The notes under the pieces were generated by a model. It worked only from the letters and a program-made list of their open reading frames with translations. It made no database searches and was not told the origin of the DNA. Position numbers and translations under genes: made by a program. DNA of 64,000 bases from Haliotis asinina (taxonomy: Eukaryota; Mollusca; Gastropoda; Lepetellida; Haliotidae). The number at the start of each line of letters is the position of its first letter. Position 1 is the stretch's first letter. The stretch is from NCBI RefSeq assembly GCF_037392515.1, contig NC_090283.1:17307001-17371000 (forward strand), written 5' to 3'. Below are positions 1 through 64,000 of this stretch, piece after piece.

Positions 1-745
1 GCATGGGGAAGGTGTGACTAGGGGTCAGGTGTGGTATGGGGAAGGTGTGGCTAGGGGTCAGGTGTGGCATGGGGACGGTGTGGTTAGGGGTCAGGTGTGG
101 TATGGCGACGGTGTGGTTAGGGGTCCGGTTGTGGCATGGGGAAGGTGTGGCTAGGGGTCAAGTGTGGTATGGGGAAGGTGTGGTTAGGGGTCAGGTGTGG
201 CATGGGGACGGTGTGGCTAGGGGTCAGGTTGTGGCATGGGGAAGGTGTGGTTAGGGGTCCGGTTGTGGCATGGGGAAGGTGTGGCTAGGGTCAGGTGTGG
301 CATTGGGAAGGTGTGGCTAGGGGTCGGGTGTGGTATGGGGAAGGTGTGGCTAAGGGTCAGGTGTGGTATGGGGAAGGTGTGGTTAGGGGTCCGGTTGTGG
401 CATGGGGAAGGTGTGGCTAGGGGTCAGGTGTGGCATGGGGAAGGTGTGGCTAGGGGTCCGGTTGTGGCATGGGGAAGGTGTGGCTAGGGTCAGGTGTGGC
501 ATTGGGAAGGTGTGGATAGGGGTCAGGTGTGGCATGGGGAAGGTGTGGCTAAGGGTCAGGTGTGGCATTGGGAAGGTGTGGCTAGGGGTCCGGTTGTGGC
601 ATGGGGAAGGTGTGGCTAGGGTCAGGTGTGGCATTGGGAAGGTGCGGATAGGGGTCGGGTGTGGCATGGGGAAGGTGTGGCTAAGGGTCAGGTGTGGCAT
701 GGGGAAGGTGTGGCTAAGGGTCAGGTGTGGCAACGTGTCCGGGTG
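1..745. repeat. 33-bp G-rich minisatellite
   Basis: About 22 tandem units of a 33-34 bp motif built on GGGTCAGGTGTGGCATGGGG and AAGGTGTGGCTAG. Variants carry GGTTGTGGC or a missing G. The array starts before the window edge and decays into single-copy sequence at about 745-785. Both strands stay open because the period is divisible by 3. I read this as non-coding satellite DNA, about 2.2 kb upstream of the neuropeptide promoter. Confidence 0.95.
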
Positions 746-992
746 TTGCCGGGGACAGAAGCGGCATGGGGTCCGGATGTGACAGGATGTACTCCAAGAA
801 AAAGAAATATTGCAGTACTATCTACGACCGTTTTTAATAAAACAGGACCCATTAGTTGTATCTAAATAAAATATATGGCAAATGGTCACACGTATATTAA
901 TATCGTAATGCATCTAAAGTGCTGGTAATTGTGATACGACTGGGAACAGTTCCTGAATCAATACTAGCGACACTAGCTGTTCTAATTCAAAA

Positions 993-1140
993 GGGCAGTG
1001 TGGTAGCCTCGTGGGTAAAGTATTCGCTCGTATCGCCGAAGACCAGGGTTCGATCCTCCACTTGGTTACCATGTACGAGTCCCATTTCTTGTGATCCCCG
1101 CCGTGATATAGGTGGAACATTGCTGAAAGCGGCGATTTAG
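993..1140 (+). mobile_element. SINE-A copy (tRNA-derived)
   Basis: The tRNA-like head has a box A region (GTAGCCTCGTGGGTAAAG) and a box B (GGTTCGATCC). It is followed by the family body CCCCGCCGTGATAT and the tail core AACATTGCTGAAAGCGGCG. The TCAC tail is missing. Confidence 0.85.
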
Positions 1141-1249
1141 CAGAAATATCGCTTGACTCAGTAAAAAGTGAAAACACTTCAAGGAACAAATCTGAAAGTG
1201 ATGTTCACGATGCAGAATAGCTCCTGTTAAATACACGAAATCCATGTCT

Positions 1250-1440
1250 GCTTTGGTCACGAGGTGACTAACGGGTAGCCAGGTTTGGTGACTTGGTTGA
1301 CACAAGTCATCGTATGCCGTTTGTGTAGATCGATGCTTAGTTGGTTATTTGGTTTTCTGGTCGAAACGATATTTTTGACAGACTGCTGCATTATAGATGG
1401 AATATGGCTGGGTGCGGTGTAAAACTAAACTCACTCACTC
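1250..1440 (+). mobile_element. SINE-B copy, diverged
   Basis: Contains the family landmarks GACTAACGGG, GACTTGGTTGACACA, GATCGATGCT and the tail GTGCGGTGTAAAACTAAAC followed by CACTCACTC. Several small indels are present. Confidence 0.8.
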
Positions 1441-2831
1441 GCTTTGGTAACGCTGGAGCAAAAACAGTGTAACGGTGGTTCTTCTTTGACGGTAACCCAG
1501 TCAACATGCAATAACCGACGTTTGCTGGAAGAGACACATTATTGGTCGCCTTATGGTCTGAATGTGATCTCAATGATGTGATCTCAGTATGCGATCTCAG
1601 TGATGTGATCAAATACCAATATCTTATTCAACTGTTACTGATAATCTTATCATACTGGGTTTGAATCCCGATTGGTTCTTATTGTACTCAAAGTTTCTCA
1701 TCCCATACTAGCGTCTTCGATTTCGATAGCGTAAATGTGCAAAACTGGCATCACTGTATGTTTTTTCTAACACATCAGACATGATTTTCTAAAGCTAAAT
1801 CTCAGAATCTCTAAATTTGTTTGTGGTTGAAGTCTACAGACAGCAAAATTTCAGCTACCTGACATCCAGCACTACGTTTGTACATAGTCGAATCTGAAGA
1901 AGGCAACATAGTGATGGATGTCATGAGCACCGATCCTCGCTAATGTGATTTTTTCTTGGTGTAAAACAAAGAGTATGTATTGCATGTTTGCTGTTTAAAG
2001 CCGCAGATGGTAAAATATATGATCAACTCGGTCAATCTAGTGACCCACATTGTTAGCATCGATGTTATGAAATATGGTACGATGCCGTGTGTCAGTGTGG
2101 TCACAGAGCTGAGTCACTTAGTCGCCTCTTTCGACAAGCAAAGAATAATGAAAATCAATTCCATCCAGTTAAACAAGATCATCACCCAGTCTAAGAAACG
2201 ACGTGACTACCAATGGTAACTCTGGCGCTTTCGACTTCTTCGGGGACGACTAAAACGGTCACACGCGCAGCAACACCCTCGCCTGATTACAACTAGTGTA
2301 AGCTCATATGCCTTCGATCATCTACGCAAATTGATGATTCTTTAAATTACAGTTGTTAGAAGAAGCAGACGACACTTTAGTCCACTTCTGTGAAGGCTTG
2401 ACACAAACGACATCGACAACGTCGTTAAAACCAATCACAACGTCACCAACGTGAATTTTATAATGTCGATATTAACATACGCGGGTTTTTTACTACCAAA
2501 CACTCCGACACATTTCTTCAACATATCTTCCATATTTTACTTTCAGCAATCAGAACAGGCCTCAATGACACATCCAAGCGTTTTATGACGTGTTTATCAC
2601 TAAACCCCATTTCGGTAGAAATTTGTAAGGCAAATACCAGGCAACAAAATGACACTTATCAACCTGTCGTCTGCATCTATTACCTCCAGTGGAGCCGACC
2701 CAAGAGTTCAGCCAATAGCGGTATCGCTTTCTCTGCTCAGTCCATTCAGCTTGGCAGCGCTTGTTGAGAACTTGTATTGATCAGGGATTCCTGATCAGCG
2801 GCCAGTCTGCGCATGTCAGAGAATCTGTAGA
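1441..2831. other. 5' flank of the neuropeptide gene
   Basis: No coding exon, RNA gene or repeat family is recognised in this stretch. It is the likely proximal regulatory region of the gene starting near 2863. A CCAAT-containing segment lies around 2430 with a CGTCA half-CRE near 2445. These short motifs are weak evidence on their own. Confidence 0.4.
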
Positions 2832-2870
2832 TATAAAACTGATTGGTGTGTAGTCATCGTCCACTTTTAA
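2832..2870 (+). promoter_or_regulatory. core promoter: TATA box plus initiator
   Basis: TATAAAA lies at 2832-2838. An initiator-like TCCACTTT has its A at 2863, 31 bases from the first T of the TATA box, which is the usual metazoan spacing. Transcription from 2863 gives a 77-nt leader without an upstream ATG. Alternative: the CTTGCAG ending near 2878 could be a 3' splice site of an upstream non-coding exon. Confidence 0.6.
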
Positions 2871-2939
2871 ACTTGCAGACGACAGATCGGCCGAGGCAGA
2901 AGACCCGGCACTTGTGAACGAGACACGGTGTCCGCGACT

Positions 2940-3004
2940 ATGGAGACTGTGAAGATTTTCTTTTCCGCCTGTGTGCTACTGCTTCTCAGTGGGATGGTTC
3001 TGTG
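2940..3004 (+). CDS. neuropeptide precursor, exon 1 (signal peptide)
   Basis: Encodes the N-terminus of the secreted precursor: METVKIFFSA followed by a leucine-rich hydrophobic run ending GMVL. The ATG has A at -3 and G at +4, a strong initiation context. Read straight on, the frame hits TAG two codons after GTTCTG, but a donor GTAGGT sits at 3005-3010 exactly before it. The exon therefore ends with two bases (TG) of a split codon. The only acceptor-led exon in the window that needs such a partner is at 49359: its first base C completes TGC (Cys), giving V-L-C then T-E-E-E-G. That puts a valid -3/-1 pair (V, C) at a signal-peptidase site. Exon identity is inferred from signal-peptide character, donor, phase and promoter; no transcript is available. 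Further phase-compatible exons inside the intron cannot be excluded. Confidence 0.75.
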
Positions 3005-3049
3005 GTAGGTGAAACTTTGTCAAACTTTACTTCTGTTGAAAGATACTGT

Positions 3050-3262
3050 TAAACTGGGAAGGCGTGGCGAATGTTAAACTGGGATGGCGTGACAAATGTT
3101 AAACTGGGTGGGTGGCGAATGCTAGACTGGGTAGGTAACGAATGTTAGACTGGGGTGAGTGACGAAAATTAAACTGGGATGGGGTGACGAATGTTGGACT
3201 GGGATGGGGTGACGAATGTTGAACTGGGATGGCGTGACGAATGTTTAACTGTGATGGGGAAG
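3050..3262. repeat. ~24-bp minisatellite
   Basis: About eight diverged units of TTAAACTGGGATGGCGTGACGAATG, beginning 45 bases inside the intron. Confidence 0.85.
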
Positions 3263-3619
3263 GGTGACGACTAAGATAAAGAACTTTCTCTGATATGAAC
3301 TTTTCGTTTTACATATTAGGAAAGCATTTATAACACTGCATGTGAAAGCCTTTTAGGAGGAAGATGAAATGACAGGGATCGACTTGAGAATTGATATAGG
3401 TATTACATCTTATCATCGGTGATGTTTACAAACACTTTGATGTGTATTAAAGCTGTTGAAGAATGGGCTGGTGATGGGAGATGAGGGTTCAGAAAGGGAA
3501 TTTTGAACGGTACTGGGCTTTAACTCATATCAGCTCGGCAATTTATTTACAGTTTTATCAAAGACTTACTATTTAGAGTAGTTCACATGGGATGAAGTTG
3601 GGATAGGTGATAGTGTGTA

Positions 3620-3745
3620 AGTCGGGGCGGTGATGTGAAGTTTGAGTTAGGGTGGCGATCGAGTTTGGGTGGCGATGCGGGTTACGGTGGTGATGTGAGT
3701 TAGGGCGGCCATGTGAGTTGGGGTGGTGATGTGAGAGGGGGCGGT
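3620..3745. repeat. degenerate GGTGRYGATGTGAGTT repeat
   Basis: Seven or so imperfect units with the theme GGTGGTGATGTGAGTTAGGG. The G-rich bias resembles the 3050-3262 array but the unit differs. Confidence 0.6.
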
Positions 3746-4297
3746 GATGATACCGAGGACTGGGACAGCCATGGCGATCTGAGTTGTGGTAGTGATGGGG
3801 GATTTCAAAGTCGACCAGGGCGATAACTTCTCAAAGACGGAGCATTACCTCAGATCAGCTTGATGATTTTCAGACTTATGATTGATAAGATTGCATTTCA
3901 AAGATTTTTCTATGTAATATAGTTACATGCTGAGGAAGATGAAGGTCGGAACTTGGTTAGGTGGCGGCAATGTGGATAGCGAAAAGATGGCAAATACTTT
4001 CGGGAACATGACCTATCTTAGCGAGAAGTTTACCGATTTATGATAAGTGTCACGATTTGAACGATTTTGAATTTGAAAGTCTATATAGCGATACGTTTTA
4101 TCATCAATACAGATTTTGGCCGTCTATTCTTACACACTAGTATTGCTGACAGCTAATTTCCTGAATCGAGTTTTAACTATGTACGTCTTATTTTGCAATC
4201 TTCTAATACTTAAAATCGTTAAGCGAATGTTTACATTCTGAGATATGTGATCATGATGCTCTCAACATGATTATCACGACTATTTTCCACCCTAAAT
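3746..4297. other. no feature seen
   Basis: AT-rich intronic sequence without recognisable exon, repeat family or RNA gene. Confidence 0.5.
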
Positions 4298-4530
4298 ATG
4301 AATTGTTCCCGTGCATGGTATAGGCACTGCAAGAACCGCTGTTCTAATGCTTGAAAATGGATTGTTCCAGTGCATGTTATGGGCACTGCAAGAATCGCTG
4401 TTCTAATGCTTGAAAGTGGATAGTTCCAGAGCGTGTTAGAGGCACTGCAAGGACCGCTGTTTCAATGTTTGAACATGGAGATCGTTCCAGTTTCATGCAG
4501 TACACAGACCGCGCTGTTCTGATGCTTGTC
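4298..4530. repeat. ~63-bp tandem repeat, four units
   Basis: Units carry GTTCCAGTGCATG, GGCACTGCAAGAACCGCTG and TTCTAATGCTTGAAAATGGA. The fourth unit is the most diverged. Confidence 0.85.
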
Positions 4531-4853
4531 AGTCATACGAGTTAAATACGTTTACCTTTACAGACTGATTTGAAACTCGTCCTATTATTTGATGTAACGG
4601 TTATAGGTCAGCCGGTAACTGCTCCGAGCTGTTAATCTAATCTCACGGTGTAATTTCCCTGTACGTTACGTTAGGATATGCCGACCTGTCATTAACTGTC
4701 ACAATAACATTAGCGATGTTGTCGCATATGACACGAACCATAATCGCTGTTTAATGCGTTATATATATCCCAAACAAACAGCTCTGTGTGTAAGTAAATG
4801 AAATCGAATCAATCTTCCCTTAAGCTCGGTTCCTTATACAAATGACAGACACA

Positions 4854-5018
4854 GTGAGTGAATTTAGCTTTACGCAACATTAGCAATATTTAAGCACTAT
4901 CACAGAAGGGGGCACAGAAATGGGCGTCATACATTGTACCCATGTAGGGATCCGAACCCAGGTCTTCAGCGTGACGAGCGAACGCTTGAGCGACTGGGCT
5001 ACCTAACCGCCCCTGACG
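4854..5018 (-). mobile_element. SINE-A copy
   Basis: Reverse orientation. Tail (GAGTGAATTTAGCTTTACG) is on the left. Box B complement GGATCCGAACCC and box A complement GGGCTACCTAACCGCCCC are on the right. Nearly full length. Confidence 0.88.
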
Positions 5019-5322
5019 AACACAGTGCAAAGGGGCAAGAGGGTCGCAAGCAATGGCAGTTAGTCCACCATTTCTAGCGATCCTCTAGCCCCGTTTTATA
5101 TTGTGTTTGCATACTTATTTTGATAGTATATTTCATTTACCCTTAACAAAATTTTAATATATCTTTGCGTTAATTTTATGCTGTTGATATATAGTTGGCA
5201 TTGATGTATGGATATAGCATTCTCTCGTCACGATATGACTGAACAACTGCCGATGTGACGTGAACTCGCTCCTTCACCTATCATATGCAATAATGTAAAC
5301 TCCCGTTAAGTATTTTCTGAAT

Positions 5323-5421
5323 GAGTTTGGGTTAAATCAATGTGAGTGTGGACTAAATCAGTGAGATTGGATTAAATCATTGTGAGTTTGGATTAAATCA
5401 CTGTGAGTTTGGATTAAATCG
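5323..5421. repeat. ~21-bp tandem repeat
   Basis: Five units of GTGAGTTTGGATTAAATCA with small changes. Confidence 0.85.
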
Positions 5422-5488
5422 CTGTCAGTAATGACATTGTATTCGAGAACAATGTTACATGAGGTAATCTAATTCAGTAGCTAGTTAT

Positions 5489-5640
5489 CGGGTCGGTGGG
5501 ATAGGCTAGTGGTTATCCCGTCACGCTGAAAACCCGATTATGACTCCCCACAGGGATAAAATGTCTGAAAAGCATTTCGGGTGTCCCCCGCCGTGATATC
5601 GGTGTAACATTGTTAAAAGCGGCGTGAAACTCACTCTTGC
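5489..5640 (+). mobile_element. SINE-A copy
   Basis: GGCTAGTGGTTATCCCGTC (box A region), degraded box B, then GTGTCCCCCGCCGTGATATC and AAAGCGGCGTGAAACTCACTC. Confidence 0.85.
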
Positions 5641-5841
5641 CATTGAGTAAATTCAAAAGTCCTTTACCAAATACTCAGTGGCATTTGTCTGCCCGATAGA
5701 TTCCACTTCACTCAGAGTCACTAGTGATGAATGGACCACCCGGTGCCCTGATCAGCTGGTAGCCGCATGTGTAACGCTCAGTCTTACTTGGGTGTCTCAT
5801 ACTCTTATCAGTCAGGAGAAGTTTACATATAAATGAAGGAA

Positions 5842-5997
5842 TGAGTTTGGATTTACTCCGCGTTTAGCAATATTCCAACTATATCATAGTTGGGGTCATC
5901 GGAAACGGGTTCCACACATTGTCCACATATGAGGAGTCGAACCCGGATATTCGGCGTGACTAGCGAACGCTTTGAAATGTAGGTTGTCCTACAGCTC
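5842..5997 (-). mobile_element. SINE-A copy
   Basis: Tail complement on the left (CCGCGTTTAGCAATATTCCA), GAGTCGAACCCGG box B complement, and a degraded head. Confidence 0.85.
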
Positions 5998-6000
5998 CAG

Positions 6001-6404
6001 TTTGCAAATAAAAAACGAGAAATTTTCGTTATTAATGGAATTCAAACATTATAGACTTCGTGCGTGAGTGAAAAAGAGAGTGAGTAAACGTTTTGACAGT
6101 TATCAAGAGCCACGTATTAATGACGTACTTCAATCGACCTTTCTAGGTCAGTAGATAGGTCAAATCAAAGGTTTCAAATCGCAATTTCCACCTCTAAATT
6201 GGATGACGCACCACCGCGAGTAAATCGTCCCCATTCTACCATGTTCAAGGCATGTATGGCTATACAATGCAGCCAGTGATCACACAATAGGAATCGAGCT
6301 AAATGTACCGTTTACAATATCATTCTACAGTGATCTCACCAAATTCAATTTAGCACCAACAAATCTTCTAACGTTGGAAAATAGGCTGAGGTTATCTTTA
6401 GAGC
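6001..6404. other. no feature seen
   Basis: Intronic sequence without a recognisable gene or repeat. Confidence 0.45.
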
Positions 6405-6700
6405 TTGACGCTGTCTCTCTCCCTTTCTTTCTCTCTCTTTCTTACTCTCTCTTTTTCTTTCTCTCCCTCTTTCTCTCTCTCTCCCTCTCTTTCTCTCTCT
6501 TTCTTTCTCTCTCTTTTTCTTTCTCTCTCTCCCTCTCTTTCTCTCTCTCTTTCTCTCTCTTTTTCTCTCTTTCTCCCCCTCTCTCTCCCCTCTCTCTCTT
6601 TCTCTCTCTCTTTCTCGTCTCTCTTTCTCTCTCTCTTTCCTTCTCGCTCTCTTTTCCTTTCTTTCTTTGTTTCTCTCTCTCTCTCTCCTTTCCTTGTCCT
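6405..6700. repeat. ~295-bp polypyrimidine (CT/CTTT) tract
   Basis: Almost uninterrupted CT, CTTT and CCCT on the + strand. The Ser/Leu/Phe reading frames across it are composition artefacts. Such homopurine-homopyrimidine tracts can form triplexes; none is shown here. Confidence 0.95.
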
Positions 6701-6705
6701 TGTAT

Positions 6706-7375
6706 TTTGGCTTTAATTGTTGTTTCTATCGGATTTCGCCCGCTACGCCAATGAAATGATATGAAAGTGATTATTCTCCAGCTTTCACATTTTATCCAGT
6801 TTAACTCACGTCTCCATGTTCTTTATCACAAATAACAATACACACTTTGTTCACTTTCTGACATTAAAATAATGTTATTACGCGATTTACTTGCGTGAGG
6901 AACTGCAAGTGTTACTGGGGGGAAACGGATACGGCCAGAGAGAGAACGGCCACGGCCAACATACGTAAAAGCGTGTGCACACCCCAACGCCACTAAGATG
7001 TTGACAAACAAGTTAATTGTGTCCACAAACATTGGCAGTTATCGACAGGAATATCAAATTCCATGCCGTTGTTGAAGACCGTGATAATGATGTCGCATTC
7101 CCGTGTTGGGGTCGTCCCGGACACTCTACTAAATCATGAATACAACTAATCTCTACGCTGAGCGTCAGCGGATAAACGTACGCAGACAAGGGGAGTTCAA
7201 GATGTTGCAAACGCTGTATCGATAGTTCTTGAAGGTACGATGAAACAAAAACCCGCTGAAGGACACTTTCTTTTTAACTGTTCAGAATTTACTGCACCTA
7301 TCATGACTGTAATGTCCCCATGTTAAATCATTATAGCATTGTTCATTATGCTTTGTCATTGCTGTGTAGGCATTT
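6706..7375. other. no feature seen
   Basis: Nothing recognised on either strand. The short open frames lack domain-like composition and splice signals. Confidence 0.45.
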
Positions 7376-7575
7376 TATAGATACTGTTGCTGCTGCTACT
7401 ACTACTGCTACTACTACAAGTATTAAAGCTACCGCTACTACTACTTGTAATACCACTACTGCTACTACTACCAGTATTACTACTACCGCTACTACTACTT
7501 CTAATACCACTACTGCCACTTCTATTACTACACTACTACTACTGCAACTACTAGCTACTAGAGAAAACTACTACT
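7376..7575. repeat. (CTA/CTG)n trinucleotide tract 1
   Basis: Interrupted array of ACT, GCT and related triplets. Thr-rich frames across it are artefacts. Confidence 0.93.
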
Positions 7576-7608
7576 TATGCAACTATTAAACTGTCCAACC
7601 GCTAGATG

Positions 7609-7675
7609 TTCTTAATGTTTATCATTGCATTATCTGGTCCAGACTCCATGACTTTTAGGCCGCCGCTACGTAGCT
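7609..7675 (+). mobile_element. SINE-B fragment
   Basis: Keeps TTATCATTGCATTATCTGGT, CCAGACTCCATGACTTTTAG and GCCGCCG of the 3' half. It abuts the second triplet array. Confidence 0.65.
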
Positions 7676-7684
7676 ACTACGTAG

Positions 7685-7899
7685 CTATTATGTGGCTACT
7701 ACTACTACTACTACTACTACTGCTGCTGCTGCTACTACAACTACTACTACTACTGCTACTACTACTGCAGCTACTGCTACTACTGCTACTGCTACTACTA
7801 CTGCTGCTACTCCTGGTGCTACTGCTACTGCTACTACCACTGTTACTACTACTACTACTGCTACAATTACGTACTGCTGTTACTACTACTGCTGCTGCA

Positions 7900-7934
<35 letters not shown>

Positions 7935-7940
7935 CACTGC
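7685..7940. repeat. (CTA/CTG)n trinucleotide tract 2
   Basis: About 255 bp of CTA with CTG and CAA interruptions, open in several frames (Leu, Thr or Ser homopolymers). Not coding. Confidence 0.95.
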
Positions 7941-9048
7941 AACTATCATCGCTATCACTATCATCCACGTAACTCAACGTAACATTTACGTCAAATAATT
8001 CATTTACTTCACTTTGATGTATTTCTGTACAAATATTTCTGTGTAAACTCAAGTAATTTCATGTGATAAAGTAAACAAGTGATGATCATGCCCATCGCCA
8101 TGTCAGAAATACTCTTTCACATGTTACAAATGCACGCTTGTATAATTCATACGACACGGAACTCCACCTTTGATCCGTAAACATCATCCCAGTCGCCACG
8201 CTGTTTACATCACATGTAAACAAGTGACACCCTTGTCCTCTCCAGCTATCCTGTTGCGTGATCGTTAAGCATACATTTGATGCTTATGGTTAATTATGTC
8301 TTAAATCAACCCTGCATCGTCGTGTTGCGACGAGAGATTAAACAATAAGTGTGTTACAACGAGGTTTAATGATGGCTCCAGGGCAGATGGTATTTCCAGA
8401 GCACAAATCAGATAATTGGCGTGCTTCACATAGTGAAACCGTTGGCTTCTATTGCCTTGATTGTGTTGAGAAACCTTGAAGCAGTACATACACTTGACGT
8501 CCATCGGTTTGATGTTGATGTCGTTGCCTTGAATAGTTTGCTAAGATTCAGTTAGATGAGCTAATTCAATCATGGTTCAGTCCCAGTAGAATGTTCTGAA
8601 TAGTATTTACCAATGCCCTAAGTTGATTCGGCATTATTATCTGTATATGATTTACGACGAGATTTTTCCACGACTTGTATATATGAAGCTTGAACTTTTT
8701 CCTTAAGATTTGTTTAGTTTTCCAATATATCAATATATGGAGGGAGGGGGTGGGGTGGATGGGGGGTGGAGGGGTGTTACCAGTAGAGCAGAATGTGCTT
8801 ACCCTTTATCAGAGCACCGGGTGTCAGAGATCATGTCATATAATTATTGTCACTGGATTGCCTGTAACGCCCAATTAAGGCTGTTTCGGCAGACAGATGA
8901 TGCTGATCGTATATTGATATTATTATGACAAATCGTATTATAGGGTTAGCAAATCTTAGCTTTACAAATATTCTTAGGGACTACAGTAGAGCGACATGTT
9001 CAAATTTTGGATGTATGTTATACTTGAATCTACTCGGTTTTGTCACAG
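7941..9048. other. no gene seen
   Basis: AT-rich intronic DNA. The only peculiarity is a short G-rich stretch around 8740-8780. Confidence 0.45.
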
Positions 9049-9186
9049 TGTGTGTGTGAATGAGTGAATGAGTGAGTGAGTGCATGAGTGAAACAGTGCG
9101 TGAGTGCTTGAGTGAGTACATGAGTGCTTGAGTGAGTGAGTGACTGAGTGCTTGAGTGAGTGAGTGAGTGAATGAGTGAGTGAGTG
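9049..9186. repeat. (GTGA/GAGT)n microsatellite
   Basis: About 138 bp of GAGTGAGTGAGT with interruptions. It joins the tail end of the reverse SINE-A copy at 9187-9345, so it is probably the expanded SINE tail. Confidence 0.93.
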
Positions 9187-9345
9187 AGTATTACACCAAA
9201 GTCAGTATGACCTTACTCAGCTTTAAGCAATATTCCAGCTATACCATGGCGAGGTACACCAGAAAGGTGAAATTTGACCAATGTGGGGAATTGAACCCGG
9301 GCCTTCCAAGTGGCAACCTCACCACCCCTTCATGCTTAGAAGGTC
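9187..9345 (-). mobile_element. SINE-A copy with expanded tail
   Basis: AAGCAATATTCCAGCTATAC tail complement, then GGGGAATTGAACCCGGGCCT (box B complement). The tail repeat is the GAGT array to the left. Confidence 0.85.
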
Positions 9346-9409
9346 GTGATGTGGGCTTAGTACCGTTTTGAACAGTAATTTAATCCAAACCGCTTTGTCA
9401 GATTAATGA

Positions 9410-9566
9410 TGAATATGGTTTTACGCCGCGTTTAGAAATATTCCAGCACCATCACTGCAGGGGACACCACAAATGTGATTCTCACATTGTGCTCACGTGG
9501 AGAGTCGAATCGAGTCTTCAGCGTGACGTGTTAACGCTTTAACCATTAGGCTACCCCACCGTAGGA
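9410..9566 (-). mobile_element. SINE-A copy
   Basis: GGTTTTACGCCGCGTTTAGA, GAGAGTCGAATCGAGTCTTC and AACCATTAGGCTACCCCACC place tail, box B and box A complements in order. Confidence 0.88.
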
Positions 9567-10761
9567 TACATGGATGCTGAGAGCATGGTTGATATTGTGA
9601 CCACCAGTCTACGCAAAATATGACGCAGCAACACAATTCACCGTCTCAGACCCCTGATTAATGTAGTGGCTCTGTCGACAAGGATTAGTTGTTCGGGGCC
9701 TATTTTGACCTGAATACCTGTTGGGTATACAACAAATATTGTCTTGTAGCCTGTGCTTTGGATGGATACAACTGACATAATTGAGAGTGGATACCGCCGC
9801 TCACACCTTGCCTATGCTTCAAATACCGTTTAAATTGGTGTACTGTCTAACGATCAAGGTGTAAGTCAGATGTCAGACAAAACAATTCGTTAAATAGTAA
9901 TATAAAAACGTGATCATTAGTGTCACAATGTATTGCAAAACCAATATAGGCCTGTATATCTTCCATGTTATCGACATTGTACAGGGAGGAATGGTAAAAT
10001 GGATGGTAAAATGGATAAAATGGGTTAACTTGGTAAACAGTTAGTGCGCGGGAATGTTTCGAGCTAAATGAACGCATCCCGCGAGGGTTGCGCCAAGGGC
10101 CTGTGCTGCGGCTCCAGATATTATGAGCAGAAAATCGTAAATCGTGACTGGAAAGGCCAATTCAGCAATCTGATGAGATGATATGTCCTTGGTGGTTTGA
10201 AATAAATCATCGGAAATATGCTGGGTAAATGACATAAATTCTATCAAAAACATGCTCGCTATCAAAATAGCTAATAATCCGAAGTAATCCTAATGAGAAC
10301 GTTATCCTAATTGTCTGACGACCAGATCATATTTGTATTTCCTTCAATTAAAAACACAAAGCAAACTGAATAAAAGAGGAAACAATATTGGGTTTGAGTG
10401 CAAAGGTTTTTGGGTTTGTATGAATGATATTTCTTGTGCTATCATGTCTTTGTATCATTATCATCAATCACTACTTTACCTTACTTTATGTTTCTTTACA
10501 GGCCGATTTATGGGTGGTATTTTACTAAACGTTTGTAACAAAATCAGACACTTATGACAAGTTAATACTGTTCACTGCCGAAACCTCGAAAAATAGAAAT
10601 CCTAATGTTTATTAAATCAAATGAAAATAATCAAACTAAATATTAGCACACAGATGAATGAAACCCTTTAGACACCGGCTGTTAAAAAAAAGCCGACGAC
10701 GTGGCTATATTCAAGAACGTGAAATATGCGGGAAAGTTTTGCCGCCGATGAAAATGTGTGT
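9567..10761. other. no feature seen
   Basis: No exon-like or repeat-family signal recognised. Confidence 0.45.
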
Positions 10762-10910
10762 TTGAGTTTAGTTTTACGCCGCACTCAGCAATATACTAGC
10801 TCTATGTCGGCGGTCTGTAAATAGTGGAATTTGGACCAGGCAGTCCTGTGATCAACAACATGAGCATCGATCTACACAACTGGAATACGGTGACATGATT
10901 TAACCACGCT
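10762..10910 (-). mobile_element. SINE-B copy, 3' half
   Basis: TTAGTTTTACGCCGCACTCA, GGCGGTCTGTAAATAGTG, GACCAGGCAGTCCTGTGATC and ATGAGCATCGATCTACAC are all reverse SINE-B landmarks. Confidence 0.88.
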
Positions 10911-12652
10911 TTTTCACCAATCACGTCTTACAAAAAGCATGGTTTACTAAAGATTAATTTTACCTCCGATCCTCACGAGAAGAACTCACTGGAAGGAAAT
11001 AATTTAATACCCAGTGTAGTGTCAGCACACACCAAGCACACTTAAAATCTGAATTTGTTAAGTTCATTGAATAGTATTTACATTGATAGGAGACGACGCT
11101 CATAATATCAATCACTGGTTTGCTTGGTCCAGACTACATTACTTACAGGCCACCGTGACACCGTGAGACCGTGACGTTTAAAAACAAACATACAGACACT
11201 TTCCGCTACTAAAGTTATTTAGAAACGTTGAGCCTTAATGAAACGTCAATAAGGGTTATAATGTATGTTCTCACAACGTCGCTAGCGATATTGACGAAGC
11301 AGTCACCGTGAAATAGAATCGATGAGGCAATTTTAAAGCATGCGATAAAACCGATCACACAATAGCGAGCAGTGTCTTTTTCAATTTTACATTTAACACT
11401 CATGATCAAAGGATCGCTTCCAAATACCCCAATTAGTACTACGTGATCATAAATGGAACTTCATGCGATTCACAAGAGGAGGAGACGAATTAAAGAGACA
11501 CTGGTGCGACTTTATTTGATATTTACGCATTGCCGTAACTAAAACTACTTTCACTTGGCTCTTATTTCACAGTAATGACCCTAACAGGACGGCACTGATA
11601 CCGCCGTAAGTAAGATTTTACCGTTAGATCAGATGAAGCGCACTGGCAGGTACTTGGTCGCATACAATGCCAGGATGACCGGAGCCAATTAGTGAATGGT
11701 TCTTTTCGTGATGGTAATATAATATTTAATATTTCATTTTATTTGCATTTCATCTGTGGCAGTATAATTGATAGGAGGTGTTTGAAATCCTTTTTCGAGA
11801 TTCTGTGACAAATATAAAGAGTAATAGCCTAATTACCTTGATGTATTTTGAAGTCAGGACCGGAAGGATTTGGGGAAATGATTGATATGTGTGACGTAAT
11901 CATTTAGTTCATTTTATCAAGGAGATATTTAATAAACGATTCAAACAATAATTCAAACGTGAATTGTGAATACGCGTTATTTACGACACGTTTAGTGGTG
12001 CCACACATGAACAAAATAAATCATACTTTTAAGTTTCATTTCTAAGTCAGAGAAGAACTGTGGAAATGTTTCATCCATAAATTGATGACGCTAAAATATT
12101 GTAAAAAGCAACTGTCGGATCATAGGCAAATACTTTTGTCCAGTCGGTAGAACTATTTAGTTGAAGGTGGAATGTATCATCATGCTGATAAAGTAGGTTT
12201 ACGGTTGTAATGTCATGAAACTGGTGCAATTTGAAGCTTGTACATTTCAGACAGAAATGAATTAAAATACTTCGTTTCAAAAGTTTAGACTCATGTAAAA
12301 CACTCACGCTATGTTATGTATATCTATATATGTGGTTACATCGTAGGCTGATGTCTCCACTAACTTGGGGTAACCATTTACAAACCTTATGCAGATGGAA
12401 TGCTTGAGGATCGCGCATCAAATTGCTAAAAAGCATGTGCAAATATCGTGCAGGTGAACAGTAGCGTTTTGGTGTAAATTTGTGTTCAGAATTCGCCATT
12501 TTGTACTGTTTTTTTATCATAGATTTAACTCGTGACAATAGTCGTTTCAATGTTACGAATTTGTTTTGCAATACATCATCTGGTAAACAGTTTTAAAAAG
12601 TAGGAAATAATTGTAAAAAAATGTAAAATCGAATTGAAACCAGTTGCCGGAA
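10911..12652. other. no gene seen
   Basis: Contains a doubtful SINE-B scrap at 11098-11160 (AATCACTGGTTTGCTTGGTC). Otherwise unrecognised AT-rich sequence. Confidence 0.45.
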
Positions 12653-13504
12653 CAACCTCGATATCTCCAGGCTATACGTTCCGATAAGTATCACTATACC
12701 CTGAATGCAACTACAGGTATAATTTTATTACCTCCCCTTGCTAGCTCCTCATTATCACAGTAACCAATCAGCTAAGTCGCTGTTACAACCGAGCTTGCCA
12801 GTGTCAACAAAGACAGCGGTCGGAGCTACGAAGGTTGTTCGCAGTGCGGCTCTGTGCCTTGGGGGGAATTATACAGACAAACTGACAGCACCGAAACTTT
12901 AACAAAATATATGCAGGAACTCTTTCTACCTGTGTCACAGAAGCTCTGTATTGTTTGTGTTGCCAAGTTTAGTCGGTTAGATAATGTAAAAAGCCAAAGT
13001 GAGTTGTGATTGGTACGCTCAACTTTCCAGCGTAGATACCTGATTGGATAAAAAGCCAGCCAAAGGAACTAATATATTCATCGAGGCGAGCCGTAGATTC
13101 GTAACTATTCGTCTCTTTCCGTGACCTACTAGAAGACTCGTCCCCCTTTCGTACACCATTATTGCCAAGAATCGTAGTAAACCAATCAAATCTCACGTAG
13201 TAAAACGTTTTCGAAACATGAAAATGGCGCATTGCTGGTTTTCACGAGTAAGTTACGAATGCCGTAGATACCATTCGTAACTATTCGTCTCTTTCCGTGA
13301 CTTACAAGATGCCATCTGGATTGCCTGAATGACACGAGTAGATACGAATGCCGTAGATACCATTCGTAACTATTCGTCTCTTTCCGTGACTTACAAGATG
13401 CCATCTAACTTGCCGGAATGACACGAGTAGTTACGAATGCCGTAGATGTTTCAATGGTATACTGGAGATTAATCGGAACGTACAACCTGGAGATCTCGAG
13501 GATG
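12653..13504 (+). mobile_element. MITE-1 copy 1, with a nested insertion
   Basis: Left terminal inverted repeat begins CAACCTCGATATCTCCAGGC. Right end finishes GGAGATCTCGAGGATG. The body matches the copies at 39010 and 46948. It is flanked by TTGCCGGAA on the left and TTGCCTGAA on the right, a 9-bp near-perfect target duplication. Long inverted repeats with 9-bp duplications are typical of Mutator-type elements, so I infer a non-autonomous Mutator-like origin. A foreign array at 13099-13438 interrupts the right inverted repeat. Confidence 0.85.
13090..13447. repeat. nested tandem array of small inverted-repeat units
   Basis: The 9-mer GCCGTAGAT, native to the MITE-1 end, recurs at 13090, 13261, 13350 and 13439. 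The last two spacings are both 89 bp. Between the 9-mers lie units that start TTCGTAACTATTCGTCTC and end ACGAGTAGTTACGAAT, which are inverted repeats of each other. This reads as a small element inserted with a 9-bp duplication and then multiplied in tandem. Confidence 0.75.
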
Positions 13505-14228
13505 TTGCCTGAAGTAAAAGAGACAAACGAACAAAATAGCAAATCAAAACAGAGAAACAAAAACGAAATGAAACAAAATAAACGATTAAAAAAACCCGAA
13601 AATATCAAAAAGAAAAAAACCCACCCCCACACAAAAATACCTCAACACATGATAATACGAAACAAAATAAAAAAAAAAAAAAAAAAAAACAGAGAAAAAA
13701 ACAAGAAGACTGAAACGTATGGTGACAGTCAAAATTGGGAATTTGCTTTGCTCTAAGACAGATAAGACGTTTTCTGTCAGAACTTGTATATATATATATA
13801 GATCGCGAGTAAGAACAGGCACTTGTCCTTTGGTTCTCACACATCAGCCGTAACATCTCCACTTTATCATTAACGTCATTCGGTCCTTAGATTCGCTCTG
13901 ACGGGCGGAGTGTATCAACCTACTTCAAACTCGTCTGTCACTCGACAGCAGAGATTCTTTCCTAACGAGTTTAGAAGGACGTATTTAAAGGTGAATTATC
14001 CATGGTAAACTTTCCAGAACAATTGCATGAGAATTGAAAGGTTAAAGCATACAATTCCACAGGCTTTAGAAATCGATCAGTGACGTGGAGAAATTATTCA
14101 GTAAAGACGAACCTGTTTGTAATTGAAAACCCGACGCTCCAAGTAGACAGAGAGCGAGAGATATTTATCCTAAGTGTGATTATGATGCAATTGTTACTTT
14201 CATCATGTAGAAGCAAAATCAGAGTTAG
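13505..14228. other. A-rich stretch, no gene
   Basis: 13510-13700 is strongly A-rich on the + strand and includes an A homopolymer near 13668-13689. The Lys/Asn-rich and Phe-rich frames here come from composition. A (TA)n run sits near 13789-13800. Confidence 0.5.
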
Positions 14229-14405
14229 TAGTGGCAGTAGTAGTAGTAAGACAAAATAGGAATATGCAGCTACTAATCATTAGTATTTTCATTATCGTAG
14301 TAGTAATAGTAGTAGTAGTAGTCTTAGTAGTAGTGGGGGCGGTGGTGGTGGTAGTAGTAACAGTACGTCGTCGTCGTCGTCGTCGTAATAGTAGTAGTAG
14401 TAGTA
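14229..14405. repeat. (TAG/GTC)n trinucleotide tract
   Basis: Interrupted GTA and TAG triplets with a short CGT run. Complementary in type to the 7.4-7.9 kb arrays. Confidence 0.9.
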
Positions 14406-14412
14406 AAATTAG

Positions 14413-14462
14413 TATATATAGCTGGAATATTGCAGAATGTGGCTTAAAACTAAACTCACAAA
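14413..14462 (+). mobile_element. SINE tail fragment
   Basis: ATATAGCTGGAATATTGCAG and CTTAAAACTAAACTCAC match the shared SINE-A/B tail. It is sandwiched between triplet arrays. Confidence 0.8.
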
Positions 14463-14473
14463 AATTAAATAGG

Positions 14474-14890
14474 TAGTAGTAATAATATTAGTAGCACTTG
14501 TAGTAATAGTGTTGGTAGTTGTGGTAGCACTAACAGTAGCAGTAACAGTTGTCGTAATAGTGTCAGTGTCAGTGGTAGTAATAGTAACAGCTGTAGTAAT
14601 AGTGTCAGTGTCAGTGTCAGTGGTAGTAATAGTAACAGCTGTAGTAATAGTGATAGTAGCAGTGGTAGTAATAGTAACAGCTGCAGTAATAGTGTCAGTA
14701 GCAGTAGTAGTAATAGTAACAGCTGTACTAATAGTGTTAGTAGCAGTGGTAGTAATAGTAACGGCTGTAGTAACAGTGTTAGTAGCAGTAGTAGTACTAG
14801 TAGTAATAAAGATAGCTGTAGTAGTGGTGGTGCTAGTAGAAGTACAGGTAGTTGTGGCGTAAGTAGTATTAGTATTAGTATTAGTAGTAT

Positions 14891-14926
<36 letters not shown>

Positions 14927-14935
14927 AGATCAGTA
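14474..14935. repeat. (TAG/CAG)n trinucleotide tract with higher-order units
   Basis: About 460 bp of TAG-based triplets. In the middle a unit of about 54-66 bp recurs (AGTAATAGTAACAGCTGTAG). The long open frames on both strands (Val-rich and Thr-rich) are artefacts. Confidence 0.93.
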
Positions 14936-16024
14936 AAATATACGAAAATGATATAGCGACTCTAATCATAACATTGAAAAGAACTGAGCTTCCCTAGGAG
15001 CGCACGGTAACGTTACGTTTTCACGAACAAGTTGAAGTATCCAGGGTAGGTAACTTATCCAAATGCATAACAACAGATATTTGCATATTGACGGATGAGC
15101 TATGGCCGATGCTGCAAGTTGTCCCTGAGTTAAGGGCCAACTGTGCATGCGCAAAAGATTCGTTGTGTTTCGGGTTATCTCTCGGGACATTACGTATTTT
15201 ATCAGTTCATTAGGAGCTATATCTGGGACAGTTAAACGTCAAAATGTGTTGACGGATTGCTCATCATAAAGTACACATTTTTTCTTCTTCCAAGAATTTC
15301 ATAACACTGACAATTGATGCCGTTATTTTATGCAATGAGGCAATGAAGAAAAAAGATATATGGGGAAATAATAAGATATGGTTCTAACCTCAACACGAGC
15401 CTTTTTGGAAATTGCAAAGGAAATAAATTGGTTTTAAGATACGCATTTTGAACCACCGTGAATTAATAGCCGGAAATTTCACCGATGTCACAAATACTGC
15501 TTAAATCTATACAGACTGACGATTATATTGCCGCGTCCTTGATTAAAGTCCACATCAGTTCCTGGAGATATTTCAACTTCTATTCAGGTGATCGCAGAGT
15601 CGAACTATAGGACTGGGGACCAGTGGATGGTTTTTCCACCCGGTTAGAAATAAATTTGTGAAATTGTTCCTATTTCACCTATTTATTCATCCAAATCAAG
15701 TTGACTCTGCTTTGACAGAATGATTCCCGTTGGGACTGTAGGTGGAATTAACTTTTAACACTTTCTTGTGGAGTAATTGGTTTAAACAAGACACGACCTT
15801 TCGGAGCAGCAGGGTCATGGGCGTTAAGTTAAATACTTGTTCTGAAAATAGATTTGAGTATATTTACGACATTAAAAACAGTTATTTGAACGGAACAAGC
15901 TGGATTTAAGTTTTGACACCGTTTGGACATGACACATGGATTTTAAAATACATTTTGTTGTGCGCTCCTGGCAGTGGTACATCTTCATCATTCGTTCACA
16001 CAACATGTGTAGGTTCGGGTTGGC
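14936..16024. other. no feature seen
   Basis: Single-copy-looking intronic sequence without recognised signals. Confidence 0.45.
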
Positions 16025-16190
16025 ACTGATCTTCGGTAACCCATACGTGTCGTAAATGGGATCGGGTGATCAGGCTCACTGACTTGATTGGCACATGTCA
16101 TCGTATCGATGCAATGGGCATCAATAACTGGACTTCCTGGTCCAGATTCGATTATTTAAAGGCCACCACCATATAGGTAGCATACTGTTG
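16025..16190 (+). mobile_element. SINE-B copy
   Basis: ATCTTCGGTAACCCATAC, GGGATCGGGTGATCAGGCTC, CACATGTCATCGTATCGATG and CCAGATTCGATTATTTAAAG. Degraded tail. Confidence 0.85.
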
Positions 16191-16550
16191 TTTTCAAACA
16201 ACAAACAAACATTCCTCAACTCACCGAAGTCACTGTATCAACGTACTTTCTGGGTCATCGCTGACGTCATTGTTTGGCGTCATGTACAGGCCAAATGACA
16301 GGGCTCCTGCAAAGGGGAAATAGCAATCCTTTTCGCTAACACGTGGTGCCATTACTGATTTTCAGTAGTCCATTCCTGCAGTTTCCACAGCTATTTTATC
16401 CTTCAGCTTAAGTGAATATTTTTCTGTGGATAATCTAAATTGCAATGACAATTAAAATTTCCATGATCTGATATCCGCGTTTCAGTCCACTCGTTCTATG
16501 TAGTACCCGCGTGTTGTTGTCATTAGGGTATCGGTGTCCCATTCTCCACC

Positions 16551-16767
16551 TGTGAAGATCCGGGTAAAACCCAAGGTTATCATCCCGACTGACGGGATCG
16601 GGTGGTGAGGCTCGCGAACGTGGTTGATACACGTCATCGTATCGCAGTTGCGCAGTTCGATGCTCATGCTGTTGATCACTGGATTGTCTGATCCAGACTC
16701 GATTTTTTACAGACCGTCGCCATATAGCTGGAATATTGCTAAGTGCGGCGTTAAACTCACTCACTAA
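16551..16767 (+). mobile_element. SINE-B copy, near full length
   Basis: Runs from GTGAAGATCCGGGTAAAACC through GACGGGATCGGGTGGTGAGG to the tail AGTGCGGCGTTAAACTCACT. Confidence 0.9.
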
Positions 16768-17192
16768 TAAGTCAGCCCCGCCTTAGGGATGTATTCTTCA
16801 AGTCATGCTGCTTTTCAAGGCATCTACTGGCAAAAAAGGACAAGCTGACCAACGACCTGCAAATTGACCCGTACTAATATCTATGAGTGCCGCTCTCTGT
16901 CACTTACCACTGAGAGCGAAGGGGCCCCAGGTTGTCTGCGATCACGTGTGGTGCGATGGGTGAATCGCGTGGCCTGTCTCAGCAAAGTGCTAATCGCGGT
17001 ATCAATTTCATCTTCATCCACTGCAAGTGCACTAGCCAACATCTGATCCTCCTTTCCCAAATCAAATAGGTTAGCTCACTATCGTGCACCACCATTACCG
17101 TGCGCTGGTGGGTTCGACGCCACAAACCAGAATTGTAACACGAGGTGCTTATCAATAATGATAATCATTATGAAGATAATGAGCTCGAGTGA
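16768..17192. other. no feature seen
   Basis: Nothing recognised between two SINE copies. Confidence 0.4.
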
Positions 17193-17350
17193 TTGAGTAT
17201 AGTTTTAAGTCGCTTTTAGGAACATTCCACCAATTTCACGGTGAGTACACCAGACATGGACTTCACACATTGTACCCATGTGGGGAATGGAACGCGGGTC
17301 TTCAGCGTGACGAAGGGACGCTTTCACCACTAGACAACCCCATCGCCTAC
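17193..17350 (-). mobile_element. SINE-A copy
   Basis: GGGGAATGGAACGCGGGTCT (box B complement), TTCAGCGTGACG and CACCACTAGACAACCCCATC (box A complement). Confidence 0.88.
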
Positions 17351-17378
17351 GACGACGAGGACAACGTCGATGGCGTTT

Positions 17379-17635
17379 GAGTGCGTTTAGTTTTACCCCG
17401 CACTCAGCAATATCCCAGCTATATGGCGGCGGTCTGTAAATAATCGAGTCTGGACCAGACAATCCAGTGATCAATAACATGAGCATCGATCTGTGCAATT
17501 GGGAACCGATGACATGTGTCAATCAAGACTCGAGCCTGACCACCCGATCCCGTTAGTCGCCATTTATGGCAAGCATAGTCGCCTTTTATGGCAAGCATGG
17601 GTTGCTGAAGGCCTATTTCACGGGACTTTCACGGG
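17379..17635 (-). mobile_element. SINE-B copy, near full length
   Basis: Reverse copy from TTTTACCCCGCACTCAGCAA through ACCACCCGATCCCGTTAGTC to a 5' part that repeats ATGGCAAGCAT twice. Confidence 0.9.
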
Positions 17636-17823
17636 TTGTTGTGAAGTTAATGTATGTGAAAATAACAAATATTTTTCGAATTACAATCAACTTCATTTTA
17701 CGCTGTGGATTAAGACTATGACCAAAGCCACGTATTTGATATAGTCATCGATATTATGTTCCTATTTAAAGCGTGCTTACTGACTCCGTCAAAGTGAGAG
17801 CAAACATTTGGTATCTTGATCGG
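17636..17823. other. no feature seen
   Basis: Short spacer between SINE copies. Confidence 0.4.
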
Positions 17824-17848
17824 TTATATATCCGAATTCGATATCATC

Positions 17849-18113
17849 CCGAGAAGGTCCAGGGTAGAATAGGCCTTCACCAACCCATGCTTGCCATAAA
17901 AGGCAACCCAGCTTGTCGTAAGAGGCGACTAACGGGATCGGGTGGTCAGGCTCGCTGACTTGGTTGACACATGTCATCGGTTCCCAATTGCGCAGATCGA
18001 TGCTCATGTTGTTGGTCACTGGATTGTCTGGTCCAGACTCGATTATTTACAGACCGCCACCATATAACTGGAATACTGCTGAGTGCGGTGTAAACCTAAA
18101 CGCACTCACTCAC
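17849..18113 (+). mobile_element. SINE-B, full length with target-site duplication
   Basis: The best copy in the window. It is flanked by a perfect 25-bp direct repeat beginning TTATATATCCGAATTC at 17824-17848 and 18114-18138. Near-identity continues a few bases further. The element spans about 265 bp, from AAGGTCCAGGGTAGAATAGG to the tail CACTCACTCAC. Long target-site duplications show LINE-type retrotransposition and mark it as a young insertion. Confidence 0.95.
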
Positions 18114-18144
18114 TTATATATCCGAATTCGATATCATCTCGAGA

Positions 18145-19231
18145 GCAGCCATGTCTTGTACTGTCAACTTTCAAGAAGGTGACGTTTGGCTGCGAAAAAA
18201 AAACTACATGAAAAAACAGCGAAGATTAATTCTTCCATGATGTCCAACTGTCCAACAAACACACTGACAAAAAATACACCACATTAAACAGAAACTAAAT
18301 ATAATATCAATCTTATATTACGTCTTGGACTCCGCAGACTGTGATTTCGATGTAAGTCACGCATGTCCTCGGGACGCTTATGGGTATTAAACTTAGAACC
18401 GGAGTGACGGCGGATGAAGACGTTATAAAGACTTGAAGATGCTACGTTCTGCCTCGGTAGCCAATTTTCATGCTTCATGCCTGTTTTGATTAATTTCTGT
18501 CTTTGAAGAGTGTTTGTGGCCTGTCCGCCTTCTCCTAATGCCCTGACACAAAGCGTTGAGATGCCATGTGAAGGGTTTGTCCTGGATTGGATTGTTGAAT
18601 GACGATTGTTGTTAATGACGCCAATGAGATGACTAGAACACGCCTGTTGAATCAGATCTTATCACATGTATGTCTGCATCTGTTTTTCCGAACCGTCCAT
18701 CTTCCAGTGTCTGTCCGTCTATCTGCATGTTTGACCGCCTGTTTATTACTGTCTGTCTGTCTGCCTTTCCGACAGTCTGTCTCTCCCTGTCTGCCCGTCT
18801 TTGTCTGGCTGTCTGCATCATGTGCTATACGAAGGACAGTGGCAACTGGCGTTTTCTGATCTTCGGCGTGAAGGTGACACAAGGATTATTTGCTGTGACT
18901 AGTATGAGTAGACTCAGTGCATGACAGGACAAGCCATATATAAAGCCACTCTTAGTCCAGTGAAACGTTCACTCTCGTCTTTAGTACGGTTATGTTGAAG
19001 TTAATTTATGAAAATGATTTCGTTCAGTCCAGTGATGGGCATCAAACTACTTCAGTAGGTGAGGCGGGCCAATGTCTTGTCCACAAGGCCGCTTGACCGC
19101 CATTGACGTTAAGTTTTCATCCATGCATTCATCCCTACCTACCTCCCTCCCTCCATCTAGCCATTCTTCCACTTTTCATCAAACCATAGATTTAGTTTGT
19201 ATAACATTTTACAAGATTTTCGAAATCATTG
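18145..19231. other. no gene; degenerate TCTG-rich stretch
   Basis: 18690-18825 is loosely repetitive (GTCTGTCTGTCTGCC). The remainder shows nothing recognisable. Confidence 0.45.
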
Positions 19232-19239
19232 CTCCTCCA

Positions 19240-19300
<61 letters not shown>

Positions 19301-19301
19301 C
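19232..19301. repeat. (CT)n(TA)n microsatellite
   Basis: About 45 bp of CT followed by about 22 bp of TA. Confidence 0.95.
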
Positions 19302-20092
19302 ACTGTGTTCTCCCCAAACCATTTGTATCGATCAACGCATTAAGCAATCTCCCTGTATCGATCAATATACATTATATATATCAGTAAGGTTTTAGTTAAT
19401 CATTCAAAGTCAACACAATGACCCTCAACCGAAGTATTTTGCAAGTTATACAGCCTCTTTGATGAGAGATATTTATTGCATAATCCTATCTTGCGCAGTC
19501 CCATTCAACATCTACAAAATCCCATTATGCCGTGAAAAAGGTTGTCGAGGAGGACCGTACTTCATAACTCACGCCTCTGTTGTCCGTTTTATTCCTCGGG
19601 AGTTCAACGATGGCGCTTTGCGTGATTAGGTTGTAGATTTGTATATAGCTTCATCATCCCCGAGGGGCGAACTGGATTGTCGGCATCACGATATTAAGCA
19701 AAGATGTCATCGCATGACCATATACAACGAGGCGGTAATCATATTGCACCATTAACACCATAAAATGGATTAGTACCAAGGAAGCTGGTTTTGAATTTGT
19801 TATGACAGTTTTTATGCTTCAGTTATCTGGCCAGTTCAACATCGCCATTTTCTGAGAACATATGGGGCTAGTTTTACGAAAAAACGTTTAGCTCTAAGGC
19901 CCACGTAAAAACCGATTAGACGAATCTAACAGAGATAAACATAGACCGGCCATGAATTGGTTCTTATAGCTTCGTTTCTCCACCTCGTGGCTGTTATTTA
20001 GTGGGCACTATCTAAACCAGCTCATGTCACAGAGGAATCTTAATCCAAAGAAATTTGTAACTGAAAGGCTGGACTGAAAATAATGACTGACT
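19302..20092. other. no feature seen
   Basis: No exon-like signal or repeat family recognised. Confidence 0.45.
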
Positions 20093-20310
20093 GGTTGTTG
20101 TTTAACACCGCCCTCAGCAATATTCCAGCTATATGGAGACGGTCTGTGAAATTAGTAATCAGATCTGGACCAGACAATCTAGTGATGAACTACATGAGCA
20201 TCGATCTACGCAAATGGGGTAGGTTGACATGTGGCTGACAAGTCATCGGTCCTGACCACCAGATTCTGTTAATCACCACTTAGCGTGGCTTGTCGAAGAT
20301 CTTCACGGAT
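20093..20310 (-). mobile_element. SINE-B copy
   Basis: TTTAACACCGCCCTCAGCAA, CTGGACCAGACAATCTAGTG, ATGAGCATCGATCTACGC and TCTTCACGGATC in reverse order. Confidence 0.88.
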
Positions 20311-20624
20311 CAGAAATCAAACAGATGAATGCCAAGAAAGGTAGTGTAGAATGAGACACTTATCGTACCTCTTTCTTGGTGCTAGTTTCAGTGATGACAT
20401 TGCCTTGGTCTGGTTTCACGAAGCAGTCTTAACTCGAAGACTATTGTAGTTCACAGACTAAACATGGTCTGGGTCTCATTCAGAGAAAGGATGAAGGTCA
20501 GTTTGGTTCGTGCACAAGTGTTGATGTTTCTTTGGATTATCCTTCCACCACACAAACAGATAATTATCTACCCTTTGGTTTCTATAGACTTGAAATGCTC
20601 TGTTATCCATTGTCCTGTCACGTG

Positions 20625-21070
20625 TAATGTGAGTGAGTGAGTGAGTGAGTGAGTGAGTGGAGTCCAATAACCTCGAATTAGCCGATTACCTATGATGACT
20701 ATCTGTCGACCTCGTATGTTCTGAAAACAGCTTTTATTGATCGCTTATATGTACTGAGAGTGAGTGAGTCAGTTGGATCAGTAATATTTTGAAGAAATAT
20801 TCAATAACCTTATCCTAGACAATTACCTACGATGAATATCTACCGATTACGTATGTTCAGATACCAGTACTAATTGATCTATCGATCTATCGCATATACT
20901 GTGAGTGAGTGAGTTAGATAAGTAATATTAAAAAAATAGTCAAAACTTCAACTTAGACAATTGATGACGATCTGTCGACCTCGTATGTTCTGATACCCGT
21001 ACGTACTGACCTATGACATATACTGTGAGTGAGTGGGATAGGTCATATTTTACATATGTTCAATAACCTA
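20625..21070. repeat. ~125-bp tandem repeat seeded with GAGT
   Basis: Three to four diverged units, each with a GTGAGTGAGTGAGT run, a variant of GTCAATAACCT, GATGACTATCTGTCGACC and TCGTATGTTCTGATACC. The GAGT runs start at about 20631, 20760, 20901 and 21026. Confidence 0.85.
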
Positions 21071-22086
21071 AACATACAGCACGCAAGTAGGCAATTAAAC
21101 ATGCCCCCAAAACGTGGCGAACAAATACTCCAACCAAAAGATCCTTGTCCACTTCAATATTTAACTTGAAAAACGTGGGTAATTGTACATTACAGATTTC
21201 CTAAAACAGACGGCTTCCCTGACGGGATAAACTGATTCATCACTTCCATCTTCACGAATACAATATCCGTTTAAAGTGTCCTTTTGAAATGCAAGGCAGG
21301 GAAAATAACCCAATTCATTGTGTTGGAGAACAAAGGGCACGGGCCTTACCAGCACGGACCAAGTGCTCTTTTCCTCATCTCAAGTGAATTCTCATTTCGT
21401 ATTCCTTTCCTGTTCTATCTTTTCAAACACTAAGTCTCTTTGTGTCAATGTCTGTCATACAGATACGTTGTTAGGGTCAGTCTTTATATTCACTCCCACG
21501 TTGAGCAAATATTTGTTCCTATTGATTTGTAACAAGCGTTTTTATTGTCTCCACCAATACGTTTGTTCCTAATAGGAAAAGTTCATCCGTAGAACGTCGG
21601 ATGGCACGGTCGATTTTATGCAAGTTCGATCTTAGACTTTCATTAACTCGATGCAATTCGTTACAAGGGAATATATTGTCATATTTGGTAATTTCGACCA
21701 TCCTCCTGTCTTGACTGGAAGTGCAGAACATAAAGAGGCAATGAGATCGTAGGGGGTGATGCAATGAAGATTCAGGATCGATAGACGTCAATCTCATGCC
21801 AATCCTTCTATCAATTGCATCATCGATCTAGACGTTTATACGTTTACATTAAATATCAACAATTTACACCAACTTTCCATGGGGACTTACAATGAAAGAA
21901 TATGAAAGGGGTATTCGATGGTGATGCATTTTAAATGGGTTTCATAGTTTGGTTTTAAAGGTTGTACCCTTTCTGTGACTGTTTTCAGGCTAGTAACGAA
22001 TATTATCACATTTGTATTTCGTAGCGCTTTGAGAACCCAAATACTGGTTGGATATAGCGCTACCTGATACTTGTTATTGGTCGCGT
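21071..22086. other. no feature seen
   Basis: Several short open frames, none with a recognisable domain or paired splice sites. Confidence 0.45.
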
Positions 22087-22230
22087 AAATGAGTATGGTT
22101 TTACGCCGCTTTTAGCAATATTCCATCTATATCATGGCATGGGACACCAGAAATGAGCTTCACACCCGTGTGGGGTATCGAACCCGTGTCCTTGGCGTGA
22201 CGAACCACTTGGCTATCCTGCCGCCCTTCA
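22087..22230 (-). mobile_element. SINE-A copy
   Basis: GGTTTTACGCCGCTTTTAGC, GGGGTATCGAACCCGTGTCC and TTGGCTATCCTGCCGCCC. A stretch of the tRNA-like head is deleted. Confidence 0.87.
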
Positions 22231-23712
22231 TTTTTATTGTTATTTTTATTACCAAGTCAAATTCAGTTCTCAAATGCTTATTTTGCCAAGCTGTCTATCT
22301 ACGTACGTAAAATCAAGTAAATAATACATAAATGTTCTTGTTAGGTTGCAAGATATCTATAAACATTTCAACTGACAATCCATTCAACAACCTTACCAAT
22401 ACCAATCTGCCTATCATTTACCTGCGCATCAAAGATGCAGTACCACAGCTAGTTTCTGTGTGATCAACCACCTGTGAATCAAACCAACCAATACTTAGTC
22501 CAAGACAATCCATCCAATCCACCATTTACCTCAGTGACCATTAAGCTATCAATCCAATAATACAATCTATTTACGCAACCAAGCACAATCCTGAGCCAAG
22601 TACTCATTTGTTCTACCACCGAATGTTCCAATAAAAAATGTCTCTCACATTCGTGATATATTAACATGCACCAGAAAAAATGCTGACTGCATATGCATGT
22701 AAACATGCAGCATTACATATGAAAATATACTTTGACTTTCGAAATTCCTGGTAAGATTACTGGTAAAAAGTTGAACGATTTCATCTCCAACGCTATTTCA
22801 CTTTCAAAAGTTCCCAGATTTCAATACGTACAGAGTGATCATAAAGTCTTTTGAAATAAATTGCTAAAAAACAAGAGGAGAAAAACTTGCAGGAAGCCCC
22901 ATATCAGCCGTAGAAGAAGTAAATCCATGAGATTCCAAGTAATGCAGTAAATGACTGCTCTCGTCCATTTCCTCTCTTGTGAAGTGCCATGCATTTCATC
23001 CCCTTCGCACAGATCGCGAATCCGATACCGTTGTTGACGAAGTACCCCCCCTACTTGGCCATAGTAGAAAGCGGGCTGTCATCGTGCGATGAATTTAAGA
23101 GTCATTACTATCATCGATGGAACTTTCCAATACTCCTCTTGTGACAGCCTGCTCTACACACAAGTGATGATTTATTTACTGAAGGAAATTCGCAGCTGAA
23201 GAAATGAAAGCGATGTAGGTGGCTTGCGACCTCCTCAGAGACATATAAGCTGAATTAGCAATCGGGAGATATTTTCTACCTTTTTCAGAAGCATTAAGCA
23301 CCGAAATGCATCATGCTGAAAAACTCGTTATTATATTTCGAAGCACTTACGCAAATCATTCGTGAGAAGCATTTTTAATGATTAAAAATATGATATTAGT
23401 TTTGGACGTTAATTGACATTCAAAGGCTCTTGGTATCTTGGAGCTTCAGTGTCTTCCCTTTCAGAAGTAACGTCAAAGCTGTGTGCTTCTGAGGTCATGT
23501 GACACATAACGAGGTACGCAGCTTCAGGGCTGTTTAGAAGTTGTACCGGTCAAGATAGTATTGACACATCAAGCTTGACAGGGTATGATGACTCTTCAGC
23601 AAGGACTCCATGTCCATGTCCATATATTTATTTCTAGGAATTGTCAATCTGACTAGGCATCATTATTCATTGTGACTTGTCAACACCATACTGCTTGTGG
23701 GTTTCAAAGAAG
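22231..23712. other. no feature seen
   Basis: AT-rich intronic sequence. CCATGTCCATGTCCATA near 23608 is a trivial local repeat. Confidence 0.45.
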
Positions 23713-24310
23713 TAGTTCTTGTCTCTGTGACCTACAGCGAACATGCAGGAAAATGACTGACCAACAACACAAAGCGTCTCTTGTCTAGAGTAGTGTATTT
23801 CCAGGTTCGTGAGTTCCACGTTATTCTTGTGTGTTATTAGTGTCTGTGTAATCTACAGCGGACAAGCAGATAAAAGTTTGAAAACAACTCCAACCGTCTC
23901 TCGTCTTGAGTTGTGTATGTCCAGGTTTGTGAGCTCCGCATTAGTCTTGTGTTTTCATCAAAGCGGTTACTTGAGCGAGGCTGTTCTATCGCTATCGCTA
24001 TCAGAAGCTTCCCGCTCGAAAGGAGACTTTCTGGGACTTTTTATGAAAGTGACCATTGTTCAGAGTCAAAGCTATTGACTTTTCTAAAAACGTACACTGG
24101 ACATGCAGGGAAACGACTGACCACAAATACAAAACTTCACCTTTCATGGGCAGTGTGTTTGTAGGCTTGTAAGCACAGCGCCGTTCTCAGAGAAGTAGTA
24201 AAGGTCTGAGAGGTGGGGCTTTCCTTCCACCTCGTGTATACATGCAGAGAAACAACTGAATAACAAGTCAAGCGTCTTCATCCAGCTAGTATAATCTGGT
24301 TTCTCAGGTG
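23713..24310. repeat. ~120-bp tandem repeat, interrupted
   Basis: Diverged units share ACATGCAGGGAAACGACTGACC, shortened here to its core ATGCAGGGAAACGACTG, and GTGTATGTCCAGGTTTGTGA. They begin near 23728, 23853, 24091 and 24230. A 118-bp block at 23973-24094 separates units 2 and 3. Confidence 0.7.
23973..24094 (+). mobile_element. left arm of a 118-bp inverted repeat pair
   Basis: Starts GAGCGAGGCTGTTCT and ends TTCTAAAAACGTA. It is about 95% identical to the reverse complement of 25718-25834 and carries one extra GCTATC. Either terminal repeats of a ~1.86-kb element or two insertions of one short element. Confidence 0.8.
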
Positions 24311-24963
24311 TAACGTGATCAAATGTCGGTCTCCAGCTGGTGTTGTTACTCGCGGTGTCCCACATCTTGGTCTGTCCTGTGTCTGGCCTGTATGCTTGTA
24401 ACGTTGCAGCAGTCTAGACACGGCAACGTGTGCAGCCGGAGGTTCTTGAAACATCAGCGTGTATTGGCCCCATACCTATGCCCTCTCACATTCAGATGCT
24501 GACAGTCGTGGCATGTCAGAGGTGATTACTGCATGTGTAACTGTCCGCACACTAAACTTTATACCCTTAGTACATGTAAAACTCTGACAGTGGCCCCAAA
24601 TCGTGGTTTATACAATTGACCACTTCAAGGTTTTAATCACGGCGTGCACATGAATTCCACTGCAGGTATCAAACTGCTCTCTGTGTATGATTTACCTTAA
24701 AATATTTCTTTAATGTTTGAGAAAGGGTAATTTGGGGTATACTTTCTTTGACGGGTCAGTTTGATTTGATTTCATGTAAACTATACATGCATTAGGGAAA
24801 TGACTTCAAATGAGACGATTCAAGGAGTAAATGCTGTTGTAGTAGTGAGTCGCCTCAAGCTGTCGCTATCGTAATAGTATTCTGCATAGTCTGTGAATAG
24901 TCACCCCTATTTAAAGACTGTGAAGGGAATCAAAACATTTGCTTAACCATAACGCCTTCACCC

Positions 24964-24965
<2 letters not shown>

Positions 24966-25040
<75 letters not shown>
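24966..25040. repeat. (AC)n microsatellite
   Basis: Uninterrupted AC for about 75 bp, followed at 25071-25135 by impure AG/GT and ACAC runs. Confidence 0.97.
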
Positions 25041-25077
25041 CCTTTCGATCGCACTGAGTAATGGACAAAGAGAGAGA

Positions 25078-25109
<32 letters not shown>

Positions 25110-25717
25110 AAGAGAGATACACACACACTCACACGTTAACGTTTGATTGAAATACCAGCAAGCTTATGATATGTTGATATATGAGATGCTATCGACAGCT
25201 GACAAACATTCGGAATGCATGGCTTATTTCCTGATACTTAGGATGAGGTTCCGTTCCGTTGATTGTCGTAGCAGACCAGGCTCATCATTATTATTAGGCA
25301 CAAATAATGATTATCTTGGCCATAGCCGACCAAGACACATTAAGAGACACTCCCATCCTAACATGTATCAATATTTATCGAAATCACAGTTTCGTATTTC
25401 TTGATGATTAAGCTTATTTCCCCAATTAGATCCCTTCTAGTAGGTTGACAAAGTTTTGTAAGTTGTGTGGACCTAATAACCTTCATTTAATCATTGACCA
25501 CTGACCAACTGGACAGACGACTTAAGGTGTGTCTAAGAAATCTTGTCCAACATTCATCTCACAAATTATACGCTGTGTTCCGCGTTTTCCAGGTATCACA
25601 GTGATCAATAATTTTCTCGTTTATTATAACGATATCACTTATTTCAAATTATATACATAAACAGATTTAAGGTTCCTCATGAGCATCACCTTGGAAAATT
25701 AACATAATTAAATAGCA

Positions 25718-25834
25718 TACGTTTTTAGAAAAGTCAATTGCTTTGACTCTGAACAATTGCCACTTTCATAAAAAAGTCCCAGAAAGTCTCCTTTCTAGCG
25801 GGAAGCTTCTGATAGCGACAGAACAGCCTCGCTC
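25718..25834 (-). mobile_element. right arm of the 118-bp inverted repeat pair
   Basis: TACGTTTTTAGAAAAGTCAA through GAACAGCCTCGCTC, the mirror of 23973-24094. Confidence 0.8.
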
Positions 25835-25835
25835 A

Positions 25836-27093
25836 TAGTCATTGCGAGAATTGAATTTGAAAGGTCTGTAATTTGATTTCTTAAATTAGGCAGTGGTATT
25901 TGAAACCGCGCGGCGTGTTAGAGGTGATTTTTCTAAAGCGTTGAAGATCCAAATGGGCTGAAGGGCAGTGTTGTCTGGACAGATGACACCTTCTAGTGGG
26001 CTGTAAAATACTTGTTATCTCATAACAAATTGTCACCCTTCTTCCAAGGCGGCATTTACCGTCGATGGCACACTTTTTCACGTTCGATGGTGGACGCGAA
26101 CACTGGGCTCGCGTGTCTTGCCATTAGGTGACACAGTAGTTGTCAAGAGCCACGTTTTTGCCTGACTTCAGTTGATGAAGCTACGGTATCAGCGAGTCTA
26201 AAAGGAGATGCCTAAATGATATAGTGTACCTATGAAGGAGGAAAGCTGGGAGAAGATGAAAGGTGTTGGATTCTAAGAAGAAAGTAAAGTATATTTATCC
26301 ATGAATGTGTGGTTGTTGTGCAACATAGGATCATTAGGACTTTCCGATGGAAGGTTATAGATAACGAATCAGGATCCGATAGAATTGAGGTTGTATTTCT
26401 TTATTTATTTTGATTAAATTGACATGAACAATCACTCACGCCCTCACCAGTAAACTTTATTGGTAAATAAGATTACAGCCATAATTAAAATCTGTCAGCA
26501 AAGGACAGTCAAAGAGTATGGTGTATCCAAGTGTAAGGACAATTCACAACGCTAATGTAAAAGAATCGGAGTCTTTGCTGTCCTCAGAAACAAATTCCGT
26601 TTGGGGGAGTGATTGCGTTTACTTTTACCCCGCAACCGGCAATTTTCCAGCCATATGGAGGTGAAATTCCGTTTGTTGTATAGGAAAAATGGTAATGAAA
26701 ATATGTGCATGAATCATTTAAACTCAGTGATGTCATCGGGTGTTCGCGAAAGAGGTACGTCCTACTGGCAGCACAAGAAATTCACAAAATTTGCCCCAAA
26801 ATGGAAGTATTGTTTTGCTCTGCTGAACTCCTGTCAAACAAACCAGAGAATTACATGTGTGTGATTGATGAATCAGTAATTCCAGATTGATAAGTTGGAA
26901 TTACGACTGCTGTGTAACAGTGCAGGTATTCTGATACTTGTAAATAAGGAAATGTGTTTCGGCAATAGAGTTGTTGGACAATAAATTAATTAGACAGTGT
27001 AAATGTCGGGGTTCCAAATCATTGCTTTTGTTATTTTTTGCATATTTAAATATGCTCCTGAACGTATGAAGAAAACAAACATGATCAAAATTA
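25836..27093. other. no gene; possible SINE tail scrap
   Basis: 26607-26660 faintly resembles a reverse SINE-B tail (TTTTACCCCGCAACCGGCAA). Nothing else is recognised. Confidence 0.45.
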
Positions 27094-27270
27094 GAGTGAG
27101 TGAGGTTAGTTTTACGCCACCTTAAGCAATATGCCAGCTATATGACGGCGGTCTGCAAATAAACGAGTCCGGATTAGACAACCCAGTGGTCAATAGCATG
27201 GGCATCGATCTGCGCAATGGGGATACGATGACATGAGTCAACCAAGTCAGCTAGTCTGATCACATGAGCT
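27094..27270 (-). mobile_element. SINE-B copy
   Basis: GAGTGAGTGAGGTTAGTTTT tail, GACGGCGGTCTGCAAATAAA, GGCATCGATCTGCGCAATGG and CAACCAAGTCAGCTAGTCTG. Confidence 0.9.
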
Positions 27271-27719
27271 TGGATCAAAATTAGAAAGAAATAATTAAAC
27301 ACAGAACAATAATTTTCCCTTTTCGCTGTTTAATGCTGCACTAAGCAGTTTTATATTTTGACACCATGACGGGAGTTTACTCATTTTATCTAAGAACAGA
27401 AAAATAGTGGTTGATAATATGAACAACGATGTACACAGTCGGCGCACACCTACAAGATTTTCAACGAGGTCATTATAAGTCATCACATCGTGTCGAGGGA
27501 AATACGGGGTTATATCAGTCCCGAGCGTTTATCTAGCTGAATGTTTTCACTAAATCAAAACAAAACAACACGCATCGATTCGACTTGTGTTTATATACGT
27601 GAGATGCCACTGTTTGACCTCAATGCACCGCACGTTACTAAAGGCTTGTCGATGCACGCTTTTCTCACTTCACGTCGTCACCAAGTGATTCCTCGCGGCG
27701 TGTAATCAGACTTTGATTC

Positions 27720-27962
27720 GTATTACCTCGGATAACCCAAGCTGTCTAATAGTCACATTACTATACCCTGCCGGGTACCCATTTTCTACTGGGTGAACAG
27801 TCAGTTTTGAACAAATGCGAGACCACATGCATCACACCTGCTTGGTTGACGTAGTGTCCTAGGATTTTGTTGGAGTCAAACTGTCAAACATAGTCACCCG
27901 TCCAAGGATTGTCTGAGCTTGATGTTGCTTAACTTCAGTTGATTCAGCTAGGCTCTGTGTAC
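27720..27962 (-). mobile_element. 5S rRNA-derived SINE, truncated copy
   Basis: Homologous to the 40486-40869 copy: GATAACCCAAGCTGT, GGGTACCCATTTTCTACTGG and GTGAACAG. It ends with the 5S-like segment GTCACCCGTCCAAGGATTG and GTTGCTTAACTTCAG read on the opposite strand. Confidence 0.78.
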
Positions 27963-28063
27963 TGAACTGATTCCGCTGATATGAAACAATTTCATTACCT
28001 ACGAGGGGGTTAACATTTTTCATACAATTCCATATGGCAAAATATCATTTTGTCAAGGTAACG

Positions 28064-28091
28064 TGACGTCATGAACAATGCCATGACGTCA
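28064..28091. promoter_or_regulatory. paired perfect CRE palindromes
   Basis: TGACGTCA at 28064-28071 and again at 28084-28091, exactly 20 bp apart start to start (about two helical turns). This octamer is the consensus site for CREB/ATF factors. It lies inside the neuropeptide intron, so an intronic activity-responsive enhancer is possible but unproven. Confidence 0.4.
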
Positions 28092-29832
28092 AGGTTCTTC
28101 TGTGACTTTTCGTTCTACGGCGGGTAGTCAGCCCATGTTTGAAAGTAGATTTGGGTTTACTTTCCTCATTTTAACGACTTCGTTAAGAAACAGAATATTA
28201 TATTCGTGCCCATTATATACTATGTTTACTACACTCGTGCCTGTATATCGGCATGTACTCCGCTCTCGCTTGGGAAATACCAACATTTAGACACTCGAGT
28301 CGTAAACACAGTATGACATGGGCACCCATGCAGTGAAAGCTGTCTAAACCGGCACCCAATGAGACTGAAGAAATAATCTGGACAAAGTGCCGGAGTGGAG
28401 AGCTGATGATAAATGTGCAAGTCACGGACAGGACTGAGATTTTATGCCAGTGTTGACAACTTGCCGGATTGGACAGATGCCGGTTTTGACAGTTTCCACT
28501 GTATAACATCCCCTATCTAGTTTTCCCGCCCTTGTGTTCTAGCACCTGTCTGGAACATTGGCTCTTACAGTCTAAGAGCTTCGGAAACGTAGTCATACAT
28601 GTATCTGTGCCAGAAAAACCCAGAGAAAGCACAAAGGGTTGGAATCATATGTCAGTCATGAGTTCATTAATTTCTTCAAAGATCTGTTCTAGTGATGTGT
28701 CACTCTGTTCAGGACACAAGATTGTTGGTTATATGTCATGAAACAAAACCTGACGCGATATGTGACAGAAATATTTTGCCAAAGGTGTAATTATAATATA
28801 CAGCGCTTGATTAAGCACATATTGGTGTCTGGGAACAAGTATTTGCACTAAGCTGCGACGGGACTTCTCTCTGAGGTTGTGATAAACCTAATCAAACGAA
28901 CGAAACTGATACATCGCCTCAATATCTAATCACACTGTAAGTTTCATATGACGCCAGGGTGGTGTGTCATCTAATACCGTCATTATGCAACGGCTGAAGG
29001 TAGCTATGGTTACCACAGCATCACGCCCGTCATCAACAGCTATCCCAGAAGTCATCGCGGATGATTAGCTTAGAAATCCGGGAAAAAATCTAATTTGCAT
29101 CTCTCTATCATCACACAGCGACAAATCGGTCTTGTTATGAGCCTGACAAGGCTAGTTTTGTGGCAAAATGAATTTAATATTAGGTTTCAACTTGAAAGTT
29201 ACTATTTGGATCAAAGTATTCATCAAATTGTTGGAAGGAGTTTTTGTCGTCTTCCCCCGAGGAAAGAATGACGTCCTGAGCAACAAATAATCAATGAAAA
29301 TATACCATTCCAAAATGTTGTTCGTAGTTTGTGTTTCGGAAAAACGACCAAGTTAGATAGTACTGATTCTTCATCGATTGGGTCTCTAGTATGTGTCCAA
29401 ATTGCGGTTGTCAGTGTAAAACAGTCAGTCTTTCCTGTCATTGTCGTGTCTCCAGGTTCCTTGATTCCTCGTTAATTCCACACCATGGTTGTGTGCTGTT
29501 TACAATTCCCTTAAGCCTCATATAGTCAAGGAGGTTTTGTTTCTACAATACATCTTTATTGCTGCAACATTTATGGTGTGTTTATTTTTTTTTTATAACT
29601 GAATCAACGTTATCACGTGATGGCATTTCCATTGATTATTTACTAACATAAAATCGTTTCAATTTGAACTTAAATGAAATTTCATGTTATGCCTTTACGA
29701 AGCATATATTCCTACATTCTTCGCTGAAAAATTGAATCATAACGTATCATACATACTGAGTCAGTCTGAAAATGACTTGCTTAAGACGATTACAACAGAC
29801 GGATTACCGACTAGATACCATCTGCAAAAGCT

Positions 29833-30045
29833 CGCGAAGATCGGGATTAGAATAGGTCTTCAGTAATCCATGCTTGTCGTAAGAGGTGACTAGCAGGGTC
29901 GGGTGGTCAGACGTACTGACTTGGCTAACATCATTTACCTTTTTCATGCTCGTGCTATTAATCACTGGATTCTCTGGTCCAGACTCGATTATTTGCAGAC
30001 CGCTGTCGTACAGCTGGAATGTTACTGAGTGCGACTTTAAACGAC
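29833..30045 (+). mobile_element. SINE-B copy
   Basis: GCGAAGATCGGGATTAGAAT, GGTCGGGTGGTCAGACGTAC, TCCAGACTCGATTATTTGCA and GAGTGCGACTTTAAACGACC. It interrupts low-copy repeat copy 1. Confidence 0.88.
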
Positions 30046-31404
30046 CAAATGATGTGTTTAAAAGACTTTAGGGAGACAAACGTACGAATGCATTGCTCAA
30101 AGCAACATCCATGTGGCGTTCACAAAAAATTAGTTGCCAGGACCAAATTGTCTAAACCCGTGTTTACGGGCATTGGTGGTGAGCTTGGTATTAACGCGTT
30201 GATTGTATGGCACGAACCTTGATGTGACACATCATAATATCAGTTACTTGCTAAATGCCCAGGACGTCAGTATTAACAGACCAAAGCTGGAATGTTCCTG
30301 ACAAACGAGTAAACTGATCTGTGTCACATATTCACTTAGTATTCACTCTTCAAAGTCCAGTGCCACCAACCTGTCAACATAATACCTCGTTTTCATTACA
30401 ACGACTCCACGGCCAGGACTCCTCTTGTACGATTACATTCACAGGAAAAACACTAACACTAAATTGAACGAAATGCTTCAATTGCTTACACAACAGAGTG
30501 ATACTTTCATAGTGAAGCATTTTCATCGGAACCATGAAACTTTAAGTAGAGCAATTATCGGTTCTTCATAAGGTGAACTCATGAATGAAATTCGGTGTTG
30601 GCAAATACGAGATTACCTTAGTTCTATGTTGGAGGAGAGCCATCAATGCTTCCTCCTTGTATGGGCTTGAGGGATGGGCTAATTTTACCCTAAGGCGCAG
30701 AGAACATTTTCCCGTCATGGAAAGCTTGCAGTTGTTCAGCAAGTGAGGTAACAAAGATGGGATCAATTACCTGTAATTGTGACACAGTGAGACTTCTTGA
30801 ACAGCATCCTTGTCCTTGGAATTAAGTGGTGGTTTGAAGACGTGATTCTATAGTTTCAATAAGCAGCGTTTGTTCCTTTTTTGGAGTTAAAATACTCATT
30901 TTTGTGCAAAAGAAATACCCCACATGTAGGCCTTGGAATGAAAATGCGTTGTAAGCCATATTCATATTGTGAAGTAAGTAATTATGTTGACATACATACA
31001 TCTGACCATTTACATCAATATTGATGTAAGACACATTAGGAACTACCTTTGATAAATAATATTGACTACGTTATGTCTTATACTTATGGGCACGATGGGA
31101 TTGTTTGATATGTGCAAATTCAATACATGTTCAGTGTAGCCAGTACATAGTTACACTTTATTTGAAATCCATAATGCCGCCATCTTATAACATGAAAGAA
31201 AAGGTTTTCTGCAGAAGGATGTCGACATTTGAAAGTTCTGTTATACAATAGTCATTAACTGTGATGTATTCATAACTGAAACAAGAAAACATTTAACTGG
31301 GATCAAAATATTTTTATTGATTGAATTCGTCTATTTATTGCAGAGTTCAAACCGATTTTAATTAAACCAACTGTGTCTGCATTTCAGTTTCACGACCCAC
31401 ATAG

Positions 31405-31518
31405 ATACATCAGCATTCTTATTACAAATCCACTTACACCAACATTCTTAACACAAATCCATGTAAAGCATACCTAACACAAATCTATTTACATCAGCAT
31501 TGTTAACACAAATCCATT
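31405..31518. repeat. ~34-bp tandem repeat, about four units
   Basis: Units of CATTCTTAACACAAATCCA plus a TTTACATCAG-type linker. The equivalent place in low-copy repeat copy 2 (about 35955) has a single unit, so the expansion followed the duplication. Confidence 0.8.
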
Positions 31519-32280
31519 TTGATGCTGGCGTACCATAAGAAAAAACCGTAGAAGACTTGAAGTCTCTATCTTACATGATTTTATCTATGCAGCATAAAGA
31601 AAACAAAAGAAAAAGACAGGGTGAACTTTAAAAGTACTTATTGTTTCATTGAGCCCATTTCTTCGATGTACAGCAGAACTGTTTCCTACCCAAATCATTT
31701 TAGTAAGAAAGCGACACTTTATGCTGTTCGTCTGTTAAAAACTTTGACAGGTAGAGCCTGTGACCGGTTTGGGGACTGTCCATTGACACTTCAAACCAAC
31801 ACTTAAGAGACACTGAGACAGAAAGGTTATCTGTTGTATATCCATTCGTAATTACCATAAATGAGTTTCCATTGGAAATAAAGACGTTCCATTAGGCGAA
31901 CATCACGCGCCAGATGTGACAGAGATTTAAGTAAATTGTTTTTCACCTGTGCTAAACAACGTGCCTATGTTTGCCTTTTCTTCGGGAAATGAACCCTGCT
32001 GGTGCTACACGAATACTTCGAACAGGAAATCAACAACAACTTTTGGGGTTGAGTCCCATCTGGGTTTGAAGGCGACAATAAATTGCCACTACAAAAAGTC
32101 AACGAATTGTAACTTAATCACCAAACGTTTCCATGAACATAAACGTGGGACAGATCTTGAGTTTCATGGGAAACTCTCAGTGGTTGAACTGGCCTGTTCC
32201 CCATAATGGAATGTTGGACTGGACTGTCAGTTGTCAGACTAATGTAGAGGTTAGATTGTTTTGTTGCATATCGTAGGCAC

Positions 32281-32482
32281 TCGTGAAGATCAGGGTTAGA
32301 ATTGGTCTTCAGTAACCCATGGTTATTGCAAGACGCGACTAACAGGACAGTGGTCACACTCGCTGATATGTTTGATATATGTCATTGTATACTGATGCTC
32401 TTGCAGTTTATCACTGGATTGTCTGGTTCAGATTCGATTATTTACAGACCATTGCTGTAACATCGCTGAGTGCGGTATTAAA
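32281..32482 (+). mobile_element. SINE-B copy, diverged
   Basis: TCGTGAAGATCAGGGTTAGA, GTCTTCAGTAACCCATGG, GGTTCAGATTCGATTATTTA and GCTGAGTGCGGTATTAAAC. Confidence 0.85.
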
Positions 32483-32600
32483 CAAAAAGCAAACAGTATC
32501 ATATCATAGATTATTGGTTTGCTATAGATGTATATGTATATATGTGTAGATGACGGACACAACGAACCCGACTGAAATCGCTCTTAGTTATACATTTTGG

Positions 32601-32775
32601 AAATATACTCATGGAAACAAATAAGGGAACATATGAAAGTTCAAGTGTTCCTTTATTTATATCCAGAATTTCACTGACACTGCAATGCATACCCTGTGAA
32701 GAAACCTGGAAAAGAATAAAGGAACACATGTACCTTCTTGTACTTGTTCTCTTATTTGTTTCCATGAGTATATTT
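32601..32775. mobile_element. MITE-2, TA-flanked hairpin element
   Basis: The ends AAATATACTCATGGAAAC and GTTTCCATGAGTATATTT are exact inverted repeats. The inverted arms extend about 60 bp (AAATAAGGGAACA and TGTTCTCTTATTT, then GTGTTCCTTTATT mirrored), leaving a ~45-bp loop. TA at both borders fits a Tc1/mariner-type non-autonomous element. Confidence 0.85.
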
Positions 32776-33805
32776 AGATTAAATATTTGAGGGGTAATGA
32801 ATTCCCAGTAACTATACAATTTAAGCATTTTAAAGTGGTATGTCGATATCAGGCACATCCATAAAGACAGACCCGACTCATGATTGTCAAGTAAAGGCAT
32901 CGGAATTAGTTTGGTAAAGAGGTTGTATTATCTGGGGTAGCACAGAAAACAATAAAAGTTGGTATCACATATAAGTCTTCTGGTCACTTGTTTCGTCAAA
33001 GACCAAGTTGGGTTTCTCTGAGTGAATGAGTTAATATAATCGTTACATCGGAAATATTTCAGCTACACCTTGACGAGAACAATCAACAAAAAGTCAACAG
33101 TAAACATAAAAAAGTTAGACATAAAAAAACTGTTGACGATGAACAGTGAAGTGCTAGAGCATCTAATCACAAAACGATATTATTGTAGAGAACACATAAT
33201 ATCATACACAGAGAGTTTAGATACATGACTAGTCAGCGAAATTATGATCTGTTATCGTTTCAAAATGAACGATTCTGCTTCTTTAAACATTGACAATGAC
33301 TGTGAAATGTAATGACTTCCTTTGGGATGAGAATTGTCCAACATTCATAGGGACAGTAATGTTAAATCTAAAAGGTATTGTAAAACATTACTCTTAAATC
33401 ACACTGTCATTGATGGTATATGGAAGTCCTGATATGACCATTGAACAGAATGAATACGTTATTAAATGTGTGCAAACTTGTATTCAAAAGTCAAAACGTA
33501 TTGTGTGATTACGTGCACTGCGTCCCTTCCTCTCTTTTACTTTCCTATCTCTTCTCTTTGTTCTTTCCTAAGGTGTATATAATCATAACTTTAGTTATGT
33601 AAATATTAAGGAGCGGGTATTTTAAGTTGGATAACTTGTTCCCAATACGGTTCACATTTGTGAATAAAATATGTTTAAATCAAATCAATAATACATTATT
33701 AAAATGGGCTATGGATCAAGATCAACTAAAGGTAGATCACCATATTAGGGACCATGGGGACTTAAAGCACTCCCTGTCCAGGAACCAAAGAGATTTGTAA
33801 TAGTA
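32776..33805. other. no feature seen
   Basis: AT-rich intronic DNA. A CT-rich patch with CTCTTTTACTTTCC lies near 33530-33560. Confidence 0.45.
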
Positions 33806-34605
33806 CATGAAAATCCTGACGTAATATGGAACAGAAATAATTTAGCGAAGGCGCTACTGTGATACGCACTGCTTGATTAAATACATCGGTGTTTGAGAAA
33901 CCGAATTTGTTGTGAGCTTTGACGGCAACAGCATGCGTACAGGGTGTAAAAACACTAATCACTCGATGAAAACTGATAAACAATATCCAGTATTAATCAA
34001 CTTTGATATGACAGCATCGTCGCAGGTGTCACTGAACAAAAATGTTACCTAATGAGTGAAAATTGATGTAGTTACCATGACATCACGCCCACCATTAACA
34101 AGTATCCCAGAAGTCAGCGCGGATTAGCTTAGAAGTGTGCGAAAAGAAAAAGATTGCACCAGTGTTATCACATGGCGTCAAATCGGTCTTGCTACGAGCC
34201 TGACAAGGTATTTATGTTGCAAAATGAATTTAATAATAGGTTTCAACTTTAAAGTTACTGATTGGATCAAGCCATTCATCAGATTGTCAGCAGGAGTTCT
34301 TCCCCCCACGAGAGAATGACGTCCTTAGCTACAATTAATCAATAAAATAAAACCATATCTCATTGATATTTGTATTATGTGTAAAGTTTGAAAATCGGCC
34401 AAGCCAAATATAATTTATTTACTGATTCTTCGCTAATTAAGTTAATGATATAGTTTTGATCTCTTTCCAAATTATACTTGGCTGTTTGAAACCTGATATG
34501 TGTGCCAATCTCTGCTGTCAAATTGGCATCTCCAGATTGATTCTCTGTGAATTATCCACCGCAATGGTCAAGTGTTGTTTTACAGCCATATAGGCCTTAT
34601 GACGT

Positions 34606-34816
34606 GTGAAGATCCCGGGTAAACGCATGTTGGCCATAGAAGGCAGCTTGTCGTAAGAGGTGACTAATGGGATCGGGAGGTCAGGTTCGCTGACCATTAC
34701 TAAGATCGATGCTCATGCTTTTGATCACTGGAGTGTCTACTCCAGACTTGAATATTTACAACCGACATATAGCTGGAATATGGCTACGTGCGGCGTAAAA
34801 CTAATCTCACTCACTG
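34606..34816 (+). mobile_element. SINE-B copy
   Basis: GTGAAGATCCCGGGTAAACG, TCGTAAGAGGTGACTAATGG, GGTCAGGTTCGCTGACC and GTGCGGCGTAAAACTAATCT. Confidence 0.9.
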
Positions 34817-35088
34817 TGAGCCTTCTGTAGAGTCAGTGTGTCTTCTACTTTATAACTTTGTCGTTTCAGCGTTATGAATTTAGAACTAATTCATTGTTAA
34901 CGTTTGACAACATTCTGACTAATAATTCTTAAATATTTAATTTAATTTCACCTTAAACTCACTTTCCCAGTGCACCGCAATGTCCAATTTTCTCTTGGAT
35001 TCATCGCTGAGACCCCTGTTACAAGATAACCGTGGCAGAGAAAGGAACCCGCTAACTAATTAACAGAAATGATTGAACTGTTTGCACT

Positions 35089-35265
35089 ATGCTTGTCGTA
35101 AGAGACGACGAACATGATCGGGTGGACATGACGGTGGACACATGGCATCGTGTCCAAACTGCGCAGGTCAGTGCTTACGCTGTTGATCACAGGATTGTTT
35201 GGTCCAGATTTATTTAGACCGCCGACATATAGCTGGAATCTTGCTGAGTGCGACGTTACAACAAA
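35089..35265 (+). mobile_element. SINE-B copy, 5' truncated
   Basis: GCTTGTCGTAAGAGACGACG, ATCGGGTGGACATGACGG, TGTTGATCACAGGATTGTTT and TGCTGAGTGCGACGTTACAA. Confidence 0.87.
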
Positions 35266-36551
35266 ACTAAGAAACAAAATGATAGTGGAACATTATCAAT
35301 ATAAGCCTGAAACTCTAAGCATTTTCATCGTAGCCACGAAACTTTATGCAGAGCAAGTATTGGTTCTTCATAAGGCGAACTCGTGAATGTAATTCGGCAT
35401 TGGCAAATGCGAGATTACCTTAGTTCTATGTTGGAGGAGAGTCATCAATGTTTCCTCCTTGTAAAGCTTTGAGGGATGGGCCAATTGTACCCTAAGGCGC
35501 CGTTAACATTTTCCCCGTCATGGAAAGCCTGCAATTGTTCACCAGCGAGCCAACAAAGAAAGGATCGAATATCTGTAAATGGGACACAGTGCACATGAAT
35601 CCGAAAGGATTTTTTGCCATAGGAATTAAGCATATTTTTTCAAGGTTTTATTCTCCGGTTGTAGGACCACTGTATGTGATTCTCTGGTGGTTAAATACCC
35701 ATTTGGTGCAAGTGAAATGCTCAAAAGGCTTTCATTCGAATATGAATAGGTTATCAGGTGTATTCATATTGGGAAGTAGGTAATTGTGTTGACATACATA
35801 TGTTTGACTAAGTAAATATTGATGTAAAACGCATTAATACTTACATTTAATAAATAATGGACAGACATCTTTTCTCATAGTTATGGAATATATAGAATCG
35901 TGTGTTGTAGACAAAAACAAAATGTTCAATACAGGCAGTACATAGTTACATAAGCATTCTTATTAGAAATCCAATTTAATGCTAGCTTTCGATAGGAAAA
36001 AGTTATTGAAGCATACAAAATCTATATTGCATTTTTGTATTCTTGGGAGGATAAACAGACGAGAAGGAAGAACTTTTAACATACAAATGAAATTGAAAAA
36101 AAAATACTAATTATTTTATGGATTCCATTTCTTCGATGAATTGCAAAATCCGAACTGTTCTCTGCCAAAATAATTTCGGCGTTTGTGGTGTCCGATGATA
36201 ATAAACCCCTGTGCCGACAGATGATGCCACTCGGAAAAACCATGACAGGCAGGGTCTGAGCAAGATTTGGAAGTTGTGCAATGGCATCTGAAACCTTCAT
36301 ATGCCAGACACTTTAGACAGAAATGTGGTCTGCTGTATATCCATCTGTAATTACTGTAAACGAGTTGACATTGGACATAGAGAACTTCCATTAGATGCAC
36401 ATGCTGCTCCAGATGGGACATGGGTCCGAATCGGTTTTTACTCATGTTGATAATTTTGCTGATGTTTGCTTTTTCTCAGAACAGTCTTGCTGCGGCAACT
36501 CCAACAGCCCTGTGTCTTACAGGCACAGCTGGAAACTGTCATATGCTGCGT

Positions 36552-37000
36552 TACTTAAGGTGTTTCCCATTATTTGAATAACGTGCTCCACCAAGTATTT
36601 GAATATATTTATCAAGATATCATGTGAGGAAAAGGGATGATTTGCATGGTGAAGTTATTCCATGTGTACATCCTTTCAATACTCTGGGTAATTTTCCTAT
36701 GCTCTTGGGGTGCTTCCCATTTACTGAACAACATTCTATAGCAAGTATTTGAATTTACTTACCAAGACAGCAAGGTAGGAAGATATTATGGGTGGAAAAA
36801 GGATACTCTGCATGGTGAAGTTTTTCTGTTCATGTATATGTATATCCATCAGTATCCTGGGTTATTTTCAAATGCTGTTCATGATTTTTCCATTATTTGG
36901 ACAACATGCTCTACCATATATTTGAATGTGTTTAGCAACATATCTGGGTGAAAAACGGATACTTTGCACGGCGATATGGTTCTGTGCACGTATTTAATGT
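36552..37000. repeat. ~150-190 bp tandem repeat, three units
   Basis: Each unit has a CCCATTATTTGAA-type start, ACATGCTCTACCA, a CAAGTATTTGAAT core, AAAAGGATACTTTGCA and TGGTGAAGTT. Units start near 36565, 36715 and 36888. Confidence 0.8.
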
Positions 37001-37305
37001 AATGCCATATTTTGCTGCAAGGTTAGTCCCAAGACAAGTCATGCTCTGTTTGATGGGACATTCCGGGCTTGAATTTCAGGGTGAACTCCAAACAACAGTG
37101 ACCTTCATTGACATGATGAATGGCTTCGTGCCATTAAAATCCCCAAATGAACATTTCAGTTAGGCTATATCTTTCGGTACGGGACTGGATGTTGTTTGTA
37201 TTCATATAAGCTTTGAATCTGTAGCTTATTCGCAATTATTTCGTCATAATGAATTTTCTCTGTGCAAACAGCATCGGAATTCCATTCAATTTACAATATG
37301 TGTTT

Positions 37306-37485
37306 ATCTGTTACGTTGATCTTAAGACATGTGTTTCCACCATATAATCAATGTAACAGAAAGATATCTGTTACGTTGATCTTAAGACATGTGTTTCCAC
37401 CATATAATCAATGTAACAGAAAGATATCTGTTACGTTGATCTTAAGACATGTGTTTCCACCATATAATCAATGTAACAGAAAGAT
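37306..37485. repeat. three perfect 60-bp tandem units, each a hairpin
   Basis: Three identical 60-bp units. Within each, CTGTTACGTTGAT and ATCAATGTAACAG pair as 13-bp inverted arms (one mismatch) around a 26-bp loop. Because 60 is divisible by 3 a frame stays open across it, but nothing else supports coding. Confidence 0.93.
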
Positions 37486-37489
37486 ATCT

Positions 37490-38105
37490 TTGTTGGACTT
37501 GTTACGAGAAGTACTGTTTGCACGGTGCAAACATCGAATCTGACAGTTGTGGTCACAGTTAGGGAAAAGTGAGGAAAAATAAATCAGATATTGATGAGAA
37601 CCGAAGGAAACGTAGATCCATTTTTCTTTTCCTCACTCACGTAATGGATAGTTGGTTTTACATCAATATTTACACAACCAATCAAACGCGTATACATCAT
37701 CGTAATTTTGCACTTCGCGATATGAATATAATGTTTTAAATAAAGAAAAATAATAATGTTAATTTTAATGTTTTAGTATTTCAAAACAATCATATTTCGG
37801 AACATTTATGTGAAGTTTTTCATTTGCAGCGAAAGAGTATTGCATTTATAGTATACACATGAAATTATGATATTCATCGAAATAATAAATAGAAAATCGA
37901 TATAAGTAACAGGTGATTGAGATGTGATTGGAGGTAAAATATTACATGATTTAAAAATAGTTATAAATAATGACAGGATTAAGAATTGTGATGATAGGTT
38001 TTGATAGGGTTTCTCACAGGTAGACGTACTAAGCATAGATAGAATACATTCCCTGCACTAGTGACGGGGTGCAGGGTCGGTACTTTGTGTCAAGAATTAT
38101 TTATC
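37490..38105. other. no feature seen
   Basis: AT-rich stretch without recognised signals. Confidence 0.45.
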
Positions 38106-38111
38106 TTCATG

Positions 38112-38310
38112 GGGCAAGGTGAAGTGACTCATAGATTTATTAAAGGGTACTAGCTGTGGAGAATGAACCCGGTCTTAAGAATTGCAAAGCGCTCGGGTGG
38201 CAGACTGGTGCGCTTGGCAAGGTGAGGTGACTCATAGCTTAGGTAAAGGGAATTGGCTGTAGAGAGGGAACCCGGTCTTAAGGAAAGCAAAGCACCAGTC
38301 TTGATGTTCT
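38112..38310. repeat. ~103-bp tandem duplication
   Basis: Two units: GGCAAGGTGAAGTGACTCAT to CAGACTGGTGCGCT, then GGCAAGGTGAGGTGACTCAT onward. Both contain GGGAACCCGGTCTTAAG-like text, vaguely tRNA-like. Confidence 0.75.
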
Positions 38311-38642
38311 GCCCACTAGGATCTTCACGGAAATTTTATGAAGGCACCAGTAATTTGTCTTAAGATTTAGATAATGGCCATAAAGTGGGTTGACCAACAA
38401 CACAGTGTTAATAAAACTATCAAACGAGGATCATCGTCTTGCGGTTGGTTGGGGAACTAACATAAAGTTCCACGGGCCCCTGGTTACTAACACTTTATCT
38501 CTCGCACGTCCCCTAATCGTCAGGACCGAAGTACAAGGGTATACTGTAGTCCATGTAGAGGCACACTATCCAAAGTGTGGGATACTGACAGGTAAACACC
38601 ATCAACCTGTCCAGTAACGGCGTTGTTCGAATCCCTTGGAAA

Positions 38643-38912
38643 TTTTAAAGATCCCTGAAAGTCCGGGGTAGAATAGGCCTTCAGCAACACATGCTTTCCA
38701 TAAAAGCCGATTATTCTTGTCGTAAGAGGCGACTAACGGGATCGGGTGGTGAAGCTAGCTGACTTGGTTGACACGTTATCGGTTCCCAATTGCATAGAGT
38801 GATGCTCATGCTGTTGACCACTGGATTGTCTGGTGCAGACTCGATTGTTTACAGACCGCCGCAATATAGATGCAATATTGCTGAGTGCGGCGTAAAACTA
38901 AACTCACTCACT
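38643..38912 (+). mobile_element. SINE-B copy, near full length
   Basis: AGTCCGGGGTAGAATAGGCC to AAACTAAACTCACTCACT. The flanks TTGGAAATTTTA and TTGAAAATTTAT may be an imperfect target duplication. Confidence 0.92.
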
Positions 38913-39009
38913 TGAAAATTTATAGAGGGACACGCGCTGTTTATTCAAACCATAATACCACAAAATAATACACCTAATCCCATGGGTAATACTACGTTTC
39001 CATTAATTA

Positions 39010-39510
39010 CATCCTCGATATCTCCTGGGTATATGTTCCGATAAGTCTTCACTATACTCCACTATGCATCTAAGGCTCATCCTGACGAATCTATTACCTC
39101 CCTTGGCTGGCTCTATATCCAATCGGGTGTCTACACTCGGAAGTTGATCGAACCAATCACAACTCGCTTTCGCTTATTAAATTATGTAACCGATTAAACT
39201 TGGCAACACAAACCATGATTCTCTGAGAGAGGTATGAGTTCTTGTACATATTTTTTAAAGTTTCGGACCTGTCAATTTGTCTGTAAGATTTCCCCCAAAT
39301 CTGTCCGAGTCGCTCTGCAAACAAACCTTCGCAGCTGCGACCGCTATCTTTGTTAACACTGGCAAGTTCAGTTGTAACGGCGGCATAGCTGATTGGCTAG
39401 TGTGAGCATGCGGAGCCAGCAAAGGGAGGTATTAATATTACCAGACCCGTAGACCCATCCAGGTTATCGGGCGACTTATCGGAACGTACACCCTGGAGGT
39501 ATCGACGATG
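39010..39510 (-). mobile_element. MITE-1 copy 2
   Basis: Starts CATCCTCGATATCTCCTGGG and ends CTGGAGGTATCGACGATG, with TIRs of about 90 bp. The internal body is in the opposite orientation to copies 1 and 3 (CTTCGCAGCTGCGACC lies right of centre). The 9-bp flanks CATTAATTA and GAATAATTG match at only 6 of 9 positions. Confidence 0.88.
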
Positions 39511-40125
39511 GAATAATTGGGACTGTATCACAATTATCGGTAATCGGTCCAACATGTGTTACTTTGCATGATTAATAATAGAGAGCTTTCCGTGATAGGA
39601 AATGTTCTTGTCGATTAACGGTAAAATTGGCCTATCCCTCAAAGCTTTCCACGGAGGAAACATTGATGGTTCTTGTCACACTTAGAACTAAGGAAATCTT
39701 GTGTTTCGGACACCGAATTTCATTCATTAATTCACATTACGGCTAACCGACAATTCCTCGGCGCAAACATTTCCCAAATTTCTGTCAATTAATTTTTACC
39801 GTTAGGATTTCTACCATATATTCGTTGTGATAAAAAAATGCTACTATGATATCATGTTGGTGGGTCTTGGCAGTAATGTTTGGACAGGTGCTTTCCGAAT
39901 GAATATGAGTACTTACAGCCGTCAGCTATATTTCACTGTTTTGAAATAGTCAATTGCAAGTTATCCAGAAAACCAGTGCTTGATATCCGAGCAGCTTCTA
40001 GCAACAAGGTACTAGTCTTATCGGGGTCTTCTATTCACTATTCACCTATTCACTATAGACCTATTCACTTGTGCTGTCCACTGATGGCTTTCGTCACATG
40101 CTTAGACTACTCGCTTAACCCGTGG

Positions 40126-40342
40126 GGATCCGCATTAGAACTAATCTTCAGTAACCCATGCTTGTCGCAAAAAGCGACTAACGGGATCGGGTGTGCGGGC
40201 TCGTTGACTTGAGTGACACATGTCATCGTATCCAAACTGCGTAGACGATGCTCATGCTGTTGACAGCTGGAGTATCTGGTTCAGACCGTAGCCGTGTAGC
40301 TGGAATATTGCTGAGTGTGGCATAAAACCTAGCTCACTCTCT
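40126..40342 (+). mobile_element. SINE-B copy
   Basis: ATCTTCAGTAACCCATGC, GCGACTAACGGGATCGGGTG, CACATGTCATCGTATCCAAA and ATATTGCTGAGTGTGGCATA. Confidence 0.9.
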
Positions 40343-40485
40343 CATAGTGTAGATGAGTCCGATGGAGGATATATGACCTTTTTTTCACCTTGATCATAAT
40401 GAGGATACATAGTGTGTCTTAAGCATTTTATGAAAATTGTTTCATGAGTATGTGCTGCTGAATCTCCTTTGTCTTGAACACCAGG

Positions 40486-40869
40486 TATAATAATTTATAT
40501 TGCGCCAAACTCCGCTCACGAGGTGAGTGCTCATAGCGCTATCAGTCAAAGCAGGCATATTATTACCCCTTATAACCCAAGCTGCCTGTTAGGCGCTAGA
40601 AGGTTATACTCACATGACTTATGCCACCGGGTACCAATTTTCTGCTGGGTGAACAGAAGCAATTTTGAACAAACTCATTTGTCTAAGGTGAGACCACATG
40701 TCTCATTCGCTTCGCTGTAGGGCAGGACTGAAATCGCAGAAACTCTGAGGGGTTAAACTGCCGGTCACCCATCCGAGCACTGTCCACTCCCATCGCTGCT
40801 TAACTTCACCGGATTGTGATCTGAGCTTTATGCACAGGACCACACGCCACCACTATGGTCAAGGTTACT
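40486..40869 (-). mobile_element. 5S rRNA-derived SINE (SINE3-like)
   Basis: Read on the minus strand, the 5' part resembles 5S rRNA: GACCATAGTGG, then GTGAAGTTAAGCAGCGATGG, then GCTCGGATGGGTGACCGGC, in the order and spacing of the 5S gene with its internal promoter. A ~270-bp non-5S body follows, ending in GGCGCAATATAAATTATTA. A real 5S gene would be ~120 bp, not have this body, and match better. Confidence 0.83.
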
Positions 40870-40914
40870 CGCCACTGGTATGGGATTAAAACAAATTCAG
40901 AATTATTTTGAAAA

Positions 40915-41045
40915 GGGGCAGTGGGGTAGCCTGGTGGTTAAAGCGTCCACTCGTCATGTCAAAGAGTGCGGGTTCGATTCCCCACATGAGTGTGTGATAT
41001 TGCTGGAACATTACTAAAGCGGCGTAAAACCATATTCGTTCACTG
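40915..41045 (+). mobile_element. SINE-A copy, internal deletion
   Basis: GGTAGCCTGGTGGTTAAAGC (box A region), GGGTTCGATTCCCCACATGA (box B), then a jump to GATATTGCTGGAACATTAC and GCGGCGTAAAACC. Confidence 0.92.
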
Positions 41046-41869
41046 ACATAAAAACACAAAATTAGGACACAATTATCTTGTGACAGAGAGACTAGTGCAA
41101 ATATATCCAAATCATTTATTTCTCAGTTTAAACTTCACACGAAGTGTAATTTTTTATCAAGCAAAATGGTTACGAAATTTCAAAGTAAAAAAGACATTTG
41201 GCATCTGAGAATAATAGAATCAAACTAGCCTTGTCAGGTTCATAACACGACCATTTTGTCGCTGTGTGATGATGGAGAAATGCAAATTCGATTTTTCCGC
41301 TGACTCGTAATGTAATCAGCCGCGTTGACTTCTGGGATATCTGTTGATGACGGCTTTGATGCCATGGTAACCACCGAATGCTCCATCCGTTACATAACGT
41401 CTGTGACAAGTGGCACATGTGAATATGCTGTCATATGAAGTGACATTATGACTAATATAGAAAATGTGAACCAGTTTTTCGTAGTGTGATTCGGTTTATC
41501 ACAACCTGCCATAGTTAAGCAAGAGTACAGTGTCCATGGCACCCATACGTGTTTAATCAAGAAGTGGGAATAATGAAAACACCTTTGGCAAATTATGTTT
41601 GTCACCTGTCACGTGGGAAATCTGTTGCAAAACGCCACGAAAATGTTGCAATCTTTGGTTCCCGAAGTAAAGGTAAATAAACTTATCTCAAACTTTCATG
41701 TTTCGACAAATTAATTAACACAGAATTGACACACGATTCTTAAATTATGAACTTTTGTTGAAACTATTGGTAATTACACAAAATCGGTTGATATGCCTTC
41801 ATTTGGACGTCATGAGCCAGCCCTGTGTTCACAGATGTTTCTGATTCTAAACATCTCTTAGGGACGTTT

Positions 41870-41998
41870 GATGACATTTCATCGTATCCCAACTGACGCT
41901 CATGCTGTTGATCAGTGGGTTGTCTGGCTAGGTCCCGACTCCATTTCTTACAGATCGCCGATATGTAGTTTGAATATTGTTGAGTGCGGCGTTAAACA
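41870..41998 (+). mobile_element. SINE-B copy, 3' half
   Basis: CATCGTATCCCAACTGACGC, GCTGTTGATCAGTGGGTTGT and GTTGAGTGCGGCGTTAAAC. It ends directly in the AAGC/AAAC microsatellite. Confidence 0.87.
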
Positions 41999-42003
41999 AA
42001 GAA

Positions 42004-42043
<40 letters not shown>

Positions 42044-42077
42044 ACAAACAAACAAACAAACAAACAAACAAACAAAC
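41999..42077. repeat. (AAGC)n(AAAC)n microsatellite
   Basis: About ten AAGC followed by about nine AAAC units, grown from the SINE-B 3' end. Confidence 0.96.
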
Positions 42078-42514
42078 GGATAGTGAAACATTAGCACCAC
42101 AACAAATAAACTATCAGCAGAGACATTATCGGTTAGTGCCTATGTGAATTCACAAATGACATTCCGTGTTCGCCAGCACAAAATTCCCTTGTACATGAGT
42201 GTGAAACAACAAGCAAATAAGAAGATGCTATGAAGAACAAGCTTGGATGTCGTGGTGGAAGTATAAATTTAAAGGCATTAAGCTCAACATTTAAGCAGGT
42301 TTAGTTCACCCTGGTATATCTGAGAACGTCTAAACATAAAGCGTTTATCGCCAGATTGGTCAATCTAGAGACCAGTATTGAGAAGGCGTATTACATGAAT
42401 CGCCTCGTAAAGACTCTAGGACGGAATTATCCTCTGTATCACGTGCTGGCTGTCATGTTTATTGACCTGACTGATAGCATTTCAGCGTGCTCCACGCGCT
42501 TTGGATTAGTGTTC
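42078..42514. other. possible low-copy-repeat scrap
   Basis: 42085-42180 loosely matches the 30490-30610/35280-35400 part of the low-copy repeat (GACATTATCGGTTAGTGCC, ATTCCGTGTTCGCC). Rest unrecognised. Confidence 0.4.
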
Positions 42515-42612
42515 ATAGTATCAACGGCTACTTTGTTAGAACCAGACTCAGAACGTTGTCAGCTGCCGTCGTGCATCTGGGACGTTGATGAGTGCAGTGT
42601 TGAATTCAAAAT
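42515..42612 (+). mobile_element. SINE-B, ancient 3' fragment
   Basis: TTAGAACCAGACTCAG, CAGCTGCCGTCGTGCATCTG and GATGAGTGCAGTGTTGAATT align with the SINE-B 3' half. Confidence 0.6.
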
Positions 42613-45600
42613 GCCACATATTTACGACAGTATTTTGTCCTGTGTTATATCTATCGGGGCATATGCACTCACTTTAGCTTATTATCCATACAGTAAAAGA
42701 CGTATTATCCCTTAAGACTTTCCTGAAATGGATAAATGAAACTTCGAATTGCTCCATACATCGAACACTGTCGCACGCACTGTTGTTGGTGTTTACCGAT
42801 CTTGTTTCACTCAGAAACTGTGAGTATGATATTCGTAAAGAGCACCCAGGGGACGTAACTCTATGGGAGTCGTTTGAAATTATGCTCGGAGGGTAGAGGG
42901 AGCAAGAGACGTTATAATGCAATGTCGCACTGATTCGTGTGAACTTTTGATTTGATACTATAATCTAAAGTAGGTAATTGTTTTTGGAATAAGTAATGTT
43001 TAACTTTCATGAGGGCTGATAATGTAATTTATTGTCATGTTTGAGTTAGGGGTTTACATATTCACCTTAAGTCTTATTGTGTATCTGTATGTTTCTAAGT
43101 TTGATCAAGCTTGTGTTATTCAAAGCTTATGATATTCTCTCCTTTGTCGACAGATATTTTAAAGTGAATACCTTTTTACTACTATATAGCTGTATCCTTG
43201 TTGTCATGGAAACTTTGACCACTTCCCCCTGAACCTGACATTCGAAGAAAACAATTAATGATTATTTAAACACGAATTTTAGTGATGCTCAACACACATG
43301 CATATAGCCAGGCCTTTCCAAACAAACGGAGACATATATGGCCATTTTACCAATTCCGTGCCTAGTCGTTCCCCCTGTAAGAAAATAGCTGGGAGACCAC
43401 AAACACTATCATGAGAACTCGTTCTTTCATATTTCAACACAGATTTCATGTGTAAAGATCATCATTACAACAGATAAAAGAAACACACTTTCAGTAATGA
43501 TGCATTATTAAACAACACCCGAGGCTCCCAGAATTTAAATATTTACAATCTGTTTTTGCCTGAATGTTGTAGAACTTTCTGTATCCCATGATTGGGCATA
43601 ACTGTATAAACCATTTCACGAAAGCTACTGAGGCCATTTAACACCTTCAATGAAGTTCAACAAACTCTCAAGTGTGCCACCTATGGGATTCACCTAATTA
43701 AGCCCTTTGCTCGTCGTGACCGTCAATGCGGAGCCTACAAACTAATGACATACGATATGCTAAATTATTCGATTACAAAATTGCATACCCTGAAGCATCA
43801 TAGAACTGGAATAAGCAACCCTCTTTGCACCAACTTCCTATGCAAATCTGATTTAACGGAGAGCCCATGACGGTTTCAAATCACGTTCAAGAGCACCAAT
43901 AGTAGTAACTGCAAATAAAACGGATGTGTAGCTTAGTTGGATTCCCGAAGGCTGGAATTCCCCTTGGGAAACCATTTGACTCGTTGAGACAATAAAACAA
44001 GTGAATAGTGAGGATTTAAACTTCGGCTGCTTTTTATTCAACCTTCCTCTAATTGCCAGGGTTAAATGGTTTTGTTGTTTGACAGTTGTTTTTGGAACTG
44101 TTGCCATTCAGTGAAATGAGTGTCCGTTAGCTGTTCTTTACAATCCTTCAATCTTGTTCCTGGGGTGAAGTATTGCCAATAATTAACCCAGTACGGGAGC
44201 CTGATGGAGCAATTTGCCATTTAGCTGAACAGTGAGTGACACAGGAGATTCAGTGCAAGGCCCAAGTCGTTGACAAAGGAAGACATGGAGTTATTGCCCT
44301 TCTTTGAATACTCATTGCTTCTAGTCCACGTTTAATCAAGTCTTTCTTTACAAAAAGTGAGTGGAATCTGTCGGTTGCCGCGTGTGTTCCCTACGGGTGA
44401 ATGCTGAAGTAATTGAGGGCTGAAACATATCCTGTACTCGACACAGACTCATTTACTTTGATTGCGATCAGTTTTACCAAATATATCAGTGCCAACCTTG
44501 CAGTGCTGATTAATAGGTAAGGTGTGACACGCATCGGGTGTTCTAACAAACATTATTCGCCAGGGCGAAGTAATCAAGTCACGCAAATTTGAAGGTATTG
44601 ATAGTTGTAGAAGTAACTATTGTCTCGAATCAGATTACTAATTTGGGCATCGGCAATAATTTGATAACTATGTTCAAAGTAAATACGCTGATTATTTAAC
44701 CAAATAAATTGCTAGTACTACAGAACATATTGGTATGATATTTTGATTAAGGTGAACATAATCCTCCTCCCAAAAAGCACAAACAAAAGAGAATCAAAAA
44801 AAAAAAAAAAGGAAGGACGCACCAAACACAGTAAAAAGGCCCACACAAAACGGTACACCTGTTTTCAGCTTAAAGGCAGTATCATACAATGTAATTATCC
44901 AGGGCAATGACTTTTTGAAATCAAAGTATATATATGTTGTTATATATCTATATGTGATATTGTATGAACAGCAGAATACGATATCTGTATTCACAAAAGT
45001 AAAATAACCGGTTTGTCTTCTGTAAGGGGTTTGATCAGTAATAACCTAATGTATTTTAAATTTAATTTAAACTTGCTTTACATTACCATTCTGTTTGATA
45101 CCGTTTCCATGTTGTTTTGTCAACCACTTTTCAAGTGTATGCTGTTCGTATGCTGTTTAAAGACGAAGTCGCATTACGCGATTATGGTTTATTCAAGATA
45201 TGGTCACCCTTTCACTCATTTAATCAATCAATACATTTGAAAACGAAATAGCTGAAGGAAGCATGGTATAATTTTAATCACACTAGATAGCTTCACTTCA
45301 ATAGTATTAGCGTTCTGTGGTGTCCCGCAGAGATGTACTCGTTTACAAGTGTGTCCTCTTACTATTTTCCAATAACAAATGTTAAGCAGTGATGACTTTA
45401 TATGATGTAAAGAGACACGCAAGTCTGGGACCGAATGTAAAGACGTTTTTATTTACAACAGGTTTTAACCACATGTGGTATGCACATTATGCTGAGTTTC
45501 CCTCATCGTGTAATAATTAGTTTATTTGCACAAATACTGAAAGATATATGCCAACGAAACTGGCTTGAAAAGATGTGTTTCTTCGAAAAGCGATTTCTAT

Positions 45601-46497
45601 TCATCTTCTAAACCATCCGGGTTTTTTTCAGAGCATAATCTATCAGGTGTCACGATAAAATTATTCAATTACATCATCACATGATTTTTGGATTGAAAAA
45701 GGTAGATTTATGAAGACAAATGGCGAATATAGGCTATGTAAATCATATAAATGTCTTAGAAAATGGATAGTTATTATTTTTCACTTGTAGTTCAGTTATT
45801 AGACTACGCTGAATACACCTTAATAATTTTTTTATTGTTTTCATCCATCAGTAAACAGAGTTTTATTCCGTATTAAATTGCAACAATCACTATGTGATTA
45901 AGAATGTTGCTGTGTTTATATAGTATGCCATGAAACACAGGAAAGAATCGTCTGGGCGCCATAATTGTATGCAAACACAATATCAGTGTCGTATATAAAA
46001 CTATTGAATTTCTATATTGTACTATTATATGTTGTACTATAGGCCTGTGGCTGTTTCGTATTGAATTAGGATTGATTGAAGTATTGTGAACATCTAACTT
46101 GTAGCTGTGTTTTATTCAGGGCGCACATCAGGGGCGTGGGATATCCTCTTTAGAAAATTTATTTCCCAAAGACCTGATCGAAATCCTTTGTTCTTTCCTG
46201 GGTGAAATCTGGGATGAGAGTTATTCCTAGATGAAAATAATTGTAGCCGTTGGGATAATAAATGGAAAAGGTACTAAGTGTACGAACTTTATTCTCACTG
46301 AGTTATGATCTGTTCATGAGTGTCATAAACAAGATGCACTGGAGAAGACAATGGAGTTGTTTTCACGTTTTACGTCACACTGAGAGAGGGCTACTGATGC
46401 TACTGCCTCTACTATATCATTACAATGCATGATTCTCACGCTCATTCTCTACCCGCTGTACACTGTGTGAAGCCCATGTCCTGTCCCATGATTTTCT
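42613..46497. other. 3.9 kb without recognised features
   Basis: No SINE, MITE or coding exon recognised; the longest quiet part of the intron. Short A homopolymer at 44796-44810 and TA-rich text near 44925-44955. Candidate location for missed short exons or enhancers. Confidence 0.45.
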
Positions 46498-46801
46498 CGG
46501 TCCTGGGTAGAATAGGCATTCACCAACCGATAGTTGCCGTGAAAGGCGACTATGCTTGTCGTAGGAGGCGACTAACCGGATCGGGTGGTCAGGCTCGCTT
46601 TCTTGGTTGACACATGTCATCTGTTTCCAATTGCGCAGATCGATGCTCATGTTGTTGATCACTGGATTGTCTGGTCTCGATTATATACAGACCACCGCCA
46701 TATAGTTGGAATATTGCTGATTGCGGCGTCAAAACTAAACTCACGTGACTTTCCTGGAATACGGCAACAAGCGGCGTAAACCTAAACTCACTCACTCACT
46801 C
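46498..46801 (+). mobile_element. SINE-B, full length with doubled tail
   Basis: TCCTGGGTAGAATAGGCATT to TGCGGCGTCAAAACTAAACT, then a second tail-like segment (TGGAATACGGCAACAAGCGG, AAACTCACTCACTCACTC). The second tail looks like a remnant of another SINE. Confidence 0.92.
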
Positions 46802-46947
46802 AACTGTTACACTGGTTTTGTAACTGAGATCACGTTCGCCGTGCGAGCATTTGTTTTTGTACAACGAACACTTCTTTCACTACTGAGCTAGGTTTTTTAA
46901 GTCATTTTATGATTTTTTGACTTAAATACAGTCACATATATATAGAC

Positions 46948-47449
46948 CATCCTCGATATTTCCAGGGTATACGTTCCGATAAGTCTCGACTATACCATGG
47001 ATGCATCTACGGCTCGGTCCGGAAATTTTATTACCTCCCGCATCCTCACAATCAGCCAATCAGCTAGGCCCCCGTTACAACTGAACTTGCCAGTCTCAAT
47101 AAATATAGCGGTTGTAGCTGCGAAGGTTTACTCGCAGTGCGACTCAAATTTAAGAGAAATCATACATGCACATTGATAGGTCCGAAAATTTAAAAAATAT
47201 ATGTATACAAGAACTCCCTCTGCCTCTTTCAGAGAACCTCTGCACAGTTTGTTTTGCCAAGTTTAATCGGTTAGATAATTTAAAAAGCGAAAGTGTGTTG
47301 TGATTGGCTCGCTCAACGTCCCGCCGTATACACCTGATTGGATAAAAAGTCAGCCAGGGGAGGTAATAAATTTATCGGGCTTAGCCGTAGATGCATCCAG
47401 GGTATAGTGGAGACTTATCGGAACGTATACGCTGGAGATATCGGGGATG
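46948..47449 (+). mobile_element. MITE-1 copy 3, intact
   Basis: Best copy, 502 bp. Ends CATCCTCGATATTTCCAGGG and CGCTGGAGATATCGGGGATG. The inverted repeats of about 90 bp run in to TTATTACCTCC and GGAGGTAATAA. No open frame long enough for a transposase. Confidence 0.92.
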
Positions 47450-47789
47450 AAATACATACTAGACATTTGTATAGCGAAGATATCTAGTTCGCCAGTTCAA
47501 CTGCTGAATGGCGCTTTGTTCTCCCCCGATTATTGGATCACATTGTATTTTAATACAACTCTGGCAGCCTACTATGCGCACCGAGTTAATGTGGCTTACC
47601 CATTCTTACGAGGTACTCAGTTAACAGACTGGGAGACATCGTCACGGTACTGTGTCCATGTTTACTACACGTTGCTGTACCCGCAACTAGGTGTTCGCGC
47701 GTATTCGTGTGGCCACCATCTGGCCATCTACCAACGGATTCGCGTGTTCTTTTAAGTGCACAGGTTTGTGTATAGCACACTAGGGGTTG

Positions 47790-47935
47790 TGATAACACCG
47801 AAAGAGTCTGCACACAAAGTTGACTTCAAGTTGTTTTACACCCAGTCACAGGTGGGCTCGATACCGGCATCTCAGGTCGCTGGATTACTAGTCTGGCACC
47901 TTAGATAGCCCGTCCACCGCGCCCCACAGTACATA
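47790..47935 (-). mobile_element. tRNA-like SINE, third family
   Basis: On the minus strand, GGGCTATCTAAGGTGCCAGA resembles box A and GGTATCGAGCCCACCTG resembles box B. CTGGGTGTAAAACAACTTG follows. It does not match SINE-A. A decayed tRNA gene is the alternative. Confidence 0.55.
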
Positions 47936-48012
47936 CTTGACCTCAAGCATCTATCCCCCTGTGGCAGGAACTGAAGAGTATGAGTTGGCCAGTTAATCGT
48001 AAATGTAGAGCT

Positions 48013-49216
48013 TTAAAGGTCACATGCAACGTAAAACACAACTTTGCAGATTCTGGTACCTTTCGGTATGCACTTACCGAAACAAATCATAAAAAATGCC
48101 ACTTCAACCTATAAAGTTGAAAAAACGCGATGAAAAAAAAGCCCGCGAAATCGGAGTTCAAACGTTTCACTAAATTCCCCCCCAGCGCTGGGGGGAAAAC
48201 TGGTTTCAACAGCTGTGCTGCGCTGCGTCCATAACGCATGCGCAGTGAATAGGTTCCCGGAGCTTGAAACAGTATGCATGCCCAGCGTCTGAAGTCGTGA
48301 GCAGTAGTCTAATCTTGGTTGTGTACACAAACAAGTAAATGATCTACTCGTTACGTAAAACAACTTGTTGATTGTGGTAAGCAGTCTTTGTCACAGAGAA
48401 AGCTCAGTGTCTTGTTTATTCACACCTATATGTCTGCCTGCCTGTCTGCTAAAGACAACATGCAATACACAGGTTCAATCACTGACTACGTGCAATTTGA
48501 ACTTAACACCTATCAGACTATACGACATAAAGAAAATAAGTTGATTTATGACTCGTGCACCCGGGTCCCGTGTCTGCCACATTATGTAATGGAAACGGAA
48601 ACTGGTGCAAACTCTTGTCAGTTTGAAGTCCTGCTTTGTACTTGGACGAATGACAGATTCCAGTCACGCAGTAGTTTACCATCTGACATGATTTTTGATT
48701 GGATCGAGCGAAAATTCATAGAACATGTATTTTCCAAACCCAACATGTCTATATACATTCTTCATGGATAACGACTTCTTTTAGTGTATATGATTTTGTT
48801 TGACAACAGTATATGAATCCATACTGAAACGACGCATCAAGTACACAAAAAGAAGTTGTTACCCATAAAGAATCTTACTTTCTTGTGACTGGCTTTACTT
48901 CTAAAGTGCCCATCAAACAGATCATCTTACTGTACACACAACGAACCCTCAGTATATCAGCAAATGAAACAGCCAATCGGAAGCCGTCGTTACACTTGAG
49001 TGCATATCCACCCGCTATGACTGTGTTCGGTCTCCCGAGGGCTTCGTTTCGGGGGAAGTAAGCCCAAGTAAAAAATATTGCACTTTTGAATCGCGATTGT
49101 ACGCTTATAATTTTGTTTATTTGTTTTTTTAAAGCAGCAATGTATATTAGATGTCATGAATAAGTGATAAATGTGTTTTAATAATGTTTGATTTTTTGGT
49201 TGTATGTGACCTTTAA
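48013..49216. mobile_element. 1.2-kb TTAA-flanked inverted-repeat element
   Basis: TTAA at 48013-48016 is followed by AGGTCACATGCAACGTAAAA. The other end reads TTGGTTGTATGTGACCT then TTAA at 49213-49216. The outer 15-20 bp are inverted repeats. TTAA duplication is the piggyBac hallmark, but the terminal bases do not look like the usual piggyBac ends, so superfamily is left open. It contains a 127-codon frame (48388-48771) without a recognisable domain, so it looks non-autonomous. Confidence 0.75.
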
Positions 49217-49358
49217 GTAAACTGAGAATATTACAGATTGGAACGTAATGAAATCAAAATATTCGAAAACTGACCCCTTATTCACCAATTGTAAAATTGT
49301 ATACGCATGCGTTTTTGTACATTTACATTTTTTACCTCGTTTCTCTTGCTTGTTTCAG

Positions 49359-50484
49359 CACCGAGGAGGAGGGGGAATCGCACGAAGTATCAAAGAGGTC
49401 ATTAGACAGTGTCGGCAGCGGTTTCATCAAACGACCTCTTGACTATGTCGGCAGTGGTTTCATCAAACGACCTCTTGACTATGTGGGGAGTGGCTTCATT
49501 AAGAGGAAGTGGAACCCAGACATTGGGAAACGCCCAATAGATCAAATAGGTGCGGGCCTCATCAAGAGAACCATGGAACAAGATGAGGAGGAGAAACGAG
49601 ATCTGGACTATCTTGGCCTTGGCCTTCTCAAGCGTGAGGATGACTATGAAGAGGAAAAGAGGAACTTGGATCGTGTGGGAATGGGGCTGATCAAGCGACC
49701 AATTGATACATTAGGAAGTGGGTTCATCAAGAAAAGACCCCTTGATTACCTTGGATCTGGTCTGATCAGGAAACGGTTCTACGACCCTTTCGAAGACAGC
49801 CTAAAGAAAAGACCCATTGATCGGATCGGCAGTGGTCTTATTAAGAAGCGGGCCATTGATGAACATGACATGGGTCTCTTAAAGCGATCACTTGATTCAG
49901 TTGGTTCTGGTTTCATTAAAAAGAGACCCATTGATTCCCTTGGCTCTGGATTTATCAAGAAACGTCCAATTGATTCCCTTGGATCCGGATTTATCAAGAA
50001 ACGTCCAATTGATTCCCTTGGTTCAGGATTTATCAAGAAACGCCCAATCGATTCCCTTGGCTCCGGATTTATCAAGAAACGCCCAATCGATTCCCTTGGC
50101 TCCGGATTTATCAAGAAACGCCCCATCGATACCCTTGGCTCCGGATTTATCAAGAAACGCCCCATCGATTCTCTTGGCTCTGGATTTATCAAGAAACGCC
50201 CAATCGATTCTCTTGGCTCTGGATTCATCAAGAAACGCCCAATTGATTCCCTTGGCTCCGGATTTATCAAGAAACGCCCCATCGATTCTCTTGGCTCCGG
50301 ATTTATCAAGAAACGCCCCATCGATTCTCTTGGCTCCGGATTTATCAAGAAACGCCCAATCGATTCTCTTGGCTCTGGATTCATCAAGAAACGCCCAATT
50401 GATTCCCTTGGCTCCGGATTTATCAAGAAACGTTCCACTGACACTAACAATGCTGATCTGATCAATAGAGATGCGTCAAAGTAA
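49359..50484 (+). CDS. neuropeptide precursor, exon 2 (pedal peptide/orcokinin type)
   Basis: Encodes the processed part of a secreted prohormone. The acceptor AG is at 49357-49358; with exon 1 the predicted precursor is about 396 residues. An acidic leader TEEEGESHEVSKR precedes about 24 peptides bounded by KR, KKR or RKR prohormone-convertase sites: SLDSVGSGFI (2), PLDYVGSGFI (2), PIDTLGSGFI (2), single variants such as PIDQIGAGLI, NLDRVGMGLI, PLDYLGSGLI, PIDRIGSGLI and AIDEHDMGLL, and twelve copies of PIDSLGSGFI. Acidic spacers (TMEQDEEE, EDDYEEE) lie in the first half. The last 13 units are a 39-bp tandem array. No Gly precedes the basic sites, so peptides end in free Ile after trimming. 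The (I/L)D-S-x-G-x-GF pattern fits molluscan pedal peptides, distant relatives of arthropod orcokinins; family assignment is moderate, prohormone status strong. Stop TAA ends the frame after NRDASK. Confidence 0.92.
49923..50430 (+). repeat. 39-bp coding tandem array, 13 units
   Basis: Thirteen in-frame 13-codon units encode PIDSLGSGFIKKR (one has T for S). Units differ almost only at third positions. A two-unit block starting at 50197 recurs at 50353, exactly four units (156 bp) away, showing a multi-unit duplication. Confidence 0.95.
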
Positions 50485-50529
50485 ACGCTCACGGAGAGAT
50501 TATTTGAAAAATAACACAGTTGTGTAAAA

Positions 50530-50535
50530 AATAAA
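50530..50535 (+). terminator. poly(A) signal candidate
   Basis: AATAAA 46 bases after the stop codon, giving a short 3' UTR. A further AATAAA pair at 51460-51469 would give a ~1-kb 3' UTR. Confidence 0.5.
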
Positions 50536-51721
50536 TAACATGCTTGAAATGGTGGGAGAAAGACATAATATGATATTTTGAACAGTCATACTGATCTTCA
50601 GTTTATTAAACAAATATTATAATTAAACTTTTCTACTAGTAGTAACGGTCATATTAACGGTCTTAAATAATTCGCTCAATTTGACAATTTGCTGCTGATT
50701 GAATCAGAAAATCACAACCATTTCATTTTTATGTCCGAATCAAAAGAAGCTGAAAAGTTTCTTTTGAAAAAGGAATGCAATGTTTAATTTTCGTACACTT
50801 CCTTATTTATTTGTTAACAAATGAAGAGAGAACCTCGTCAACGACTACTGTGCTAGGAAGTACAGTGAGTCTGGATGGTGCGTAGTGGTGACACCTATGG
50901 CAATCAAGACGTACGGACAGTTATCCTGAGATGACAGATCGAGACGTCACCTACATCTGTGATAGTGTCATTCTTAGCATTGTTATGGGAAAGGATTTGC
51001 AAAACAGGTATTTTACATGACATTCCAAACATACAATCCTCCTTATCAGAAAATACAAAATATGTTAAAAAGCAATTTTCTAGAGAAAAGGACATTTCAA
51101 AAAGTGAGTTCTGTCATTGTTTTACCTTCCCAGTAGGTTTTTTAACTGACAGCTGAGGTTCTAGAATGAGTGAGAGAGTGTGATGCTTAAAGGATCTCCA
51201 TAAAGATAGAAACTGCTGTAGCAATGGCACACATACATGTTTTGTGGCATATAATAAATCCTGCAATCTACGTATCCTTAACCAGAATCTAGATAATATT
51301 GTAAAAATGTACATATGGATAGGTCATAGACAGAAACTTCATCGAAATCCGACTCAAAATTTCCATACGTTGAGGCGAGGAACCATCACTGTATATTTGA
51401 ATATAATTTATTGTACAAATGAGTAATCTTGTTGGAAGCAACTGTTAATCTTATTTTTGAATAAATAAATGGACTCTAAGCAGGTAGTTTGTTTTAACGT
51501 TATCATTTGATGGCAGAGTACTTTACAAACCCGACTCTACTTCAATGTGGATTCCTGGTTTGAACCACATCAGCCTACGAGGATCGTAAGGTGTTACAAA
51601 ATGGATCAGGTTGTCTTTTGTCGGTGTTGGGGTGTCTCGTTTTCACCCATCGTGGGTGGGTAGTCTCAATATCAATCGCCGGATTGTCTGATTCAGTTAA
51701 GGATTTAGCTGTTCTGTTTCT
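50536..51721. other. 3' flank, no further gene
   Basis: AT-rich DNA. Could include a longer 3' UTR of the neuropeptide gene. No repeat recognised. Confidence 0.45.
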
Positions 51722-51980
51722 TAGTATTTTTAACGCTGCACTCAGTAATACCCCAGCTGTATGGCGGCTGTCTGTAAATAGTCGAGTCCCAACCGGACAA
51801 TACAGTGATTGACGTGATGGGCGTTAATTTCAGTTGGAGTACGATGACATGTGTCTGGCAAGACAGCGACAGAGTTCTGTCAGTTATCGCATAGTCAGTT
51901 AGTCTGACCATTCGGACCCGTTAGTCGCCTCTTGTGACATGCATGGATAGCTAAAGACCAGTTCTAACACGGATCTTAAC
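51722..51980 (-). mobile_element. SINE-B copy
   Basis: TTTTAACGCTGCACTCAGTA, GGCGGCTGTCTGTAAATAGT, GACCCGTTAGTCGCCTCTTG and TAACACGGATCTTA. A ~20-bp insertion separates the middle blocks. Confidence 0.88.
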
Positions 51981-52014
51981 GAATGCTCTATGCATTCCTA
52001 TTCTTGAAATAATA

Positions 52015-52110
52015 ACTCAAATGTTCTTTACACATTGTACACACGAAGGAAAATGTTTTCGACGAAAGAAGCAAACACTTTAACCATCAGGCTACACCAC
52101 CGCCCCTGTA
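52015..52110 (-). mobile_element. SINE-A fragment (5' half)
   Basis: TTTACACATTGTACACAC, ACACTTTAACCATCAGGCTA and CACCACCGCCCC. The tail half is absent. Confidence 0.78.
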
Positions 52111-52139
52111 AGCCCTATTACATGCACATGTAAGCAGCG

Positions 52140-52811
52140 GCAAATATACATTCCTGATATACATCTGTGAACTGTCCGCTATATACTGATATACATCTGT
52201 GAACTGTGCGCGATAGATTGGACCATGGTTCCTGGCTCGGAGCACGCAAAGGATCCATTGTACAGAGATGTGAACGGTTTAATTGCACAGCTACTACCGC
52301 TTCGTTGAGCGAGAATGAAATTTACACCTGCATATTGGCCAAAGGCCAACGGGCAACAGGTAGTTGTTGACTGTAGTAATCTCAATGATGCAAGATAAAA
52401 TTAACGATCTAACTTAACTAACTGATGGGAGATAGGCTGTAGGAACTTCCATGGTACCGTTTCGGATAATACAACTTGAAGTCAGTGATATGAGGTAATG
52501 ATTCTTCCAGGGTTACGAAACTTGATTGTCATTTTTTTTCTCACACCTTGATCTCTCGATCGGGTCATAATTCTGACAACATGAGACTCCATGTCCGTTA
52601 AATGTCATATCAATATTTTAAGGCTAACGGTGATATTGTGAAAAGGCTAACGGTGATATTTTGAAATGACATGCGTAGGGTTTTCCCTTCTCATGGATGC
52701 AGAATTTTGAAACATTAATATGTTCTGTATCACAAACGCTTTAACTACCCGTGCGGCCTTCTGGGTGTAAGTAACTCGGTCCTGATCGATCAAAATGTAT
52801 ATTAAGTGGTC
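52140..52811. other. no gene seen
   Basis: Two short direct repeats: ACATCTGTGAACTGTSCGC (52162, 52193) and GGCTAACGGTGATATT (52621, 52644). Nothing else. Confidence 0.45.
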
Positions 52812-52960
52812 TGAAGATATCCAGGTTAGATTTCTTCAGCAACCCATTCTTGTGAGAGTCTCATGGACGCTCTATGACGAGTGTCAACAAATGCCACTTG
52901 TTTGAGTTATGCTGATGATGTTAATCACTGGATTATCTGGTCCTCAATTCAAGATTTGTG
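52812..52960 (+). mobile_element. SINE-B copy, degraded
   Basis: GAAGATATCCAGGTTAGATT, TTCAGCAACCCATTCTTG and GTTAATCACTGGATTATCTG. Confidence 0.75.
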
Positions 52961-53049
52961 TTCCGTTTTCGTTTCTTGCCTCGCTCGGCACTATTCCAGC
53001 TATCCCAACCAACAGACTATCCCAACGCCCCACGTTTGTTTGTTTGTTT

Positions 53050-53265
53050 TTTTTGACTCCACAATCAGCAATATTCCGGCTATATGGTTCAGGCTAATAA
53101 TCGAGTCCGGACCAGACAATCTAGTGATCAACGGTATGAGCACCGATCAACCCAAATGGGACACGATGACCTGTGTGAAGCAAGCCAGTGAGGACCACCC
53201 AATCCTTTCAGTTGCTACTAACGACAATCGTGGATCGCTGAATACAATTTCTAAACCGGAGATCC
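53050..53265 (-). mobile_element. SINE-B copy
   Basis: ATCAGCAATATTCCGGCTAT, GAGTCCGGACCAGACAATCT, GAGCACCGATCAACCCAA and CCACCCAATCCTTTCAGTTG. Confidence 0.88.
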
Positions 53266-53723
53266 ACACAATAATGAAGAGATCGCAGTCGCATACCTGG
53301 AATGTTTCGAACGCTGCTTTAAACAGTAGAAAAAAAGAATATACTGACAACGTTCCCCCATCACGTCTGAATAGATAAGCGGTCACTTCTAATGAAATGA
53401 ATGCTTGGAAGAAAGCAATCATCCTTCAGCTTAGCTTAAGCAAGACAGTACCAAGCAGGTCTGGAACAAATGAAAGCATTGACACATGGTAAATGTACAC
53501 GATTACTTGTTTAGAATGTGCCTGACTATGTTGACACGTACTCTATGCATTGCTGCAAGGTCAGGCAATAGGGGGGATTCGCTTGCTGACAGTGTACGGA
53601 GTGAAGACCTTTGACGTCGATGAACCGACACACGTTATGTATGTGCCATAATATAATAAACTAAGTTCTTTTGTAGTGGCCTGAAAAAAAGAATGTAAAT
53701 TTAGTGAATGAGTAATATAGTAT
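53266..53723. other. no feature seen
   Basis: Unrecognised sequence between SINE clusters. Confidence 0.4.
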
Positions 53724-54060
53724 AGTGAATGAGTAACGTTTTACACCGTTTAATCAATATTCAAGCAACAGAAATTTCTGGGGACCAGAAATGGGCCTCA
53801 CCAAAACTACAAATTTACAGTGGGTGAAAATGGTTTTACGTCGCTGTTAGCAATACGCAAGCAAAATCGGTTTCTTAGGACCAGAAATGGGCTTCAGTAA
53901 AAGTACCCATATGAGCTAGGGAATATGGTTTTACGCCGCGTTTTTGCAATATCCCAGAGATATCACGGTGGGGAACACCGCAAGCTGGCTTCACACATTG
54001 TACCCATATGGGAAATGGAACCAGCGTCTTTTTCGTGACGAGCGAATTATTTAAGTCTCT
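53724..54060 (-). mobile_element. three tandem SINE-A 3' halves
   Basis: Reverse-oriented SINE-A tails start at about 53724, 53829 and 53918 (GTAACGTTTTACACCG, GGTTTTACGTCGCTGTTAGC, GGTTTTACGCCGCGTTTTTG). The first two share ACCAGAAATGGGC and stop there. Only the third continues to GTACCCATATGGGAAATGGA. Confidence 0.82.
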
Positions 54061-54076
54061 TTCATCCAAAACCCAC

Positions 54077-54246
54077 GGGATGGTGAGGTAGCCTAGTGGG
54101 TAAGGCTTTCGCTCGTCACGCCGAAAACACGGGTTCGATTCCCCACATGGTTACAACGTGTGAAGCTCATTTCTGGTGTCATTCACCGAAATATTACTTG
54201 AACATTGCTAGACTGGGAGATAAAGTAAACTCATTCCCTCACTGAC
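54077..54246 (+). mobile_element. SINE-A copy, near full length
   Basis: GGTAGCCTAGTGGGTAAGGC, CGGGTTCGATTCCCCACATG, GTGAAGCTCATTTCTGGTGT and AAACTCATTCCCTCACTGAC. It faces the three reverse tails. Confidence 0.92.
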
Positions 54247-54634
54247 TCTAAAATACACATTATTACAACGCACAGCGGTCTTTTGTATTCACCGCAGATG
54301 AAGGGATTATACCGCAAACGGGATTGTGAATTAATGACGATGACAAAATTGATCTTTGGCATTTTTATTGTCGTATTAAAATTATGGATTATGATAAAAT
54401 AAGTTATTCATCTCAAACAATATCATAATCCATATTTCACTAAAATGAAATTACTTTTTCAACCTTTTCTACCACAATGGCACTATGAATTTCTGAGAAA
54501 ACTCATTTCGATGACAAGTAAAAACAGCAATAAAAAGAATATATGTCTTTTCCTATCAAATGACTTGGTTGTTCCATTGTGTCACCTAAACGCGATGCAC
54601 TGTCCCTCCCAAACTTCACCTTCATTTCTAGCGA
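54247..54634. other. no feature seen
   Basis: AT-rich spacer. Confidence 0.4.
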
Positions 54635-54760
54635 CGAAAGGGTAGCCTAGAGATTAAAGCGTCCACTCGTCACACCGAAGACCTGGGTTCGATTCTCCAA
54701 AGGGTGCTATGAGTGAAGCCCATTTCTGACATTCCCGCGATGACATTGTTGAATCAAGAT
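54635..54760 (+). mobile_element. SINE-A copy, 3' truncated
   Basis: GGTAGCCTAGAGATTAAAGC, CCTGGGTTCGATTCTCCAAA and GAAGCCCATTTCTGACATTC. Confidence 0.88.
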
Positions 54761-55169
54761 TGATTTTAAATGCAAATATACCAGAGTGTATTCCTCCTCC
54801 ACTTGGTAAATAAATGATGTTTTGTTAGTGTAAAGGTCTTAATAAAGAGGATTAAAACACAATCATAAGTCTAACAATTAGTCTCTGAAATGAACATAAT
54901 TATATTACTGAAAAAAGTTCATAGTTAAAAAATAATATCATGAAATGGAGCCTTGAAACTTTTTTTCATTTTTAGAAGCTAGGAGAATCTAGACTTGCCA
55001 TATTTTCTAGACTTGCGTTGGCTTTCTTGGATATATTTGCTTCAGGGTCTGTACGACACACTACGCAATCATTTGCACGGATGGATTTAGTAGGACACAT
55101 TATAATGCAAAGATAATTTAACACGGTGAAGTTTTAAAAATGGCTCATCAGCCTCTAAACTATGACTCG
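54761..55169. other. no feature seen
   Basis: AT-rich spacer without recognised signals. Confidence 0.4.
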
Positions 55170-55316
55170 GCAAGGCTCTGCAGAGTCCCGAATTTCCGGG
55201 TTCGATTCCCCACATGGGTGCAATGTGTGAAGCCCATTTTCTGGTGTCCCCCGCCGTGATATTGCTGGAATATTGCTAAAAAGCGGCGTAAAACTAAACT
55301 CACTCACTCACTCACT
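55170..55316 (+). mobile_element. SINE-A copy with intact 3' half
   Basis: The box A region is degraded. CCGGGTTCGATTCCCCACAT, GTGTCCCCCGCCGTGATATT, GCGGCGTAAAACTAAACTCA and a (CACT)n tail are intact. This copy shows the consensus 3' end best. Confidence 0.93.
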
Positions 55317-55564
55317 TTGCTGAGTCCAAGGCAATCTGATAATTTCGAACTGCTTTTCACATATCCTACCATAAATGTTGGAGTCCTAGTTGTCTACCGT
55401 ATATTGAAGGAGGAGAGTTTTCTGAGCTCCTTCCCATAGCTTTTGATATATCCAGTGTCTTCAAACATTATTTGTTTATATATTTTATTTAAATTTTATA
55501 TGAGAACGAAGGGTCCAACGTAAATAAAAATACCCGATCGGTCAAAGATGAATTGAAATGTAAA

Positions 55565-55915
55565 TACCAAATATGAAATGGCATTGATTGACGTATTGGA
55601 TGTATTTTGGCCCTTACTAGGGATTATGTATTCCTAAAATGTACTTGTCTATTTTCTTTGTAAATGAACACGATGAACGATGATAAAGTAAATTGAAAAT
55701 TGATACTCGTTGATTTCTCGACTGGCAAACAAATCATTGGAGAGAATGCGATCGTGGTTGAATGTGAGACGCTGAAAGTCGTTTCCAGCATGACACCATC
55801 TTAACACACTGAGCCTTTCCCCACTTTTTCAGATATTATTGTGGCCAGAAAATAAGATTAATCTTTCGAAACAATGGACAAATGTTCGGAATATACGTTC
55901 ATGTAAACATTATGT
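55565..55915 (+). repeat. dispersed repeat D, copy 1
   Basis: Direct match to 59974-60330: CCCTTACTAGGGATTATGTA, TTGTCTATTTTCTTTGTAA, TTTCTCGACTGGCAAACAAA and CTTTCGAAACAATGGACA. No open frame. Confidence 0.85.
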
Positions 55916-56638
55916 AAAAAATGTTGATAAGCGTGTCGTGTTTCAAGACGACCATTCAGTAGTGCGTTTCCACTAAACACGCTTCCATGAAATACCATTG
56001 TTATTAAACTCGTGAAAGATTTAGTATCAAACCCTCGTTTGATACCAAATCATTCACTCTTTTGATAAACATGGTATTACACGGAACGTCGTTTAGTATC
56101 CCCTATATATTCTATGATTAAAAACCTGGTACAAATAAATCTACTTTGAGTGACTCGGTCTTATGTACCCGTCGGGGGACAATTACTTTTACGCTACTTT
56201 AAAACCCTGCTGTTAACTATCTCTCTATTCTACCAATCGTTAAAAAATAAAAAAGAGAGACACATGTCAAACAAAACCCCTAGTTTATGAATAAAACATT
56301 TCAGTGCATGTTTAATTGCAGAGACATTGACATTATCCAGAATTTAAACCAATTTATTTTTACACAAAAACATAACTTCAAACACAGTAAAGATTGAGAT
56401 ATATTAATGCAACGTCTCAACATACATGATCTTGCTTCGTGAGCGTCAAAAACAACATTAGGTCTTTTTAAACACCGCCTGACGCAGTTTATGAACATTC
56501 TGAAACTGTAACAGCGAAACCACACCATATAATGTTCGCATGGCAACATGGTCGCTGTGGTCATGCGCACTGCAATCTGTCATTTCTTTCTGCAATCTCA
56601 CTGAATAAGCCAAACGATGATGAGAGTTTTTAATCTTT
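55916..56638. other. no feature seen
   Basis: Nothing recognised. Confidence 0.4.
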
Positions 56639-57110
56639 GTCAGCGACACTAGTTCCGGCAGTAGACAAGGACGAGCTTTGCTCTTAAACAATATATTAAA
56701 CTACTGTATGATCATCAAGGAGGAATAATCTATTTATGTCAGCGAAAGTAGTTCCGGCAGTAGTCAAGTATGAGCTTTGCTCTTAAACAATGTATTAAAC
56801 TACTGTATGATCATCAAGGAGGAATAATCTATTTATGTCAGCGAAAGTAGTTCCGGCAGTAGTCAAGGACGAGCTTTGCTCTTAAACAATGTATTAAACC
56901 ACTGTATGATCATCAAGGAGGAATAATCAATTTATGTCAGCGAAAGTAGTTCCGGCAGTAGTCAAGTATGAGCTTTGCTCATAAACAATGTATTAAACTA
57001 CTGTATGATCATCAAGGAGGGATAATGAATTTATGTCAGCGAAAGTAGTTCCGGCAATAGACAAGGACGATCTTTGCTCTTAAACAATATATTAAACTAC
57101 TGTATGATTA
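56639..57110. repeat. 99-bp tandem repeat, about 4.8 units
   Basis: GTCAGCGAAAGTAGTTCCGG recurs at 56639 (variant), 56738, 56837, 56936 and 57035, always 99 bp apart. Units include GCTTTGCTCTTAAACAATGT and ATCATCAAGGAGGAATAATC. Confidence 0.95.
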
Positions 57111-57925
57111 TGAACGGGGGTTCATGATGAGTAGTACTGTAGTTGTTATGTTTGCCACATCCAAGTAAGGGCTAGCTTTACATATTTCTGGGCTTGTTGT
57201 GCCATTTAACGATTGGTGTTCATGTTTGCAACATCGTGATTGGGGTCATCTTTATTCTTCGTCTGAAATGTAATATACAAAATAGCCCACATGGATTTGA
57301 AGGAATCATGCGTGCGTGCCTGTGTGTGTACTTGGTATATATCCATTACAAATTGTTACGTACGTACAACCATGCAAAACAGTAAAATGCGTTTTCGATG
57401 TGAAAAGAGGGTATAAAAGCCAGACCAACCATCTTTAGATATCCCGAGGAAAACGACAGTAGAACAGCTAATATTAGAATCAATAAAAATCCAGTAAAAA
57501 CGTTTAGTAAAAGCGTCTTCCATTTTCAAACAAACAGTACTATTTATGATTGCATACAACTTTGGATGTATACAATTAATTATAACGTCCTTTAATAATT
57601 GTTCACAACTCATGATTTCTATAACTAATTATTTACAAGAAACGGTACAATTAAAAAATGTTAAAATATGATGTTTGTTGTTATTTGTTCACAAGAACAC
57701 TGCTATTGATAATTGTTCAAACGCACGATTTCTGTAATTTATCGTGTAAAGCTCAAACACGTGACAACAACGAGGACAATAAATCGTTTATAAATGTTAA
57801 CAAATGTTAGAATTTCATATAAAGTAACAATAGTTTAGTCACCAAAGATTGTTTTGATCTGACCGATTGAAGTTTAAGACCACGCGTACGAATACACCAA
57901 CTGAAAAACAGTTAGAGAGTATACT
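57111..57925. other. no feature seen
   Basis: AT-rich, no exon signals. Confidence 0.45.
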
Positions 57926-58055
57926 CTGAAAGGATCAAAGTCCTTGCAACACATCAGATTCAGCCAATCTGAAAGGATCAAAGTCCTTGTAACACATTAG
58001 ATTCAGTCAATCTGAAAGGATCAAAGTCCATGTAACACATCAGATTCAGCCAATC
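57926..58055. repeat. 43-bp tandem repeat, three units
   Basis: CTGAAAGGATCAAAGTCC starts at 57926, 57969 and 58012. Each unit ends ACATCAGATTCAGCCAAT. Confidence 0.95.
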
Positions 58056-58383
58056 GTCTCACTCATTTCTATTCATGCTCACACGCAGAGGTGATGACTT
58101 TAGTTATACTAATGTTGGAAACTGAACAAAATTATCAACAGGTATAACAATATGAGCTAAAACGGCAAAAGGACATAGGCTGTTGTGTACAATCGTGTTG
58201 GAAATGAATTAAGAAATAGTTCTTCAACAATGTTTCACAACAAGACGTGTCTCCAAACAGGTGGCATATACATGTCTTCCCCGAGAAGGTGGACAAATCC
58301 ATAAGTTGAGTGGGTTCATTGTCCTTGAGTGGGTGAGTTACGGGAATTCAGTGTTTCCTTGAGTAGGTGAGTTAAAGTATTTC

Positions 58384-58520
58384 AGTATTACGACGCCTTA
58401 TTGCGATATTCTCTCCTGCAATACCATGACATTCACACATTGCACCCACTTTCGGAATAGATCTCCGGTATTCAGCGTGACGAGCGACCACTTTAACGAC
58501 TGGGCTACCCGACCCACTAG
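58384..58520 (-). mobile_element. SINE-A copy, diverged
   Basis: TTACGACGCCTTATTGCGAT, TTCACACATTGCACCCAC, TTCAGCGTGACGAGCGACCA and CGACTGGGCTACCCGACCC. Confidence 0.85.
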
Positions 58521-58539
58521 GTATCACAGATACCAGAAT

Positions 58540-58757
58540 TCGTGAAGATTTGGCGATAGAAATGGCCATCGGCAACCTGCCGTGAGAAGCGACTAACGGG
58601 ATCGTGTGTTCAGGCTCGCTGACGTGGTTGATGCACACCGTTGCATCCCCATCAGCATACATCGATACTGATAATGGCAGTACTGAGACTGTCTGGTCCA
58701 GATTCGATTATTTACAGACCGCCGCCATACAGCTGGAAAATTACTGTGTACGGCTGG
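58540..58757 (+). mobile_element. SINE-B copy
   Basis: TCGTGAAGATTTGGCGATAG, GCGACTAACGGGATCGTGTG, GTCCAGATTCGATTATTTAC and GACCGCCGCCATACAGCTGG. Confidence 0.9.
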
Positions 58758-58941
58758 AACAAGACACAGACATACACAACAGATATCAGACATTACTAAG
58801 TAGCGAATATAATAATTACTAGCACCGGTCTCGTCGATGATGTCGTGATTGGGACGTCGTTCCAGTCGTCCCTCGGTGGGGTTCTAGATGATGGTTTGGC
58901 GGTGGATGAGGGCACACTATCTGATGGTCCAGATATGAGAC

Positions 58942-59158
58942 GGAGTTCATTTATACGCCGCACGCAGTAATATCCCAGCTGTAGGAGGTAGGTCTGGACC
59001 AGATAATCCAATGATCAACATCAGGAACATCGATCTACGTAATGGGATACGATGACAGGTGTTAACCAAGTCAGCGAGCCTGACCACCCGATCACTTAGA
59101 TCTTGTGTTAAGATTTGCACGGACTGCTTAACACCAATTCTACTTCGGATTTTCACGG
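58942..59158 (-). mobile_element. SINE-B copy
   Basis: ATACGCCGCACGCAGTAATA, CTGGACCAGATAATCCAATG, AACCAAGTCAGCGAGCCTGA and CCACCCGATCACTTAGATC. Confidence 0.9.
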
Positions 59159-59973
59159 GTACACCGTATGAGTTTACCGTCCATCCACCCTCCAGCAAGT
59201 TTAGGCTTTCCTTTGTCTGAATCAACTTTCTAACAGCCTTTCGTCACACATTTAAATATTTGTTTCTCTGAATATTTATATGAATATAATTGAAAGACCA
59301 AATATTGGCGCGCTTTACAAACCCCAACCATTCGAACAATGAGAGGACGTCAGATGCCGCCCGTTGCTGCTTAATACACATATTTACTGAATGAATTTTC
59401 ATGGTTGTGGTCCAGATGCTTCAGCCCTTCATGGGAAGATTTAACAACGGAAATGACCCCTGTTTCTGCACAGCTCGTGGAACACCCACGTACTAGTACT
59501 GTTTGCTGATTTGTTAGGAATTACACTTTTTGAAATTGATGAGACAAAACCTGAAGAATTTAGAGAGTCTGTTGTCTTCGTCTCAAGCCGCGCACACTCT
59601 ATAAATCGATAAAAAAACTGAGAGTCTTGAGATACAGTGAAACAATTCTAGAAGTTACTTTTGATCGATATTTTACTTCCTAAAAACGTATTGATCTATT
59701 TATCATATCTATTAGTAGAGATAAATTGCAGTTATATTTGAAACTATTGCATATGAATGGGAACACAGAAAAATGTCGACAAAGAATGGTGAAGTCAGCC
59801 AACGATTAATTCAGATATAAATTTCACTTTTTAGGATTGTTAGTAAATGACTTTCGAGAACTTGACTCCTCCCCGCTGTCCGTTTACTTGATCCCACAAA
59901 TCACTTTGCCAAACATGGTAAGAAATGGATACGGGTTCCACTATCTTCACGTGATTATCACCTTTCACCCACT
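59159..59973. other. no feature seen
   Basis: Nothing recognised. Confidence 0.4.
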
Positions 59974-60330
59974 ACCAAATATGGGAAGGCACTGATTGAC
60001 GTACTGGATGTGTCTTGACCCTTACTAGGGATTATGTATTCCTATAATGTCCTTGTCTATTTTCTTTGTAAGAGAACGATAAATGATGATGGGTTGCTTT
60101 GAAAAGTGATAGTCGTTAATTTCTCGACTGACAAACAAAACATTGGACAGAATGTGTTCGTTGTTGAAGGTGAGATGGTGAAAGTCGGGTTGTTTTGCTC
60201 CAAACAACGTCGGGGAACATGCTTTCCTACTTTTTCGGAAATTATTGGTTACTTCAAAATGAGATTAATATCGGTGGTAAATCTTTCGAAACAATGAACA
60301 GATGTTCGAAATATATTCTCACGTAAACAG
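59974..60330 (+). repeat. dispersed repeat D, copy 2
   Basis: Same order of blocks as 55565-55915, 4.4 kb away, about 80% similar by eye. GCTCCAAACAACGTCGGGGA is private to this copy. Confidence 0.85.
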
Positions 60331-60989
60331 TAATGCACTTATCAACCAACGATCGAGCATGCCAATGTGTTTGTGAGTCTTGGTTGACATAACTTTTCGT
60401 CTGTGTTTGCCTCGGACAAACCACACTTTGCCAATCTGAACCTTTAATGACAGGTGACCATAATACTAAAAATACTAACGTTGGTCTTACTTTTGAGACA
60501 ATCTGTACTAACCTCAAAGTAGAAAGATGTTGAAATTGAATAAGACCATACTGAAAAGTACCACAGTATCTGTGACCCACTACTGTTTGACAAGTTTTAG
60601 ATGAGCCAGCACAATGAACGCGTTTGTGACAAGCAGGCGGGGCGGGTTATCGGGACGAATGCACTCGGTTGCTACGGGTAGATTGGCGATTAAGCACGTG
60701 CAATACATGCTGGCTTTGGCCTGAAATCAATACCGCTACTGTTTAACTCATGTCTCGTAGAACGATTTAGTTCAGCAAAACGTAATCACGACACGATTAG
60801 CACGAGGAAATTGAACTTTTCAATATTTAGACGACAGTCTGTCTCCCTCCTGCTTCAAATGGATTGTTCTGGGGGGTGTTCCCATATATGCAAATTGGGG
60901 TCATTTGTCAGGTCGTGATTCATCTAATACTTGTCAAGCAGTAATAGTTCAACATATCGCGTGAGCTTACAGAAATGCTGGACGCCTTC
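60331..60989. other. no feature seen
   Basis: Nothing recognised. Confidence 0.4.
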
Positions 60990-61205
60990 GACCCGTGAAG
61001 ATCCGGGTAAGAACTGATCTTCAGCAATCAATGCTTCTAAGAAACGGCTAACGGGATCGAGTAGTCAGACTCGCTGACTTAGATGACTCATACAACGTAT
61101 CCCAACTGTGTAGATCGATGCTCATGCTGTCGATCACAGGATTGTCTTGTCCAGACTGGATTATTTACAGGTAATCGCCATTTAGATGGAATATTACTTT
61201 TTCAA
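60990..61205 (+). mobile_element. SINE-B copy
   Basis: CCGTGAAGATCCGGGTAAGA, CGGCTAACGGGATCGAGTAG, GTGTAGATCGATGCTCATGC and TCCAGACTGGATTATTTACA. Confidence 0.9.
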
Positions 61206-61414
61206 ATGTGGCTTCAAACATCAATCAAATAAACACCAGATACGCTTTCAGCTCGCTCTAGTCTTGTTATTTTCATAGTCAAGAGAAAAAACCGAAAATG
61301 GTGAATGCAGTTTAAATCGGCATGGATTCCTTCGAATATAGTGAAACAAAATACATGGGAATGTAAGATCGGTAACTTGGTAACAATAATGTTGTTACCT
61401 GTGATAACACTTTA

Positions 61415-61484
61415 AATTCATTTTGATTAACTATGCAGCTTATTTAATTACACCTTGCCAGACTTTCTTACTGCGGTTGCTATG
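61415..61484 (+). repeat. short dispersed repeat E, copy 1
   Basis: GATTAACTATGCAGCTTATT, TAATTACACCTTGCCAGAC and GTTGCTATGTCA match 62350-62411. Confidence 0.65.
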
Positions 61485-61827
61485 TCAACACTTTCTTGGA
61501 GGATCAGAAGAAATATATTCATACTCAGTTGGCCATCTGGATTTTCTTGCAGAGCAAAAGAAATTAAAAAGTTCTGCTTGAGCATATTAAACTGTTCATG
61601 TCAAGACTGTGCTTTGAAGAGTTTTAAAATACAGAGTTTTTGGCCATCATTTGCATTTCAAACACCGAAAATAAACCTGAGCATCCAAACAGCTTCACAA
61701 ATTTGTTAATCTTTATGCAGAATGAGTTGTAACATAAGTGCGCCCACGTCTGAAGAAAAGTAATTTTTCAGAAAAGTATGTTTGTACTCCAAGTAATGTT
61801 TTCATATGAACAGTTGGTTGGTTAGTT

Positions 61828-61884
61828 CCTTAGTCGCCTCTTACAAACAGCATTGGTTATGAAGACCAATTCTAATCATGGATG
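61828..61884 (-). mobile_element. SINE-B 5' fragment
   Basis: TTAGTCGCCTCTTACAAACA, GAAGACCAATTCTAATC and GTTCACGGGTG are reverse-oriented SINE-B 5' text, abutting the forward copy that follows. Confidence 0.7.
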
Positions 61885-62062
61885 TTCACGGGTGTCATAT
61901 GAGTTGGGTGCTCAGGCTCGCTAACTCGGATGACATGTCATTGTATCCCAGCTTGTCGATAGATGCTCATGCTGTTGAACATTGGATTGTCTTCAACAGA
62001 CACGATGATTTACTGGGTGCTGCCACAGGGCTGGAGTATTGCTGTGTGTGACGTAAAACAGG
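61885..62062 (+). mobile_element. SINE-B copy
   Basis: GGTGCTCAGGCTCGCTAACT, TGACATGTCATTGTATCCC, GATGCTCATGCTGTTGAACA and TTGCTGTGTGTGACGTAAAA. Confidence 0.83.
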
Positions 62063-62349
62063 AAACAAATAAACAAGACATAAAGTTATAGTCATTTCTT
62101 CAACATGCGAAACTTCTGCAAGCCTATGGCTTTTCAAAAGACAAGAGTTTTAATCACCTATTAAAAACAACAGAATTAATGTTCATTTTCTCATAAACAA
62201 TGACGTGAACAAAGAGACTGTGTTGTGTCATCGACACTTGAAGCAATCATCGCTAAACACGTTATAAAAGCTAGAGCATTGGTCTTTGAATGCCTTTGTT
62301 TTGGGGGTTTTTTTGTTTGTTGTTTTTAATCAGAAAATATATTTTCATT

Positions 62350-62411
62350 TTTTAAATATGCAACTTATTTGATTACACCTTATCATGCACTCTTATAGGT
62401 GCTATGTCATA
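62350..62411 (+). repeat. short dispersed repeat E, copy 2
   Basis: TTAAATATGCAACTTATTTG, ATTACACCTTATCATGCAC and GTGCTATGTCA. See 61415-61484. Confidence 0.65.
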
Positions 62412-62451
62412 GATGATCACTACCTAATATACAACAGACTTGCTTGTGGCA

Positions 62452-62640
62452 TTCCAGCTACAAAGCGTCGGTTTGTAAATACAGTCTAATATGGACCAGA
62501 CAATCCAGTGATGAACCGCAAGAGCACCGCTCTACCCAACTTGGACACGATGACCCGCACGAGTCAGCGAGTCTGACCACCCGGTCCCGTAAGTCGCTTA
62601 GTAAGATAGCATTACATGATAACCATTCCTAACCTTCACG
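62452..62640 (-). mobile_element. SINE-B copy
   Basis: ATATGGACCAGACAATCCAG, GAGCACCGCTCTACCCAAC, GAGTCTGACCACCCGGTCCC and CCTAACCTTCACG. Confidence 0.87.
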
Positions 62641-62978
62641 ATTACATAAGCAAAATAATAATATAAATAAGTTTATATATTTGTATTTTACGAAGAAATG
62701 TGTCAACCAAGTCCTTGAAACAGATGCTTGTGAAGACATGACGGTGACAGCATTTGACGTCACGTCACACAAAGTGAAACTAACAAACGTAGTTTCAACG
62801 GTTTGTTCCCACTGTGCAGGCAGCCTGCAGGGGATTAGGATTAGTGATGTTGTTTTAAGGAAAGGGGTTGTCTCATGACTATGACTGAACTTAACTCACT
62901 TCATCAACAGCCACCAATATATATTATGACATTAATAGCTTAATTAATATCGATGAATAAAATTCAACCTGATATATA

Positions 62979-62987
62979 TATATAAAG
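62979..62987 (+). promoter_or_regulatory. TATA box candidate for the transposase gene
   Basis: TATATAAAG at the end of a (TA)n run, about 40 bases upstream of the ATG at 63022. Initiation near 63010 would exclude the earlier in-frame ATG at 63001. The flanking TA repeats make chance likely. Confidence 0.35.
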
Positions 62988-63000
62988 GCAGAACAATTTT

Positions 63001-63311
63001 ATGGCACTGTCATTTATGACCATGGCTATTGTTCAAGTAAATCTAGAGTTCATCCCCAACACGCAAGGAGGGCGTAACCTTGTTTACCAAGGTTACAAGT
63101 TCAGAATCCAGAAGAGACGCAAAACCAGTGTATATTGGAGATGTTGCAACCATCAACACCGCCAATGATCTTATTACGACATATCGAAACACCCACAACC
63201 ATCCGGCAAACCATAACAAGATCACAGTGGACAAGTTCCTTGCCAACTTGAAAGATATGGTCAAGACTGACACTACACTAATGCCAACTCTCTACCAAGA
63301 AGGTCTTCAAA
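63001..63311 (+). CDS. FLYWCH/MULE transposase-like protein, 5' exon, frameshifted
   Basis: Two overlapping frames carry one FLYWCH-type zinc finger. In the first (ATG at 63001 or 63022, stop TGA at 63166) come EFIPNTQGGRNLVYQGYKF and VYWRCCNHQH, i.e. the G-G-R-x-L-V-x-x-G-Y-x-F start and the W-x-C of FLYWCH. The second half, LITTYRNTHNHP with its His-x-His, is in another frame (open from 63080), which continues KITVDKFLANLKDM to the donor GTAAGT at 63312. A one-base shift between about 63142 and 63165 would restore continuity, so the copy is either a decayed transposon, a sequencing error, or translated from the 63080 ATG without the finger. FLYWCH fingers are the DNA-binding part of many MULE transposases and of host proteins derived from them. 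Confidence 0.7.
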
Positions 63312-63522
63312 GTAAGTTTTATTTTTTACCATTATTTTCGTATTTTCGCATGAATATGTAAATTGTTAATACGGGTGAGATTTTAAGACAAGTTCATATT
63401 GCATGAATATATAAATTCTTCAAAATGTAAAAGTGACATTTTAAGACAAGTATGTAACCGAAATATGATATAATGCATCATTATCATACCAGTGAAACTG
63501 ACAATAATCATTTGCGTTTTAG
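63312..63522 (+). other. intron in the transposase gene
   Basis: GTAAGT donor at 63312-63317 and TTTGCGTTTTAG acceptor ending 63522, 211 bp, AT-rich. Exon 1 leaves one base (A) and exon 2 begins GT, making AGT (Ser), so the frame continues. Confidence 0.85.
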
Positions 63523-64000
63523 GTCTTACTTCTGAGAAGCCAGAAGCTGCTGCTGTTGCTCCGACATTCTACAGCACCCACACCAGCCTGTACGGGTCAC
63601 GAGCCAAAGAATTGCCACCTCTTCCCAGACAGCGAGCAGATGTCAACATTCCACACAACTACGCCCAGACATTGTCTGGTGACAACTTCATTATCCACGC
63701 TGACAACAAGATGACCATCTTCACCATGACCTCCAACCTCCAACACCTTTCCAGAGCCGACACCTTCTACTGCGACGGCACCTTCAGTATCAGCCCCAGT
63801 ATTTACAACCAACTCTACACAATTCACGCCATGGTCAACCACAAGATGTTTCCACTTATTTACGGACTTCTTCCAGACAAGAAACAACCCACCTACCATA
63901 GGTTCTTAAGCATCATCAAACAAAAATCAGCCGACCAGAATATCCACCTTCAGCCAGCATTCGCCTTCACAGACTTTGAGTCAGCAGCCCAGAATGCCAT
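63523..64000 (+). CDS. MULE transposase domain, partial (runs off the window)
   Basis: 159 codons open to the window end, continuing the 63080 frame across the intron. The first third is linker (PEAAAVAPTFYSTHTSLYGS). The MULE-type core follows: FYCDGTFSISPSIYNQLYTI, MFPLIYGLLPDKKQPTYHRF and FAFTDFESAAQNA. In this family the Asp of C-D-G-T-F and the Asp of T-D-F-E are the first two acidic residues of the DDE triad; the third would lie beyond 64000. The core is strongly conserved in style and has no stop, unlike the broken finger upstream. Terminal repeats of the parent transposon were not found. It may be a live transposon, a recent fossil, or a domesticated host gene. Confidence 0.88.

Follow-up and report, generated by a model that had tools for sequence, protein, structure and literature searches.

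A pedal peptide 2-type neuropeptide gene of Haliotis asinina with a probable signal-peptide exon 46 kb from its peptide exon

Results and Discussion

Overall, the 64,000-nucleotide stretch of the Haliotis asinina genome analysed here (hereafter the window) contains a genuine neuropeptide exon (exon 2) at 49359..50484 (+) and, probably, the first coding exon of the same gene (exon 1) at 2940..3004 (+), with a predicted phase 2 intron of 46,354 bases (3005..49358, +) between the two. The exons join in frame (TG + C = Cys) to give a predicted secreted precursor of 396 residues, which reads LLLLSGMVLC-TEEEGESHEVSKR-SLDSVGSGFI-KR across the junction. An earlier note on this DNA had located both exons at these positions and in matching phases, which our analysis upholds, and its proposal of a neuropeptide gene with a distant signal exon is the best reading, the splice itself being predicted. 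The result is a full model of a pedal peptide 2-type gene from a mollusc whose genome measures 1.14 Gb.

The peptide exon

Exon 2 runs from 49359, where it is preceded by TTGCTTGTTTCAG, to a TAA stop codon at 50484, and encodes the remainder of the precursor, i.e., the spacer TEEEGESHEVSKR followed by 24 pedal-peptide-type decapeptides set between dibasic sites (KR, KKR or RKR), together with a few short spacers, acidic or other. Half of these decapeptides (12/24) are PIDSLGSGFI, and none of the 24 carries a glycine before the basic site (they end in forms such as GSGFI-KKR), this residue being found there in one other fragment, WNPDIG-KR. Units of 39 bases encoding PIDSLGSGFIKKR form a tandem array at 49933..50432 (+; 12.8 copies by Tandem Repeats Finder), and their differences are nearly all silent (234 silent vs. 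12 non-silent codon differences among 13 repeat units). An AATAAA poly(A) signal begins at the 46th base past the stop codon (50530..50535, +). Exon 2 is far beyond chance, unlike exon 1 (see below), and matched no Pfam family at E 0.1. The open frame that contains it (49252-50484) has no ATG ahead of the first peptides, and an upstream start exon is therefore required, as the earlier note had argued. By eye, an out-of-frame ATG at 49307-49309 opens a signal-like stretch running through the acceptor pyrimidine tract; it was rejected because its frame differs from that of the peptides and soon closes with a stop.

Homologs of exon 2 were detected in Elysia, Ambigolimax (named “pedal peptide 2”), Crassostrea, Babylonia and Pomacea, the Ambigolimax match reaching an E-value of 1.4e-42, a kind of score that repeats inflate. 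Judged by its sequence, the exon 2 gene is of the mollusc pedal peptide/orcokinin kind and closest to “pedal peptide 2”: it is homologous to named members and encodes many non-amidated peptides between dibasic sites. GSGFIKR and related peptide strings were not found in the literature searched, and no SGFI peptide is given in the main text of a peptidome study of abalone ganglia (PMC6523705); this last absence counts against the gene model. By our own reading, Pomacea P0008 starts within the peptide repeats, without a signal peptide, and Elysia P0001 includes 122 residues ahead of the likely true start MNQSRLLLL. Both fit the earlier suggestion that an automated pipeline could overlook exon 1 or misplace the start, and the case illustrates how the start of such a gene may go missing from automated annotation.

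The signal-peptide exon

The coding part of exon 1 (65 bases from the ATG at 2940) comprises METVKIFFSACVLLLLSGMVL and the two bases TG of the cysteine codon. Its start context (GCGACTATGGA) has A at -3 and G at +4, its donor (TG|GTAGGT, of moderate strength at 3.0 bits) is directly followed by an in-frame TAG stop, and a putative TATA box (TATAAAA) is located at 2832..2838 (+), 108 bases upstream of the ATG; all three features, including a start context called strong, had been described before and were recovered here. A simple scan of our own found a hydrophobic core and an acceptable cleavage site in the protein that the predicted splice would give. A possible acceptor seen by eye in the 5′ region (TTGCAG, at about 2878) would permit a further untranslated exon.

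Taken alone, exon 1 beats chance only moderately. Our first-exon scan takes only exons with an ATG, a phase 2 GT donor and a hydrophobic core, and its strict cut-offs (donor ≥3.0 bits, core ≥2.8) are exon 1's own values, hence favourable to it. In the 49 kb upstream of exon 2, this strict scan returned one site, namely 2940-3004, vs. a mean of 0.15 sites in 60 dinucleotide shuffles (at least one site in 9/60); when a TATA box was also required, the shuffles averaged 0.033 sites (2/60 with a site). With looser cut-offs (donor ≥1, core ≥2.5, TATA box), exon 1 was again the sole site in these 49 kb, and 13/60 shuffles had one. In three stretches of natural control sequence (64, 99.6 and 120 kb), the strict scan returned 0, 0 and 1 sites, the single site lacking a TATA box, and the looser TATA filter 1, 1 (the own candidate of locus B, described below) and 0.

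A whole-genome search with exon 1 and its promoter returned only the self-match, and neither exon 1 DNA nor its protein had homology above noise in 120 kb around loci B and C among the matches listed. Residues 1-75 of the precursor, searched against 5.8 billion proteins, matched only P0005 and P0007, neither of them clearly similar in the exon 1 part.

Pairing of the two exons

In the oyster relatives, the signal peptide abuts a spacer resembling the TEEE stretch at the start of exon 2 (Crassostrea P0006, NGATGTAEEESSSRHKR-ALDRIGSGFIKR, vs. Haliotis asinina, VLCTEEEGESHEVSKR-SLDSVGSGFIKR); P0005 resembles P0006 at this junction, as does P0004 by eye. The expected end of the signal peptide therefore falls close to the exon junction, where exon 1 would place it. 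The alignments of P0001, P0003 and P0007 start only near the first KR, the junction falling outside them. We pair 2940-3004 with 49359-50484 because of this oyster spacing, because the acceptors (picked by eye) of three similar loci of this genome, B, C and D, share the phase of the exon 2 acceptor, and because no other strict-scan site lies in the 49 kb upstream; the partial validation of the scan at locus C, given below, points the same way.

The alternative that survives best, though improbable, is that the gene has a different first coding exon (one located upstream of the window, or a small unscored one), or that an extra small exon sits between the two, given the single exon type that the scan detects. 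The 30 kb before the window gave seven loose rows, six of them microsatellite-derived and the seventh, 414 bases before the window (MLFTLAIVNIISFNR...), scoring 3.61 bits for its donor and 2.43 for its core; however, a TATA box is missing from all seven, and 2940-3004 joined to exon 2 already makes a complete, correctly spaced precursor. A shade less probable is the splicing of exon 2 to an intronic first exon 12.8 kb upstream, at 36420-36559 (MGPNRFLLMLIILLMFAFSQNSLA...), which has the strongest hydrophobic core among the window candidates, an in-frame phase 2 donor and a fair start context, and which matches only itself genome-wide, hence is not a repeat. Yet its donor is weak (1.29 bits), the 300 bases upstream contain no TATAWA, and it would insert about 22 residues between signal peptide and TEEE, whereas the oyster signal abuts the spacer. 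Least probable of all, and overlapping the other two, is a coincidental phase match with an exon 1 from another secreted-protein gene: matching phases alone are expected in one case out of three and comparable sites occur in 9/60 shuffles, but a six-frame scan of the window outside exon 2 revealed no other pedal-type peptide motif, and the intron ORFs no credible Pfam domain.

This last result covers ORFs of at least 70 residues (n = 125; 18 low-complexity ones dropped, 107 scanned), among which five Pfam families gave one weak match each (best E 0.00066), shorter exons escaping such a scan. Window ORFs at 32511-32927 (-), 36116-36475 (-), 42305-42715, 48343-48771 and 63047-63361 matched no Pfam family at E 0.1, and the ORF at 52878-53378 only SH3_10 (E 0.053, below cutoff). 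The intron had been called “repeat-filled”, a description borne out only to the extent of a lower bound, 14% of its length (6,299/46,354 bases match about 260 kb of other sequence from the same genome).

With 2940-3004 as first coding exon, transcription would start from a TATA promoter near 2832, and the 46.4-kb phase 2 intron would be spliced out (3004 to 49359), exon 1 supplying the signal peptide and exon 2 the acidic spacer and 24 related decapeptides. The signal would be cleaved beside VLC|TEEE, proprotein convertases would cut at KR/KKR, and carboxypeptidase trimming would leave non-amidated peptides such as PIDSLGSGFI, the repeat array giving a higher dose of one peptide per precursor. 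By analogy with known pedal peptides, neuronal release and action on muscle or cilia may follow; those of Aplysia and Tritonia are expressed in neurons and act on foot muscle or cilia (PMC5656890).

Related loci and the LASGLI/V-amides

Two loci, B and C, of the LASGLIamide type (LASGLI/V-amides were formerly called buccalin-like) were found 181-190 kb from the pedal-peptide gene, the peptide exons of all three genes lying within about 192 kb of the 83-Mb contig. The LASGL[IV]-G-KR ending is absent from the window decapeptides, present at locus B, and present in variant form (LANNLI, LAGGLI) at locus C. PIDSLGSGFI and PFDPLASGLI are identical at 6 of 10 positions, and PFDPLGSGFI of Elysia and PFDPLASGLI at 8 of 10. 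LASGLI/V-amides are treated as a separate molluscan family (PMC6425005, PMC8514136) whose function is described as unknown (PMC12564202). Given this linkage, the common acceptor phase and the alike peptides, we consider it on balance likely that the family arose by local duplication from pedal peptide 2-type genes, followed by the gain of a C-terminal glycine that led to amidation. The neighbourhood yields a testable hypothesis on how these peptides originated, and with it candidate receptors.

At locus C, validation of the scan, which admitted phase 2 only, is partial: one of seven rows (MIGASISRHTMLLLLIVTR|TVTAG) is identical to Haliotis rufescens P0010 (MTGANFCSHTMLLLLIVMRTVTAF) at 13/19 residues, with an exon-1-only score of 59 vs. 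a maximum of 40 in 2000 shuffles. This row has the strongest donor of the seven, but ranks sixth by hydrophobicity. The best first-exon candidate of locus D is located 19.6 kb upstream, without a TATA box, which suggests that related genes may also have long introns.

The own-genome search gave at least 134 matches, 110 of 1239 candidates being scored. Among those fetched, L003, L005, L006, L008 and L030-L037 look like minisatellite arrays (L030-L037 from one frame each), the L031 array having dibasic residues but not resembling peptides, and no peptide pattern is evident in the two best frames of L007. A minus frame of L038 (C3:74608600-74611200), 198 residues long, contains SAWSSSYEELT-KR repeats and 12 dibasic sites. 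Many weak matches fell at C4:82.8M, C5:55.8M and C5:77.3M.

Comparison with known systems

Like the predicted Haliotis asinina precursor, to which it is 41% identical over 270 aligned columns, the pedal peptide 2 precursor of Ambigolimax valentianus (P0003) has tandem peptides (xIDSIGSSFI) between KR/KK, a hydrophobic N-terminus and an acidic spacer; compared as protein only, it differs in repeat number, repeat order and spacer sequences. The LASGLI/V-amide precursors (loci B and C) share acceptor phase, layout and the peptide pattern xxDxLxSGxI, but have a glycine before KR, hence amidated peptides. Multi-copy D-S-[LI]-G-type peptides are also found in arthropod orcokinin B and the pedal peptide/orcokinin superfamily, DS(L/I)GGG being well preserved in orcokinin B (PMC9410093), a likeness by motif rather than by direct homology test (DSIGGG there vs. 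DSLGSGFI in Haliotis asinina).

Finally, the L-type SALMFamide gene of the starfish Patiria miniata has an 18,144-base intron between its signal and peptide exons, and its signal exon was found by scanning upstream after GenScan and Augustus had predicted no signal peptide (PMC3594158). It resembles the gene model described here in its long intron between signal and peptide exons and in the way its signal exon was located, and differs in its unrelated peptides and in an intron shorter than 46,354 bases. The layout is ordinary, if long, since the starfish case already documents a remote signal exon that gene finders had overlooked (PMC3594158).

A repeat-peptide precursor probably encoded by two exons

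The earlier note placed exons 1 and 2 at 2940-3004 and 49359-50484, and both are confirmed in the sequence; joined, they translate in frame into a 396-residue precursor. This comprises an N-terminal part from exon 1 (METVKIFFSACVLLLLSGMVLC), a spacer after the exon junction (TEEEGESHEVSKR), 24 decapeptides bounded by KR, KKR or RKR (PIDSLGSGFI being present in 12 copies), four other short stretches (WNPDIG, TMEQDEEE, EDDYEEE and FYDPFEDSL) and a C-terminal end (STDTNNADLINRDASK). The open frame of exon 2 starts at 49252 without an ATG ahead of the peptides, and therefore an upstream start is needed, as had been claimed.

Exon 2 is a real coding exon. Across 13 compared units of its 39-base array (49933-50432), there are 1, 0 and 7 variable columns at codon positions 1, 2 and 3, and because pairwise codon differences are almost only silent (234 vs. 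12), this pattern shows selection on the peptide, with the caveat that copied units are not independent of one another. A six-frame scan of the window places all 23 copies of the pedal-type peptide motif in exon 2. Among 7997 scored proteins (the candidates sharing most words), the joined precursor had eight matches at E <= 10, including "pedal peptide 2" from Ambigolimax as well as proteins from Crassostrea virginica, Elysia crispata, Babylonia and Pomacea. Judged by homology and anatomy, the predicted product is a pedal peptide 2-type member of the pedal peptide/orcokinin precursors. Two database proteins of this family have N-termini that look wrong: P0008 (Pomacea canaliculata) lacks a signal peptide, and P0001 (Elysia crispata) carries a long extension ahead of its likely start.

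Elsewhere in the genome, a 198-residue open frame with repeated SAWSSSYEELT-KR and 12 dibasic sites (L038, G000:C3:74608600-74611200, minus strand) may be a minisatellite or an uncharacterised peptide precursor.

Probable pairing of the signal-peptide and peptide exons

We consider it probable that exon 1 is spliced to exon 2. In oyster protein P0006, TAEEESSSRHKR-ALDRIGSGFIKR directly follows the signal peptide, and in the window gene TEEEGESHEVSKR-SLDSVGSGFIKR directly follows the junction; since the P0006 spacer abuts its signal peptide, the missing exon should code for little beyond a signal peptide, as exon 1 does. Oyster P0005 resembles P0006 in this layout. Inspection by eye suggests the same for P0004, whose top-scoring automatic alignment falls elsewhere. 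For P0001, P0003 (Ambigolimax) and P0007 the alignment starts only about the first KR, so that the junction lies outside the compared part. Against the pairing, an N-terminal protein search matched only P0005 and P0007, neither with a clearly similar exon-1 part, and no exon-1 match was found around locus B, a similar locus described below.

The 49 kb upstream of exon 2 hold 92 ATG-to-phase-2-donor candidates, four of which pass a loose signal-peptide filter (two with a common donor); a slightly wider filter retains five donors, vs. a mean of 3.9 in shuffles. Under a strict filter set at exon 1's own values (donor >=3.0 bits, hydrophobic core >=2.8), 2940-3004 is the sole passing site. Shuffles gave 0.15 such sites per 49 kb (9/60 with one), or 0.033 with a TATA box (2/60), and control stretches of 64, 99.6 and 120 kb gave 0, 0 and 1, none with TATA. 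A looser filter (donor >=1, core >=2.5) with TATA found a site in 13/60 shuffles and two of three controls, one being locus B's own candidate. Overall, this uniqueness lends moderate support to the pairing. A rival first-exon candidate 414 bases ahead of the window has a better donor than exon 1, although its core is weaker and it lacks a TATA box. Rivals to the pairing overlap, and their odds need not sum to what our confidence in it leaves over.

The intron implied by the exon 1-exon 2 pairing spans 46,354 bases, 6,299 of which have matches in ~260 kb of sequence retrieved from other parts of the genome. It contains 125 ORFs of at least 70 residues; after 18 low-complexity ones were left out, the 107 scanned against Pfam gave one weak match to each of five families. 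Even the best of these (E 0.00066) is not credible in a gene model for a snail, and neither are the others. Elsewhere, the window carries a MULE transposase-like fragment (63474-63998, plus strand; PF10551, E 2.6e-05, 25 bits, cutoff 27.6) that is open at the window end, and long tandem arrays at 1-732 and 56638-57108 (periods 33, or 199, and 99 bases).

Similar loci and possible kinship with LASGLI/V-amide genes

Locus B (L002, G000:C4:17547161-17547914, minus strand) lies ~190 kb from the peptide exon of the window gene and codes for 16 peptides, e.g., PFDPLASGLI-GKR (16 matches in the motif scan). Locus C (L019, G000:C4:17538633-17539617, minus strand) codes for variants such as PFDSLANNLI-GKR; both sets are LASGLI/V-amide-type. 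Locus D (L004, G000:C4:56954426 onward, plus strand) encodes repeated YLESIAGDLL-KR. These loci also speak for the pairing in the window gene: at all three, acceptors picked by eye have a first exon base that completes a codon, like the window gene. Their candidate first exons were searched in phase 2 only. These lie 2.2 kb upstream for B (in L009; top of 14 candidates in 99.6 kb), 0.85 kb for C (one of seven in 7.3 kb) and 19.6 kb for D, a long candidate intron (top of three in 50 kb, two with a common donor). A TATA pattern precedes the ATG by 98 or 122 bases in B (two possible ATGs), by 129 bases in C and, in the window gene, by 108; none was found for D. As a validation of the first-exon search, the strongest-donor candidate of C aligns with the N-terminal end of P0010 from Haliotis rufescens, with 13/19 residues identical (score 59; at most 40 in 2000 shuffles), vs. 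11 and 12 for the two others scored of the remaining six; donor strength distinguishes it, its hydrophobicity ranking 6/7. Locus C is the apparent counterpart of H. rufescens LOC124145153; its nearest named relative is an abalone protein, and locus B's best match is from the bivalve Dreissena. A snail close to the abalones is a guess at the source of the DNA.

Four such loci were recognised in the 1.14-Gb genome (110 of 1239 candidates scored), and three of them have their peptide exons within ~192 kb. Locus B, with an acceptor phase common to the window gene, is probably a local duplicate. Elysia pedal-type PFDPLGSGFI and locus B PFDPLASGLI are identical at 8/10 places (score reached by 0/20000 shuffles), and window PIDSLGSGFI and the locus B peptide at 6/10 (3/20000). 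Kinship of locus D to the window gene is weak, because their peptides agree at only 1/10 places (501/20000). LASGLI-amide has been counted among mollusc-specific families (PMC6425005), and LASGLI/V-amide precursors were transferred out of buccalins (PMC8514136). One table gives LASGLVamide and pedal peptide-2 the identical contig number, 98593 (PMC12564202), which may be a sign of likeness or a slip. The literature searched, with most subscription journals outside it, yielded no statement of pedal peptide-LASGLI/V-amide kinship, and we do not claim that it is unpublished.

Comparison with known systems

In Aplysia, neurons of the pedal ganglion are the source of pedal peptide, which has a modulatory effect on foot muscle, and molluscan pedal peptides stimulate cilia (PMC5656890); by analogy, the window gene product may have a similar foot-muscle or ciliary role. 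An abalone ganglion study reported pedal peptides A, B and C (PMC6523705), but those shown, e.g., PFDSISSGGGMAGFA, are of a different sort from the window gene's, and SGFI is absent from its main text.

Signal-peptide exons separate from peptide exons are common, and several insect and spiralian genes carry the signal peptide on the first coding exon (PMC4237046, PMC6585902, PMC8557429). SALMFamide genes have two coding exons in the same layout as the window gene, and in one starfish gene they are 18,144 bases apart, a case in which neither GenScan nor Augustus returned a signal peptide (PMC3594158). The predicted 46-kb intron is large, and of a kind already known.
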